NCBI GenBank assembly: GCA_006503535.1 | Contig: QYRS01000003.1 | Location: 1,116,001 to 1,180,000, forward strand | DNA: 64,000 nucleotides | Origin: Arthrinium phaeospermum | Taxonomy: Eukaryota; Ascomycota; Sordariomycetes; Amphisphaeriales; Apiosporaceae | Direction: 5' to 3' | Shown: one piece after another, positions 1 to 64,000 of the stretch | Layout: each line of letters begins with the position of its first letter | Position numbering within the stretch: position 1 is the first letter of the stretch | Notes under the pieces: model-generated | The model's database searches: none | What the model was told of the DNA's origin: nothing | Seen by the model: only the letters and a program-made list of their open reading frames with translations | Program-made: the position numbers and the translations under genes

Positions 1-137
1 GTCAATCGTTGGTGTTGTCAAGATCCCACGCGATGATACGTACCTCAAGGGAGGAATCGTTTTGACGATTGTCCTTCAAATGGCTGAGCATGTCTTCGCG
101 ACCAAACACCATGATCACTCGAAATCACGCCGTGGAT

Positions 138-163
138 GCAGTTTAGCCTCTTGCCCAGGAGGT
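138..163 (-). repeat. Hairpin 26-mer motif, copy 1
   Basis: The 26 bases here are identical to those at 4,709-4,734 and differ at a few positions from the copies at 2,833, 3,013 and 13,993. The plus strand carries CCTC, an 8-base loop and GAGG. Loop bases differ between the two subfamilies while the CCTC/GAGG arms are kept. On the minus strand it can be read as PPGQEAKL or PPGYEVKL. Origin unknown. Confidence 0.8.
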
Positions 164-417
164 GTGCCAAAGTGTATGAAAAGATGCTCAAATTGTTCTG
201 CCTGCCTGGCCAAGCTATGTAGTCCACCAGAGTTGCCTCTCTATCCCTATCCATGTCTCTTTGCTGACCGCTTTGGGGGTCAAATGGGGGCAGTGAGAGA
301 TTCAGCATGGAGGTGCTTGTTGATGGGGATCTTGCCGGTTGGCTCGGGGCAGGGGCAATAGTAGCACCGGTGGCAGGGGCTCCTTGGGTCGTCTCTGTCG
401 TCGCGGTAACCTCTCTC

Positions 418-532
418 TCCAAGGGACTCCAGCCTCCAGCACATCTCAAGCACCAACACACCCAGCGGCCAGAAGTCCATCTTGGTATATCGGGCCTCGT
501 CCAACGAAACCTCGGGCTCCAGATATTCCCTG
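418..532 (-). pseudogene. Sch9-type AGC kinase, C-lobe fragment
   Basis: Read on the minus strand, this piece matches subdomains VIII-IX of Sch9/SckA kinases: REYLEPEV followed by SLDEARYTKMDFWPLGVLVL. The usual family sequence is EYLAPEV...YTKMVDFWSLGVLVFEM, so the APE triplet has become EPE and one residue is lost before DFW. No kinase domain continues on either side. It lies downstream, in kinase order, of the N-lobe fragment near 2.1-2.3 kb, with about 1.6 kb of unrelated repeats between. Seen: the motifs and their order. Inferred: both pieces come from one Sch9-like ancestor. Confidence 0.7.
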
Positions 533-1798
533 GTGTGATCCCTGCACGTTCTGCCGCCGTCGGCACCGAACTTGGTATCCTGTTACAGGCCGCCGCCACC
601 TGCAATCCCAAGCGAGAAACGGACGCAGAATCGGAGGCGGAACAGCCCACGGTGCCTATTCTTTTCATCGCTCCGCCGCCTCTGGGAACGCATGGGGCTG
701 ACCTCCGGTAGGTCATCAGGGCTTCGTTGACGCGTCGGTTGCCTTGTACTCAAACGAGAAGTACTGTGTCTAAACGGCGTTCATCGCGGCCTCAACGCAT
801 CATGGACGTCGTTAAGCCCAAAGACAGAACCCTGAGCGAGGAAGACCTCATCGTTCTCCTCGCCAATAGCAAACTCGTGGTAGCCCCTCAAAATCAAGAT
901 AGTTCTCAGGGTTGCTAATATCGACGGGGGTGGGGGGTTGCGGGAGGGCAGGCAGACATGTGGCGAGTCTCTTCCTTCTCGTCAATGGGGATCAGAACAA
1001 GAGTGGAAGAGAGGCTGAGTATGTGTTGGGTAGATGGATAGAGAATATCTAAAACTCCCTGTCAGTCACCTGCTTTGTGTATGTGCACAGGTTCCAGTCA
1101 ACTTGGGGAAAGTTCACATACCTCTGAGAGCACAAAGACCGCTAGCAGGCAGCCTAGAACACACGCCTGCTTTTGACCTTCTGCCATCTCCGCTAGCAGA
1201 AACAACGGCTCCATGTCGCAACCATTGCGTCTGAGGCAAATGCGTGCGACTGCATGTTCGCATGGGCGGGCAGATGTTCTGTGTTCATAGACGGGTGACT
1301 GAACTGCAAGCCGGGACCAACAGGGAACTCGGTGCCGGCATCTCCCTTGTGATGGCTTAGCACCTCTTCTGCTTGAGATAGTCTTTCTTCACGAGCTTGA
1401 CCTCGTTCTACGACGTTCGTCTCGCGGCTGGGCCTACTTCTCGACGCGGTCAACGTCGTCCGCACGATATTGCTCGTCACCTTAGTGGACATCACTTACT
1501 CTTGACGTCTCTCCTTCAGCTCAGCGGGAGTAGTGTCGGGGATGACATGGGGTGTGGTAGCATCAGAGGGAAGACTTGATCGGGGACGGAGACTTGACGG
1601 CCAGTGGTCTCAGCTCGCTTGAGAGCCTTGTTTTGCTCTTGTGTAATGATAGCCTCTTGGGAAGGGCTGCAAACATATAAACGCACGTCCACCTAATCAA
1701 CGACAAATAAGCTGTGGTCTGGGTATCCAAGGGGGCAGTGTCTTCGTGGGTATCTTCAGGGGATTCGCAGTTTGTTGCTGTTGGTGTGGGGAGTCCAA

Positions 1799-1864
1799 GG
1801 AATGCCAAATGGAATGCCAAGGGGAATGCCAAGGAGAATGCCAAGGGGAATGCCAAGCGGGATG
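1799..1864. repeat. 12-bp minisatellite
   Basis: Five consecutive 12-base units of the form GGAATGCCAAGG with one or two changes per unit, then a partial unit. It lies within fragmentary minus-strand sequence downstream of the Sch9-like N-lobe fragment. In one minus frame it gives a WHSP repeat, but nothing suggests that this frame is translated. Confidence 0.9.
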
Positions 1865-2112
1865 CTTCTTGAATCTGCCCGACAGGCCACTCGTTGGCAC
1901 CCTGAACTCGACGCCGCTTGGTTTCGAGGGTGGCTCAAAGATCGGCCCCCAGATCGTGAGGTTGATGTCTACGCTTCGACCCTCTACTCGGAGCATGTTG
2001 AAAGCTCCCTTTCGGAGATAGAAAGCCCGGTAGGTTTGCATCCTCGTCTTCCCCGGGTGCCAGGGGATCCGTGAGTGCTCTGCCCTGTGTCTCTGTCGGA
2101 AAATACTTGCTT

Positions 2113-2306
2113 GTATCTAACAAGATATTTTCGGGCTTGAGATCGCGGTACACAATGTCGCTGTGATGAAGATGTTGTATGGCCAGGATCAGCTCGGAAA
2201 TAAAACTTGGCCCTCTTTTCGTCGAAGCGGCCTTCCTTCTGCAAATGCCAGAATAGTTCGCCTCCTGACATGTAGTCGGTGACTAGGAAAAGATCACCAG
2301 ATATGG
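2113..2306 (-). pseudogene. Sch9-type AGC kinase, hinge-to-catalytic-loop fragment
   Basis: The minus strand encodes DLFLVTDYMSGGELFWHLQK, then EGRFDEKRAKFY, and after a frame change the segment ELILAIQHLHHSDIVYRDLK and PENILLD. This is the hinge, helix E and YRDLKPEN catalytic loop of Sch9 kinases. The two halves lie in different frames: two bases are missing after KFY, which breaks the reading frame. The glycine loop and the DFG segment are absent nearby. This is a decayed DNA copy, not a functional kinase. Confidence 0.8.
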
Positions 2307-2487
2307 CCAGGCCAGGCGCTGTCTCGCCTCGAGAGCGCGGCCCGGCCCGGCCATGGTGTCATAGCAGCAGCTCGGGGTTTCTAGAGCTAGGATTCACCTG
2401 TTCAGTCACCAAACCAGATGTAAAGATGCATTGCATATTCACCGACATACCGCTCAGACTTGGGCTCGCCCTTCGCCCCAAATTGCT

Positions 2488-2720
2488 TGCACCGCAGTGC
2501 CAACCTTGGGCCTCAGATACCGACCCTGGGCTCTGTATGCCGACCCTGGGTTCCGTGTCCGCCAGTCCTGGGCTCGATATGCGCTGATGGCCCCAAGACC
2601 GGCTGGATAGCACGGAGGTCCCGGGTTCGGCCAGAAGAGCCCAAGGCCGGTTCAGATGGCTCTGAGGGCCCAAGGCTGGCTCGACATGCGCTGATGGCCC
2701 GGACTCGGCGAGTGTCTGCA
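2488..2720. repeat. Irregular short repeats (CCGACCCTGGGCT-like)
   Basis: Imperfect copies of a roughly 20-base unit (CCGACCCTGGGCTCTGTATG type) are followed by two copies of CTCGAtATGCGCTGATGGCCC about 115 bases apart and several GAGxGCCCAAGGC words. The pattern looks like successive slippage and short segment duplication. No domain is recognisable in any frame. Confidence 0.7.
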
Positions 2721-2724
2721 ACTA

Positions 2725-3095
2725 ATGTCAGCAAGTTTCGTCTCTGGAGAACAGATTTCCCGCCAAGGAAAAAAATGACTTCATTTGCACCAACCTCTTT
2801 TTTCCATTTTCCTTCATTTTCAACACGCGGATGCAGTTTAACCTCATACCCAGGAGGACTCTTGACCAAGTACTCGCAGTTTCCTTCCCCCAAATGTTTC
2901 TGCAAGTGGTGTTAGCAAATTCCATCTGTGGAAACAAAGTCTCCTATTCTGGAAAAAGGGACTTGCCGTTGCACCAACCTCCATCTTCATTCGTCTTTTC
3001 TGAAGACGTCGCTGCAGTTTAACCTCATACCCAGGAGGGCCCTCGGCAGTGTATTTGAGTAAGTACTCGCATTTTTCCTTCCCCCAAAGAAATCA
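2725..3095. repeat. Degenerate tandem repeat, about 180-bp unit
   Basis: Two full units and a partial third. Each begins with GTyAGCAA(A/G)TT, a TCTGGA(G/A)A word and GCACCAACCTCy, and carries the hairpin 26-mer (2,833 and 3,013, 180 bases apart). Each then has a GTACTCGCA word and TTCCTTCCCCCAAA. Read on the minus strand, the units give EYLVKSPPGYEVKL and EYLLKYTAEGPPGYEVKL. This suggests duplicated coding sequence of a family I do not recognise. Confidence 0.75.
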
Positions 3096-3168
3096 GTCGT
3101 ATCTTTCCTTGGAGAGATTCTCCCCCTACAGGAAAGAAGGATGCTCCCACCTTCTTCTTTTCTCCTTT

Positions 3169-3226
3169 TTCGATTCATACCAAGGTTTCCCGGCAGAAAC
3201 AAAAGACTCACAAAGAGCAGGTTACT
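3169..3226. repeat. Dispersed CT-tract/GGCAGAAA motif, copy A
   Basis: A pyrimidine-rich tract is followed by TCGATTCATACCAAGGTTTC and GGCAGAAACAAAAGACTCAC plus AAAGAGCAGGTTAC. It is almost identical over about 57 bases to 10,349-10,404. It resembles, over 35 bases, a sequence inside intron 1 of the metalloprotease-like gene (53,287-53,321). Confidence 0.8.
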
Positions 3227-3782
3227 TCCCTTCTCGGTGAACGAGAGGGCCCAGAGGTTGCCCACCTGGCAGGTGAAATTGGTACTAGTGTCGATGCTCC
3301 CGCCCTCCTAGGAGAGGTGGTCGGAGAGGAGAAACCCCTTGGAGAATGAGGCTGTTTCTGGTTCTGAACGCCCCGGCTGCTTCCCGGCTAATGAGCTGGC
3401 CCATACTTCGCCCAGGGATAAGGTGCATGGCATTGTGTCAGGGACGTATCTCTCTCGCCGGATTTCGCTGCATGTTCTGGAGTATCCTAGCCTCTCAACG
3501 ATCGTTCCAAGGGAAAGCTGGTACTTGGTCATGTACCCATCGACTTACACCAGTGCCATGAGCTCGGGGGGAAAGCTGGTACGTGCTGCTAGAGGGCTTC
3601 TAGCTGAATCTTCAAGCCAGACCAAATCGCTTCTTCATCCTTCGGTCGTGCCTTCTGGATCCCCCCTGATGGCCGCCGCAGAGTGGGAGAACTGACAGGC
3701 TGGTCCGGAGAATCTCTTGGCCATCTTTGTCTTGGGACGGCTGTGGGTGGGTGGCAGTGGGAAAAGTTTGGCTTCGTGGTCG

Positions 3783-3880
3783 TACTTCGCCTGCTCCTGG
3801 GGATGCCGACTGGATTGGCTCGCGTCTCATGCCCATACTTCTCCTGCTCTTGGAGATACCGATCGAATCGGCACGCGCCT
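3783..3880. repeat. Two-copy 53-bp tandem repeat
   Basis: Two units starting TACTTCkCCTGCTCyTGGrGATrCCGA lie 53 bases apart. The minus strand can read a repeated QEQEKYGHE / QEQAKYDHE peptide. The surrounding region (3.3-4.1 kb) is open in minus frames but shows no known domain. Confidence 0.75.
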
Positions 3881-4708
3881 CCTCCCCCAGACTCGACAGG
3901 CGGTGTGTAAGGAGCATATGTATTGTCTTCTGATGCTTGGATGGGAGAGCAGAACCGTTGATGGTGCAACACAGCTTTCGCCGGTGGTGGGCGGCCTCGA
4001 GCACGAGGGGGCTGTTGCGGAATCTTCTGTATCAAGCGGCTCCTTCCTCGGCTACCTCAGCCCAGGAAAGGCAAAGTCTTGTCGGCTCGGTGGTGCGGTG
4101 TCCTTGGCGATGCAAACAGAGACTGAGCTATAGTCTCGGGGAGCTGGGAGGTAGTCTCGAGCGAGGCAGTCTTGAAGTAGGTGACAAGGGGGAAGAATAG
4201 AAACAATTGTTCGAAAATGGGAAGCAATGTTGCTGGCTCGTCTGCCAGTGTTGTGTATTGACAGAACGTCTGAAGATGTGGGAGGTGAGGGCTGGTCGGT
4301 CTTGTTGCCGTGTTGTTGCGGTTGTCAACAAGTAAGTGTTGTTGCAAGTCCTGCTGCCGCTTGCCAGAACTGTCAGTCATCTACAAAGTGTAGAGCCATC
4401 TTGACCAAGTATTCTCGGGAGTACTGGTGAGGTTGTCATTGTTGGTCTGGCCGTTTGAGGGCATCCCAATATCGAAGGTTTGGGGGAGGTGGGACACTGA
4501 TTGGGGGCGTGTAGGTGGTGTTTCCTTCGAACGGCGCTTCTTTTGGCCGACTCCATCCAGTATAATCAGCCGGTCGCCACCTCGGTCTTGCCGCTAATGT
4601 GGCTGACTTTGGGTGCTGTCGGTTGTAAAGTCTGCCAGGGAAATCACTCCTCTTTCCCTCGTGTTCTGTGTTCCTTCCGTCTTTCCCGCGGTTAGTTACA
4701 CAGTGGCT

Positions 4709-4734
4709 GCAGTTTAGCCTCTTGCCCAGGAGGT
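4709..4734 (-). repeat. Hairpin 26-mer motif, copy 4
   Basis: Identical over 26 bases to the copy at 138-163, though the flanks differ. This indicates dispersal of a short unit rather than one long duplication. No gene is visible around it (4.1-5.1 kb). Confidence 0.8.
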
Positions 4735-6200
4735 CTTCACTTTTGTTACTGCACGCGTTACTCGTTTTTGACCTTCATCCAATTTATTTGCCCACATCTG
4801 CATCTATCTACTACGCACTACTTTGCTGGTGGATGCATGCCAGAGATTGGTGTGTTTTCCAAAGATAACTTTGGTTTTACCATTGGTTGATAGTCTCTCT
4901 GATAATTTTGTTGACTATGAGAGCCCTAGATGAGTACCGGCGATGTAGAGATATCTCTTCTGTGTAAGTGATAACTTCATGCTGGAGGAGATTGTCATGC
5001 CAGGGAAGGTGCCAACAGGGTCCATCCACACCTACACTCGGTTGAAGGGGTAGTTGCTGACATATAGTTGATCTTAGTGTATTGACTCTGTCTTTCTGGA
5101 GGTATTGCTTAGGTAGGAATTGATCTAGCCGCGGCTTGATTCCTAATCTGGAAGCCACCGCTTTCCAGCGAACGAACGAGACCCTTGGTAGCCGAATTCT
5201 CGACCGAAGTCGCTTCTCGAAGCGTTTCACGCGGAGCTAAAGTCGTTCGTGGCAGGCGTAACGACCGCAAGGAAATGCATGACGAGTCCTCGTCATCTGC
5301 CTTCATCGTCTCGGCAGCTTCCTTCTTTAAATCCACTGCTCTCCCAGCAGCTCACCCAGTGCTTCGAGGATCCTTGCCTCCAGAAACAATGCACCACCCT
5401 CACAGTCACTCGGCCGGTATCGACTCTTGGCCGACCTCCGCCGGAAGCCCCACCGTTCGTGTCTAAGTCATGTATTGTCAGCTTCGTTCGGAACCCGCTT
5501 TTGAAGGAGGTTTGCACCTACTCGCCCCCCTGGGGAAACCCCTAGTACGGAGCATTCGTCCAGATGCTACATCCCATTTGCCGATGAGCTGCAGTGGCCA
5601 ACATTGCACACTTCCGCAGGAGCACGTCGATGCACCTTCGCTTGATGCGTTGATGTTCATGTACCATCTTCCTCTTCTCCACTCCCACTGTACAAGCAAG
5701 CTGTGCCCCGCCCCTTTTTGCAGCTGCTACAATGTGAAGTTAGTTGAATGGATCTGGTAATATCATTTGGAGAGAACTCACAAGGTGGTAACAATGACGC
5801 CACCCCCGACCACCACACCCCCCAAATACATTGTCTACCGTGTGAAGAAATCCTTCACAATAGTCACGTAGTGACTATAGTTACGCCATGGCCGTCTTAT
5901 TCAATGTAGGCGGGAGCTCTTGACCAGCCAGGTCCAGAAAGGAAGAACCTTTCTTTCAGAGAGGCAGCGAGATGAGGAGACATTAAGAACTGCAGCCTTG
6001 AACCCCTCGCTGAAATCTTCGTTGCTGAAGAAAACCCAATCGTATCTGTGCAGCTTCGTCGTGAAGCCGGCCGAGAACCGGTGGCAAATCGGTCACTCAG
6101 GAAAAGAAACTGGTCTCGAATCGGTTGCGGAGGAAGTATCGTGGAACGAGATCTCGGATTCGCAATAACTCCATATCTCAGGGAAGAAACGAGGGCACCG
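4735..6200. other. Stretch without a recognisable gene
   Basis: Minus-strand frames stay open in places (5,109-5,517 and 5,897-6,280), but none contains a domain I recognise. A short word CGGAGCATyCGTCCAGATGC near 5,550 recurs near 20,105. It appears to be part of the fragment mosaic. Confidence 0.5.
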
Positions 6201-6389
6201 GTGAAGCTCGGGTTAGGAGGGTGCTTCAGGAGATTGAATCTTTCAGGCTCGTCGTCAGGGCCTTGTCGCGTGCCCACCACATATCGTCATTCTTTCCCAC
6301 CTCACCCTTCTCTCTCACCCGAGTCTTCCGCTTCGGGCTGAATCGCATTATAGCAGGGGATCCAAGCGAGAGATTATCGCAGGGGATCC

Positions 6390-6790
6390 AAGTGACAGCG
6401 TGTGCGACGGTGAGACCTAGCGCCTTCTTGCCATCATCATGATAGCTTATTCTTGACCCTTGGAAATATCCTAGTGCCAAAAGCTCGTTGAACGTCTCGG
6501 GCTTCAGGCTCATCGAAGTGTCCGAATAGTCGGTTGACAACTTCCGGATGAACTCGGACAAGTGAGTGATTCCGAGGGACTGTGCCCAATCCAGTTGAGC
6601 TAAACCCAGATTTCTTGACCCTCGGAAATATCCCAGTGCTAGAAGTTCGTTAAACTTCCGGGGGCCCGAGTGAGAGCGTGTGCGACGGTGGGACCCAGCT
6701 CTTTCTCGCCATCATCGTGGTAGCTTATTTTTGATCCTTGGAAGTATCCCAGGGCTTGAGGCTCGTTGAACCTCTCGGGTTCCTCTTCCA
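6390..6790 (-). repeat. Tandem duplicated segment, about 280-bp spacing
   Basis: The segment 6,390-6,513 recurs at 6,670-6,790 with a partial copy at 6,609-6,673. Shared features are GTGTGCGACGGTG, CGCCATCATC and TTGAwCCTTGGAArTATCC. On the minus strand the copies read as a repeated peptide ALGYFQGSrISYHDDG followed by TVAHA. The copies diverge by point changes and by truncation. The family is not recognised. Confidence 0.8.
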
Positions 6791-7149
6791 GACGGCAACA
6801 TACATCGATCAGGGCTATGCCCCGGCCGGACTCGGGGTCCCTACAGCGGTGCTGCAGGGTGGTGCGACCGCGGTCATGGAGACTTGCCGCATGCTCCTCA
6901 CTCTCCGTGTCATTTCGGCCCGTAGTCTGAGAGCTTGTATCCTTGCGCGCAACAAGCCTGCAGCGTCTTTCGGTGTATGCTTCAGCGGCTCTTCCACGAT
7001 CTCCCCGGCCACTCACCAAAGTACGACGGATCCTCGTCGATGCGGTCTGTGGGCTGTGAATCCATGATATTCTCGCAAGGTCGAACAACCTGCCGAACTC
7101 CTACGTCCTCGGAATCGCCGGTTCTCTGATCCAAGAATCTCTCGAGCCC

Positions 7150-7425
7150 AGAAAGCTCTACCGTGTGGAGAAAACCTTCATGGGTCTTGTTAAACGGCAA
7201 TGCATCCGCGAGCTGTCCACGCTTGTCCGCAAAGTCAAGTGGCCGTCCGCTTGGCTCCCAGACAGGCCTACCGTGTGGAGAACACCTTCGTGGTTCTCGT
7301 TGAACTGCAGCGCGTCCACGAAGGCCTACGGGGTGACGGCAACCTTCGTGGCTCTTGTTAAACGGCAATGCATCTGCGAGCTGTCCGCGCTTATCGGCAA
7401 AGGCAAGTGGCCGTCCGCATGGCTC
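7150..7425 (-). repeat. Duplicated coding-like segment (ADKRGQLADALPFNK)
   Basis: Two copies of about 95 bases, near 7,150-7,250 and 7,330-7,425, read ADKRGQLADALPFNK on the minus strand. A shorter third piece lies between them. The minus frame runs open from about 7,700 to 6,980. Glutamine/alanine-rich low-complexity sequence lies at its start. No known domain. Confidence 0.7.
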
Positions 7426-7552
7426 TGGTTTGTGTCCATGGATGTCATCAGGACTGGAGGTCTCAACTTTCGCAACGGTCGCAGGGGCAATTTCGGTCGC
7501 GCCTACTGCAGCAGCTGCAGCTTCTTGCTGCTGGTCTTGGTAGGAGGACGAG

Positions 7553-8049
7553 ATGATCGTCGCTTCCTGTTGATGCTGTGACGATGACGCGGGGTTGGCT
7601 GTATGCTGACCCAATGACGCGATGGGACCCTGTACAGGCGCGATACGCGCCAACCAAAGCCACTCAATCTCTGACCCCAGTTTCATCTCTGAGGCCACGA
7701 CGGAGCGATCTCGGCTCTTGCGTAGGCCTCGAGCCTCCAGGAAGGTAATAATGAGTTTACCCTTCTGCCAAGAGAGCCCAGAGCTGCCGCCGCCTCCACT
7801 CTTCTCCTATACGGGAGTGTCGCGCCCACTGACTGCTTCCACCGCATTCTTGTTGCCCCTGACCCTGCGACGATGAAGTGATCGTCGCTTCCTGTTGATG
7901 TTGTGACGAGGTGATCGTCGCTTCCTGTTGAGACTGTGACGGCGATGCGGGGTTGGCTGTATGTTGATCCAAGGACGCGATGGGACCCTGTACAGGCGCG
8001 ATACGCGACAACCAAAGCCACTCAATCTCTGACCCCAGTTTGATCCCTG
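7553..8049 (-). repeat. 140-bp direct repeat, two copies plus a partial
   Basis: 7,553-7,690 and 7,911-8,049 share about 140 bases, including GATCGTCGCTTCCTGTTGA, GCGGGGTTGGCTGTATG and GGGACCCTGTACAGGCGCGA. A 32-base partial copy sits at 7,879. On the minus strand both copies read KLGSEIEWLWL and RIAPVQGPIASL. The copies are close enough to suggest a fairly recent duplication. Confidence 0.85.
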
Positions 8050-8484
8050 TTGCCCCTGACCCTGATATGATGAGGGGATGGTCGCTTCCCCCTGTCCGCA
8101 AGGCCAGGGGTCTTGGCAGCTCGGCGAGTCTCCAAGACGAGGCAAGCCACCCCCCTGCAAGGCACGGCCACCCTCCGCCCTGCAAGGCACGGCCATGCTT
8201 CCGCCACTGCTGCTGCTGCTGGTGTCTTGGCGGGAACGTGAGGTCCGGGCCAACCTCGGGGCAATCCTGGAAGAGGAGGACCAGGGGGCCGTATCTTGTC
8301 TCACTGTCGCCGTTGTTGCGCCAAGACCTACTTTCTGGAAGGGCGAGGTTTTGCTCTGTCCACTCCGGGAAGTACCTTTTCATTGAACGAAGAGCGTTGG
8401 CGTTGGGGGTAACGGACACTGTGTCCGTATAAACGGGTCAGAAGCTAATGCTGCCACCGGAGTGGTCAATGAACTTTGTGTTGT

Positions 8485-8830
8485 TCACCTCGTTCTCGTC
8501 GCTCCTGTGGTGGGGATCAGGATGTTCTTCTTGATGGCATCGCGCAGAGGGCCGGAACTTTCGCCTTTCATGCGCCCGAGGTACTTCGGGTCGAATATGG
8601 TGTTGCCTTCTGAGTGGTCAACGAGCTCCGAGATGTCTTCCTCCTCATCCAGGTCAGGAACTCGGCTTCGGAGAAGAGAGAAGATGGCCATAAAGATGGC
8701 ATTGAGGCTGTCGGCCCGTCGAGACACATCACGAGGCTTGTTGACATGAGGGTCTGCCTTGTCGATGTCCGTGATGACGAGGTAGTTGTTTGCGACGCTC
8801 TTGTAGGACTGAAACTCGTTAGCAAATCGG
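8485..8830 (-). pseudogene. Unidentified minus-strand exon-like segment
   Basis: A single open minus-strand frame reads about 110 residues containing SYKSVANNYLVITDIDKADP, SLNAIFMAIFSLLRSRVPDL and DEEEDISELV. A donor-like GTAAGT lies just upstream on the minus strand at about 8,857, after DAKFIEE. The acceptor-like TTTCAG precedes SYKS. The peptide looks protein-like in composition, but I do not recognise the family. It may be one exon of a captured or decayed gene. Confidence 0.4.
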
Positions 8831-9093
8831 TTGTTGAAGAAGTTCTTGGGTATGACTTACTTCTTCAATGAACTTGGCATCAGGGGGCCACCCTTTGTTC
8901 GAGTGAGTCGCAGTTGTCAGTCGTTGTGCTGCTGCTGTTGCCGTTGAACATGTTGCTGAATGTTCCTGGGCCGGCCAAGCCCCCTTTGTCGAAGTTATCA
9001 TCAGGCATACCGACCACCGCCAATAAGGCCAGCTCACCAGCGACCTCGGCAAGTCATCAGATTGCAGCGCCAGTGTTGAAGGTACTGCTCTGT

Positions 9094-9219
9094 GGCTGAG
9101 TTTAATGTCATCCCAGGACAAGATCACAAATCACAACAGGAATCACAGGAACATAGGAACCACTCATATGTCTCAATGACTCATTCCTTCACTATATACC
9201 ACTTCCAGCTATAAGATGT
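9094..9219 (-). repeat. Dispersed 125-bp repeat, copy 1
   Basis: About 125 bases, matching 17,033-17,145 with indels. Shared words are GGCTGAGTTTA, TCCCAGGAC and CTATATACCACTTCCAGCTA. Both copies are preceded by a GTTGTCGTTGCTGTTG-like tract, so the duplicated block may be larger than the clear match. Confidence 0.8.
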
Positions 9220-9334
9220 ACACAGGCTTGAAGTTGCTGCTTCCCATGTCTTCCACCCATATCATTGCTCGACCTTGCCCATCTTTAGCCAAAACCAGGC
9301 CCGGCTTCATGGAGCTGGAATCCAGATCCCGAAG

Positions 9335-9545
9335 ACTCGCGCCAGGCTCAAGTCGCCAAGCTTCAGCATGCCTTTGGGGCAAGTCAGATGATTCTAATGC
9401 TTCATCGCGACTTGGATAATCAGAAGATTCTGTGGCTTCAAGTCACGATGAAGCACCCGGTTTTGGTGGCAGAAGTCTATGCCCCCCTTTGGCAGCTGGC
9501 ACATGAAGGGCTCGGGTGCTTTCACGATGGCTATGTTGATGTGAC
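9335..9545 (-). pseudogene. Pho85-type cyclin-dependent kinase fragment
   Basis: The minus strand reads [20 protein letters not shown] then [10 protein letters not shown], interrupted by stops, then KGMLKLGDLSLARVFGI. This is the helix E, catalytic loop (HRDLKPQN) and DFG region of Pho85 kinases. The DFG motif reads GDLSLA instead of GDFGLA. Stops lie between the two parts, and no N-lobe or activation segment follows. It is a non-functional fragment. Confidence 0.75.
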
Positions 9546-10029
9546 GCGCCGTTGGTGACGACAGCAGCAGCGTCCATCTCCTGGTTTTGTGGATGCAGGT
9601 GTTGAGATGCTGTGTGCCGGGAGCCATCAGGTTTGGGCGCCTTTTTAGACGTGGGTTTCGTCTTCTCATCGCTGCCTGGCTGATACAGTTAGTGATTTGG
9701 TTCATCAAAGCACTTCTTGCTACTAGCACTGGGGATATCACCGGTGCGTCTTACCAGTCTCTTGTCCAACCGAATTTCGGTCCCCGCGCTTCTTTCTTCG
9801 TTCTCCAGCTGTGCAAAGCACAACCGGAATCTTCTCTTCTCGGCGTGTGCAGCTTCTGGTCTTCCTGGTGCAGATGTCTTGGAGGTGGCCGGCAAAGAGA
9901 GCTGAAAGAACTCGTCGCAGATTGGCGTGGTTGTTGGTTCTGAAAGGAGGGGACCGGGCGGCGCTTGGAAGGGTCTTTCGCTTCCTGCCCCTTTCTTCGT
10001 GTTTCCCGATTCCCCTCCCATCATCTTTG

Positions 10030-10118
10030 CATACTCACGTTCAAATTCGGCCTCATCTTCAGGGTCGACTTCCCCGGCTTTTCGGGTGACGATGATTGCT
10101 TCATCCTCAGAGTCGGAT
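10030..10118 (-). pseudogene. Possible Upf2/Nmd2 C-terminal fragment
   Basis: A minus frame of about 150 residues begins with DSEDEAIIVTRKAGEVDPED and continues EAEFEREYAKMM. This resembles the acidic C-terminal segment of fungal Upf2 (VTR...IDPEAEADFDREFAKMM). The rest of that frame, to about 9,690, has no resemblance I can name. The match is short, so the assignment is tentative. Confidence 0.4.
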
Positions 10119-10230
10119 ATCGACTTGTATGCCAAGTCACCCCGGCCGAAGCAAAGACAAACCTCCGCCCAGGTGGCCGAAACTTTCTTCCCGGCCTCGA
10201 CATCATTGCCTGAGTTGCCCGCCGAAGCAT

Positions 10231-10575
10231 CGGAGGGAACGGCACGCTTGGCGCGCTTTGTGGGTGTCTCGATGGCGTTGTCATCAGCGGCCTTGCCTCA
10301 GCAGCCATGGCGAGGAGAGCTTCTTCTTTCTTCTTCTTTCTTTTTTTTTCGATTCGTACCAAGGTTTCCCGGCAGAAACAAAAGACTCACAAAGAGCAGG
10401 TTACCTCAAAAATGATAAACTATGGCGAGGAGAGCGAGTGCACCATCCTCCTCCTCCTGGGTGGGAGCCTTGGAGGCGGCGGGCTCATCGTCCTCAGCAG
10501 ACAGCTTGGAGGGACCGGCGCGCTTGGCGCGCTTGGTGGGAGTCTCGATGGTGTTGTCACCAGACGCCTTGCGCT
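10231..10575 (-). repeat. Segment duplication around IETPTKRAKRA
   Basis: 10,231-10,297 and 10,509-10,575 are near copies 278 bases apart. Both read IETPTKRAKRA on the minus strand, a nuclear-localisation-like basic patch. Each is flanked by TATGGCGAGGAGAGC or CATGGCGAGGAGAGC. The CT-tract/GGCAGAAA motif (copy B) lies between the two. Confidence 0.8.
10349..10405. repeat. Dispersed CT-tract/GGCAGAAA motif, copy B
   Basis: Near-identical to 3,169-3,226 and preceded by a longer pyrimidine tract (10,318-10,349). On the minus strand it begins GTAACC directly after TTTGAG, so it could be the start of an intron in that orientation. It splits the duplicated IETPTKRAKRA segment. Confidence 0.8.
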
Positions 10576-10939
10576 TGGTGCTGGTGGACTTTCGGCCCTT
10601 GGGGGTGGCGGAAGAGGTCGTAGCCACCATCGGCACCAGACATTGTTTGCGGCGAGCGAGAAGGGGCCTCGCTGGGGTCGTCATACGCACGCCCCTCTGG
10701 ATCCCACGCCCCTTTGTGGAGAAAAGCCAGAAGATAGCCCCCCTACGCATATCGGTCTTGCGCAGGCCACGCTGCCGGCCGAGCTTGTCGTGGTCGTCGC
10801 AGACCCAGACCCGCGCGCCGGGGTGATGCTCGGTCGATTCGCAGATGCCGCCGTGCTCGGGGTCTTCTTCGGCCTGGCAAGCTTTACCGCAGAGTTGTCT
10901 GTTCTCGTGATCACCGTCGATGACGAAACCCGTCTCGGC

Positions 10940-11060
10940 CGAGCCCCTTCCAGTCCAGCTCCCCCTTGTGCTGGTAGTCCAGTTTCGACCACAATTGCTC
11001 CAGCCGAGCGTCGGACTGCGCTGGTTCTGGGATTCCTCCATTGTTAATCCCACTTCGGTG
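10940..11060 (-). pseudogene. Possible Ca-regulated mitochondrial carrier (EF-hand) fragment
   Basis: One minus frame reads QSDARLEQLWSKLDYQHKGE followed by LDWKGL. This resembles the first EF-hand region of fungal calcium-dependent ATP-Mg/Pi carriers (RVEELWRKLD..GKGELDLKGL type). The following frame degenerates and no carrier repeats (PxDxxKxR) are found. The match is short. Confidence 0.4.
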
Positions 11061-11108
11061 ATTGCATCCGAAGCCTTCATATTTGGCCTCAGGCCAGGGG
11101 CGACCATC

Positions 11109-11887
11109 CTAGGCCGATCGAGTGAGGGGCCCGGACTGAACGAGATATGCCATCATCAGGCAAGAGAACATCTCCGGGATGCCTCCACCGGAAGTTGTAT
11201 CATGAATGATTGACGGATCATTGGGTTTCAGGCGGCGGCGACTCATGGCTGTGCGCTCGTCTTCCACATTCGATAGCGGATAGTTGGTGAATTCAACGAT
11301 GTGCTTGAAATCACATCCTGCGATCTCATTCTCGCATGCCCAACCCCACCAATGCACCCGCCGGCCGCAGCAAAGACCGCCTTTGGGGCAAACAATGCCT
11401 CGCTTGAACTATGCCTCGGTCCCGTAGCTCGCTTCGTTTGCTACTGGCAAGGCGGGTATTGCCGGGGGAAGCCCCTTCTACTTCCCCGGGCAATTCGCTT
11501 CCCCCAGCGATTCTCGCGGCTGCAATCAAGCAAAGAGCAAGGATTTCGTCTGCAATTGAGAAGTCAGCATTCTGAATAAATACGTTAGGAAGAAATAATG
11601 GCGAACGCGTACAGTTACTTGCCATCCTTGCCCTAACCAAGAAGCTTCTCGGAAGTCTCGCTGGAAGCCTCAACAGAAGCCTCGTCAGCAGTCTCAACAG
11701 GAGCCTCGACATTTGTATCTCTGGGTGCTTCTCTGCTTTCAGTCGAACCTTGCTGCTCAGTCGGGCTCTGGTTCTCAACGAGCCCCATTGCGCTCTGGGC
11801 ACCATCTCCTTCTGTGGTGCTCCGAGGGGATTTCATGACCGCCCCCCATCGACAACGACCTGCAAGGCACGGCCATCCCTGGGCCAC
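11109..11887 (-). other. Open minus frames without a recognised domain
   Basis: Frames at 11,109-11,357, 11,326-11,805 and 11,633-11,887 are open. The last ends in an acidic, Glu/Ala/Thr-rich segment with a repeated EASVEASSET flavour. A single TGCAAGGCACGGCCA word at about 11,860 belongs to the minisatellite family expanded at 13 kb. No function can be given. Confidence 0.4.
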
Positions 11888-12469
11888 TTTCTGTCGCCCT
11901 GTTCATCCTCTCCTTCTCTCTCGTCGTCTCTGGCGAGGGTCTCTTCGGGCGTTCTCCTCTTCATCAGAAGATGTGCCCGCGTGCGATAGAGAAAGACCAG
12001 TTCTCGTCCACATTCTCGCCCTTTATTTGGTGTTAGCGACACTCTCTAAGACACTTCAACTGTTGCTAAAGATATGAGTCTGTCTTACCTTCTGAGCGAA
12101 CCGCACAATGCGGTTGAAGAGCCACCATTTGGCTTCGAGGTACGTGTATTTCGATCTACCTCTATGAATCTTTGCCGGTAGATATCTGTAATCCGGGTTG
12201 AGTTGACGGTACGCTGAGATGTGCGAAGACTTAGTCGGAGCGCTTGCGCTTCTTCTTGTGTCGGGACTCAGCATGTCGAGCTTTCAGTCGTTGGATCCGG
12301 GCGCGATGTCTTGGTTCCGGGATTGGATCCAGTCGTGGTACGACTCGACGGCTTGTTGCGGGTTGTGGAACACGGGGACGAAATGCTGGTTCACTGCATC
12401 TCGGCGTGAATTGATAACGTCGGTTGTCAAAGGAGGTTGCCACTGGCCAGGTAGGACATTGTTCTGGTT

Positions 12470-12600
12470 ATTGACCTGGTCGCCGTGCTGGTCGGGATTC
12501 TGCTGGTCGGGACGATACTAGTCGGCGAAATGCTGGTCGGCGGGCATCTGGTCGGCGTGAATCTGGTCGGCGAGATGCTGGGGGCGTGATGCTGGGCGAC
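12470..12600. repeat. CTGGTCGGCG minisatellite
   Basis: About nine imperfect copies of a 13-15 base unit of CTGGTCGGCGnnAT type. The minus strand reads RRPDSRRPDARRPAF. It directly follows, on the minus strand, the carrier fragment ending near 12,650, and appears to be a slippage expansion. Confidence 0.8.
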
Positions 12601-12639
12601 TCCTCTCCCGACAGCTCACTGCCGCTGCCCGAGATGTCG

Positions 12640-12870
12640 GCGGCGACCTGGAAGAGCACCTTGCCGAAGCTTGCCAGTGCTCTTTCGATCGGCCACGCGG
12701 GAAAGGAGGCCATACTGCTCGCGCTTGATCTTGCCCTATGGTGAATCCAATATGTTAGAAGTCGTCCTGGGATGTTTGGAGAAGCACGGCAACTGCTTTT
12801 GGGGAGACTTACATAGTCCTCGTCGTGCGGCGCGATGGCATTAACAAACTCCTCCTCGCCCATGTAGAGC
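12640..12870 (-). pseudogene. Mitochondrial aspartate/glutamate carrier (AGC) fragment with intron
   Basis: The minus strand reads GEEEFVNAIAPHDEDY, then a GTAAGT donor (near 12,817), a roughly 75-base intron with CTAAC and a CATAG acceptor, then GKIKREQYGLLSRVADR. This matches the EF-hand region of fungal Agc1 carriers (FVDAIAP..EDYHKIKREQYGILFRVADR). After VADRKSTGKL the reading degenerates. No transmembrane carrier repeats follow. Retention of the intron shows that the copy was made from DNA, not from mRNA. Confidence 0.65.
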
Positions 12871-12976
12871 TCTCCGCCAAGACCCGGCATCCTTGACTGC
12901 GTGGTCAACGAAGTAAGCCCGAGTCTTGGCAGAGAGCTCTACGGGCTCCTCATGGCCCAGGAGGGACTCCTTGACA

Positions 12977-13284
12977 CCTGCAAGGCGAGGCCACCCCCGA
13001 CCATGCAAGGCCAGGCGATTCCCAACCATGCAAGGCTTGGCCACCCCCTTCTCCTGCGGGGCAAGGCCACCCCTTCTCCTGCAAGGCAAGGCCACCCCAT
13101 TCCATGCAAGGCAAGGCCACCCCATTCCATGCAAGGCGCGGCCACTCCCGATCTTGCAAGGCACGGCCACCCTCCGCACTGCAAGGCATGGCCACCCCGT
13201 TACTCAAGAGCAACCTGCAGGGCGCGGCCACCATGCAAGGCGCGGCCATCTTCTTCTCTGCAAGGCATGGCCACCCCGTAGGCG
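12977..13284. repeat. TGCAAGGCnnGGCCACC minisatellite, about 12 units
   Basis: About twelve units of TGCAAGGCxxGGCCA separated by 8-18 bases of partly shared CCCCATTCCA-type sequence. Single or double units of the same word occur at about 8,154-8,190 and 11,860. The array lies immediately downstream, on the minus strand, of the 2EXR-like fragment. The minus strand reads as GWPCLAWNGVALP-like peptides. Confidence 0.9.
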
Positions 13285-13872
13285 TTCGAAGTATAAGCAG
13301 CTCAAACTCGCGTTCACGGCGAGCTCCTCCAGTTGGAGGCCCTCCAAGACGCGCAGGTGCGATCGCTGGAAGGAGACAGCCAGGCGTCTCCAGCCGTTGC
13401 TGCGCGTGATCAGGAGCTCCGCGGCCAGGCGCTCAAAGTACAGGCATCCCAGATTCGCATGCACGACGAGCTTCTCCAGACGCATGTCCTCCAGAACCCG
13501 AAGTAACTCGTGCAGGAGAACTTCGGCCTGGGGTCTGGCTGGAGTTCGGACGGCCACCATCGACCCCATAAGGCCGAACACCGTGACGTAGCGGACACTG
13601 CTAAGGGGGCCGGGGAAGGTGAGTAACTTGCGGATCATGATCTCAGGGGAACCGAAATGAAGCTCGATCTCTTCCATCCACAAGGGGCCGATCTCTCCTC
13701 GTATGCGTCGGCAGCATGCGAGCAAGGCAAGGGGGTGGCGCTCGTGCTCGTACGCAGGACGATTCGTGAACTCTAAATAGCGGTAGATCTCATCGCGGAT
13801 CTCTTGAGGGATCCGGTATAAGAGGCTGCCAGCCTGGGGATCAGGGGCGTTGTTGGAAGAAATAACGAACAC
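13204..13872 (-). pseudogene. 2EXR/F-box-like protein fragment running into minisatellite
   Basis: The minus ORF of 222 residues starts MFVISSNNAPDP and contains LLYRIPQEIRDEIYRYLEF and ALLACCRRIRGEIGPLW, the N-terminal signature of fungal 2EXR/F-box-like proteins. Residues of about 110-190 hold two related blocks (LEKLVVHANLGCLYFERL and LEELAVNASLSCLYFERL). At DNA level these are a 147-base tandem duplication (13,291 and 13,438). The last 25 residues are translated from the TGCAAGGC minisatellite, so the natural C-terminus is lost. A possible upstream exon (DDEPEDHEEFQKRLDQPQFV) lies at 13,870-13,990. It could still be expressed, but the end looks artificial. Confidence 0.55.
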
Positions 13873-13992
13873 CGCTGCTGTTGCTGCTGCTGCTGGCCTC
13901 TATTCGAGAGTCCAGGACGAACTGCGGCTGGTCCAGCCTCTTCTGGAACTCTTCGTGGTCCTCTGGCTCATCGTCGGGGACGACGAGGTGGC

Positions 13993-14018
13993 TGCAGTTT
14001 AACCTCATACCCAGGAGG
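13993..14018 (-). repeat. Hairpin 26-mer motif, copy 5
   Basis: Same subfamily as the copy at 3,013. The identity extends to GCTGCAGTTTAACCTCATAC through CCAGGAGGG and then CTCGGCA. The minus strand reads EYNAENPPGYEVKLQP after an acceptor-like TTACCAG. Copies 2, 3 and 5 agree in peptide reading frame, which supports a coding origin for this subfamily. Confidence 0.8.
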
Positions 14019-15111
14019 GTTCTCGGCATTATACTCTGGTAAGTGGTTGCCGTTTTCTGTGCGCAAAGAAGACGGCACAAACGAAGGACTTGGCGGAAGA
14101 GGTGCTGGGCTCGGCGCTCGAGGAAACATGAAGCTGGAGTGCGGTACTAGCACTCGGTTCGGTACTGGGAGGCGCCTGAATAATCGCTTATTCCAATGGC
14201 CCGGGGACTGTGCTGGACGTGGGCAGGGTCTGAGTAATGTTTACCCTAGCAAAGCCAAACGGAGAAGGAGCCCTCCCCGGTCCAGAGGTACGTTTCGCAG
14301 GCGTGAATGCGTCGATTCCGGTTTTCCTCGTCATTCGCCGTCAGAGTCTGTGCTCGTTCGGGGCTGTTGTGTTCGAGAAACCAATTAGCTCGAAATCCGG
14401 TCGTGTTTCGGTTACGCAAGAGCTACTTACCTTCTACTCGGAAATAGTTAAGACCGCACTTCGTTATTGCTAAGATGTTTCGGGAGAACCTGCGGACAAG
14501 ATTGTGAGTACCTTCATGAGTCATGAAAGGGCACAAAGAGGTACTGCCGGCTTGGTACACTCTGCGTATAATAGCGCTGCGACTGGAGGTTCTGAGGGGC
14601 TTCTTCCACTTCCTCTGGAGTATCGAGGTTCGCCATGGGGCCTTGATCCTCATAGGCCGGGCAGTGTGTATTGTGGAAGCTGCAGTCGGCTCTGTACTCG
14701 AAGTCTACGGTCTCTTGGTACAGCATGGCGTGTACGTTCATCATCTCCAGTGCGACGCCCTGCGCTGACCCTCGCCCTGCAGTATACCGCCATCCTTGAC
14801 GGATCCCCGCTGCCAACAGGACTTGCTCAGGACCATAAGTCAGCTTCTCGACGGGCGTTGGGCAGTCTGGACAAAGAGCATGTGGGTAGCCAATGTCATG
14901 AAAGTACCAAACTCGGCCTATGCTGTGACGATGACGGGGTGGTCGATGTCTGTTGGCCTTGGGGCGATGACGGGGTGATCGCTTGCTGCTGGACAGGCGC
15001 GCCAGGCCATTCGTTGGCATCCCTGAACTCGTCCCGCCACCACCCCCTTCTTGCCATCACGGAGGCCTCTCGCGGCGGCCGTACTCTAGGCCGTTGAAGT
15101 CCCGGGGGCTG

Positions 15112-15654
15112 CTGTCCTTGACGGAGTTGACGGCCTTTTGGCTTGTCGGAGGCCATGCCACTCTCGGTGAGAGCGGCCGTTGGCGTTGAAGGGATAACCC
15201 TTCTGAAGTATCTCCTCGATGATACTGGTCCATTGAGTTGGAGATGGATTGGCATGTTTATATACAGCCAAGAGCAGGTCGCAACGGGCCTGCTCGTTCC
15301 AATGGAAACGAGGGACTCGTCCCCTCGGGACTCTTTGGCGATTCAAGTCCCAGAGGCTGTTGTCCTTGACGGAGTTGGCGGCCTTTTGGCTTGTCGAGCC
15401 CATGCCACTCTCGGGGAGAGCGGCCGTTGGAATTGAAGGGATATCCCTTCTGCAGCGTCTCCTCTTCGATGCTGGTCCATTGGTTGGCAGCATTAGCGTT
15501 GAAGGGGTAGCCCTTCTGGAGAGTCTCCTCGATGATTGCAGTCCACTGAGTCGGAGATGGATTGGCATGTTTGTAAACAGCCAAGAGCAGGTCGCAACGA
15601 GCCTGCTCATTCCAGTGGAATCGGGGGACTCGTCCCTTCGGGGCTCTTTGGGGG
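15112..15654 (-). repeat. Triplicated Myb/SANT-like domain segment
   Basis: Near copies lie at 15,112-15,262, 15,358-15,483 and 15,488-15,572. On the minus strand they combine into RFHWNEQARCDLLLAVYKHA, then NPSPTQWTAIIEETLQKGYPF and REWHGL. The spaced aromatic residues (W..QAR.DLLLAVY...W..I...L) resemble a fungal Myb/SANT-like DNA-binding helix bundle. Two copies have the start of the domain, at 15,299 and 15,612. A fourth, FNWTEKARLDLRVA, lies at about 16,263. Copies are interrupted and in different frames, so an intact protein is unlikely. Confidence 0.6.
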
Positions 15655-16229
15655 TTCAAAGAGCTTTTCGAATCGCATGTCCTTGCCGCCGGCGCAGATC
15701 AAGTTCCGGCCAGCATTTCCAGCCCATGTCGAACTGACATTCTCTCACCAGAATACTTAAGTGAAGGAAGCACGACCTTCATCCCAGGCTTCTCGGCGAA
15801 ATCCCGGACTGGTGGGAGTGTCAACGGCGTTGGCGTCGTTCGCATATCTTCTCGGTAGAATAATCTCGTTCGCGAACGCTTCTAGTTGTAATACCACCAG
15901 AAGAGAGGCCTTGAGTCGCAAGCAAGAGGCATTGGTGTCGCCGCATCGGTTCTTGGCTGTCTTCTCAGTCTTGGTGACGCCCAGCACGACAATCTTCTTG
16001 CACCGGCTATTGCATTCAAGGTGACTTTCAAAGAAGATTGTCGACTTGACCGCATGCCGAGTAGAGTTCGAGTTGCTCGGCTAGCTTTGTTCGCACGCAT
16101 GCAGTAAGCCAGGCTTGGGGAAGTAGTGCCTTTCGGCACATGTCGCGCCGCATGCCCTTTGAGCACACTTTTGGTGATATGCGACACCGTATGCAGGCAC
16201 TTCTTGTGTCGCTGCTTGTTCGACCGCGC

Positions 16230-16300
16230 GCCACACGCAAGTCCAGTCGTGCCTTCTCTGTCCAGTTGAAACGAGGGACTCGTCCTTGGCCAACCATGGT
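16230..16300 (-). pseudogene. Myb/SANT-like fragment, additional copy
   Basis: The minus strand reads RVPRFNWTEKARLDLRVA, paralogous to the RFHWNEQARCDLLLAVY segment at 15.1-15.7 kb. The rest of the domain is not recognisable here. The plus-strand DNA word GAGGGACTCGTCC is shared with the other copies. Confidence 0.5.
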
Positions 16301-17032
16301 GATGGTAGTGGCAGTGAATGGAGGATAAAGAGGAATGTGGTTGGTGGTGGAAAAAGGACGACCGCAAAAAAAGGACGATGCGTTAAGGACGATGTGGAAA
16401 GGACGTTCTGGGAAAGGACGTCGCAAGAAAGACGATCGCAAAGAGGGTGGTCGAACAAGGGTAGTAGGTAGCCCCTTTCAAGGCGTCTCGACAGAACTCT
16501 CGACGGGGGTATCTTGGGAGATCGGGGATGTCTCCAAAGCATGCAGTTTTCACCTCCAGAGGCAGATGTGTTGGGTTCAAGCTTCAAGAGAGGCGAGAAG
16601 GGTGCTGCTCGGCAAAGGCGTCCAGTCGAGGTCTTGAGCCTGTTCGGACAGTTAGTTGCGGCGAAGCTGAGGCAGGGATGTGAACTACTTGCCTCAATAT
16701 CACCAAGAAAGCGTCTTCTGATTTCCTTCCTTTCTCCGCTCATTTTCGTTTCCTTCGTTTCCTTTGAGCTTTCTGCTGAAACGAAATCGTTCGAAATCGT
16801 TCGAAACCGTTCGTCGGCGCCTGCGAACGGTTAGTGTCATGCTGCGTCGATGTGTCTCTGTATAGAGTGACTTACATCACCTCAGGCCGGGTCCATGTTG
16901 GCGTAGTCCTCTCAGCGCTTGATGTTGACGGCCGAGGTGGAGAGCGGCTTCTCCCGGTGTTGTCGTTGCTGTTGTTTCTGCCAATGGTGACTGGCGATGC
17001 GGGATGAACCGAATGCGAGGGAGCTGCGCCGT

Positions 17033-17145
17033 GGCTGAGTTTAGGGTCTTCCCAGGACCACAAGTCACGATAGGCACATAAGAGCCAGTTGTTTGTCTCA
17101 ATGATTGAATTCATCCGCTATATACCACTTCCAGCTATAAGATGT
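17033..17145 (-). repeat. Dispersed 125-bp repeat, copy 2
   Basis: Partner of 9,094-9,219, sharing GGCTGAGTTTAGGGTCTTCC against GGCTGAGTTTAATGTCATCC and the run TATATACCACTTCCAGCTAT. Indels separate the two. The copies lie 8 kb apart in the same orientation. Confidence 0.8.
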
Positions 17146-17231
17146 CAATAAGCCTCCTTTGGCATCCTGGTACAACCTTCCAGCTCCTTGGCTTCTGGAT
17201 ACAAGTTGAACTTCTCCAAGTCGGGTGCGCC

Positions 17232-17632
17232 AGTCTTGAAAGCGGGAGACTCGGTCTTCATCTCTGCGGGGGGGAGACTCGATCTTTATCTCTGGTGAGA
17301 CACTTCGCTCCACCTTGAACATGGGAGAGCGATCCTGGCCCATACCATCACTGGCCTGATGCTCGTTCGTAGAGTTGCCTGGCCGCCGTGTTGCTTGGCT
17401 TCTTTGCCCGGGTCAGCCCCGATGGTTCGAGGGTGCAACAGCAAAAGGAAGCAAAAGGAAGCAAGAGGGAGCAAGGGGAAGCCAGTCTTGAAGTCGGGAG
17501 ACTCGATCTTGGTCTCTGGCGAGACACTTCGCTCCACCTTGAACATAGGGGATCGCTCCTGGCCCCTTCCATCCTTGGCCGTCATCTCGCTTGGCTTCTT
17601 TACCAGGGTCGGCCCCGATGGTTCGAGGGTGT
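17232..17632 (-). repeat. Tandem duplication around RSPMFKVERSVSPE
   Basis: 17,287-17,435 and 17,511-17,632 are near copies, each led by AGTCTTGAArkCGGGAGACTCG (17,232 and 17,484). The minus strand of both reads RSPMFKVERSVSPE followed by KIESP. The 5' copy carries an insertion of about 30 bases. Purine-rich GGAAGCAAGAGCAAG arrays adjoin both. Confidence 0.85.
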
Positions 17633-18490
17633 AAAAGCGAGGGGAAGCAAGAGCAAGGGGAAGCAAGAGCAAGATGGAGCAAGAGGAATTTGGCCTGGCA
17701 GCCGCAGATGCCTCTCTCATGCATCCACTGGTGCTCGAACATGACAATATCCACCCATCGTGAGTGCATGACCCGGCTACACGCTGGGCACATGTCGCCG
17801 GCCATGGTAGGTCGATGGCTTGGGTCCTTGCCGATCGGGATGGGAGCAAGACAGTGGTAGCGATCGACCATCATGTCGGTTTTGTTGATTGTGAAGATGA
17901 AGGGAGCCTCTGCTTTCCTCCTAACACTCTACTGGATGAGATGGTCAGTTCTGCGTAGAAGTCGTATTGCTTGAGGGCACTTACATTGTCCTTATCATAC
18001 TCGACGAACAGGTCTGAGTCCTCCTCAGGAACCTCGGTCGGGGTAGACGATCCTCGTTGGAGCCGAACAAGCTGTCTGGTCGGTAACGTAGTCGGGTCGA
18101 TGTGGCTATACTTGTTAAGCCACTTCAATGGATCGAATTGTTTGTGTTTGTGACTGTAGCCGTCGACGAGCTCAGGGATAGGTTGCATGAACAGAGTAGG
18201 CTCGTCGTCGAGGTTGATGACAGGAGATGTTGTGCCGGGCAGCAGGGGGTCGTCTCGAATGCAGAACGACAGCACGAGGACCTTGAGCAGCAAACCAACA
18301 ATGGTAACAAGGCCTTTGCTGCGGAGTACGAAGGGACTGCAGACAGGTATGCGTATGCATAAGCAATACAGACCCGACGATGGGAATCTGGGAGCAAAAG
18401 CAAGAGGGCAAAAGCAAGGGTGAGAAAGCAAGAGCAAGAAGGTGGAAGCAAGAGCAAAGGAGTGGGAGCAAGAGCAAGGTTGGTTGAGCC
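17440..18490. repeat. GGAAGCAAGAGCAAG low-complexity arrays
   Basis: Three separate arrays of the same purine-rich word, at 17,440-17,485, 17,640-17,690 and 18,390-18,480, lie between otherwise unrelated segments. Their repeated independent appearance suggests local expansion of a short seed or copying between sites. Confidence 0.7.
17870..18240 (-). pseudogene. Unidentified spliced minus-strand fragment
   Basis: The minus strand reads INLDDEPTLFMQPIPELVDG, QFDPLKWLNKYSHIDPTTLP and EEDSDLFVEYDKDN, followed by a good GTAAGT donor at about 17,994 and a candidate CATCCAG acceptor. Composition is protein-like, but I do not recognise the family. Upstream, toward 18.5 kb, the frame dissolves into low-complexity sequence. 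Confidence 0.4.
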
Positions 18491-19132
18491 TTCATCGCCC
18501 TCGGCCTTCAGACGGGAGTTGAACGACTCCTGGTCACGGGGATCGAAGTCAGTAAACTTCGGATCATGGGTGAAGCATCGGCAACCGCGGATGGGTGAAG
18601 CATCGACAACCGCAGAACTTGATGATCTTCACACCGAGGCCTTGAAGATCGACCTCGTTGCCCATGCTGGGATCGTCCAGAAGGGTATCACTTGACGAGC
18701 GACGGTTGTTGTAGGCGGGACTACCGCCGGCCTTGGCCTTGGCCTTGGCCTTAGCACTTGAGCTGTGGAGCTGAAGTGCAGTACTTGCACTCGGCTCAGC
18801 ACTCGCAGAAGCCAACGTGCTGTACTGGGAGTGGAATGGGATGCTGGTAGGATCCCTACAAAGGGCCAAGGGCTAGCATGTTGTCGTGCCACGCAATGCG
18901 CGATCCAGGGCAACAAGGAATCGAACAAGCTTCTCTCTCATGTAATAGAAGAAGTTGCCGTGAACATCGTCATGTGGCACGTTCGAGTTCTTTGGGGGCG
19001 CGTAGAGATCGGCCCAAGCCTCCATCGGATCGAACCCGTAGTCCCGGCATCTTTCCCAGCTCGGAAAGAAGGCCGGGTTCGGATACTTGAACTCTGCCTT
19101 TGAAGCTGTCCTCCGGTGGAGGACGCCCGTTT

Positions 19133-19540
19133 TCAAGTATTCCATCCGGCTCGAGCGCCATCTTCAGCAACAGACGTCGAAGCGAAAATGCGCATCATTG
19201 ATGCCATCGGGGTTCTTCGCGATTCGGGCGGCGTTGTACTTCTCGTAGGCTTGGACGAGCCTGCCGTCTTGGCGTCGTTCTGCCACCGGCTCAGCACTTG
19301 TACAAGCCAATCGGCTGTACCCGCGAAGGGAAGGCACGCCAGTAAAAAGCGCAACCGAATATCTATAAGAGGTTAGTAAAGGCGCAAACACGAAATTTCC
19401 AAGAGTCGAATGAGAAGAACATACCTTGTATGTCAAGTTCTGGGTGAACCCGACGCTCCTGCCGAGGCTTGTCGATTTGTCCTTCTGCCGAGGCTGTCGA
19501 TTTTGCCATGGTACGGTGTACCAGGCTGTCGACCTCGCCG
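19133..19540 (-). pseudogene. Unidentified minus-strand fragment with a good 56-bp intron
   Basis: MAKSTASAEGQIDKPRQERR and VHPELDIQ are followed by GTATGT, CTAAC and CTCTTATAG (intron about 19,370-19,425), then an open frame with QAYEKYNAARIAKNPDGIND. The complete set of splicing signals argues that this DNA was, or still is, part of a transcribed gene. No domain is recognised. Confidence 0.4.
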
Positions 19541-19672
19541 TCGCTCAGCGATGATGCTGTCAATGCATTCCTGGACACTGGAATTCACCAACAGAAACCG
19601 GCTCCTGTCGACGGGGGGGCGGAAGAGGTCCCGGCTATCGTGTCGCTTCGAGAAGGAACACCTCGTTATAAA

Positions 19673-20300
19673 TCAGCTTATCCGGGTCGACGGGTAGCCG
19701 AATTCGAAATGCTCCGGGCAGTTCATCGACAAACATGCCCATCCGGCCGCGTATACGGATTTGCTGTATTCTCCACACGAGGGACAGGACCTTCCATCAC
19801 ACTTCACTTCCGGATCGACCTTCTCCAGGCGAGCCATATACTCTGGAACTAGGCTCCCGTCCACTGTGGGGGTTTTGTGAGCCCACATGTATGTGACGGC
19901 AAAGAAGCCCATGAGGCAGAAGGGGTGCGGCGGCCCGACCGGGTAATTCGGATTCTTTGACCCTATTGCACAGCGTCAGTCAGTTCATCAACTCCAGCTC
20001 CCTTCACGGGGCGTCTTACCAATCACAACGGAGACCGGCACCTTCTTCTCGAAAGCATTCATCAACGCTCTGTATGGCCGGGAGTTCTGGTCCTGACCTT
20101 TGGTCCGGAGCATCCGTCCAGATGCATCCAGTTCTCTTCCCCCGCCGATACTAGAGTTCCGTCCACTGTAGGGGTCTTGTGAGCCCATATGTACGTGACC
20201 ACAAAGAAACCCGGCAGACACACCGCATGGTGGGGCGCGCTTCACCGGGAAGTTCGGGTTCTTTGTGGCCACGTACATATGGGCCTCCCCATAGGCTCTT
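19673..20300 (-). pseudogene. Duplicated AlkB-like/zinc-ribbon protein fragment
   Basis: The minus strand carries ALMNAFEKKVPVSVVIG, an intron (GTAAGA...CTGAC...CAATAG, about 19,960-20,020), then GFFAVTYMWAHKTPTVDG and a four-cysteine segment CPSCGEYSKSVYAAGWAC. This layout resembles the C-terminal part of fungal AlkB-like dioxygenases with a zinc ribbon. An upstream copy of the first part (NFPVKRAPPCGVSAGF, with HKTPTVDG in a shifted frame) lies at 20,152-20,264, about 300 bases away. No dioxygenase core (HxD...H) is visible. The assignment is tentative. Confidence 0.35.
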
Positions 20301-20579
20301 GCCCCTTCCTGGACGCTATCCGCGTCCGAGACGCCGTCTGCTGGTCCCATTAGTCTCCCAAATAGCGAGCTTGTTCGACATGGTGTTGGTACTTACCTGC
20401 CGCGGCCTGCACGAGCGCGCCGTTCTCTAGTCCTTCGGCAACGACGTGGCGGACCGGACTGCTCTTCCCTCTCAGCCTGCTGTTGATTCTTCATCGCGAC
20501 CGCGAAGGTAGGAGCCAGTCCAGTCCACCACGCCGCCTAACACCACAAGCCAGTTTTCGCCTTCCAGAACTCGTAAGTT

Positions 20580-20790
20580 AGTATCGGCTTGGGGATAGGG
20601 AAAGGTGAGCAGGCCTACCTGGTGGCGTCGCCTCGGGAGCGTCTGCCCAAGCTTGGTTCTCTTTTTCGGGCGGAATCGCCGGCGCTGCAACCTTCTCAGC
20701 ATCTTGACCTTGGCCATGGTCAGCGGCGTCTGCGTCTTGCTGATTAGTATGATGTTCAAGTAGTGACAAGTATCGAAAAACGAACGCATT
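20580..20790 (-). other. Spliced minus-strand exon candidate
   Basis: A minus frame reads DADAADHGQGQDAEKVAAPA and PPEKENQAWADAPEATPPG. It ends at CCAG/GTAGGC, followed after about 35 bases by CTAAC and TTACGAG. The donor and branch point are good fungal signals. The peptide is low-complexity and the downstream exon soon hits stops, so only a transcribed remnant can be proposed. Confidence 0.35.
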
Positions 20791-20799
20791 TGAGCGGAG

Positions 20800-22152
20800 G
20801 AAGAGATAAGTGCAACGAAGGAGGAAATGAGTGCGTTGGAGGAAAAAATGAATGCAACGAAACAGAACGAGTTTCGGTTGAGTAGGCTGGGTCAAGAAAG
20901 ATGATAGAGACTCGGCGTTGATCAAAAGTGATGCAATGCTCCGGAAGAGGGAATCTTGGGGAAGTGAAGTGACAAGGCCAGAGACCGCCAGGTGAAGGAA
21001 ATCCAAGGTAAACCGGCCAAAAGAAGAAGAGCGGACTGTACCAAGGTGGTTGATTCAGACGCGGTTCTCCTCAAATGTGATGTTTCTGGGATGGGAAATG
21101 TTGGATATTGGATAAATGGCATCACGAGACCGACAGGCGAACGAAGGTCAACGTCAGGCGGTCGGACAAGAGGAACGGAAGAAGTATGTGATGAGGAAGG
21201 AATTTTAGGTGAAGGCGGTCGAGAAGAACTTTGGAGTAGACCACGTTCGAACTGCGGTCGATGTGAAATACCAAATTCTCCAACACTGGGTTGCGAAGTG
21301 AAGAGTGGTGGTGAAGTTGCAAGTTGGGGAAAATACCTACCGGGCCACAGAATCAAAGATATCATCTATCTTGATGAGGGCAAATATCGTTGAGGCAGAG
21401 GATATTGTGAAGGCGGAAGTGAAGCAAGAGCGTAATATGGTTGATGGAGGTGATGAAGGATGTGAGGAAGGCCAACCTACCTTGGCACAAATAATATTGT
21501 GTTCCCTTGAGGGAAGAGCGGTGATGAAGTTGTGGTGATGTGACAAAGGTAGGTGTTGGGCTCATCGATCTTGTGGAGAGAGGGAAAAAAGAGCAAAGGG
21601 CAGATGCGAGAGATGACATATAACCTACCTGCGGAGCAAAGAATGGCAAAGGACAAGTGATGCTGGTGATATATAACGTACCTATTGCTGTCTGTGCCTG
21701 ATGCCATACCAGTGTGAGCGGATGTGATGTTTCGTTCATGGTGCGGTGATGTATGACGGAGGAACGGTGAAGTGCGTTGATAGAAGAGCGGAACGAGAAA
21801 AGATGCGGCGGCTTGGTGGCGGAGTGGAAGGTGGGAAGGTGAAGTAAGTAGGTGGGAGAGTGGAAGGTGGAAAGACTGGCTCTTTGAAGAGCGTCTGCGC
21901 AAGTGAAGTTCGGTCGGACGAGAGGGACGTTCGTTCGGGGGAAGAGATGTTGAAGTGCGAGGTGCGGTATAATAAAAAAGACTTACTTCTTTGCCGGCGA
22001 CGATAAAGGTGCGAGGCGTTGAAGCAACCGTTCACGGAAGGATAGGTGGTGTGGTGAAGGGTGAAGATGAAAGATGAAGTTGAAGTTGGTGAAGTTGGTG
22101 ATGGAAGGAAAGGAAAGAAGATGGGGAATGGGAGGGGAGATGGGTATTTATA
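20800..22152 (-). other. Putative minus-strand transcript with repeated GTAGGT sites
   Basis: The minus strand is strongly pyrimidine-rich. A TATAAATA octamer at 22,145-22,152 is followed by a CT/ACTTCACC-rich stretch typical of fungal 5' leaders and a GTAAGT at about 21,986. Then come CAATAG/GTACGT (about 21,681), CGCAG/GTAGGT (about 21,626), AAG/GTAGGT (about 21,480) and CGGTAGGT (about 21,340). The first ATG (21,739) opens only a short frame. This could be a noncoding RNA or the long leader of a gene further down. No protein is proposed. Confidence 0.35.
22145..22152 (-). promoter_or_regulatory. TATA box for minus-strand transcript
   Basis: TATAAATA on the minus strand, the same octamer found before both genes of the divergent secreted-protein pair near 52.7-53.0 kb. 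A CT-rich leader-like sequence follows it. Confidence 0.4.
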
Positions 22153-25100
22153 GTAGCAGAAAGGGCACCCGGAGGCTACTGACCTGGAAGGATGTACCTA
22201 AGTACGTTTTGGATTCTTAGAGAATAAAATTGACTCATTCACTTGTTCTACACCGCGCAGTCGCCAGCCTAGAGGTATCGTGAGTCACTGTTGGTGTTGA
22301 AGCCTGGCCTTGTGGCCCTTCCAAGCACCAGATCTGGTGGTAGAAAAGAGAGAAATACTAGGTAACGCAACTTACCAACGTGTGATTGTGCTGGCCTTGT
22401 GAAGTGAGCGGCCGAGCGCATCATAAGGGATACTATGAGTCGTAACAAAGAGTCATTCGGGTGATATGATGGAGTCAAGTAACTGGGAGAATAGGCAGCG
22501 ATGTGGAAGATCCGCCGTGATGAGTCGTTCTGGTGATTGTTGGGCTAGGCAGCGCTCAGAACATGTGTTTGTGCGGAGAATCTGCAAGCTACGGCGGCGA
22601 CGCGAAGGAGGAGTGAAAATAAAGTGATTTTGGTGGAAAGAATATAGCCAGATATACAGCAGAGGGGGGTGCTGCTGTGAAAGGAACGGTGGGGGAAACG
22701 ACGATGCGATGGGAATGTGAGCTTCATGTAGAGCCAAGGAAAGCCAAGATCAAATTCAATGGTACCGTTGTGCCAATAATGTCGGCGATATTGAAGGGAG
22801 GAGTAATTGGAGGTTTGTGGGGAAGGCACGAATGAATACTTCGGCGAAGGCACGAGTGAATACTTCGGCGAAGGCACGATTGGATACCAATGCCAGAGCA
22901 GCATGACCGAGACAACTGGAAGAGTGAATAGCCTCGTACTCGCTTGCTTGTAGCCACGGCAAGGCGGTTCTACTTGATGGTGATATGGGCTTGGATGATG
23001 GCACATATAGTATATTGCTCTTTGGCAAGGCCAAGTGAGAGGCAAGAAGATAACACTTGGAGACACCATAGCACTCTCGAGTTGAGCCCACTTGCTATTT
23101 GGAGCAGTGGGTTCGCCTTGTCCAATATGGACTCGACCTCCACTCGAAAAGCATAATCTTTGACTTGATCCTTCACAGTGAAAGGGACTGGATACAGCCC
23201 GGATAGTATCATACATGTAGTTTGTGGAAGAGAAGTTGAAGTTTTGCACATTCTCAAGTCTGTGGTGGCAGGTTGGATGGCCAGCAAGTTCATGGAATAG
23301 CGTTTCTTGGAGTCAACAACTTTCTTAGATCCAGCCTATCGGTGGGGGTCTCGCAATGGTCTAGCCCAGTGGCGATGGGGGATGTGAAACTTCTGGTGAA
23401 GGCTACATCTCTAGGAGAACTCAATGCACAATCTAATGCAGGACCAAAAGACTCGAAACATTTGTGAGGGCTGGCCTCAAGGTTAACCTGCTGCTTGTCT
23501 TGCTACAACATCAAGCAGTTGCCTCGTATCAGCAGGAAGCAAGTTTGAATGATTATTTATCTGCTGCACAATTCGCAAGATGCGACTCCATCTTGGGGCG
23601 AACCACAAGAACCAAGTGGAGCGCAAATTCCGACCTCAAAACCCCAGAAGTGAGCATTCTGCAAGCAGGACCAAAAACAACCTTATCCCAGATGAGCATA
23701 TACTCGCAGAAATTCCCATAGATCCCGAAACTTGCTTCGGCAGGATGGAGGCCGGTTCATGGCCGCTAGCGCCGCAGCCGGCCGAAAATATTGCCTAATT
23801 GGGGCCCGGATGCGGCGGCAGTCGGCCGTAGTGACCCTAATTTAACGTTAATTTTCGGAGGTGCGGGCCGGACCGCTGCCTAATTCTCTTTCAGGCAGCG
23901 ATTTTGGGGATTGTTGCGCTTTGGCAATTGTTCACACGGCCTTCACACGGCCAGGACATATGATCGGAGGGGTGTGGCCGATTGGTTTGCCCACAGGGGC
24001 CGAGGTAGCGGAATCAGGGCCGGCCGGGGGTAAGGAGGATGGTGGGCTTCAAGGGTCGTAGGTGGTACATAAGTCTTGGTCCTACCTAACTTGAATTGCA
24101 ATGGCGATTAAACCATAACAGAAAGTCAAAGATAGTGAGAAATGGCACGCCCTTGAAGGCAGTACCATGAGCTCTGTCGCCAGTAAAGTCTGAGACCAAG
24201 CTCTTGGTGTTTCCATAGTCCAATCTATATGAAAGTCGTCGTCTTCTGTCTGGGTAGTACTGGCTTGTTTGGTTTGCATGGTGTGACTTCGAACCCGGTA
24301 AATCTTAACATAGAGTCATTCTTGGCAATTGTGATGGCAGGGGACGACGAACACCACTTGGTGTGGTCAGTCCGGCTTGTACGAGGTAGCTTGGCAAGGA
24401 TTGCTGGTCAAGGGAGAGTGTCCCCAATGGAGCAGTTGCCACTCAGTTTCCGGCTTGCGGCCGGCAGTAGCAGTCGGCGCTCCATTCAAGTTATGTACAT
24501 GTGTAGATGTGCGGTAACAAGGGCAAGCAGCAAGCTTGTCGGGCAACTACTGTGGAAATGCAGTTTCATCAAAGAAGATATTTCTCGTCTCAGCCTTTTT
24601 GGCATGGTAGGTGGTTGTGCGGGCTTGAGGCATGTGATGGCAGGACAGACAGATGCTTGAACAGATCAGCATTTTGCTGCATTTAGTCGATCTTTTGGCT
24701 TTGGAGCACACTCGGCGAGGCTATTGGTGATCCAAGGTTCATGATGTATATACAAAAGTCAATCGTGGAGCGCATGTTAGCTTTTTCCAGCCCTGTCATG
24801 CGAAAGCCGTTGCAAATGGAGGCCGGCTTGGACGAGTGCAACGCTGACAGACAGCCCTGACAGCAGAACACATGCACTCGTTATGCACGGCCTTCACAGA
24901 GCTGAGGAAAATGGCGGTTCAGTATGCAATAACGAGCCAGTAGAGTGGTTATTGGCAGAACTGAGGCATGAACCAAAACTGAATGCAGTCTCTCCTGTGC
25001 CTGCTTTCTACGCCAAGTCGCTACATCAGGGGGAATGGAGTTGGACTTCGATCAGTCAAACCAAGCTTTCGTTGGTGGCAGGTCAGAGCTTTCGCTAAGG

Positions 25101-25640
25101 AGCCAGGGGGCCGGCTGCAGCTTCAGCGCTAGCTAAACTTCCGCTATCCCCGCCTATAGCGTCTTGGGCTTAGTGGGGGGTTGGAGGAAAGGAAACATTC
25201 CACATGGAAGTAATCTTCTTCTACAGGAACGAAACGTCCTTATTCGGGTCCTGGGAAACCGATAAAGGGGGTTTGGAACATATCACCTTGTTGCCTGTCT
25301 ACTAATGAACAAGCCAATGAGTTGAAGGTGTTATTAATAGTAGTTCTAGTATCAGCAGGCGAGACCCTGAAAGGCATCATCATATGATGGTGCTCAGCCG
25401 AGCTTACTTTCTATCGATAAGGTTCTAGGCTCTCCAGGGGATCAAAAACGACAAGCAGCAAGCTTTCTCCTGCGACCGCATATGCCTGCCCGGCGTGCGC
25501 TATTTCAGACATCTAGTGAAGCACATATACGACACAAACAAGCATCTTCTAGTTTCGTTTCGGTTCATGTGTGCCAATGCTCGTGTTGGCCATGACGACA
25601 TTCAACTCAATTCTATCGCGTTTCGCTGATCAATCAATTC
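22153..25640. other. Intergenic, no gene seen
   Basis: No ORF with domain character. It contains a 24-base tandem repeat (22,825-22,880) and a GC-rich patch near 23,750-23,960 with short direct repeats (CACGGCCTTCACACGGCCAG). The composition becomes more AT-rich than in the mosaic to its left. Confidence 0.6.
22825..22883. repeat. 24-bp tandem repeat, 2.5 copies
   Basis: Units of GGCACGArTGAATACTTCGG plus CGAA, two complete and one partial, with one mismatch between the complete units. They lie in an intergenic tract. Confidence 0.9.
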
Positions 25641-25644
25641 GAAA

Positions 25645-26741
25645 TCAAAGAGCAGGGCCGGAAAAGGGCCGCGGTTCCTTCTCCCAGCCCACCTTCGGCC
25701 AGCCACCTGGCAGGGTGGCGACCGGTGGCAGCGTGTACCGCCCGTCGCACTCGCCCTCTGTGCAGTTGAGGCCGCAGAGACCAAAGACTTTGCAGTAGCA
25801 TTCGTCTGCCGAGGGGCAATGCACGGCTTCTTGGCCAAAGATAACTAGAAAGATGGAGGTGGTGAATAAACGTTTATGTCCCGGGTACTTGCAGCAGCAG
25901 GCGTGGAAACCAACCAAAGTGGACCGCGCTGGTGAGAGAAGGAAAACTTACTGTGCCATGCGAACTCGAAAACTCTCCCGCTCAAGGCATCCTCGAGGGG
26001 GGTGTTGAGCAGCCACTGGAGGAAGTGCATGTAGTCCTTCCTCGGCCGCCGGTGTATCGCCTCCCTGGTGACGGCGAATTGGGAGCAGCAGCTCACGGCG
26101 ACCACTTCGGGGACCGGGTGGCCGGGCAGGAGCTGTTCGAAGGACTCCTTGTACACCTCCTTGGCCGACGGCATGCCACCGGTGGCCTGCTCCTCCATCG
26201 GCACCTCGTCCTCTATCGGCCGGATCTCGGCGGGGCAGCCGATGACCCAGACGCACCGGAGGTTCACGTAGCCCATCTGGCGCAGGTGGGGCAGCTGGAA
26301 GTTCTGGAGGGTGGCGAGGCCGTCATAGTCCGGGTCGTCGTTGTGCCAGGCGAAGCGCGAGGCGTGGAAGAAGATGAGGTTGTCCGACAGGTCGTGGTAG
26401 TTGTTGACAATGTGCGTCAGGTACACCATGGCCTCGCGGCCCTTGTTCTGGGGCACCGTCAGCGCCGCCTTGGGGTCATTGACGACGTAGATGCTCTTGT
26501 TCCATTGCGGCGGCAGGTGGCGGTGGAACCAGGTGGTGTTGTCGCTCTTGGTGCTGGCGACGACGACGTCGACCTCGCGCGGCGGCGGGCGCTGGTGTTG
26601 CAGCGGGATGGGCACTACGGCCTCGCTCGCTGGCCCGAAACTGGGGTAACCGGGGTACAGAGAGCAGATGAACCAGGAGAAACAAACAAGTACGGCGCAT
26701 GCAACGACAACTCGGCCTAGTCCGGACCTAGCGGGGACCAT
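25645..26741 (-). CDS. DUF3431 protein, probable type II membrane/Golgi protein
   Basis: Two exons (26,741-25,952 and 25,844-25,645) joined by a 107-base GTAAGT...TCTAG intron give about 329 residues. Residues of about 10-28 (VVVACAVLVCFSWFICSLY) form a signal anchor, so the body should lie in the secretory lumen. The core NKGREAMVYLTHIVNNYHDL and the NLIFFHASRFAWHNDD segment are the family signature of fungal DUF3431. After the intron comes IFGQEAVHCPSADECYCKVF, a cysteine-rich tail. DUF3431 proteins are of unknown function and sometimes compared with glycosyltransferases. An in-frame start at 26,810 would add 23 residues. I prefer the second methionine because it directly precedes the anchor. 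It is transcribed away from the P450 gene and may belong to the same neighbourhood. Confidence 0.85.
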
Positions 26742-28342
26742 GTTCGATGCTAGGTTAGCCCGAATCCGAAATCCAATCCGACAGGTTACAATGCTATAGA
26801 ACGGCACCACGAGACTCTTCCCTCCATGCCGTTCTCCAACATTGTCGTGACAAAGAAGGATTGGAAGAAAAAGAGGCGCGGCAAAAGTCGAAAACGGGCA
26901 GTCGAGGCTAATGTAGGCCGTCCTGGCTAGGGGCCGCGTCTACCGTCATTTTGGCAGCTGGGCTCCAGCGCTTGTGCTTGTCGATGATCCTCATTCCTTG
27001 ACCCTCCCAGCGCTGGTCACTTCTCCGAACGGAAGCCGTCAAGCAAGCCCCCTACAGCGCCCCCCTGTCCAGGCGCTGCCAGGGTGGAGCGGCAGAACCC
27101 CTGGTCGCCCAATGACGATGCCAATTACTGGCATCGGCTAGCCGGCCCCTCCGTATTCACTATCTACTACCAGGATCATCCAGCGATTACGAGGAGCCCC
27201 CACTAGACACGACCCAACTGCCCGGAAACAATTTCCACGACTCGCCGTTTGTCGGTCGCTATCATACTTGAGCGGTCTCGTCGAGCCACCAAACATATAT
27301 TGAATTATAAGGAGTATATCCAGTATGTATCCAGTATTTATATCGATTTCGTCGATGACGGCATCTGCATCTGCACGTTGCACAAGTAGGTATATCTCGA
27401 TTTGGGGCATGGACAAGTCAGATAAGCAAGATGGCATTGGGGTGGGTTACAGCGGATGATCAACGTGCGTTTCATTCGAACCAATTGGGCTCGACGACTT
27501 CAATCGTGTTCAGTCGGACATAAGAAGACAGGCTATCTGCTCCCGGATAAGTTGGAGTTCGAGGCTATGAGAGCTGCCAATCAGTGGTCTGCTTGGGCAA
27601 CCTCCATGAAAGCCGTATGATTCTTAAGCAAGAGAGGGTGGCATGAGCTTCAATGTTCGAAGCGGGGAAGACGCGGGGGCCAAGAACACACCAATCTGAG
27701 ACGTGTGAGCTTTGCCTAAACATCCTCCTTCTTCTTGCCAATTGGATTGACACGAAAATCATATATGAAATCAAACCGCGCTACACAGGGCGGCATTTGG
27801 GGTGATGTTTGAGCTCTTCAGCTGAGCTGTGATAGCGAGCTTGCAGAGAGAGCTTTGCCTTACCCGTGACCAATGCCCTGCCCCCCATAAGGACTTCTGC
27901 CCATCAATACTAGTAGAAGTAGTAGAAGCGGATATTGCAACGACTGAAACGATAAGATGTTGACGTTTCTTTCGTAGGTACTCCGTTGCTGCGTGCGGGC
28001 ACAGCTTCTGGACACACGGCGGATGATAGACCGAGGCGAGCGTTTCCGACACGCTGGTAAAGGGGGGTCGCATAAAATGCATGGGTGAAACTCTATGGCG
28101 TGACTGAAATGTTACATGTTGCATGCAAGAGGGTTTCTTGCAGCGCCGATTGAATGTTGAATTCATAGCCAGGTTCGTTCTTGGTATTGGAGGCATGCTC
28201 TGTAGAAGGGAACCCCGATTTTGGTTATGTTGTGTAACGAGGTGTTTCTCTTGTACATAAGGACGATCGACCCCCGCATATCTTGGAGTCACTCTCAGTG
28301 CAATCTTCATATCGCCGTTTAAGCGTCTAGGATTCGCCCACT
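26742..28342. other. Intergenic between DUF3431 and P450 genes
   Basis: About 1.6 kb between two divergently transcribed genes. No convincing ORF, RNA gene or repeat was recognised. It presumably holds both promoters, but I see no clear TATA box for either. Confidence 0.5.
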
Positions 28343-30239
28343 ATGTTATCGTACCTCGTGCTCCTCCTGGGCTCGCTCGCCCTCGCCTTCTTGGCCCGTC
28401 GCCGTTTCTACCCCAAGCCGTACGCTGGCATCCCCTACAACCAGCACTCCGCCGACCGCCTGACCGGCGACATCCCGGACCTCATGCCCCTCGTCAAGGC
28501 CACCCACGAGCACTCGGCGCCCCTCCTGGCCGTCACGACGCGGCGGCTGCGGCGGCCCCTCGCGCAGCTGCTGTTCCCGGCGCTGCGCCCGCCCCTGCTC
28601 ATCCTCGACGACCCGCGCGAGATCGAGGATGTTCTGGTGCGCCGGGGCCGCGAGTTCGACCGCGCGCCCGTGTCTATGCACATACTTCGGCACTACTTCC
28701 CCTACGCCATGATGACCCAGTACAATACCGCGCCCGGCCTCCGGGACCAGAAACGGGTCTGGGCTGATGCGTTTGGCGCTGACTTCCTCCGTCGGGTCGC
28801 GGCGCCTAGCGTCTACCAGGCTACCCTGGACTTGCTGGATCTGTGGAGCATGAAGGCCACCGGCCGACCCTTTCAGGTCGTCGAGGACTTTCACAGCACG
28901 GCGTTCGATGCCATGTGGGTAGCTTTGACAGGCGAGAAGGCGGGCATCGTTCAGCACGAGATTGAGAAGCTCCGAAGCCAGAGTGCGGCTGGTGGGGGTG
29001 GTGGTGGTCGCGAGCACCAAATTGGCCCGCCCCCTCGTGGAAACCTCATAAAGACAGAAGTCGAGTACGTCAACGGCATGATTGCGAAGGGCTTCGAGTC
29101 CGTCGGGCTCTCGAGACTGGCCCAGACGTTTTCAGCCTACCTGCCCCGCCATCGCCAATTTCGAAGAACGGTGGACACGGAGGTTGGTCTAGTGATACGC
29201 AAGGCCGTGGACCGGTTCCAACAAGTTGAGGCGGGCCACTTAGATGCCGATGAGCATGATACGTGCATGATGGACCTGGTGCTTCGACGCAAGATCCTTG
29301 AAGCCAGGAAGTCTGGGCAGCCCCTGATGGATCCGACGAAGGACAAAGTCCTGCTGGATGACACGTTCATGATGATCTTAGCGGTATGTAGGGTTTGGTT
29401 GCCTCTGATCTGGTGGAAGATTGCCTGGGGTTCCAGCCATGAGGTCAAAGGAGAGCTAACCGATTCCATCCTGAGTAGGGCTACGACACCACGGCCAACG
29501 CCCTGGTCTGGTTCGTAAGGTACATGGATTCCTACCCCGAGACCCAGGCCGAGCTTCGCACGCTCCTCCAGGCTGCCTTCCCTCACACGAAGACGCCCTC
29601 CATGGAAGAGATCCTCGGGACCGACATCCCGTACCTTGACGCCGTATGCGAGGAGACCTTCCGGCTCGGCGGGGTCGCCAAGGGTAACCTGCGGTCGGCC
29701 GCGGTTGACACGCACATCTTAGGCCATTTCGTGCCCAAGGGCGCCGAGATCTTTCTGAACTTCCACGTCGACCACGCGCCGTACCCGGTAGATGAGGCGG
29801 TCCGATCGGCGAGTAGCCAATCGGCCGGGACCAAGCTGACAGTTGGGGAAGGCGCATCACACTATGAGGACATTGCTCTTCGCGATCTCGGATCCTTCGA
29901 GCCGCGAAGGTGGTTGGTCACAGACGAAAAGACCGGCAAGGAAGCTTTCGATGCGCAGGCATTGCCGCAACTCGCATTCGGCGGGGGATACAGAGGGTGC
30001 TCAGGTAAGTACATGTCCACCCCTTTACCGACTACCGGCATGTTGCCCCTGGAAGCTGACGAAGTTATTTGGCGCAATCAGGCCGCAAACTTGCTGCAAT
30101 GGAGTTCCGTACTGTTGTCGCGTTGCTTGTTCTCAATTTCGATCTTCTGGATCTCCCCGAGGAAATGAAGACCTTGAAGGCCAACGAGAGGATGTTTCGA
30201 TTGCCCGACATGCCATTCGTAAGCTTGCGGGCACTTTGA
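28343..30239 (+). CDS. Cytochrome P450 monooxygenase
   Basis: Three exons (28,343-29,383; 29,479-30,004; 30,082-30,239) give 574 residues. The N-terminus MLSYLVLLLGSLALAFLARR is an ER membrane anchor. The I-helix motif GYDTTANAL begins exon 2, EETFR supplies the ExxR pair, and the haem loop FGGGYRGCSGRKLAAMEFR is complete across the second intron, with the axial cysteine at GCS. All essential residues are present, so the enzyme should be active. A glycine-rich insert (GGGGGG, about residue 218) is unusual but in frame. The substrate cannot be told. The convergent SDR just downstream (about 195 bases between stops) suggests linked oxidation and reduction steps. I cannot assign the CYP family by eye. 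Confidence 0.9.
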
Positions 30240-30434
30240 AAGAGGTTATAGACATTGCTCCTTTACAGCCCGGGGCACGTCGTAGGGCAATTCTTAAGAC
30301 ACTTGACCACACCGGGTATTGCCTCCCAATAAACATACTACTCGTACAATGCGATGCATACTACTGTTTACATGAATGAACGCTAACGTTGAAATCAATA
30401 AGATTGGATCCCCTGGAAACTCGCACACCCTGCT

Positions 30435-31595
30435 TCAACGGCTGTTCTTCAGGCCCTCTAAGATGCTCGATAAGCCCACGAAGTTGAACTCTTCTACCGT
30501 TTCTTCCCATATCCGATCTGTCAGCTCGCGCCCCTCTGGCTTGTACCAAACCTCGGGAAGCCTGTTCAATTTGTCAGCATAAGTTCTTGTTACGAGTGAA
30601 AGCCTCCATAGGCAAAGCAAGCAGAGAAAGGAAAAGAAGAAGGTGACGACTTACGCTTTGACAGCCCAATCACTAACAAACCCCCCATGACTCTCCGACC
30701 CGTACGGCAGGACCGCGTCGATGTAATTCGAAGCCCCCACCTCGGCCGTCCGCGCGATCAGCGCCTGCATCACCCCCATGACCGCCTTCACCACCACGCC
30801 GCCGCCGCGGAAGAAGTCCGTCCCCTTGCAGGCGCCCGGGTTCGACAGGTTGACCACCACGTCCTCGGGATCGACGTACTCGGCCGCCAGCCGCGCCACG
30901 AACAGCGTGAGCAGGATCTTGGACCGCGAGTACTTGGCCATGCCGCCCATCGCCTTGGGATCCTGGAAGGGCGGCAGCACCGGCTGGTGCGCGGGCACGT
31001 CGGTCGACCAGACGAGATCCGTGCTCACCACGGACAGCACCGGCGGCTTCCCGCCGGTCGCCTTCTTCTTCGTCTTGAGCACGGGCACCAGCAGCACTGT
31101 CAACAGCGCCGTCGACAGGAAGTTGACCAGGAGCGTCACCTCGCGCCCCGTCGCCTCGTTCATCGTCGGTTCAGTCGTGATCAGCCCCGCGTTCAAGATA
31201 ACATAGTCGATCCGCGGCAGCTCGGAACCGCAGCGCTCCGCGAAGGCCTGCACCGAGCTGTACGACTCCATATCCACGATCCAGACCGAGACCGTGGCGG
31301 CCGGAAAGTCGCGGCGCAGGCCCGCCGCCGCCGCGTCGCCTTTAGCCTGCGAGCGCACACCTAAGACGAGGTGGGACAGGCCCCGCGCGAGCAGCTGGCG
31401 CGCGGCTTCGAGGCCGAGGCCGACGTTGGCGCCGGTGACGACAGCGACTTGGTCCTGGAGGCTGTTGGCGCCCTGGGGGAGCGCCTTGGGGCGGGTGAAC
31501 TGGCGGGAGAGGAAGCCGCGGATGGTGCCTTCGTAGGCGGCCTGCTTTTGAAGGCTGGCGAGGTCCATGGTTGAGGTGTTGGTGTTGATGCCCAT
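30435..31595 (-). CDS. Short-chain dehydrogenase/reductase
   Basis: Two exons (31,595-30,655; 30,561-30,435) encode 355 residues. The dinucleotide motif is TGANVGLG, followed by ILNAG, the catalytic serine in SVVSTDLVW and the YSRSK pair. The intron (GTAAGT...TTGAACAG) leads to the usual SDR tail ALPEVWYKPEGRELTDRIWE, which is missed if exon 1 is read through to its stop. The sequence is of the fungal retinol-dehydrogenase/WW-oxidoreductase-like type, normally NADP(H)-dependent and cytosolic or membrane-associated. It is convergent with the P450. The substrate is unknown. Confidence 0.88.
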
Positions 31596-32559
31596 CTTGC
31601 CTGGATAAAGGATATATGATGCTTAGATGCTTGCAAGGCAGTAGGTAATACGGCCTCTAGAAATCGACTGGATCAAGGTATAAGAGGGACTGGAAGAGCG
31701 TATTGATATGCCGACTGGAATGCATTGTCAGAGGGGCATAGATCTGTCAAATATAAGAATCTCAGAGACACTGCATGCATATGCGCAAGTACAGCAGCAA
31801 CCCATACATCACCAACGCATAACGTATCTCAGAGAGCTTTGTAATCGAAGGCGCTAAGTACGCCATAGCCTGTTACTAAGTGGTGAGGCTGTTCCATTTC
31901 GTGACTTGAGGCATACGAATCATGCATATGGTGTATTTCTTGGGCGTAGAATTCGTCCATGAGGATTGGGTGCAGTTTCAGCTGGTAGATAGATGAGGGG
32001 CCAGGACGCTGAAAACGCCTGCTGCAGCGGGGGCACAAGCTGTTCCGGCTGCATGTTTAGGGCGCTACTCGCTTGAGCTTCCTCCCAAGCCCCCTAAAGG
32101 ACCCGCTATCGAATCAATTGCTTACCGATTTCATCGCACTTCGGACCCTTGTGTTGTGCGAAGTCCGTTTATCTGACGTACTTACTAATCGAAGAACAGC
32201 AAGAAGAGATCGTGGAAGTTTCAATGCACTGCACATATCTCGATCCTTCATACAAGCTGCACTTGGCCGCCAATACCGACACGAAACGATGCTCGAGTAA
32301 TTCATAATGAGCAAACTGATACTCAGGTCGAAGAAAGTAGATTAAGGTTAGGCCTTGGAAGGTGGATATGGCGGTTTTGCGAAATGGGGTCGCCAAGTGC
32401 AAACCAGCACGGCCAAACAGCAAGCAGGTCACCCACTTCTCCAGATCAACATACTTAGTTGACAAGACTTTATCTTCGCCCAATGAATTCAAGATGACCT
32501 ATTCAGTCTCATCAGTCCATGCATGCACAGAAGAGTGTTAAGGTCTGTCTCTAGTTACG
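31596..32559. other. Intergenic, no gene seen
   Basis: No coding sequence recognised. The word TACTTAGTkGA near 32,450 also occurs near 33,405 and 41,530, possibly a remnant of a dispersed element, but the shared stretch is too short to classify. Confidence 0.4.
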
Positions 32560-33060
32560 AGTGGGAGCCGTACCAAAAGTACAGGCCGGATCTCAAGATC
32601 GTTGGCACCGTATCCGTAAACCCCAGAATGGACTACAGCGGCTGGCGGGCTATCCGCGCCCCAAGTCGCAATGGCGCCGGCGAAGTGACCAACCCCCCAC
32701 GTCCCCCAAGAAGGCTTCTAGAAGTTCCCGGGCGACGATGCCAAGTCAAACGAGGAGCACCATCACGATAGGCGGTGTGGTACAAGATCAATGAACAGAC
32801 AGGGTAAATGTGGCCATCATCAAACGCAGCTCAAGATACTTCGCCGCGACGAAGACGGCCTGAGAAGCTGTATAACAGATCGCATACTGCTGCCACGAAG
32901 TATCTGCTCGAGAATTTGGCGCAGTCGTGTCCGACGGACGTGGTCAACATCGGGCTTGTGTACGCCTATACGGGCTCGCAGATACGGTGACAGACATAAG
33001 CCCTGCCATGAATGGAAAAAGTACGCCACCGCCGAGCGTGGGGCGTAGCAAGTCTAATTG
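32560..33060 (+). pseudogene. SDR remnant
   Basis: In one plus frame PEKLYNRSHTAATKYLLENL and AQSCPTDVVNIGLVY resemble the region after the catalytic tyrosine of an SDR (YxRSK..TKYLLExLA...DVVVNxVNPGLV). The catalytic lysine position reads histidine, and the preceding Rossmann half is not open. Two intact SDR genes flank it at 30.4 and 33.6 kb, so a decayed third copy is reasonable. The evidence rests on one short segment. Confidence 0.4.
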
Positions 33061-33577
33061 CGCAAGCCGTAACTTGCAGCTCAGAGCGATGCTGCGAGGG
33101 CCGAGTCAAGTCAGGATTCTGAGGATGGCAGGTTTAAGTCGCCGAGGGGATTAGTCAGGCCGGTCGGCAGGATAGACTTGATCAATCGTTCCTATGAACG
33201 ACCTGCCGACATTATCAATCAGCCTGAAATATACGTGGGTAGGATGCGGTAGAGGTTCCGCTCGGACATTCACGTGGTGAAAACCCTCGAGTAAGAGGAT
33301 GCCAGCGCTCGAATCCCTCCGTGGGTGGACTACATATCATCCCAGCGGAGTCCGGCCGCGGCCTGATCAAGCCACCGAACAGGTACAGTAAGCATGCATC
33401 AACGTACTTAGTGAGGAGCAGTGAATGGTGACTGGGCAGTTCTTTTCGTATAAGTAGAGACCTCGCTATAAGCTTTTGAGAGAAAAGAGGATTGGACTTC
33501 ATTCTGCATCGCTGATATTTCCATAGGCTTCATTCGCAAGAAGATCTTACTATCTCTCATCCGTCACAAGGGACAAG

Positions 33578-34676
33578 ATGCCTTCATACGTCATCACCGG
33601 AGTATCCAAGGGCCTCGGCGTAGGTCGTCCCCTAGACAGCCCAAGAGTGAAGAAATCCGACTGACAATGTTCCGCTAGTTCGAATTTCTTCGCCAGATCT
33701 CGAGTGACCCCAACAACACGGTGGTGGGCATCGTCCGCGACAAGCCCAGGACAGAGCAGAGGGTAGCAGAGGAGCTGGAGGGACGTTCCAACATCCACAT
33801 CCTCCAAGCGGACACGACCAATTATGACCAGCTTAAAGTACGTCGAAATGCATAGAGTCAATAGGTGATGATGCAGTTGACCAACAGAACTGCTCAAGAA
33901 AGTTGCCGAGGACGCAGCTCCCATCCTGGATGGGAAGCTGGACTATCTGATCGCCAACGCAGGATACGTCTCTATGTTCGACGGATTCCACGGCATTGGT
34001 ACTCTGTGAGTATCTCCCATTCACAGCCGTACGTTATCACGCACGATGGACTACTGACACCATGCGCGCCCTCCCCAAAATAACAGCGGCACCCAAAGCC
34101 CAATGGAAACGCAGCAAGACCTCCAAAAGTCGATGGAGGTCAACGTCTACGCCAACATCCACCTGTACAACCTGTTCCTGCCCCTCATCCTGAAGGGCAC
34201 CGTCAAGAAGGTCATCGTCATCTCCAGCGGCCTGGGCGACCCGGACCTGGTAAGCCAGTACGACCTCGACATCGCCGCGCTGTACTCCATCAGCAAGGCG
34301 GCCATGAACATGGCGACGGCCAAGTTCAGTGCGCAGTACCGCAAGGACGGTGTGCTCTTCCTGAGCCTCTGCCCGGGCATGGTGGACGTGGGCCGCTACG
34401 ACAACGGTAAGTCGCAGAGGAAGGAATCTCTGACCAAGTAAGGGGCTGGACTGGCTGGGCTTTTGGCTGACCACTGTGTATACAGTCACCGCTGAGCAAG
34501 CGGCTGGCCTCGGCCGGATGCTGCAGGCGTTCAAGGTGTACGCACCGCATTTCGAGAAGCCGGCCACGCCCGAAGAGGCCATCCGGGATGTGATCAAGGT
34601 TTGGGAGAATGCCAGTATCGAAAATGGCGACGGCGGTGCTTACCTTTCCCATCATGGGAATAAGAAGTGGCTGTGA
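33578..34676 (+). CDS. Short-chain dehydrogenase-like protein
   Basis: Five exons are proposed: 33,578-33,619; 33,679-33,837; about 33,888-34,005; 34,087-34,406; 34,486-34,676. Motifs are TGVSKGLG, the LIANAG segment, the serine in VIVISSGLG and YSISK. The product is about 275 residues, normal for a classical SDR. The exon 2/3 junction is uncertain: with the GTACGT donor, the CAACAG acceptor breaks the frame, whereas CTCAAG at 33,900 keeps it and gives QLKKVAEDAAPILDG. A TATAAG box lies roughly 120 bases upstream. It is probably NAD(P)H-dependent, with unknown substrate. Confidence 0.8.
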
Positions 34677-35190
34677 AGGGGGTTGAGTAAGGCGTCCGTC
34701 GGGTTCAGCATTTCTATGTTTGGCCATTTTCCTGTATCTTCCACGAGTGTACATTGAGAGGCAGAAAGGTGAATGGTCGGTCCATGTATCGCAGAGTGAA
34801 ACCCGCCAGCGAGCGACATGTACGACAGTTGGCAATGGTCTGGCCTAGTCCGGAGGTGTCGATGTATGCGGGTTACGCTGGACAGCCTACCACCACGTCA
34901 ACCACAAACTTCAATCAAGACTCGCATACGGCCAAGTCCAGACCCCATTGCAATACAAATACGCAATCACGAAAGAGAAACAACAAGTAGAGTAAAGAGG
35001 TAATAATGCGCAGCTAGAGCGCGGGTATATTGAACGATGAAGCAAACTCCGACTGCTTTGAAAAAGATGCTCTTGCAAAATACTCCATCGGCGAGCTGAG
35101 TATATAAACAACATGCAATATCAACAACACACGTTTCACACAAGTAATAGCACAATGCATCCCCATCGAGTATGGGCTCTTCTCAAGCAA
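34677..35190. other. Intergenic between convergent genes
   Basis: Short 3' flanking sequence between the SDR and the JmjC gene. Nothing recognisable. Confidence 0.5.
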
Positions 35191-38100
35191 TCAGCGACGA
35201 GATGATGTGGAGAGGCGTCCTCCACGGCCACGCCCTCGCATTCCTCCTCTGTAGGCCACAAACTTTTTCGCCGGGATGTCCTCATCATCGTCGTCGCCAA
35301 ATGAGCTATCCGTCTCTTCGGAATCGCTTCCGGCCATACTGGCCAGTCGCACAATGGTAGGCCCTGGTCGCGTTACCGGTTTCGCGGGAGCTGCCGAGCT
35401 TGTAGCCGGAGGCGGTCTCGTCGAGGACTCGCGGCTTTTGGCACTTTGCGGCTCCTCTGTTTTGCGAAGGGATGAAGCACGAGATAGTGATGCATCCGCA
35501 TCTTTCATGGGCGTGTCTTGGTCTTTCGTACCACGCGCAGATGCAGATTGAGGAGTCGAAGGCGTACTTGTGCGGTTTGAGGTGATGTTTCTGGAAGAGC
35601 CGCGCATCTTAAACCCCCTGCCCTTCGCTGCCATACGCTCTGCCATAGACATGAACTTCGGTTGCGGTGAAGGCTCGGGAGCCGGTGACGCCGCTGGTTT
35701 TGCTGCAGACTTCGGAGGACGCCCTCTTCTTCCTGGGGGTCGAGCACTTGGGGTTGACTCCTTTTCTACCTCATTCGGTTTCTCCACAGCTTCCGGCTCG
35801 CGTGCAAGTTCAGCCTCTTCGGCCTCCAAATCAGCTGCTAGAGCCTCAACCGTGACTTCATCCTCGTTGACAGAGTCTTGAGCAGGTGTCGAGTCTTCAG
35901 CGTAATCGACACTGTTGAGCTGGGAACGTCGTGTAGGGCGTCCTCTTCTTTTAGGCTCCTTCGCAGGCTCCTTCGCAGCCTCTTTCGCTGGTTCTTTGGC
36001 GGTTGTTTGCGGCGAGTTGGCGGGCAAGGAGCCTCGCGGCGGGCGCCCCCGACGTTTTCCTGTGTAAGGAGGTGCCGCCTCTTGGTTCAAACCAGCCACA
36101 GCACGAAATGCCTGAGCCGCAACATCCACGGGGTCACTCCCAACCGTGTCGCCGTTCTCTGCGTCTGGGTTCAACAGCCTCTTGGGGATAACAATGTCAT
36201 CAAGATCTTCTTCGGGTTCTTCATGATCGGTATAAGACTGCGCAGGTTTCGCATGGCGCAGAGTAGGCCGCAGAGGGTCTATCGGGAGCGGGGCCCTTGC
36301 CGGTTTCGCCTTGGGCCTTTCCTGGGTATTGCTTGCTTCACCTTCAGGGACAGTAGGAGCCTGTTCTGATACAGTACGGGCACGATTGGGTGTCCCCGAG
36401 CCACTTCTGCCTGGCTCGCCAAGGGCACCAAGGAGAGCAGGATCGAGATTCATAAGCTGATCAAGATTCCCAGTGCGTGGCTTCTTGCGCCACGTCTTCG
36501 GGCCCATGAAATCCGGATCGTCGTCCGTTTCCAGACGGGCCTTTCGCTTCGCAAGGCGTAAGGTCTTCTTAACGAAGTCGGACACTTCTGGCTCTCGACT
36601 CAGCGTATCTTCTGATGGAATCTGGAACGGGTCGAAAAGGATCTTGTCGGCACTATCCCCTTGATCGTAGAAGCCCATTCCCATCATCCTAGGACCAACG
36701 CCTGGATCATTATAACCAGATGGATCAGGATAGGCCGAGGTTTCGAGGTCCATGCCAGACATGTCAGCTGTGGGCACGCGACTGCCTGCGGTTTCGTCTT
36801 GGTTGCTCGAGTTGCCATTTTGGACTGCCGGCGCACCGTCGACACCGACCTGATCGCCATACGCGTTTTCCATAGTGTGGCCCTCGATCTCATGCGGTGC
36901 GTCTTCGTTGCTCTCCAGCGCTGCCAATGGACCCTTGGCCTTTTCTGCATCAGCCTGTTCCCGAAGCCGCTGCATTCTCTTCGAGTCTTTGGAGCGGCTC
37001 TCCTCCCCGAATGCCTTCAGCCAATTCAGGTTGTGGATACGGAAGTCGACAATGGACTCGACACTGCGGTCGTCTGCAATTCGTCGCGTGTCGTGGCCCA
37101 GCAGGGTGTTCTTCGGCACATACGGTTGAGTATGGCCCGCGCGTCTGCAACTTCCGCAGTTGCAAATCCCGAGGCATTTAGGGCATTGCCAATGCTCTTT
37201 CTCCATTGCGGACTGGGGCATTGTGTCAAAGGCCCTCCAAAGGACGCCATAGCAGTAGGCTTCCTGGCAGGTTGTGCAAAAGTTGAGCTTGTAAGTATGA
37301 TCCTTATGACAACAGACGTGGCAGCGGTAAACGTCTCCTCTTTTTGTTTGCGTTTCGATTTCGGCTTCTTCTTGATCCGGCCTTCTTCGTCAACTTCAGG
37401 CTCTGGCTCCGATTCTACTTCTGGCGCGGGCTCGTTGGCGGGCTTCGTGATATCGCTCCAGGGCCGGCGGCGCAGCTGTTCCTGGCAGACCTGTGCAACG
37501 GACTTCTTATTCGACTTCCGCCGCGCAATCTCCAGGGGCTGGGGAGAATTTTCAATGTCGACAAAGCCATCCTGCTTGATGACCATAGACCGCCATAGCT
37601 CATGCTTCTCAACCAGGTCAGACCAATGCCACTGTTCGCACCATTGAAGGCCTGAAATGCACACGCAGGATCTGCCCATCGCGTAGCATTCCATGCAAAT
37701 ATCATACGTATCCTCGTCGCCGTTGACAAGCTGCCTCACGCAACACTTGCAGGTCAGAAACCGGTTGAAGATATTGGAACGGCAGTATGAGCAGGTAATA
37801 TTCGAGTCAAACTCAATATACTCTACGTCAATATGTTTGGGCCCGAACATTTCATCAATAAGAATCCCGGTAAAGAGACCAAAGAGTCGTCGAAAGTCGT
37901 CGGCCATCTGCCTCAAGCGTGGCGAATTCTGCGAGAGCTCACGGCCGAGCCCTAGAACCCCGACGGATGATGTGTCTTCCAAAGTCTGCATTTCCTTGTA
38001 GTACTTCTCGAGAGTGAAGTAGATGATGGCCTTGTTCTTGTACTGCTCGTCTCGGCAGACGAGACGGGCTTTGGGCAGAGCTTCATGGAGTGCGAGATCC

Positions 38101-39083
38101 AGCGTTTCCACGGTCGTCCGATTCCATGCGACCTTCATAGTTCTTGTTCCTCGATTCCAGACCTGGTGAGGTGCCAGAGGTGGCACCAATATGAAATCAC
38201 CAACCTTCTGTTCCACTATGTAGACTGGGAAGCTGGCCTTTTTCCAGGCATTGATCTGGGCGAAATGTTTCTCGATCTCGATGTCGTGTCCGAGCATGGA
38301 GAGGAAGTACTCGCGCACCACTTCCCTATCCTTGGTCTCTGTCATGAACCAAATCGAACTTCCGGGCTTCTCGCCGTTTTCATTGCCCGATGCATCGACC
38401 ATGATATTCTGGCCCAGACTTGCGCACATTTCCCTATGCGCAGGAGTGTATGTACCCTCGTGACCAATGTAGCACATGAGGTTTTGCGCGCGCATCTCTT
38501 CGGGCAAGCTGCTCATCAGGTCACCAGCAACAGCAGCCGAAACTTCGGGGGCGCCGAAGATATCGTCTTCTCGGGTATCGGCAGTGTCGCTAACATTGTC
38601 GTTCATGTAGAAGACGTTCGGCGGGATAACTTTCCGCAAATGGTCAAACCATTCCTGGGGGCAATCAATATCTTTCATGTACAGCCTCTGCCGCCGTTCG
38701 TCTCGGAAATTCGTGGGACTCCATTGGTTCGTCAGTTGTCGCATTGACCGTAGGTAATGCCCAGTGGTCATAGGAATGTCCGACTGCGAGCCGATGTCTC
38801 GGACGCTCTCTTGCTTCTTGTCGTGTGTCTTCTCGAGCCATTTCGCGCTGAAGAGCGACTCTGGCAATACCTTGTTCCATCCTTCGATGACCAGTGGCCG
38901 ACCACCTTCGATAACATGCAGCTGTACAAGCTTTTCGAAGCCAGAGGCACCCAGCCGTCGGATCTGCGCTAGGTTTATACGGACGACCCAGTCGAAGTTG
39001 GGGTTTCGATCGACGATCGCATGGAGGTCCAGATCTGGAGGTATAGGGTCGAACTTTGCTTGCGGGTGTAGCGCAGTTGGCAT
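35191..39083 (-). CDS. JmjC-domain protein with CXXC-type zinc finger and AT-hooks; apparent frameshift
   Basis: Two overlapping minus frames make one protein of about 1,296 residues. The first (from 39,083) holds a JmjC fold. Iron ligands are probably the histidine and glutamate of HREMCASLGQN and the histidine of PPLAPHQVWNRG. A cysteine cluster (CSYCRSN...CKCC...CMECYAMGRSC) follows. The second frame carries YRCHVCCHKDHTYKLNFC and CPKCLGICNCGSC, a zf-4CXXC_R1-type finger. It ends in three AT-hook motifs (RGRP cores at about 36,040, 35,940 and 35,720) and an RGRGRGG tail. The join is at about 37,341, where CAAAAAG has five adenines and six would restore the frame. No good intron explains it. 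Proteins of this layout are nuclear histone-demethylase-like chromatin regulators. It is either a sequencing error in a homopolymer or a real lesion. Confidence 0.85.
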
Positions 39084-40069
39084 TTTGGCGAGCGTTGCTT
39101 GCGTTGCGCAAGTGCAGCAGGCCTAGGTGATTTCGAATCGCGTTCCAGGGCATGCAGGTGCGGAAACGGTATCAAAGGGATGTCAAGCACCGCGCCTGCC
39201 AAGTGGATGGGTAAATATAATCAAGAATCGTGGATTGGAGCCGTTGCAAGTAATGTACACCTCCGGATTACGAAAGCTGGCAAGATGAACAGCGATGCAT
39301 CACGTAAATTCCAGATCATCCAGACCTGTGATGCTTGATGGCCCTTGCTAATCGTGCAAATGCGAGTTCAAGTCTCCAAGTTGCGCAACTTGCCCATGGA
39401 GGTGCAAGAAGGGTGGTTGCTGAGGACCAAAAGATGCCGATGGAGAGCGCGGTTCTTGCTAATGCGATAAGATGCGCGGGACCATTGCGTGAAGTATACT
39501 TACGTAGTGGAGTACACTGTAGAACAAGGCGCGACGCTGTCGAGACCCCACTGCGTGGGAGGAAAGAGCAGCACTCAGCACTTGAGAGCCCAAACGGCAA
39601 ACAAAAACACGCTAGTCTTCGCGAAGGATCTGCACTAGCCTCAACCACACTAGCCACTGACTTGAGCATCAAAGATTTGAGACATTCGAGAGATGGATTT
39701 GCTGAAGAAAAGAAAGAGAGAGAGAGAATTGCTGCAACCCTTCTTTCTGCCAGCTAACGAACTTCCGTATGGCTTGACACCAACTTTAGAGTGAGGCATC
39801 TCCTACAATCAATTGGTAAGCTTTATCAATCGTTGGTTCCTCCCCATCATTTGGGCATCTTGGCTTTTTGCTCAATTCCGTGTCTGGTTGATACCTTGAG
39901 GCTCACCATACAGTGGGGCAACTACCCCTTCTGGATGCGGCATCGCGATGTATCTATTGACGGGTATACCTTATATCAGGAGATGGAGATGTTCTAGGCC
40001 TCGGCTCATTACGCGTCGTATTTGAAGCTGGCAATTTACTAAAGCTAACAGTTCAGTAGTGCCATCGCC
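39084..40069. other. Shared upstream region of JmjC and COQ2 genes
   Basis: About 1 kb between two divergent genes. No convincing ORF, RNA gene or promoter motif was recognised. Confidence 0.5.
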
Positions 40070-41305
40070 ATGTTCAGGGGATGTAGTGCGGCCCTGGGGA
40101 GGCGGATACTACCATATTCGAAATTCGTAGCTTCCAAATCTAGCTGGGCTTCTGGTCGAAGGTCGGGATCAAGTACTTCTCGGCTCCTAACGCCAACAAG
40201 GCCGAGCCAGCCGCGCCCAACTTCAGTATCCTTGTTGGCGCCCCGGCATGTCATCCCTTTTCATGCCTCTGCCAAGCAATTGGCCGTCAGCGTAGAATCG
40301 CCTTCGTCTCCTGAGACACCAAAGCCATATTCGCCCCCCACCACTGGGCTCCTCTCACGTCTGCCAGCATCATGGGTGCCGTATGCCGAGTTGGTCCGTC
40401 TGGATAAGCCGGCGGGAACATACTACTTGTTCTTCCCATGCATGTTCAGCACCCTCCTGGCCGCTCCCATGGCTGATCCAGTCACTTCGCCATTGACCGT
40501 CATTGGTACGACGGCGCTCTTCTTCTCAGGGGCTCTGATCATGCGCGGGGCTGGCTGCAGCATCAACGACCTCTGGGATCGCAACCTCGACCCGCAAGTG
40601 GCGCGCACCCGACTGCGTCCCATTGCCCGAGGCGCCATCACCCCGTTCAAGGCCCTGACGTTCACCGGTGTTCAACTCTTGGCCGGACTCGGAATTCTTC
40701 TCCAGTTCCCCTGGAGCTGTTTCTTCTACGCGACACCCAGCCTGCTCTTCGTCGCCTCGTATCCCCTCGCGAAGCGGGTCACTTACTATCCGCAGTTCGT
40801 GCTGGGGCTGACCTTCTCGTGGGGCGCCATGATGGGCTTCCCGGCGCTGGGCGTGGACCTGCTCACGAATACGGCGGCCATGACGGCGGCGGGCTTCCTG
40901 TACGCCAGCAACGTCGCCTGGACCGTGCTGTACGACATGATCTACGCCCATATGGACATCCGCGACGACGCCAGGGCGGGCATCAAGAGCATCGCCCTGA
41001 AGCATGACGCGGAGACCAAGCAAGTCTTGTCCGGCCTGGCGGTCGTGCAGGTCGGCCTGCTCGGTGCGGCCGGCTGGGCTGCTGGTGCCGGCCCTGCCTT
41101 CTTCGTCGGCGGCTGTGGAGGTGCTGCCTTGACGCTGGGCTACATGATCCGCAAGGTCAACCTGAAGAATGTGAAGGACTGCTGGTGGTGGTTCGTCAAT
41201 GGCTGCTGGATCACGGGAGGGGCTATCGGTGCCGGTTTGGGTGCGGACTATCTCATTCAGTACTCGAATCAAGGAGAAGAGACCGAGAAGGTCGCTCAGA
41301 ACTAG
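40070..41305 (+). CDS. COQ2: 4-hydroxybenzoate polyprenyltransferase (ubiquinone biosynthesis)
   Basis: Single exon, 411 residues. The N-terminus of about 60 residues is rich in Ser, Arg and Thr with few acidic residues, a mitochondrial presequence. The first prenyl-diphosphate site is NDLWDRNLDPQVARTRLRPI (NDxxDxxxD) and the second is YDMIYAHMDIRDDARAGIKS. Between and around them are eight or so hydrophobic helices typical of UbiA enzymes. The enzyme joins the polyprenyl tail to 4-hydroxybenzoate in the inner mitochondrial membrane. The second site reads AHMD where AHQD is usual, a conservative oddity. Length fits fungal Coq2. Confidence 0.93.
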   Translation: MFRGCSAALGRRILPYSKFVASKSSWASGRRSGSSTSRLLTPTRPSQPRPTSVSLLAPRHVIPFHASAKQLAVSVESPSSPETPKPYSPPTTGLLSRLPASWVPYAELVRLDKPAGTYYLFFPCMFSTLLAAPMADPVTSPLTVIGTTALFFSGALIMRGAGCSINDLWDRNLDPQVARTRLRPIARGAITPFKALTFTGVQLLAGLGILLQFPWSCFFYATPSLLFVASYPLAKRVTYYPQFVLGLTFSWGAMMGFPALGVDLLTNTAAMTAAGFLYASNVAWTVLYDMIYAHMDIRDDARAGIKSIALKHDAETKQVLSGLAVVQVGLLGAAGWAAGAGPAFFVGGCGGAALTLGYMIRKVNLKNVKDCWWWFVNGCWITGGAIGAGLGADYLIQYSNQGEETEKVAQN

Positions 41306-43518
41306 ATGCTAGAAGTAACGTCACCTGTACTTGTAGGTCCGGGGTTGGTTTTCCGTCTATAGAACTAGATCTGGCGTACTGTACGATATATGTGCGGGTT
41401 GGGAGGCGAGCTAGACTTACATTGATGTAATACAACTCCTCCCTTATGGAACACTTGTTCCAGAAACACATTAGATGCATCTTCCATCTCCTAACGTTCC
41501 CAAGTGCTCTATGCACAACTTTGTAAGCGTAGTGTACTTAGTGAGGCTTCACTTGCTCCACGTTTCTCGAGGAGCTGCGAAGTCTTGATTTGAGCAACCA
41601 ATTCTCCTTTAGAATCACGAATGTTAGACTTGACTTTCAGCAGTCTTGTCCCTCATGTCATACCAATATTGACTTCACATACCATGATCATTCAGTAAGC
41701 ATCGCCTGGACCAGGACCATATTGGTTTCTGCTTCTTAAGGGCTGTCCGAAACAGTTTACAGGTCGGTTTACATTGCAACCAAGCTGCTACTTCCAATAC
41801 TTGCCACAATCGAGCATAATGCGCGGTTTGAGCCTGGCTATCAAGTGGTGGTTTTCTATATTCTCTCATTTCTGTTGTTTCGATGTTAAACCAGTACAGC
41901 CTCAGGTCTGCTCTCTTGGTGTGCTACACCACTATACACTGAGCACATGGTATCTTACGACTATGGTAAACACCTTTTTAGGCCACCTGGAAGCCAAGTG
42001 GCTCGGGTACTGTGGACTAACATGGGTAGCGGTGAGGTGAGATAAACGGTCCATTGACCATAGCCAATGGCCAAAGCACCATCACCGGCGGTGGTTTTCA
42101 AAATCTAAGAGCCTAGTGATATGAGACCTGGTCATAACGTTACAATACTGGGTTTAGATTTCTGGCCCATCGAACAGGATGCTACTTCATTCTCCTACAT
42201 GTAGGTAGGGGTCCGGGCTTGGCTATGATACCCAATGACTTGACCCTGCATATTGCACATTTCATGATACCAAGCTTCTACGAATTCATCTTGGAGTATT
42301 TCTTTGACGTGTAAGGACACGTATTTGGTTTTTCCATCAGGCACTAACTTATGTCTGGTAACTCCGTAGGTAAACATTTGGTTGCCAAACATGTTTGTTT
42401 TCTACACGCCGACTCTTAGTGTTGCAATTATTCACATATCACAACTGCAACCCTAGTATTTCCACTTCGTTGATCCAGTCAACAACTGGAATAGGCTGTG
42501 TGAACAGCATATCTTCGTTGCTCACTTGGATGGACTGATGCAGATTGGATGTGTTCAAGTCAGTGTGGAGTTGTATCAAACCTGAAATTCTAGTTTCTTC
42601 GTAAATAATCTGCATCTTAGTCGTCAACGAGGAAAAGTACTCAAGAGTACAAGACACAAGTGATGAGCAACATACTACTATATGTAGCCGAGATCAGCAT
42701 ATTCTTCGTTCAAGTCTATTTTGGAAGTTTCGCTAGCATGTCCGTTATTTAAAAGTCTTGATATCTGAAGTTGTACGCATGCGGAACCCCAAACTACAAG
42801 GGGTCTTACCATGTCTACAGCTCCAACTAACCTCCCACTGAACATACCTGAAGCTATGTAGTCCAAACTATATTGATGACGAGGGTAATAAGAGTATGTC
42901 ATAGTGTGCTAAACATCATTGGTGGCATCCTCCAGCTTATGGACACCACTCAGCCTCGTAGCCTTGTCCCCTAGCCAGCCTCACCTAGACTTGATCTCTC
43001 TCATTAAGATTTCAAAACTGAGACATTTGTCCTTGTGCTGCTCTATTGGGCCATATTACGATTTTCTCCGAGTGTGGGGAGGCCTTCTCCAGCTCGAAAT
43101 GGTTCTTATTCTTACGGACAGCAAACCCTCACGATGTCTTGTTTTGGCGCAAAGCCAGGAACTAGGCGTCACACTTCCAGGCTCCTTTGGCTTTAGATTG
43201 AAGAATGATTTTGCCGTGTAATGACAATGGTGCCACATCAACGTATGTTCTGCGTATCTCGGCATGCATGCATTCTCATTACGATGCCAAAGAGGGATTT
43301 GGAGGTAAGTCATGTAAATATGCCATCTACATCCCGGCTTGTCGATAAGTGCGCTATGAAGAAGCAATGCCAAACCGAGAGCCAGGGCTCAGAGTAGTCG
43401 TTATCCATGCATCAATAGCAATCTTCACTCATGTAACATGCATGGAGAGATGTAATCAGGAGGGTATCATTGAAATTGAATATCGAGGCGCTCTGAATCT
43501 AGCAATCAAGTGCACAGG
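41306..43518. other. Long intergenic stretch, no gene seen
   Basis: About 2.2 kb, more AT-rich than the flanking genes, with only short non-conserved ORFs on both strands. A decayed transposable element is possible, but no terminal repeats or transposase motifs could be found. Confidence 0.5.
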
Positions 43519-44406
43519 CTACGCATGTTTTGCACTGCCAGGTGGCGTATCTTCGCCCCAGACATCTCTACTCTCCTGCTCAACAGTATGCATGGCGACC
43601 GCGACCTCTTCTAGCTTGGCAACGACATCTCGGACACCTTGGTCGACCCTGCTAAAGTATTGATCGTTGGCTTCTCTACGCTTACGCGCAAGGAGGATAT
43701 CGGTTTCCGTCTCTTCCTCCAGCGCAGCCCCGAACCGGTCAGCACCGCGCCCGCTGCTCGACGGCCCAGCAGCACTGCCTGATCCGATGGTGCTTTTCGC
43801 CGGATCTGTAGTCCCGTCCTTCAGGGTTGCGCCGGGAGCCATGTTGGACGCAGCCGCCAGGCCCATGCCGCCGAGCGTGCCCTTTAGGTCCCGCACCTCT
43901 TCGGTCCCGGCACCTGTCGTCTCGATCGCGTCGTCCGCCTCGCTTCGGGCCCAGGCCTGCGCCAGGGCAATCTGCGCCGCCCGGAGGTCTGCAAGCTTGC
44001 GGTCGTGCTCGGGGCCGAAGACGTGCGTGCCGCCCGAGGCCGAGAGCTCGACCTCCTCGAGCGTCGCCTGCATCTCGGCCCAGAGCGCGTCGGTTTTGTC
44101 GACGGATCGGGAGGAGTCGCCGGTGTGGAGCCGAGGCACAGGAGCGCCGGCGCGCCCACCCATATTCATGGGATTGAGCAGCGAGGGCTTGCGCGATAGC
44201 GTCTGCATTGGCGGCTGTGTGGTTGAGGATGTGTTTGTCGGAGCTAGCGGTTGAGAGGCATTGGAAGGCATGGCGGCACCTTGGGCCGCGGCACCGGCTA
44301 GAGAGACATGAGACGCGGAGGGAGAGGGGGATGGGTGGGAAGGGTGCAGAAACAGAGACGGCGGAGGGTCTCGCGATTTACTTGGCTTCAACTGAGGCTG
44401 AGACAT
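43519..44406 (-). CDS. Conserved fungal protein of unknown function
   Basis: Single exon, 295 residues from the methionine at 44,406 (MSQPQLKPSK). An upstream non-ATG extension is unlikely. The first 95 residues are Ser/Pro/Thr-rich and disordered. The conserved-looking part is DALWAEMQATLEEVELSASG with THVFGPEHDRKLADLRAAQI, and a C-terminal helix QGVRDVVAKLEEVAVAMHTV with EQESRDVWGE. These heptad-like helices suggest a coiled-coil subunit of a complex. No catalytic motif, signal peptide or membrane segment. It looks like a single-copy protein widespread in filamentous fungi, but I cannot name it. Confidence 0.75.
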   Translation of the reverse strand: MSQPQLKPSKSRDPPPSLFLHPSHPSPSPSASHVSLAGAAAQGAAMPSNASQPLAPTNTSSTTQPPMQTLSRKPSLLNPMNMGGRAGAPVPRLHTGDSSRSVDKTDALWAEMQATLEEVELSASGGTHVFGPEHDRKLADLRAAQIALAQAWARSEADDAIETTGAGTEEVRDLKGTLGGMGLAAASNMAPGATLKDGTTDPAKSTIGSGSAAGPSSSGRGADRFGAALEEETETDILLARKRREANDQYFSRVDQGVRDVVAKLEEVAVAMHTVEQESRDVWGEDTPPGSAKHA

Positions 44407-45148
44407 GGCGAGTCTGCATTTTGGCTGGCAAACAAACAGACGCTGCAGCAGTGATTGGAATGGAATGCCTCCGTACTTCACTAACGTAGTGACGTCGGGG
44501 CAAGGCTGGAATTGGGGTGGGCGGGAAGCTGCGTGTTAGGGGGGTTCAAGGTTACTTGCTTACAGCACCTACCATCTGGATCTATGGTGCCTGGAACCAA
44601 CAAGGTAAATTTGCAGGCGCCCTGCACATTGGATCATGGACTACTCCGTATGTATGCTGAGATAGCTTCGCAAGCAAATGTAGAGCAACAGCCGACGACT
44701 TGGTCAATTGATATATTCAACTGCGAAATGTGACACTATCTGTGCCCATGGTCCCAGGTTGGGTTTACTTGAAATCGGGTGGTGCACCATCAAAAAGATG
44801 CAGGCAGCTCGAAAACACATCTTTGCTGACTGAAAGATGCCGTGCAGCAATTGCAAAGGTGGGTGGGTTCCGGGTTTGTTTGGTGGGGAACCTGTGGCAT
44901 GCCCAAGCTTTTTGCTGTGGCTGTCCACAAAATTTGGATTGGGGTTGAAATTCCAGCCACACACCAAAGCCACAGATACTGATTGCCGCACTTCAAAATT
45001 CAGATCTAGGGTCGAAAACCCTCGGCCAGCTAATTTCCATTGACGGACTTGTCACTCTCAACCTCGCGAACTTTGCAGATAGCGGAACCCTTTCGACATA
45101 CTCACATCGACAACAGCACCCATCCGCCGCGATCACAGTCATAAATCG
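44407..45148. other. Divergent promoter region upstream of RPS23
   Basis: Between the unknown minus-strand gene and RPS23. It becomes pyrimidine-rich near 45,050-45,130, as usual for ribosomal-protein leaders. No gene was seen. Confidence 0.5.
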
Positions 45149-45316
45149 GTAGGTTTTTCCTCTCCCACCCAGGCGTACTCACCTCTTGCCCATTACCTTT
45201 GCGATCGCATCGACGAATTACTTCGATCCAACACAACGACACCCGCAACTCCAATCGTCGCACCCAAAAATTTCACACACACGAACCAGTCCGCTAATTT
45301 CGAGTCTCGTCCACAG
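45149..45316 (+). other. Possible 5'-UTR intron of RPS23
   Basis: GTAGGT at 45,149 and CCACAG ending at 45,316, five bases before the ATG, with a GCTAAT branch-like site 25 bases upstream of the acceptor. Ribosomal-protein genes of filamentous fungi often have an intron at this place. RNA evidence is lacking. Confidence 0.45.
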
Positions 45317-45321
45317 CCATC

Positions 45322-45932
45322 ATGGGTAAGGGAAAGCCTAGAGGATTGAACGCTGCGCGTAAGCTGCGCATGCACCGCAAGGACCAGCGCTGGGCCGATC
45401 TGGGATACAAGAAGCGTGCTCTGGGTACCGCTTTCAAGTCCTCGCCGTTCGGTGGTTCCTCCCACGCCAAGGGCATCGTCCTCGAGAAGGTCGGTGTCGA
45501 GGCCAAGCAGCCCAACTCCGCCATCCGAAAGTGCGTTCGTGTGCAGCTCATCAAGAACGGCAAGAAGGTCACTGCTTTCGGTACGTCTGCCCCTCGAAAG
45601 ATTTTCTCCCTCCAAAGTGGCGTGTGGTGTGGGGCGCCTCGAACGATGATCGAGCGCCCACACGACCGTCTACTGGAATTACGGCGACATTGATGGACAA
45701 GACACATCAATGCCACACGAACTCACGCTGACCATGTTTCCTTTTCTCTCTAGTCCCCAACGACGGTTGCTTGAACTTCGTTGACGAGAACGACGAGGTC
45801 CTCCTGGCCGGTTTCGGTCGCAAGGGCAAGGCCAAGGGTGATATTCCCGGTGTGCGATTCAAGGTCGTCAAGGTGTCCGGTGTCGGTCTGCTGGCCCTGT
45901 GGAAGGAGAAGAAGGAGAAGCCCCGTTCTTAA
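45322..45932 (+). CDS. RPS23: 40S ribosomal protein S23 (uS12)
   Basis: Two exons (45,322-45,580; 45,754-45,932) joined by a 173-base intron (GTACGT...TCTCTAG) give 145 residues, the length of yeast uS12. The sequence [20 protein letters not shown], the conserved loop [15 protein letters not shown] and the end [17 protein letters not shown] are typical. The protein sits at the decoding centre of the small subunit and supports translational accuracy. The proline in QPNSA is the site hydroxylated in other eukaryotes. It is the most securely identified gene here. Confidence 0.98.
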
Positions 45933-47421
45933 GCGATCGACAGGCTACGGGAATGCATTATTCGGGGGACGACGATACGAGCGAACGCAAAAGGACTGGC
46001 AAATTCATTTGGGGAATTATGGAGTCATAACGGCTGCCTTGCTTTTTCCATTGGCATCAGAGGGTTCGGTCCTTGATACACCCACACTCACATAGGTGGA
46101 CGCGATCCGAAAAATAGAGATTCGCTTTACCATCCTCATGGAGAGTCATCTGTGCCGAGTACACTATGCAGGTGCTTCGCACGTTCGATCAGTCACAGGC
46201 GTTAGCCGGAAATGGATGACTTTTTGACATGGTATTCTGACGTTCCAGTATGCCACCAGTCTTGATGATCAGTGTGTACACTACAGCCATCGTGCGTGTG
46301 GAGGTTACGTCGCGAATCGCAGTTGCTGTCAGGGTACCCGTCTCACCCGCAATCATGTTCCTGAATCTACAGATCTTGACGTGCAATCCACCTTTGCTAT
46401 CCAGTGAATCGCTCCGATATGTCAACGTCTTTAGCTAATCGCTGTCCTACACGAACGGGCATAGAGGGAGCTTTGTTTCGAAGTCATTTTGAATACCATC
46501 TCAGCCCCGTACGCTGTCATTTATCCCATCACGGCGGCCTCTGTTTATTTGCGTATCAAGAAGTTGCCCACGCTTTGGGGGGTCGTACGAGGTGGACATT
46601 AGCCGTGTTGAAATCTCCGGGCGTTCCAATTGGCAGTGCAACACAATACCCCAACCCAGCTATGTTTGGTTTTTCCCTACGTCACATTAGACGTTCGACG
46701 CAGCTAAATTGGCTGGCTCCAGTTCCACCGGGTCTCGTAGGGGGGTCAATCAACAGCGGGAGCTGAGTGCGATACCATATGCGCGTAAAACAACGATTCG
46801 TTCTCGTCCTACAATCACATGCGATATGCAGCACCTGTATACTTTCTGTGCCACCAATAGATAACGATCTAAACAAGAGCACTTACTTAGCATTGCGGCT
46901 GGATATTCGGAGGGTTGCTCTTGGGGCCACTTTCTTCCTGCACGTAATTATCCGGTCCTGGACTAGGCCATGCTTCCAAGGAGCCCCGAATGATAACGGC
47001 GACACGGATGCCAATCAGGCAATGCGATGATGTTGCCTTCATATATCACACGTGGTCTGGAGAGCGATGATCTCTGCAGCGCGGCGTTGTATTATTCTGT
47101 CTTGATCGCTCCACCGGCTATTTGGATCTTGCCAAAACACCCAGGCGGATATTGCCAAGAAGCAATGTTAATTAAGAATATATGAATCTCCTGCAAGAGT
47201 ATCATCGGCAGTTGGAGAAAGAAGGTTCGGGCCCTGCCTTGCGATACTTGCGCTCGCAATTGGTGGCAGCATCAGGAACGCACAAAAGGGGTGACGTCTG
47301 CTGGCGTTCTACTTGGTCAATCTTACACATCATCTCGGGCCCTACTGCATATTCTTCAACTATCGGATCCAATACTCAGAGTACTATATCTATAAGTAGC
47401 TGGTCGCTGTCGAACCATAAG
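45933..47421. other. Intergenic, no gene seen
   Basis: About 1.5 kb between RPS23 and the small secreted-protein gene. No domain-bearing ORF. A TATAAG element at about 47,391 could serve the downstream gene, although its distance to the ATG (about 30 bases) is short. Confidence 0.5.
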
Positions 47422-47887
47422 ATGCACAGTCTTAGATTATTATTCTCTTCGTTTACTCTGGGCCTCCTATGGCTAGGCCAGGCCAACGCCGCGGCGATGG
47501 GCTTACCACGATCCGCGCAGGCTTGTGACGCCACTTGCACCCAGTGCACAGAGACCGAGAGCGGCGAATCGCGATGCTGCCTCGAGGGCTGTGGCTATGG
47601 ATGTGACGATACGTCGGTGGTCTGGGACGAGTGCATAAAGGGCGGTTGCTGTAAGTAAACGAGCGCCCAGGAACAGTTATTTGAGGCATGTTGTTACTAG
47701 TTTACGAGCTGACCTCCCCGTCTCCAAATACATAGTTGACTGGCAACGCGGGCAGTCAGAGTGCAATCTCTACCCGTTCTGGGGCCTGGCTTCCATGCCC
47801 CTCTGCGGCCGCTGCTTTGAGGCTGGGTGCTCGACCAACTACACCTCAACGTGCCATGACAACACGGCTGCTCGAGTGAAGCTGTAG
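47422..47887 (+). CDS. Small cysteine-rich secreted protein (effector candidate)
   Basis: Two exons (47,422-47,650; 47,736-47,887) with an 85-base GTAAGT...CATAG intron encode 126 residues. MHSLRLLFSSFTLGLLWLGQ followed by ANA is a clear signal peptide. The mature part of about 100 residues has 14 cysteines (including RCCLEGCGYGC and CGRCFEAGC), an even number consistent with seven disulfides. Reading through the donor would stop after CCK and lose five of the cysteines. No known domain is recognised. The features fit a fungal apoplastic effector or antimicrobial-type protein, but this is inference from size, secretion and cysteine content only. Confidence 0.8.
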
Positions 47888-48820
47888 TCTATACGTAGTG
47901 CAGCGAATCGTCATACGCAGGATACTACCAAAGTGCACGGTTTTGCAGCAGAGTGGAGGATGCGGCCGCCGGTGTTGTTTACCTAGATGTGCCATTGGCA
48001 AATTTGATATCAGGCTATGAACTAAGTACGCACATCGGGAAAGGTGTGAAGGGAAATGGGAGGAAACACGGGGGTATCTGCGGTTGGTTCTCGGAGATCC
48101 CATGTCACCCGAATACTCTTGGGGGCTGTGATCGAAGAAATAACATCGCCAAGGCCTCTGACAGTAGACTTGAGATGGCAGAAGTCGACTGATTGGATTG
48201 GATGTTGAAAAGCCCATGCTGGAATATATACCTGTCAATGCATGAATTCCCCGCCGTGCTAATTCCTAATATTCATCCGTCTTACTGCCCATCCATCTCC
48301 TCAATACGCCACTCACGTGTAATGAACACATGATACCAGTGCCATGAGGTTGCAAGTGCAATCGACTGGGGCCGTTAGGTATCGTCTAGCATGAGCTCAA
48401 ATTTTCCGGCTGGTTCCATCTCCAAGGCACCAGCTAGCCCTTTCAACATTTTCACTTCCCAGAAGGCAACGTCCCCTAAAAGCCCTCTCGAACTTGGCAC
48501 TGATGGGTGGAACTTGTTCCCTTATTGTTATGGTATTAGTCGCCGGCGAGCTACTTTCCACTGCCTAAGTTTCATTGTCCCCACCTAATACCTTCAGTCG
48601 TGGCTTCCAAACACAAACACAAACACGTCTTGTTGAGCAAGTCACTTGCCTTTGATGTGACCAGAAAGCTCCAAGACTTCCGCCGAGCAAGAACCCTTCG
48701 TACAAGAACAACAACGACCAAACTTCCCATCAATATTCATCTGATCTCTCTGCCACAGAACACTCTATTTCAACGCATCGTTCTCTATTTTGAAGAACCA
48801 GCCGCACAGCACCTTACACC
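47888..48820. other. Intergenic, no gene seen
   Basis: No domain-bearing ORF. The leader of the following gene is C/A-rich (CAAACACAAACACA near 48,610). Confidence 0.5.
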
Positions 48821-49414
48821 ATGGACGTGTCGAAGCCCGACCCTTATTCACGTGGAGTGATCGATTCTGGGTACATGATATTCCTACCGCTCTTGTTCGC
48901 CCAGCAGCTTGCCTCCTGCGCTATGAACGAGTTCAACGCCTTCCGGTTCAAGTTCATCAGCACCGGCCATACCGCCTTGGCCGTCGGCGTCTTCTACCCG
49001 GGCCTCTGCTACGCCACGCAGCGCCTGTATCGCTGGGCCGACGGCGTCCACGACCGACAGGACAAGATGAGTCGCAAGGCGAGAGCAGGCGAGCTCCGCA
49101 ACAACACCGTCCTCACAGCCGAACAGAAGGAGGCTATGCCCAAGTTGACTCGCGAGATCGGCTACATGGACCCCAAGATCGCCCCGTTCGCCCTCGCCCT
49201 GCTCCCCTTGAACCTCCGGGCCAGGCTGTTGGACCGCTGGCTCGCTCCCGCCTACCGAATCTGGTTCCCGGCGCCACGCCTTGGTCCCGCGTTCATGATG
49301 CTCCGACAGGCTACCACATCTACCCCTTACATTGGCCTATTGGCAGTCTTCGCTGGTAGAACGCTGATGGGGTATGAACGGGAGGCAGAGAAGCACCAGG
49401 AGCGGACTTTGTAG
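48821..49414 (+). CDS. Membrane protein of unknown function, paralog A of a convergent pair
   Basis: Single exon, 197 residues. Four hydrophobic stretches are visible: about 15-34, 46-65 (HTALAVGVFYPGLCYATQRL), 122-140 and the C-terminal segment PYIGLLAVFAGRTL. The block FRFKFISTGHTALAVGVFYP aligns with VRWRYISSGHSLLAVAVFYP of the convergent gene at 49,706-50,338. Both end in a charged tail, EREAEKHQE here and RDVRDET there. No catalytic residues stand out. The two genes face each other with about 290 bases between stops. They probably arose by inverted duplication and diverged strongly. Confidence 0.75.
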   Translation: MDVSKPDPYSRGVIDSGYMIFLPLLFAQQLASCAMNEFNAFRFKFISTGHTALAVGVFYPGLCYATQRLYRWADGVHDRQDKMSRKARAGELRNNTVLTAEQKEAMPKLTREIGYMDPKIAPFALALLPLNLRARLLDRWLAPAYRIWFPAPRLGPAFMMLRQATTSTPYIGLLAVFAGRTLMGYEREAEKHQERTL

Positions 49415-49705
49415 AGCGAGAGTAGAATACAGTAGGGGAGAATACAGTGAAGGCGGAATACAGTGACCAGGGCGGTTTACCTGGATAGAGGGGAATCCAT
49501 TGGTATTAGAAGCCTCCGTCTGCCCCCGAGTGTGGCTAGATATTAATAATACAACTCCGCATGCGAGTACACGTACACATACACATCTCCCACCTGCCTC
49601 CAACTTCCGACTCCCCAGTACTGTTGTTTCCTACTCTCGTCTTGCCATTCCAACTACAGAACCCGCCCAATCGGCTAATGGAACCTAAGATAATACAGGA
49701 CCACC
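49415..49705. other. 3' intergenic between convergent paralogs
   Basis: Contains three short GAATACAGTrA repeats (about 49,425-49,465). No gene. Confidence 0.6.
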
Positions 49706-50338
49706 CTACAGAGGCCGTTCGGTCTCGTCACGCACATCTCTAGCCACGCGCAGCGTGTTGCGAGCGTGGATTATCCCTAATACCCCGAATAAGGCAGTCG
49801 GATAAGGATAGGGATGGTAGATGGCGTGGTGCAGAGCACGGTAGACGTGCGGGACCATCTCTTGCTCTATCAGCCGATGGACGTACAAGCCGCGGAGGTG
49901 CAGAGCGAAGAACGCATTCCAGACCGCGGAAAGCCACAGGTCATGGTGGACGGACTCGGAGCTGGCCTTCTTCTTGTTCTCCTTGTCTCTAGGAGGAGGC
50001 AAGGCAGACGGCGCACGTTGATCCCTGCCCGTGGCCGAGGCGGCCGCCTCTTCATACTTGCGGCGCCATTTCTCGGAAGCCGTGTCCGCCCAGGTGATCA
50101 GACCCCTCGTGGTCATGAAGACGCCCGGGTAGAAGACGGCCACGGCCAGCAGGCTGTGGCCGGAGCTGATGTACCGCCACCGGACGGCCTTGGACTCGGC
50201 GAGCACGCAGAAGGTGCTCTGCAGTCCGACCACGACTATGGCTGCCTTGTCGAGGAAATCGTAGAATGTTCCCATGGTGGGATTGGCAGCAGCAAGGTAT
50301 GGCAACGATGCAAAATAAACAAAAGAGTGGATGGACAA
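49706..50338 (-). CDS. Membrane protein of unknown function, paralog B of a convergent pair
   Basis: Single exon, 210 residues from 50,338, or 189 from the methionine at 50,275 (MGTFYDFLDKAAIVVVGLQS). Shares the (I/F)SxGHxxLAVxVFYPG signature and a following TWAD or RWAD with the gene at 48,821-49,414. The layout of hydrophobic segments is also shared, with a basic, low-complexity central loop (about 95-125) that differs from paralog A. Function unknown. Either start is possible. The shorter one begins just before the first helix, as in paralog A. Confidence 0.72.
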   Translation of the reverse strand: MSIHSFVYFASLPYLAAANPTMGTFYDFLDKAAIVVVGLQSTFCVLAESKAVRWRYISSGHSLLAVAVFYPGVFMTTRGLITWADTASEKWRRKYEEAAASATGRDQRAPSALPPPRDKENKKKASSESVHHDLWLSAVWNAFFALHLRGLYVHRLIEQEMVPHVYRALHHAIYHPYPYPTALFGVLGIIHARNTLRVARDVRDETERPL

Positions 50339-50760
50339 CCAGGTTGCTTTTGAAGGCTGATGAAATCAATATCATGGATGATGGGTTACGGGTTTCAAAT
50401 CACATCAGATCATTCGATTGGAGGGGGTGGGTATCGTGCATATGAGTGGGGTTCTGGGGCGGCGGTGGCTGAACCCCTTTGTTGGTCACAGCCGGTATAT
50501 GCGCCCCTATAATTCGCAAGTCTCTGGAGCTGGTTCTTGCATCCCCTCCAGAATATTCTTTCACTATAAAGCATGTCGTTTTCAAATCGAGTATGCAGTG
50601 CAGTCTCTTATCAATAAAGCCCAGCCAGAAATTGATGGGTCACGATATGACACCAAAGTCAGGAAAATTGAGGATTGAGGGCTCGATTGAAGAGCATCGC
50701 AATTCTACGGTAGAAACTAGAACTCTTCCTCCGTTTCATTCCTCTTCCATATGTCCTAAC
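50339..50760. other. Intergenic, no gene seen
   Basis: Short stretch between two minus-strand genes. Nothing recognised. Confidence 0.5.
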
Positions 50761-52577
50761 TTAGGTAGAGGTCTCATCCTGGCACGCTCCGATAGTGTAC
50801 ATGGCTACGCCACAAGCAACTTCCATGAATCCGACATTGTATTTGCGGTAAGAATCGTACGTGCCTGGCGTATCGTTAGTCATTTCCTATAGTTGCAGGG
50901 GTGTTGATGAAATGAAGAAAGGGAGTTGGGCGACTTACAATCGTCTCTGAGTTTGTCGAAGACGTCGTGGCATTGGTCAGTGCACCCGCCAGTACTGTTG
51001 CCGTCGAACGTGAAGCGGATGTCCTGCGTAGGCGACGTTATGCATTGATCCTGGTCGGTGGAAAGAGGTTCGTGAGGAATCTTTGAGCAAAACGTGTCAA
51101 ACATACTGCGCCATCATGATGTATTAGCAAGTGCATCTTATGCCCCAACAGTAGGGTATGGATCTTGGACCCTTCCAAAGCCCGAAAAAGGGGTGGTAGA
51201 GAGGAAAAGAGAGACGGAGAGGAGCCATGGATGGTAACTTACGAGCTCCAAGTACCGTTGTCAGTAGGTTCGGGGTCGTCATTTGCATCTTTCACACACA
51301 CAGGAACGTATGGCTGCGGGATTTGGTAGTCCCCAATCAAGTCCTCGACGGAGTCGTAGTTCTCCTCCCAGAACGCCTGGTCGCCAATGCTGCTCCCAGA
51401 GACGGCGCAGGGGCACCCGGCGAAGTCGCCGCTCGAGCAGGTGCCGTCGGGGCTGCCCTGGCAGGTGTCGCCGACGCAGGGCAGCGCGTAGGTCGGGCAG
51501 CTGCTGGGCGTGACGACGCTCGAGGGCGCGGCCGAGACGTCGTAGGTGCGGGTCGGCTCGAAGATGTCCATGGTCTTGGGGGTGGCGAGGATCTTCCACA
51601 GGGTGTCGGCGACCTCGTAGACGGCGAAGAGGATGGCGACGGACACGGTGATCTCGAAGAAGAAGCTGCCCAGCGTGACCTCGATCAGCTCCATCTCGGC
51701 CGAGATCGCCATCTCGTTGATGATCATCTCGGCCACCGCGTCTTCCTCCATCAGGGCCAGGGTCTGCTCGCCTTCGACCAGCGCGCCCGCGTCGGTGCCA
51801 GACGCCGAGGCCAACTGCATGTCGAGGTCCGCCGCCTGCTCTCCCCACTCCATGTCCTCGCCCAGGAGCTGGCCGAGGCGCCCGCCACGCCGCCGGGTGC
51901 ACGACGCCACGTCTGCGCGCTGCTGGAGGAGTCGGGGGCGCCGCTCGGTGTTGGCGCTGGAGGCGTTGTCCTCGCCGCGACCGGGCAGGGGGTTGCAGTC
52001 GGGGAGCTGGGGCAGGTACTTGGCGATGATGTCCTTGATGTGGGGGCTGAAGGCGACCTCCACCACCCCCTCGGCGGCGTTGGCCACCTTGAAGCCCTTG
52101 GGGATCGTGGTCTGCTGGACGACGCCGTTGGTCGTCTTGTTGATGGTGGCCACGCCGAAGTCGGTCGTGGCCGCAATCCACTGAGCCCGTCGTCAGTCAA
52201 AGCTGGACAGGGGAGGGCCTAGAATATCCACAAGTCACTTCAACACGTACCTTGGTTGATGTTGTGTCGCCGTAGACAACTTCGGACAGATATTGTGTGT
52301 CATCACCAATCGAAGCAAGGCTAAACGAACAAGCACTTTAGTTTAGTTCCTCTTCGTGATGTAGAAAAAGCCAGTGTCTGCTTCCGGTGCCTACTTACAG
52401 CGAGGTAATGGGGGGTACATCAACGGGGTTGATGCCGATCTGGCCTGTCACCGTCGGGTTGATGGCATCTATCGGAACGTGGGGCGTTGTGGAAGGAGGC
52501 GAGGTCATCGTTGCATGGTGAGCGTGATGAGCCTGCGCACAGGAGAGGAAAAGTGCCACAAGCTGAAAGAGGTACAT
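50761..52577 (-). CDS. Large secreted protein with cysteine-rich C-terminal domain, five exons
   Basis: Exons 52,577-52,399; 52,320-52,251; 52,180-51,243; 51,105-50,939; 50,864-50,761 join in phase to 485 residues. A signal peptide (MYLFQLVALFLSCAQA) is followed by a region with WIAATTDFGVATINKTTNGV. A hydrophobic helix follows (ITVSVAILFAVYEVADTLWK, about residue 275), then a cysteine-rich C-terminal half with CPTYALPCVGDTCQGSPDGT. The last two exons (FDTFCSKI... and GGCTDQCHDVFDKLRDDCTY then VACGVAMYTIGAC) resemble the terminal module found after catalytic domains in some large secreted fungal proteins such as subgroup C chitinases; that likeness is from memory. No enzyme domain is seen. 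It shares a divergent promoter with the metalloprotease-like gene. Confidence 0.75.
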
Positions 52578-53099
52578 GATGGTCGAGAAGAGCTGAGTTT
52601 TGGAAGAGTCTTTTTGGGGGGGCGAACTGTAATACCGAGATCAGAGATGGTAACTCCTTTCGAGGGTCCCAGGAGGGAAATAGCTTGCTATTTATAAGGC
52701 TCGTATGGCAAGCTGCGTGCTATTCAATGGGCGGGTTTACTTGTACGGATATTGCAATCAATAACCCCTTTCGCCGTAGGCTTGATGCTACCATGCGGCA
52801 CATGACAAAAATACTCCTGTATATCGTGATTCACTTCCCAATTACAAGAGGCAATATCACGAAAATGGTCATGTGTGACAAATACCAGTTCAGGAACAAT
52901 AGTCAATATAAATCGTGACAAACTAGTCTGGATTGCATGCTGATTCACATCCCGAGATGCCCGGAACTCTTCAATGAACCAAGGCCAGCCACAAAACATA
53001 TAAATAGTTGATTGCCCTGCCTATTTTTGTCTTTGCACATCTTTGCCAAATCGAACCTCCTGTACCACTCCCTTGAACGATACCATAAAGCACCTCACA
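52578..53099. promoter_or_regulatory. Shared divergent promoter of two secreted-protein genes
   Basis: 522 bases between two divergent starts. An identical TATAAATA octamer faces each gene: at 52,689-52,696 on the minus strand (112 bases before the minus ATG) and at 52,999-53,006 on the plus strand (about 94-101 bases before the plus ATG). The symmetry suggests coordinated, inducible expression. Confidence 0.65.
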
Positions 53100-54459
53100 A
53101 TGAAGTTCATCCAGGTCATCAAAGTCATCCTTGGCTTCCAGTACATCACTGGGGTATTGAGCGAAGGGCGGTACCTAATCGACACCACGAGCTGCAGTAA
53201 GTGCCGATAGTACTTGTATTCCGATTGCTTTTCCTTTTCCTTTTCTTTTCGGGCTTTTATCGTCCGATTTGATGCGGGCAATAGCTGGCAGAAAGAAAAG
53301 ACTCGCAGAGAGCAGGATACCTTTAAGACGCTTGCATTCTCGATAACACCTTTTGAGTTCACTATGCTGACCATTTTAGCTGGCGACCTCTACAACGCCG
53401 TCAAGGGCTATATGGACTCTGCTCAGAAGTGGGCCGAGGAGATATGCGATATCCTCGAACCCTATATGCAAGACCCCTCTCAGCGGCCCAATGACCGCTT
53501 CATGGACCTGGCATTCAAAATGTTCGGTAGTAACGATCTTCAGACCATGCAGAATATTTACAGTAAGGTCTCTTCCCACCCCTTCTTGGCTCTATACAAT
53601 CCCTGCTAATCATCATGTGTGGGCTAGGTCGGTTCGACAGAATGCGTCGGTACGTGTATATCAGCACGGATAATCGGAACCCATGGTGGAAGGACCAAGA
53701 GAGAGACCCTGGAGATCTGGTTAGTGCGGAATCCTATCCTTAGGTGAACGTTGTTTTCTCAATCACGATATTCTAGGAGATCTTCTGCAGCGCGGACCAC
53801 ATCGTCCAGCAGGACAACCCAGTGAGCCCCGACGTGGCCTGGTGGGACGTCACACGCGACGGCCCCGTTGACAACGACGACATGATCCTCGACCACAAAA
53901 AGCCCGAGTCCAATCTCCTCGCGTCCTCGCACGTTGCCGTGCCCGACGGCGACCAGGAGAAGTTCCCGGACCACTGGTCCGAGTACATGGTCATCAACCC
54001 GTACAAGCTTCGCAAGGCCGTCGACAAGGGAACAGTCTTCGATGACAAGCGCGTCCGGAAGGCCAGCTCCCCCGGCCTGCTGAGCCGGATCCGGCGCGCG
54101 TACAATTGGCATTGGAAGGAGATCACGCCGGTCGACATACTCAAAACCCTCGACATCAACATGATCCATGAGTTGAGCCATCTCGTGGCCTGTGGAGATG
54201 CGATTGACGTGAAAGGCGACGATAGTTACGGGTGGAGCGAGGCTCTGGCTGTACGGCGAAGTGATAATTCGGGTAAGCATGGAACAGGCCTTTCCACCCA
54301 AGAGGCTTCGGCAGGGAACCTGGATAGTAGTGTGTATGCTGCAAGGGGGCTGACATTCGAACCGCAGAGACCCTCACCTTCTTCGTCATAATAGACCAGC
54401 TGAATCGCCACTACAACTTGGATGTGGACGACAACGGGAAGATTGTCAAGATCACTTGA
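53100..54459 (+). CDS. Secreted zinc metalloprotease-like protein (M35-like HExxH)
   Basis: Five exons (53,100-53,196; 53,380-53,562; 53,628-53,719; 53,777-54,272; 54,368-54,459) join in phase to 319 residues. The N-terminus MKFIQVIKVILGFQYITGVL is a signal peptide. The zinc motif is HELSH (about residue 257), followed by DAIDVKGDDSYGWSEAL. The D...YGW spacing recalls the aspzincin (M35) type, where an aspartate is the third ligand. The N-terminal half (two cysteines, SCTGDLYNAVKGYMDSAQKW) would be a propeptide or helical domain. Intron 1 (183 bases) carries a pyrimidine tract and a GGCAGAAAGAAAAGACTC word related to repeats at 3.2 and 10.4 kb. The family assignment rests on the HExxH region only. 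Confidence 0.75.
53214..53330 (+). repeat. Intron-embedded copy C of the CT-tract/GGCAGAAA motif
   Basis: Inside intron 1 of the metalloprotease-like gene. A CTTTTCC-rich tract is followed at 53,287 by GGCAGAAAGAAAAGACTCGC and AGAGAGCAGGATACC. It differs from the copies at 3,192 and 10,371 at about five of 35 positions. The order (pyrimidine tract, then motif) is the same in all three. Confidence 0.6.
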
Positions 54460-54983
54460 TATGGGGGCTTGGGGACACCGGTCAATGGCCTCGGCAGCCC
54501 GCAACCAAACAAGGAAAAATGGGCACCAAAGAGTGTTTCTGGTTCGGCGGTCGAAGCCAGCGACGATCATGCTATATTCGGGGCAGGACTCGTCGTGTAC
54601 GCATGCCATCATGAGGGAAGCTGTGTGACTCTACGCATCCCCTTTTGCGGGAGTAGTATTCTACAGATATGACTATCGTAAATACACGATGCTTCCGCTT
54701 GAACCAGTTCGAGTGGTTAGGTTAACAGCCAACCACATCTCGCTCGTCAAACAAGCATAATGCGTGAGGTGCAAAGTAATGCTAGTATTACAGTCCCAGC
54801 GAAGCCCAGTTCCACCCATGCGCCATGATTCCCACCGAATAAGATTTCAAGGGCGGGCCCCTGAAGATGCCCGAGCTGTATATGAGCATATAAAGCTCGT
54901 TGCTACTTTGTATATTACATGTCAGTCTCCACCCCAGTTTCTGAGTCAATCTCGGCTTTTTGTGTCTTTTTTTGCCCGTCAAG
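54460..54983. other. Intergenic with TATA box
   Basis: No gene. CATATAAAGC at about 54,888-54,897 lies about 90 bases before the next start codon and is a plausible TATA box. Confidence 0.5.
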
Positions 54984-55799
54984 ATGTTGGACCTCATTCC
55001 GCAAACTTCCAACCCTTGCCAATTTGCCATTTTGTTCTGCACTGCTACCATGGCCGCGTGGATAGGCGCTTCCGCCGGAGCGATCGGAGTCTTCGGTTGG
55101 CTTAAGGCTGACAAGCGACGCAACCATCCTGAGCCGTACCGTCCGAAATCGACCACGTCCTCTACAGAGTCGGAAAGCCGAAGGAAGAGCCCCAGGCATA
55201 CTAGGAGATGGACACCCAAGTTTAGATGGTGGCCAGGGAGCCGCGCAAGTTGGGTAGAGGAGAGAGAAAGGCTGGTCGTCGAAAAGGAAGTGCTGGCAAC
55301 GGAAATCAAAGTGCTGCAGAAAACGAATGAAGAACTCCAGAAGCGGCTCAAGAACGAAGATCCTCAGACAAACCCCCAGCATCCGTCCCAGGGCTCCGAC
55401 GACAATCAGGGTGGTCCCTCAGAAGCAGAGCACCCTTTCATAGCCATGGCTCGAAGCCTATCACCCGACGGGGTGACGCGGCGATACACTGAAGTCAACC
55501 AGGATCGGCGCGAGAAACTGCGCGAAGAACGCGAGAAGCTGGAGGATGCGTGGAGCGCAAGCTCGGAGGCGCATAGAGAGCGGCTTTCCCAGTTCGATTA
55601 TACCTACGGTTACTGCAACGGGAAACAGTATCAAGAATACCGGAGAGGGCGCCGGGAACTTTGCCATCGCGGCGTTGAAGAGTACAAGAAGTTCCAGCGA
55701 GCTGAGAGGGACTTGCTCCGGAGGTCTAGCAGAGAGTATGACAAGCTATACGCGGCTTATAACAAGGCTCACGACATGGTATGTGCGAGACGCAAGTAA
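54984..55799 (+). CDS. Membrane-anchored coiled-coil protein of unknown function
   Basis: Single exon, 271 residues from the ATG at 54,984 (MLDLIPQTSNPCQFA). Residues of about 12-38 are hydrophobic, including ASAGAIGVFGW, and form an N-terminal membrane segment. A basic linker follows, then a heptad-like helix ERERLVVEKEVLATEIKVLQ. An acidic/Pro-rich spacer leads to a second helical, charged region (RREKLREEREKLEDAW ... YDKLYAAYNKAHDM) rich in Tyr and Arg. No known domain. A TATA box lies about 90 bases upstream. Likely expressed, but lineage-specific. Confidence 0.65.
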   Translation: MLDLIPQTSNPCQFAILFCTATMAAWIGASAGAIGVFGWLKADKRRNHPEPYRPKSTTSSTESESRRKSPRHTRRWTPKFRWWPGSRASWVEERERLVVEKEVLATEIKVLQKTNEELQKRLKNEDPQTNPQHPSQGSDDNQGGPSEAEHPFIAMARSLSPDGVTRRYTEVNQDRREKLREEREKLEDAWSASSEAHRERLSQFDYTYGYCNGKQYQEYRRGRRELCHRGVEEYKKFQRAERDLLRRSSREYDKLYAAYNKAHDMVCARRK

Positions 55800-56155
55800 T
55801 AGGAACAGGAAGACATGAAGACCCGAAGGACCAGGACACCACACACTTTGCCTAACATTGGGCAGACTGGCTGCGGCAAAAAACATCGTAATTAATTCAC
55901 GGGTTATCCCACCACCGGCGACAAGTCACCACTGCTGAAACATGTTTCGGTCTGTCACAACTGGGCTGTGCCAAAAGGATCAGATAACGAACCAAATCAC
56001 ATATTCTGGTGTCATTTCTTGTTTATGAACCATCGAGCTGCGTTGAACATGTCCCCGTTGAAGATGCTGCCCCCAAAACAACCATTCAATGGATATTACT
56101 AACACGCAGCCGCCATGACCCCCTGAAAATATCATCTGTAAGGGTTTCCCGACAA
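55800..56155. other. Intergenic between convergent genes
   Basis: 3' flanks only. Nothing recognised. Confidence 0.5.
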
Positions 56156-56971
56156 TCATGCAGTGCCGCAGAGGAGGCGCACGATTTTATCGTACACGCG
56201 ACATAGATTGTAGAACCGACAACTAGAACGGCACTCAATGACTTTGGTCACCGCCGCATATGCCTCTTCTGGCATTCGATACTGCTCCGTGACACCGCCG
56301 CCGCCGACCGGCTTGGCTGTATTACCAACGACTATTCTCGTCATGACCCGCGGTTCGTGCAACTCGTACTTGTGCCGACGAGTCAGATGCTGCTCCCTCG
56401 GCTTGGCCACAAGCTTTCGTAGGCTGTACCTCGCGATATCGTTCGTATGAGCAATGTTTGCCACCGATTGGGACAGCAGCTCCTCGTTAGGCGGCAGCCC
56501 AAAGGGACGCGGGCCTTCAGCATCGGCATAGTCGGTGGCCACCTTGTACATTTGTGCCTGAGGCTGGTCTGGCTTTTTATGGCGGAGGTAATCGCGGTTG
56601 CTGCCGGCTGAGGCGTACTTCCCGAATCCCCATCCATCCGTGCGCCAACCCCATCCCATGTCCTTCAAGAGAACCCGGTCATTCTCGGCCAACAGCCAGC
56701 TCAGATCCGACTGGTAGTGTAAGTAGACACAGACGCGGTAGATCTCCAGTGCGATCTGCCGAGTCTCGTGGTTGATGAAGAACAGTATAGATGCTTGCGA
56801 GTAGACGACATCGTCGATCCTGATGCAGGGACGGATGCGGCGTTCATCTTTGGTGAAATCGATGAAGACCACCTGCGGTTTTGAGGCTACCTCCTTCCAG
56901 ATAGCAATGCGTATCTCCGCCGGAAGATAGGGGATGGATCTTTCCTGATGAACCACCTGTTCTGTCTCCAT
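56156..56971 (-). CDS. 2EXR-domain protein
   Basis: Single exon, 271 residues from METEQVVHQERS (56,971). The frame extends upstream only from a non-ATG codon. The domain begins SIPYLPAEIRIAIWKEVASK, the hallmark of the fungal 2EXR family. It is followed by VVFIDFT..., SQASILFFINHETRQIALEI and a tail with no known motif. 2EXR proteins are numerous in filamentous fungi and of unknown function. They are often placed with HET-type genes, one of which lies 4 kb away. The F-box-like fragment at 13.2-13.9 kb belongs to a related type. Confidence 0.8.
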   Translation of the reverse strand: METEQVVHQERSIPYLPAEIRIAIWKEVASKPQVVFIDFTKDERRIRPCIRIDDVVYSQASILFFINHETRQIALEIYRVCVYLHYQSDLSWLLAENDRVLLKDMGWGWRTDGWGFGKYASAGSNRDYLRHKKPDQPQAQMYKVATDYADAEGPRPFGLPPNEELLSQSVANIAHTNDIARYSLRKLVAKPREQHLTRRHKYELHEPRVMTRIVVGNTAKPVGGGGVTEQYRMPEEAYAAVTKVIECRSSCRFYNLCRVYDKIVRLLCGTA

Positions 56972-58724
56972 GGTGGGAGTTGAATGGCTGTCTTTCGAGT
57001 CAGATTGGAAGAAGTCGAATGACCACCCGGACGGTGAAGAGATTTGCAAACGTCAACGATGATGAATGTTGCGGGAGTATCCAATCCGAAGACGTTGTCA
57101 TGTTTGAGCAATTGAGAACCTCTCTCGCCCACTCCAGTGTCGCTAAGCTCGAGAAGCTCATCGCGGCTCTACCGTCGTCCCCTTAATTCAGAGACGATGC
57201 CATTTAGCCCGGCAGAAGCGAGAGACTTCGCGGCGACCATGTTTGTTCCCATAGCAACAAGGTCCAGATGAAGCCATCATTTGCCTCGAACCCCCTCAAA
57301 ACGGTCCAAATAGCAATGTGCTACTGCCAAAACAGTCTGTCGCGTGTGCTTTAGAGCCGTGCTCTCGAGCGATAGGCTCGGCCTTGGTTGACTGACGAGA
57401 CCATCTATGTTTCGACAATGTGTCTGGAGGCAAGCGAACACCAAGCTCGAGTCCCTAGGTAGTCTTGCGCACTTCTCAAATGAAGGCGAGCCATGTGTAT
57501 ATCCTAGGGGGCCACTTGTGTTCTGCCTTGTCCTTGTTTCCATGGCGGAGGTCAATTTTGCTGTGCCGTTGCTACGCCTCATGAATGCATACTTTTTAGT
57601 GGGCATCCAGCAGTTGGTTTCCAAAAGGGGTCCAATTCAACATCCTGCTCGGCAATCATTGGAAATATTCTTGGCATGGACGTCACTGTACCATACTCAA
57701 CTATTTTGTCTTGGTCGACAGCGATAAAAGGGCAGTTGGCATCTATTTCTCTCCAGTCGATCGTTGAATCTTATCACCGTATCGCGGTTGCATTGCTAAT
57801 GGATGTGGCCGCCCTGACAGGTTTGGTTTACCGGGATTTCGGAAGGTGTGGGCATAAAGTGGTCCTCCCTGTCAGGCAGCTTAGTACATAAGTAGCGACC
57901 GTCGTCCCATTTCTCTCGTTCTCGTTAGTGGGTGGCCCCGTCACCTATCAAAAACACCGAACAAGTTCGTTGTTCGTTGTCGATCCCCGGCGACGAGTCA
58001 CACAGACTGATCAAAATTAGTAAGGAAACACCAAACACATGGGCAGGGCCTCTCGCCAGAAGCACATCCATTGATCAAATGCATTGCTTTACTACATTAA
58101 TTTATTTCCAATACAGTACTGGGCGGGTACCCTACTGCGGGTGCCGTATAGCCGTACCAATGAGACAGCCGCTTGGCTCGCTGCTCCATTGCGGCTGAAG
58201 TCCCATCGCTATTGGTCTCTTGGGCCAAAAAGTTGCCCCGGCTGTCCACCCTTCTTCTCGGAGCATTCTACAGTAGGTAGTAGCAGGCCTGCCTGCTGCC
58301 TGCCCTGCTGGCACGTCGTCGCTTCTCTAACAGGCCGCCGCCCCAATGGCTAGGCAGTAGTCAGCTTGGCAGCTACGCCGCTGCCAATACTTTACCTAAA
58401 GTAAAGGTGAGCCCTGCCACGTGCTAGGTTCGCCGTCTTACATGCTCCTTTCCCTCGTTCGTCAAATTCGTCGCGTCGTTTGGTTTGTTCGTTCTTAGCA
58501 AGCATCTGTCAGTCGCTCGTTTTCTCCCGGATCATCGTGTCTTTTTTTGGTCTCTTTGATTGTACTTCTTCTTCCACAGTGTTTTAATTACTTGATCTTC
58601 TAGAAAAGAAGGGAGAGAAGCCCATTATCGCTTGATGTGGCTATCGCCGTAGATTTTCGTGACTCAGGTCGCCAGCCTAAGCCTTAAACCCCCACCACCA
58701 AAGCACCGCTACCCGCAAGCCACC
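56972..58724. other. Long upstream region of the mannosyltransferase
   Basis: About 1.7 kb with no domain-bearing ORF. From about 58,480 it becomes T/C-rich (TTTGGTTTGTTCG, TTTTTTTGGTCTC), probably a leader. A palindrome CTTTACCTAAAGTAAAGG lies at about 58,390. An open plus frame upstream of the ATG begins with a poor start at 58,659. Confidence 0.5.
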
Positions 58725-59999
58725 ATGTTTCCCGTAGCGCAATTGCGCTCGCGGCGAGTGTTGCCCATCCTCGTCGGGGTGGCGCTCACGAGTCTCGCGC
58801 TGTACATCGTTGTCCGCCTGCTCGCCTTTGCGCAGCTGTTTGGCAAACTCGGGCCCCACGCCGGCATCGAAATCACCCAGCAGGAGGTCTTCCAGTTGCA
58901 CAACAATGTCTCCGACGACCCGCGCCCGGCCTTCCCCCGGATGATCCACCAGATCTTTCACAACTGGGCGGAACCCGGCAACCACGAGCTGCCCGAGGAT
59001 TGGGCGCGCATGCGACAGAGCTGCATTGACAAGAACCCGGATTGGGAGTTCAAGGTACGTTTTGGCCTGAAAATATCTGGGGTTTGATATATCGCAAGAA
59101 ATGCGGATACTGACAGTTGTTTTGTGGAACAATTAGCTGTGGCATACCGAAGATTCACGTGTGTTCATCGAAGACAACTATAACTGGTTCCTGCCGACGT
59201 ACGACAGCTACAAGTTCCCGATCCAGCGAGTCGATGTCATGCGATACTTCCTCATTCGGTACTACGGTGGCATATACCTCGATCTCGACAATGTAAGTTG
59301 GGCAAACAAAAAAAATTGCTGCGCAGTGCACGCATTAGAAACGGGTCTGGAGGGGCAATGATAACTGACGGTATCTTTCAATGGGTATAGGGCTGCGAAG
59401 AGAGTCTCGAAGCGCTCCGCTACTTCCCCGCATGGACTACAGACGGCGGCCTGGGCGCATTGAGCAACAACATCATCGGCGGCCACAAGGATCACCCCTG
59501 GCTTGTCATGATGACAGACAACCTCATCCCTTACCACTGGAACTGGATTATGCCGTATGCTATCGTCATGTATAACAGCGGCCAGTGGTACCTAACAGCC
59601 ATTTGGGAGAAGTACCACTCCGTACTGCGCGACGACGGCACCATCCCCGGATTCGAGGGCAACGACTGGAAGAAGCTGCACCGGGTGCTCATGGACGGCC
59701 GTACGGGCGCCGACCCATGGGTCTTCTTCAATCACGGCGGTCATGGCGGCACGTGGGGCGCCGGCGACGATTGGCTCTGGGCCTGGCTCGGGTTGCACTG
59801 GATGGAGGTGGTCGCCGAAGTAATTGCGGCCATCATCTTCACGATCGTCAGCTGCGTGTGCTGCGTACGATGTGTAAGAAGGCGGCGACTGCGAAACAAG
59901 GGATACCAGAAGGTCGGCACTGGCGAAGAAGTCGAGCTCGGGGAACGCGTCAACGGCGGCGAGCGGCGACGATCTACGGACAATGCCCAACCGAAATAG
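58725..59999 (+). CDS. Inositol-phosphorylceramide mannosyltransferase (GT32, Sur1/Csh1-type)
   Basis: Three exons (58,725-59,054; 59,137-59,292; 59,391-59,999), all in phase 0, give 364 residues. An N-terminal signal anchor (VLPILVGVALTSLALYIVVR) is followed by the GT32 signature PRMIHQIFHNW. Then come QRVDVMRYFLIRYYGGIYLD with the DxD motif LDLDN at the end of exon 2, and NNIIGGHKDHPW. A C-terminal hydrophobic segment (VIAAIIFTIVSCVCCVRC) is followed by a basic cytosolic tail. This is the layout of the Golgi enzymes that transfer mannose from GDP-mannose to inositol-phosphorylceramide, making MIPC. Fungi carry several paralogs, so I give the class rather than a symbol. Confidence 0.9.
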
Positions 60000-60770
60000 A
60001 GAGCACGGCCAAGTATTGGGGTGGTATCGTTCAGCGACCCCGTCCGCCCTACAACTCACCCGACACGCCCGAATCGCAAGATGCGGCACGACTGAGCTTT
60101 AATAGTCCGCAGGAAGACTGCTGGAAATAGGCATTGACGCCACAAGGGCAGCTCATCCCTTCCCAGGAACATCTTCCTGAACACCTGATTTCAGCTCCAC
60201 TGATACCCAGCGATGATTTGCGAGCACCATATCGACACGATTGGAAGAGCGATACGACGGGCCCGCATTTCGCCTCTTGACGGCCAGCGACTGAGGCTAC
60301 TGTTGAGTTATTACATCGTTTGGTCATCCCTTCGATCAATCTCGATACCAACATGGCGGCCCTAAGGCTTGGAGGTCCTCCATTAGACGAGGATGCTTGG
60401 TCCAGTTGATGCATTATCAGGCGCGGGCTGGGAGGTGATTATGAGCATAAGAGCGAGGCCATAGTGGCTCTGCTTGGCTGGGTGTGCTCTGTTTTGAGGG
60501 AAACTCATCCATACAGGTAGAGTTAATGCCCGATTCAAAAGGGTGTGCACGTATAGTCACGATGTACATTACAAGCGTCTTTGGCAATCCCAGGGATAGA
60601 TTTCAATACAAACCAGTTAACACATGTCTTTGACCCTGTCATCCGCGCCAAAACTGGCCTATTAGTATCGTACATCAACTCCATTTGACCAATGGTATCT
60701 AGATCCAAACCGGCTAATTTCCCAAAACGCCGTCACTTCCTGCTTGAAACCTTCCACCAAAATAGTATGA
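60000..60770. other. Intergenic between convergent genes
   Basis: 3' flanks of the mannosyltransferase and the HET-like gene. No gene seen. Confidence 0.5.
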
Positions 60771-63194
60771 TTATACAATTCTAATATCTACGATCTTGTT
60801 TCCATCGACCCTGAAGAACCTCTTACCGTCGGGGGCTGTGAAGGCGAAATCCTCACCGTCCATGGCGCCGTAGAGATAGCAGTCCCCGACGAACTCGTAC
60901 GTGGCGTCGGCCATGGTGAGCGGGTTAGAGCCGGACGCGCCACTTGCGGCGGGCTCGCCGGCCGAGCCCTCTTCGGTGGCTTGTTGTTCTTGCTCTTGAT
61001 TGACTACTGGCCGGAGCACATACGGGAAGAACCCTCCAACTAAGGCAGTGACTAGATCGCCTGGTCGGACTCCCTGTTTCACGCCCGCTGCTTCCACTGT
61101 GGTCGCTGCTTGGCCTTCTCCCCCGTCTTCTGCTCCTTCGCGTCCGGGGATGGGGGGAAGGTCGCCGCGCACCATCTGCGACACAAGGTTAGCGGCGTTG
61201 GGGTCCCTTGTCGTGAGGAACTGCTGGAAGCCTTCCAGCATGGCTCTCGCCATGGGATCGGCCATCATCCGGCTCAGGTTTGGCCTCCTCGGTTCGCCGT
61301 CTTCGGGTTGGTCATTAGTATCATCACCTTCGCCATTACTACTAGACCGCCCCCCTGCTGCCGCCTCAGTACCCTTAGTAGTAGTAGCAGAAGCCCGCTC
61401 CCGCTCCGGCACCAGCTTCCCGTCCACCGCCACCACGTCCTCGACAGTCGTCATGCCGAACCGCCCGTCCTCGGTGCGGAAGAAGCGGCGGCCCAAGGCG
61501 AGGTGGTGGAGCAAGTTCTCGTAGCTGCCGCCGTGGCCCGTCAGCGCCACGAGCGACATGGCCTCGGGGCTGGCCTGGAACCGGGCGCGGAGCTCGGGCG
61601 TGGGCGACTGCAGCTGCAGGGGGGTGCACCCGAGCAGGGCCAGGATGCGCTCGTGCGCCATCATGCTGCGGAAGCTGTCGCCGACGGCGGGGCCGGGGGC
61701 GGTGTCGTCGGCCAGGGTCGCTTCCATGGCGGCGCCGCCGCTGTTGAGGACGAGCGTGCGCCAGAACCGCTCGTTGCGCTGCGCCTCCGTCTCCCAGGCT
61801 GCCGGCGGCGGCAGCTTCTCGAACTCGGCGTAGCAGAGGCGGGTCAGGTTGCCGCCGTCGAAGACGGGCGAGACGTGGGCGACGCGCGCGAGGCCGTAGG
61901 CCTGGACGTGGAGGGCGGGGCTGGAGCCGTCGTCGTCGTCGTCGTCGGAGACCGTGAGGGGCTTGACGGGCTGGAGTGCCTCCCACCACCCGCGCATGCC
62001 CTTGTTGGGCGACCCGACGTTGTGGTTCTTGGGGAAGGTGGTGCCGAAGTCCGGGACCCAGCTGGGCAGCCCCTGGAGCAGCTTCTGGCACGGCGGGCAC
62101 TCGGCGAACAAGACCATCAGGTCCTGCCGCTCCAGGACCGTGTACCGGGCCGCCTCAGTAAAGACCTGCTGCGCGCTCTTGGTGTAGTCGATGGCGGGCA
62201 GCGGCTGGGGGCCCTGGCCGTGGAAGCCGATGCGGGCCGAGGGCGTGGCGATCTTGAGCATGGCGAAGACGTTCTCGCGGACGTCCTTGGCGCCGCAGTC
62301 GCGCGCCGTCTGAATCATGGGGAACAGCTCCACGCTCTGCCCCAGCCGCTTCCGCCGCTCCGCAATCTCGATCTGGAACACCATCTCGAACCCTTTCTGG
62401 ACCGGCGGGAGCATGGGCACGCCGCCGAAGAACTTGGCCCGGAAGAAGGGGTAGGCCCGCGAGGCGGCGACGTAGTTGGGCCAGCGGATGTTGCTGCGGC
62501 CGCGCACGACGATGGGGAGCTTGGCCGAGACGATGTCGGGGATGGTGTGCACCGACGTCCAGTAGGGGGCGCCAAAGACGCCGTCGATGACCTTCCACAG
62601 CGCGAAGTCGAGCGAGTGCAGGTCGTTGTAGGGGCAGTCGTGCAGCCGCGTCCGGATGTCCTGCAGCTGCTGCAGCGTGGCGCGCGTGACGGACGTGTCC
62701 TGCGACAGGCCGACGTGCAGGCAGGCCTGCAGGTAGCGGTTGGCCATGTCCCGGATGACGTCGAAGGCCCGGGCCGTCAGCGCGGCGTCGTCGCCGCCGC
62801 CGTCGGGGCCCAGCCAGCAGAGTGTCTTGTCGGCGTGGGCCAGGATCTGCCGGATGAAGGGGCCCTGCGCGTTGCGCTCCTCGACGGTGCGACCGACGAG
62901 CAGGTCCGCCCAGACCTGGCGCGGCTGCTCGCGCCGGCGGAAGATGCGCAGCGCCTCCTCGAGGGCTTGGGGAATTTCCTGCTCCGCATCGTCGACCAGG
63001 ACCTTGCTGGTGGCCTCGGCTTCGTGGTCGAAGGAGATGGACTCATACGACGTGGTGGCCAGAGGGGCGTCGGTGAGAGTCAGACGGATGGGCGAGTCAG
63101 GGTCCGCGGAAGGTTCCAGGACCGCCAGGCGCGCTACTGCGACGGGACTATCCTGGCTCACAAGCCTGCTGAAAGGGTTCTCAAAGGAAGACAT
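60771..63194 (-). CDS. HET-like (heterokaryon incompatibility) protein with divergent N-terminus
   Basis: Single exon, 807 residues. The N-terminal 140 residues follow the HET plan: TSYESISFDHEAEA at the first motif, ALEEALRIFRRREQPRQVWA, VEERNAQGPFIRQILAHADK and TLCWLG. The canonical LSYxWG reads ISFDHE, and WIDALCINQ reads VWADLLVGR, so two core motifs are degenerate. A long helical region follows (about 150-400), then PSWVPDFGTTFPKNH. The C-terminal part has a disordered acidic insert (about 590-670) and ends GDLVTALVGGFFPYVLRPVV ... VGDCYLYGAMDGE, the usual tail of HET proteins. It probably belongs to the HET superfamily, whose members trigger cell death on non-self fusion. Activity is uncertain given the altered motifs. 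Confidence 0.82.
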   Translation of the reverse strand: MSSFENPFSRLVSQDSPVAVARLAVLEPSADPDSPIRLTLTDAPLATTSYESISFDHEAEATSKVLVDDAEQEIPQALEEALRIFRRREQPRQVWADLLVGRTVEERNAQGPFIRQILAHADKTLCWLGPDGGGDDAALTARAFDVIRDMANRYLQACLHVGLSQDTSVTRATLQQLQDIRTRLHDCPYNDLHSLDFALWKVIDGVFGAPYWTSVHTIPDIVSAKLPIVVRGRSNIRWPNYVAASRAYPFFRAKFFGGVPMLPPVQKGFEMVFQIEIAERRKRLGQSVELFPMIQTARDCGAKDVRENVFAMLKIATPSARIGFHGQGPQPLPAIDYTKSAQQVFTEAARYTVLERQDLMVLFAECPPCQKLLQGLPSWVPDFGTTFPKNHNVGSPNKGMRGWWEALQPVKPLTVSDDDDDDGSSPALHVQAYGLARVAHVSPVFDGGNLTRLCYAEFEKLPPPAAWETEAQRNERFWRTLVLNSGGAAMEATLADDTAPGPAVGDSFRSMMAHERILALLGCTPLQLQSPTPELRARFQASPEAMSLVALTGHGGSYENLLHHLALGRRFFRTEDGRFGMTTVEDVVAVDGKLVPERERASATTTKGTEAAAGGRSSSNGEGDDTNDQPEDGEPRRPNLSRMMADPMARAMLEGFQQFLTTRDPNAANLVSQMVRGDLPPIPGREGAEDGGEGQAATTVEAAGVKQGVRPGDLVTALVGGFFPYVLRPVVNQEQEQQATEEGSAGEPAASGASGSNPLTMADATYEFVGDCYLYGAMDGEDFAFTAPDGKRFFRVDGNKIVDIRIV

Positions 63195-64000
63195 GGTACG
63201 GCGTTGTTGGATCTACCGAGTAGATACTATATTAATACCAATTGGGCATATAGTCGATCAATCGGTACCAAAGAAATCTCTGGAACATACATAAGAAGAC
63301 AAATGCCCCTTGTTCTGGCGCTTAGCCAATATGGCGCCGGGCCAGCGACGGCCTATTTGTAGTCGCCTCGCCGTCGCAAAAAGAAGTGCATTTCTGGTGG
63401 CCATTGTCCAATTTTAGGTCGTCTCACCGGGGGCCTCTAGGCAGAAAAGCCCGCTAAAGAGTGTCGGCTAGGCAGGGGGCGGGGCAGCCTGGTCTGTTTA
63501 GGCCTTGGTTGCCTAGGCTGCTGGCTGCTATTCCACTTGCAAGCTTTCAATCGTGGAGAGGAGATTACAAGTCAGCTTTGGGAACAGGAACCTTTCTACC
63601 TGCAAATAACATTGTGTTCTTTTATACCCTGGGTTAATTGATTTCATCGTATGTTCATCGGACCTTAGCCTGTTTTGTGTGCTGAAATGAGAAGACTACG
63701 CGAGATTGCCCAAGGGTTCATTCTGCTTCGAGTACTTCCAACTGCATCTTGCCCCTGAACAAAACTCCGTCCCGCCAAGACTTCCATAAGTAAACGGCGA
63801 CACCAAAATCAGCAACAATAAGTGCATCGATGTCAAGGAACCAAATTGCGAAAGTACTACCTAGCCCAGATATGGTTATGTCGCAGCTAGGGTAACATAT
63901 CCTCTTGATGGCGAAAGCGCTGCTATTGGTATCATAATACTTCCCGTGAATAATCACCAAGCCAGTTTTTCAATCCAGTGGTAGAATTTAACGAGGTAAA
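63195..64000. other. Upstream region of the HET-like gene, no gene seen
   Basis: No domain-bearing ORF up to the window edge. GC-rich imperfect repeats of GGCTAGGCAGG and TTGGTTGCCTAGGCTGC lie near 63,465-63,530. Confidence 0.5.

What the first reader, a model, noticed from the sequence alone, without database searches (positions are those of the whole stretch)
1..20800. One-strand mosaic of decayed fragments from unrelated conserved genes
Kinase (Sch9-type, Pho85-type), carrier (AGC-type, probably Ca-regulated), Upf2-like, 2EXR-like, Myb-like and AlkB-like pieces all lie on the minus strand. Each is truncated, several are frame-broken, and several keep introns with donor, branch and acceptor. 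Intact parents must lie elsewhere. Intron retention excludes mRNA-mediated retroposition. A single orientation for so many pieces is not expected from random insertion. It recalls fragment capture by rolling-circle elements (Helitrons) or a locus that accumulates DNA copies by template switching. I saw no RepHel helicase and no TC...CTRR ends, so the mechanism is open.
Basis: partly seen in the sequence, partly recalled or inferred. Interest (0 to 1): 0.9.

Follow-up and report, generated by a model that had tools for sequence, protein, structure and literature searches.

The report
One-strand mosaic of copied gene fragments
A stretch of a fungal chromosome is a patchwork of short decayed copies of pieces of more than thirty unrelated genes, every testable piece pointing the same way as the stretch's own putative promoter, which hints that the cell may write bits of its own transcripts back into DNA there.

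Summary
Window 1-20.7 kb, from a 48.4 Mb Apiospora-like genome, is a mosaic of 23-591 bp pieces (median identity 86%) matching 34 fetched gene loci elsewhere in the genome. Of 83 tiles tested, 59 lie in donor coding sequence that is sense on the window's minus strand, 0 are antisense, 24 are non-coding; by donor 27 of 27. Introns are retained where spanned. Pieces are unconstrained while donors are conserved. A second mosaic at C2:4,898-4,915 kb shares donors and is mostly one-stranded too: 19 of 24 tiles sense, 2 opposite, 3 unclear. Both begin downstream of a TATA box and pyrimidine-rich leader pointing in the pieces' sense direction. I found no Helitron protein (control silent too), no flanking inverted repeats, no RIP. 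Best explanation, mechanism inferred: recurrent patch insertion into a transcribed locus, templated by unspliced transcripts (0.45). Main rival: DNA-templated patches with antisense insertions removed by selection (0.30). No expression data were available; transcription is inferred from sequence.

The parts
22145..22152 (-). Putative TATA box (TATAAATA) at the 5' side of the mosaic; following 150 bases 70% pyrimidine on minus
   Evidence: the only TATAAATA on minus between 18 and 26 kb; none on either strand of 1-20,800. Transcription untested.
20740..22130 (-). Pyrimidine-rich putative 5' leader; no donor pieces found in it
   Evidence: GC skew +0.38 on plus at 21-23 kb.
20644..20679 (-). Piece of C6:2784567-2784602, the most promoter-proximal piece found
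   Evidence: 94.4% over 36 bp.
19613..20265 (-). Two tiles of C6:2783097-2783682 (AlkB-like by my reading), tandemly overlapping, one donor intron retained
   Evidence: 79.9% and 76.5%; intron read by eye.
19520..19579 (-). Piece of C4:2625549-2625607 (short-chain dehydrogenase gene); the neighbouring donor sequence is at 20306-20332, the C6 pieces lie between, and 12 bp are present on both sides (11 of 12 and 12 of 12 matching the donor)
   Evidence: 85.0% and 96.3%.
19172..19290 (-). Piece of C6:1079582-1079711 (protein kinase gene)
   Evidence: 73.7%.
18899..19160 (-). Piece of C3:1673739-1674000 (DUF4470 gene)
   Evidence: 91.2%.
18477..18847 (-). Piece of C2:711210-711544 with an internal 25-bp tandem duplication
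   Evidence: 83.3%.
18070..18352 (-). Piece of C10:2547681-2547963 (Glyco_transf_15 gene)
   Evidence: 84.5%.
17220..17842 (-). Alternating pieces of C6:2568718-2568820 and C13:245254-245491, with short tandem repeats at joins
   Evidence: 74.9-91.2%.
16056..16200 (-). Piece of C2:1389893-1390037; 11 of 47 residues changed although the donor stretch is identical in three Apiospora orthologues
   Evidence: 82.8%.
15180..16441 (-). Five tiles of C3:1022016-1022483 (non-coding by the model, beside minus-strand frames), interspersed with other pieces
   Evidence: 82-88%.
14822..14915 (-). Piece of C10:2546371-2546464 (Glyco_transf_15 gene); the same stretch is also in the second mosaic (C2:4904655-4904748)
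   Evidence: 84 of 94 bases to donor, 88 of 94 to the C2 copy.
13280..13857 (-). Two tiles of C3:3842881-3843406 (reader: 2EXR-like; no Pfam match)
   Evidence: 83.3% and 76.9%.
12979..13198 (-). 25-bp minisatellite, 8.8 copies, between pieces
12667..12975 (-). Piece of C10:682468-682767 (EF-hand mitochondrial carrier gene), donor intron retained
   Evidence: 87.1%.
12213..12671 (-). Piece of C13:611339-611476 (C2H2 gene) split by a piece of C2:5073542-5073898 (12258-12598); 10 bp of donor missing at the split
   Evidence: 93.6%, 100% and 86.8%.
11978..12195 (-). Piece of C6:1795366-1795581, apparent donor intron retained
   Evidence: 79.4%.
11182..11472 (-). Piece of C6:2783675-2783962
   Evidence: 85.9%.
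11108..11168 (-). Piece of C9:1782845-1782903, near an RRM_2 gene
   Evidence: 91.8%.
10730..11102 (-). Piece of C3:378126-378327 split by a piece of C2:3940967-3941138 (10773-10944), no donor base lost
   Evidence: 80.4%/84.5% and 94.8%.
10608..10665 (-). Piece of C12:518830-518888; neighbouring donor sequence at 10199-10229
   Evidence: 94.9% and 100%.
10232..10614 (-). Pieces of C14:195817-196018, interrupted by a retrocopy (10328-10421) with A-rich tail on minus and about 14 bp flanking direct repeat
10018..10114 (-). Piece of C2:3878043-3878139 (MIF4G gene locus)
   Evidence: 92.8%.
9514..9688 (-). Piece of C13:1008749-1008926
   Evidence: 92.7%.
9336..9512 (-).
   Evidence: 93.3% and 87.9%.
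8519..8833 (-). Pieces of C9:2664485-2664898; the missing donor stretch does not look like an intron
   Evidence: 76.7% and 76.2%.
7693..7847 (-). Piece of C12:521221-521375 (upstream frame of the Sch9-type kinase locus)
   Evidence: 86.5%.
6373..8006 (-). Several pieces of C6:2782480-2782965 and C6:2784334-2784566, locally duplicated, with a piece of C5:94400-94539 at 7016-7155
   Evidence: 83-95%.
5960..6061 (-). Piece of C10:2547469-2547570
   Evidence: 84.3%.
3152..3225 (-). Second copy of the dispersed A-tailed retrocopy
   Evidence: 92.0%.
2116..2302 (-). Piece of C12:522122-522310 (Sch9-type kinase domain)
   Evidence: 92.1%.
1953..2111 (-). Pieces of C4:2564544-2564602 (hybrid histidine kinase gene) and of C9:1987757-1987814 (RICTOR-type gene locus)
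   Evidence: 93.2% and 87.9%.
1256..1337 (-). Piece of C13:891126-891207 (C2H2 gene)
   Evidence: 86.6%.
421..534 (-). Piece of C12:522396-522511 (Sch9-type kinase)
   Evidence: 84.6%.
1..220 (-). Piece of C6:1320425-1320664 (non-coding; minus-strand frames on either side)
   Evidence: 75.2%.

Best explanation
Window 1-20.7 kb is part of a long-lived accretion locus that continues to the left of the window. Over evolutionary time, short patches copied from genes elsewhere were inserted into it, in the orientation that matches its own putative promoter (TATA box at 22,152 on minus). Shown: the mosaic, the donors, the sense-only orientation of every callable piece in the window, retained introns, pieces inserted into other pieces, decay without coding constraint, the sharp limit on the promoter side, and a second such locus on C2. 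Inferred: the locus is transcribed on the minus strand, and the patches are templated by unspliced nuclear transcripts. The simplest version is that, when a break or gap in the transcribed locus is copied from its own RNA, the polymerase (a LINE-type reverse transcriptase or a repair polymerase able to read RNA) switches to another pre-mRNA and back. Both templates are then sense RNA, so every patch comes out sense, introns included. The same switching on the locus's own RNA would give the small tandem duplications, gains and losses seen at joins. The pieces probably have no protein function.
For: Orientation: 59 of 83 tiles coding-sense, 0 antisense, 24 non-coding; 27 of 27 donors with a coding tile agree (counted). 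Second locus: 19 of 24 tiles sense on its own promoter's strand, 2 opposite, 3 unclear; of the two opposite calls one is a 27-bp match and the other rests on what I read as an antisense shadow frame of a plus-strand gene. Introns retained unspliced (introns read from GT...AG and branch-like sequence, no gene models). Donors look genic: 59 of 83 tiles lie in modelled coding sequence, against 43% of window 24-64 kb. Recipient side: no recognised pieces in the C3 leader or upstream, and none upstream of the C2 box when compared with the fetched loci. Pieces lie inside other pieces: C2:3940 in C3:378, C2:5073 in C13:611, C10:2546 in C3:1674 on C2, C6:2783 in C4:2625. Target effects vary: no loss, 1 bp lost, 10 bp lost, 12 bp duplicated. 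The genome has reverse transcriptases (7 RVT_1 matches) and retrocopies of a spliced RNA. RNA-derived patches at breaks are reported in human cells (PMC5110952, abstract and section 5 read; PMC12065846, abstract read).
Against: No RNA or expression data; both promoters are sequence inference, and the C2 leader is only 61% pyrimidine. Overlaps at joins are only weakly above chance: 11 of 21 are 2 bp or longer against 28% of simulated blunt joins, Mann-Whitney p = 0.086, and 9 of the 21 joins are between tiles of one donor locus. I saw no poly(A) tail on gene pieces and no precise intron loss that would prove an RNA template. About half of the mosaic has no detected donor; in the 30 unassigned segments of 90 bp or more (9,330 bases) only 51 of 90 windows favour minus, p = 0.056, and the left extension C3:1112120-1116000 shows no strand signal (23 of 43, p = 0.82). 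Detection favours coding donors, so absence of intergenic donors is not shown. In two nested cases the host piece is closer to its donor than the insert to its own (C13:611 versus C2:5073; C12:518 versus C14), which a simple clock does not predict. One split carries a 12-bp duplication (C4:2625), which could also be read as a target-site duplication.
Confidence: 0.45

Rival explanations
1. Patches are copied from DNA (break repair or replication template switching) in both orientations. Antisense insertions are lost by selection because the locus is transcribed and antisense RNA to conserved genes would silence them through RNA interference.
For: Six Piwi-domain matches at four loci, so RNA interference is likely present; donors include kinase, RICTOR-type and MIF4G genes; introns retained; variable target effects fit end-joining patches (class 2 in PMC5110952, abstract read).
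Against: The 22 tiles of 90% identity or more include no antisense one (16 coding-sense, 6 non-coding), so removal would have to be quick and complete. No intergenic donors were recognised, although detection is biased.
Confidence: 0.3
2. The locus is kept because it works as a regulatory RNA locus: a long sense transcript of many genes feeds small RNAs or titrates regulators of the donors.
For: Putative promoter and leader in both loci, shared donors, RNA interference genes present.
Against: Pieces decay without constraint: 8.1%, 7.9% and 21.4% differences at codon positions 1, 2, 3, and one piece has 11 of 47 residues changed where the donor is invariant in four sequences. Median identity of 86% is poor for guide function.
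Confidence: 0.1
3. Helitron or other DNA transposon (Pack-MULE-like) that captured gene fragments.
For: Captured gene fragments are typical of such elements (PMC3288121 abstract start and three passages seen; Pack-MULEs recalled). One split shows a 12-bp duplication.
Against: No Helitron_like_N match (control silent); no long inverted repeats in 1-24 kb (the left end is outside the window); the one donor searched, C6:2782-2785, has pieces only in the two mosaics.
Confidence: 0.07
4. Chimeric LINE retrocopies of processed transcripts, as in Magnaporthe.
For: A-tailed, 5'-truncated, spliced retrocopies exist in this genome, two of them inside the mosaic; Magnaporthe precedent PMC2104539 (abstract and first part of section 4 read).
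Against: The gene pieces keep introns and show no tails or constant 3' end in the alignments that I read.
Confidence: 0.05

Closest known systems
Templated sequence insertions (TSI/TSIP), human cells (PMC5110952; abstract and section 5 read)
   Same: Short patches copied from distant donors that stay intact, enriched for transcribed sequence; RNA proposed as template.
   Different: There insertions seem randomly placed; here dozens accumulate, nested, in two loci and in sense.
WEIRD/MGL chimeric retropseudogenes of Magnaporthe (PMC2104539; abstract and part 1 of section 4 read)
   Same: Fungal fusions of unrelated transcripts by template switching.
   Different: Those have two or three parts, LINE or SINE 3' parts and 10-20 bp direct repeats; the gene pieces here keep introns and lack tails.
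Gene-fragment-capturing Helitrons and Pack-MULEs (PMC3288121 and PMC4289320, passages read; Pack-MULE recalled)
   Same: Mosaics of gene fragments from several donors.
   Different: Mobile elements with defined ends and a transposase or RepHel; none found here.
Single-orientation piRNA clusters such as flamenco (recalled, no call)
   Same: A promoter-driven locus that accumulates fragments in one orientation.
   Different: There transposon fragments, antisense, with small RNA function; here host gene fragments in sense, function unknown.

Membership tests
Helitron | RepHel protein in element or genome | tested here: inconclusive
   no Helitron_like_N match, but the 14 control genomes gave none either.
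Helitron | 5' TC and 3' CTRR ends with hairpin, AT target | not tested
   The left border lies outside the window.
Helitron | Dispersed copies of one element sharing ends | tested here: inconclusive
   two loci found, sharing donors; no common frame seen in the parts fetched, but neither locus was fetched whole.
Pack-MULE / TIR transposon | Terminal inverted repeats | tested here: inconclusive
   five pairs of 20-29 nt in 1-24 kb, two local hairpins and three 75-80% matches; no flanking pair, but the left end lies outside the window.
LINE chimeric retropseudogene | Processed (spliced) template | tested here: not met
   introns retained in pieces from C10:682 and C6:1795.
LINE chimeric retropseudogene | A-rich 3' tail and target duplication | tested here: not met
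   Eleven alignments show no tails on gene pieces; one split has a 12-bp duplication. The two true retrocopies do have tails.
Templated sequence insertion (class 2) | Patch from a distant donor still in place | tested here: met
   donors at other loci on both contig strands, most within open frames.
Templated sequence insertion (class 2) | Microhomology or small loss at joins, no constant target duplication | tested here: inconclusive
   overlap excess weak (p = 0.086); target effects variable.
Templated sequence insertion (class 2) | Insertions seemingly at random places (PMC5110952 abstract) | tested here: not met
   dense in two loci and sense-biased.

The most novel reading that the evidence does not exclude
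Two promoter-driven loci act as an RNA-to-DNA recorder: when they are repaired from their own transcript, reverse-transcribing synthesis jumps into whatever pre-mRNAs are nearby and back, so they write a sense-only, intron-bearing, layered record of the nuclear transcript pool into the genome over evolutionary time.
Probability: 0.25. Interest if true: 0.95.

Novelty: new variant of a known kind. Interest (0 to 1): 0.8.

Why it matters
Copying of RNA into chromosomes outside ordinary retrotransposition is known to me mainly from break assays and from scattered human insertions. A natural locus in which 27 of 27 callable donors agree in strand with the locus's own putative promoter would show such a process at work over evolutionary time. 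It would also be a test bed: sister strains should show fresh patches, and their donor, strand and intron state would decide between RNA and DNA templates.

Tried and rejected
Helitron and inverted-repeat transposon origin: see rivals. Repeat-induced point mutation: C-to-T changes are not raised in CA (3.7%, against 5.6-7.8% in CT, CG and CC), and changes towards G+C outnumber the reverse, 487 to 389 (summed by me). Coding function of the pieces: differences at positions 1 and 2 are equal, 8.1% and 7.9%. Cross-locus jigsaw (pieces of one donor divided between the two mosaics): suggestive by eye, not significant (2 adjacencies, p = 0.16; overlap 383 bp, p = 0.13). Exchange of pieces between the two mosaics: on identical bases, 50 of 56 in all three comparisons for C3:3842, and 84, 86 and 88 of 94 for C10:2546, so no support. 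Target-site duplication as a rule: only the C4:2625 split shows one (12 bp); the apparent 9-bp overlap at C12:518 is not a duplication (6 of 9 match). Microhomology at joins: weak. A known RNA family in the window: 0 Rfam matches. A chimeric protein shared with another Apiospora: 2 hits of 606 candidates to a 248-aa mosaic frame, each covering 23-32% of it; one matches a single donor-derived stretch, and neither shows a shared mosaic. Five paper searches listed nothing that I recognised as such a locus; only listed titles and abstract starts were seen.

Biases and rows dropped: the C2 stretches were fetched because they match the C3 mosaic, and one search compared them only with donors of the C3 mosaic, so the eight shared donors (list) overstate the sharing; in the unbiased genome search of one C2 stretch, about half of the ten or so donor places are also C3 donors. 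The 77-bp retrocopy family was left out of the counts; the second mosaic was left out as donor. At least six further donor places (C5:1666 kb, C4:1008 kb, C6:1290 kb, C1:1606 kb, C9:1407 kb, C5:2276 kb) were not fetched and not tested for strand.

Full report
What is there. The window is C3:1,116,001-1,180,000 of a 48.45 Mb, 19-contig fungal genome. Closest named proteins are from Apiospora: 94% for one donor frame to Apiospora sp. TS-2023a, 54-55% for a fast-evolving one. Searching the first 22.5 kb against the genome gives short matches to loci on both strands of 12 contigs, besides a dispersed repeat. Tiling at a loose threshold gives 86 tiles from 34 fetched donor loci plus one retrocopy family and one second-mosaic match, covering 10,035 of 20,800 bases. 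The region just outside, window 22,500-36,000, gives 14 matches of 66-87% identity, the pattern of gene families.

Orientation. I trained a codon-usage model on long frames of this genome; on held-out 150-bp fragments of such frames it names the strand correctly in 95-96% of cases. Applied to donors, 59 of 79 BLAST pieces were callable under a strict rule and all 59 put the donor's sense on the window's minus strand; 20 were unclear. With the tile map, 59 of 83 tiles are coding-sense, 0 coding-antisense, 24 non-coding. Of the 24, all have their nearest modelled frame on the sense strand except one tile of the C3:378 donor, which lies between divergent genes (557 bp to the antisense frame, 626 bp to the sense one); two other tiles of that donor have an antisense frame 0.9-1.0 kb away (flanks of about 1.5 kb or less). 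Counting donors, 27 of 34 have a coding tile and all 27 agree. If strands were random that would have a probability of about 2 to the power of minus 26.

Decay and direction of copying. Differences at codon positions 1, 2, 3 of the donors are 8.1%, 7.9% and 21.4%, as expected if the pieces change freely and the donors mainly at silent sites. One piece (16056-16200) differs from its donor at 11 of 47 residues, while the donor stretch is identical in three Apiospora orthologues. So copying ran from gene to mosaic. Identity ranges from 72% to 100%, so the pieces are probably of many ages. There is no sign of repeat-induced point mutation.

Introns and joins. Pieces from C10:682 kb and C6:1795 kb keep what read as donor introns, as does the C6:2783 kb piece. 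No precise intron loss was seen in the alignments read. Pieces lie inside other pieces: C3:378 split by C2:3940 with no donor base lost, C13:611 split by C2:5073 with 10 bp lost, on C2 C3:1674 split by a stretch holding C10:2546 with 1 bp lost, and C4:2625 split by C6:2783 with 12 bp duplicated. Local tandem duplications, minisatellites and two hairpin-like inverted copies occur at or near joins. Overlaps at joins are only weakly above a blunt-join simulation.

A second mosaic. Pieces of the same donors also occur at C2:4,898-4,915 kb (the locus was fetched in parts). Eight donors are shared, but this count is biased because the C2 stretches were fetched through matches to the C3 mosaic; in a genome-wide search of one C2 stretch about half of the donor places are also C3 donors. 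Chance sharing among thousands of genes would still be close to none, so donors are not drawn at random or the loci have a history in common. Of 24 C2 tiles, 19 are sense on C2 plus, 2 opposite and 3 unclear. Strand signal along the C2 stretches is clear in two (p = 0.00006 and 0.006) and weak in one (p = 0.21). On identical bases I found no support for exchange of pieces between the loci.

The recipient side. On the minus strand a TATAAATA lies at 22,152, followed by a pyrimidine-rich leader (70% in 150 bases), and the first recognised piece is at 20,679. On C2 a TATAAA lies at 4,898,259, followed by a 61% pyrimidine stretch, and the first piece is at 4,898,608. Pieces were recognised only downstream, in the sense direction: for C3 by genome searches, for C2 by comparison with the fetched loci only. 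The pieces nearest to both putative promoters come from the same donor, C6:2782-2785 kb. Whether the loci are transcribed is not shown.

Machinery in the genome. There are seven RVT_1 matches, Piwi matches at four loci, and no Helitron_like_N match (silent control). A dispersed repeat is a family of 5'-truncated retrocopies with A-rich tails; an intron-bearing copy lies at C10:2379-2380 kb, and four others lack those of its introns that fall within their length. Two of these retrocopies sit in the mosaic with the same orientation as the gene pieces; one has a direct repeat of about 14 bp. So RNA is written into DNA in this genome, but the gene pieces do not look like those retrocopies.

Interpretation. 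Any explanation must account for sense-only donors, a recipient with a promoter in the same direction, retained introns, nesting, variable target effects and recurrent donors. RNA-templated patching with template switching between the locus's own transcript and other unspliced transcripts accounts for these, but it is an inference. DNA patches with strict removal of antisense insertions account for most, if selection is quick, since the 22 tiles of at least 90% identity include no antisense one. Transposon capture and processed retrocopies fit less well.

Limits. No expression data, no related strain's DNA, and a cap on letters from the genome kept me from fetching the far ends of both mosaics and at least six further donors. 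About half of the region has no donor assigned, and its strand signal is weak. Coding donors are easier to recognise than intergenic ones.

Noticed in passing
L029 (C10:2378950-2380594, minus); copies near C2:4726.5k, C5:3173.5k, C3:1991k, C2:500.9k: Dispersed A-tailed retrocopies lack GT-AG introns that the C10 copy has; an RVT_1 frame lies about 2 kb further upstream at C10:2382367-2383083 minus. Perhaps an intron-bearing source gene or LINE whose spliced RNA is retrocopied.
   Followed up: partly
window 20183-20284 and 12864-12942: Two near-perfect hairpins where the donor sequence has only an imperfect palindrome or part of it, as if made by a hairpin-templated switch.
   Followed up: partly
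C14:195.8-196.0 kb versus window 10422-10614: The mosaic piece keeps a reading frame that matches an Apiospora marii protein (57 of 63 residues), while the aligned C14 copy lacks one base; the C14 'donor' may itself be decayed.
   Followed up: partly
window 61000-63300: GC-rich stretch (68% G+C) with overlapping long open frames on both strands (813 aa minus, 768 aa plus).
   Followed up: no
window 22545-23312: A 255-aa minus-strand stop-to-stop frame and a 24-bp tandem repeat (22822-22887) just upstream of the putative promoter.
   Followed up: no
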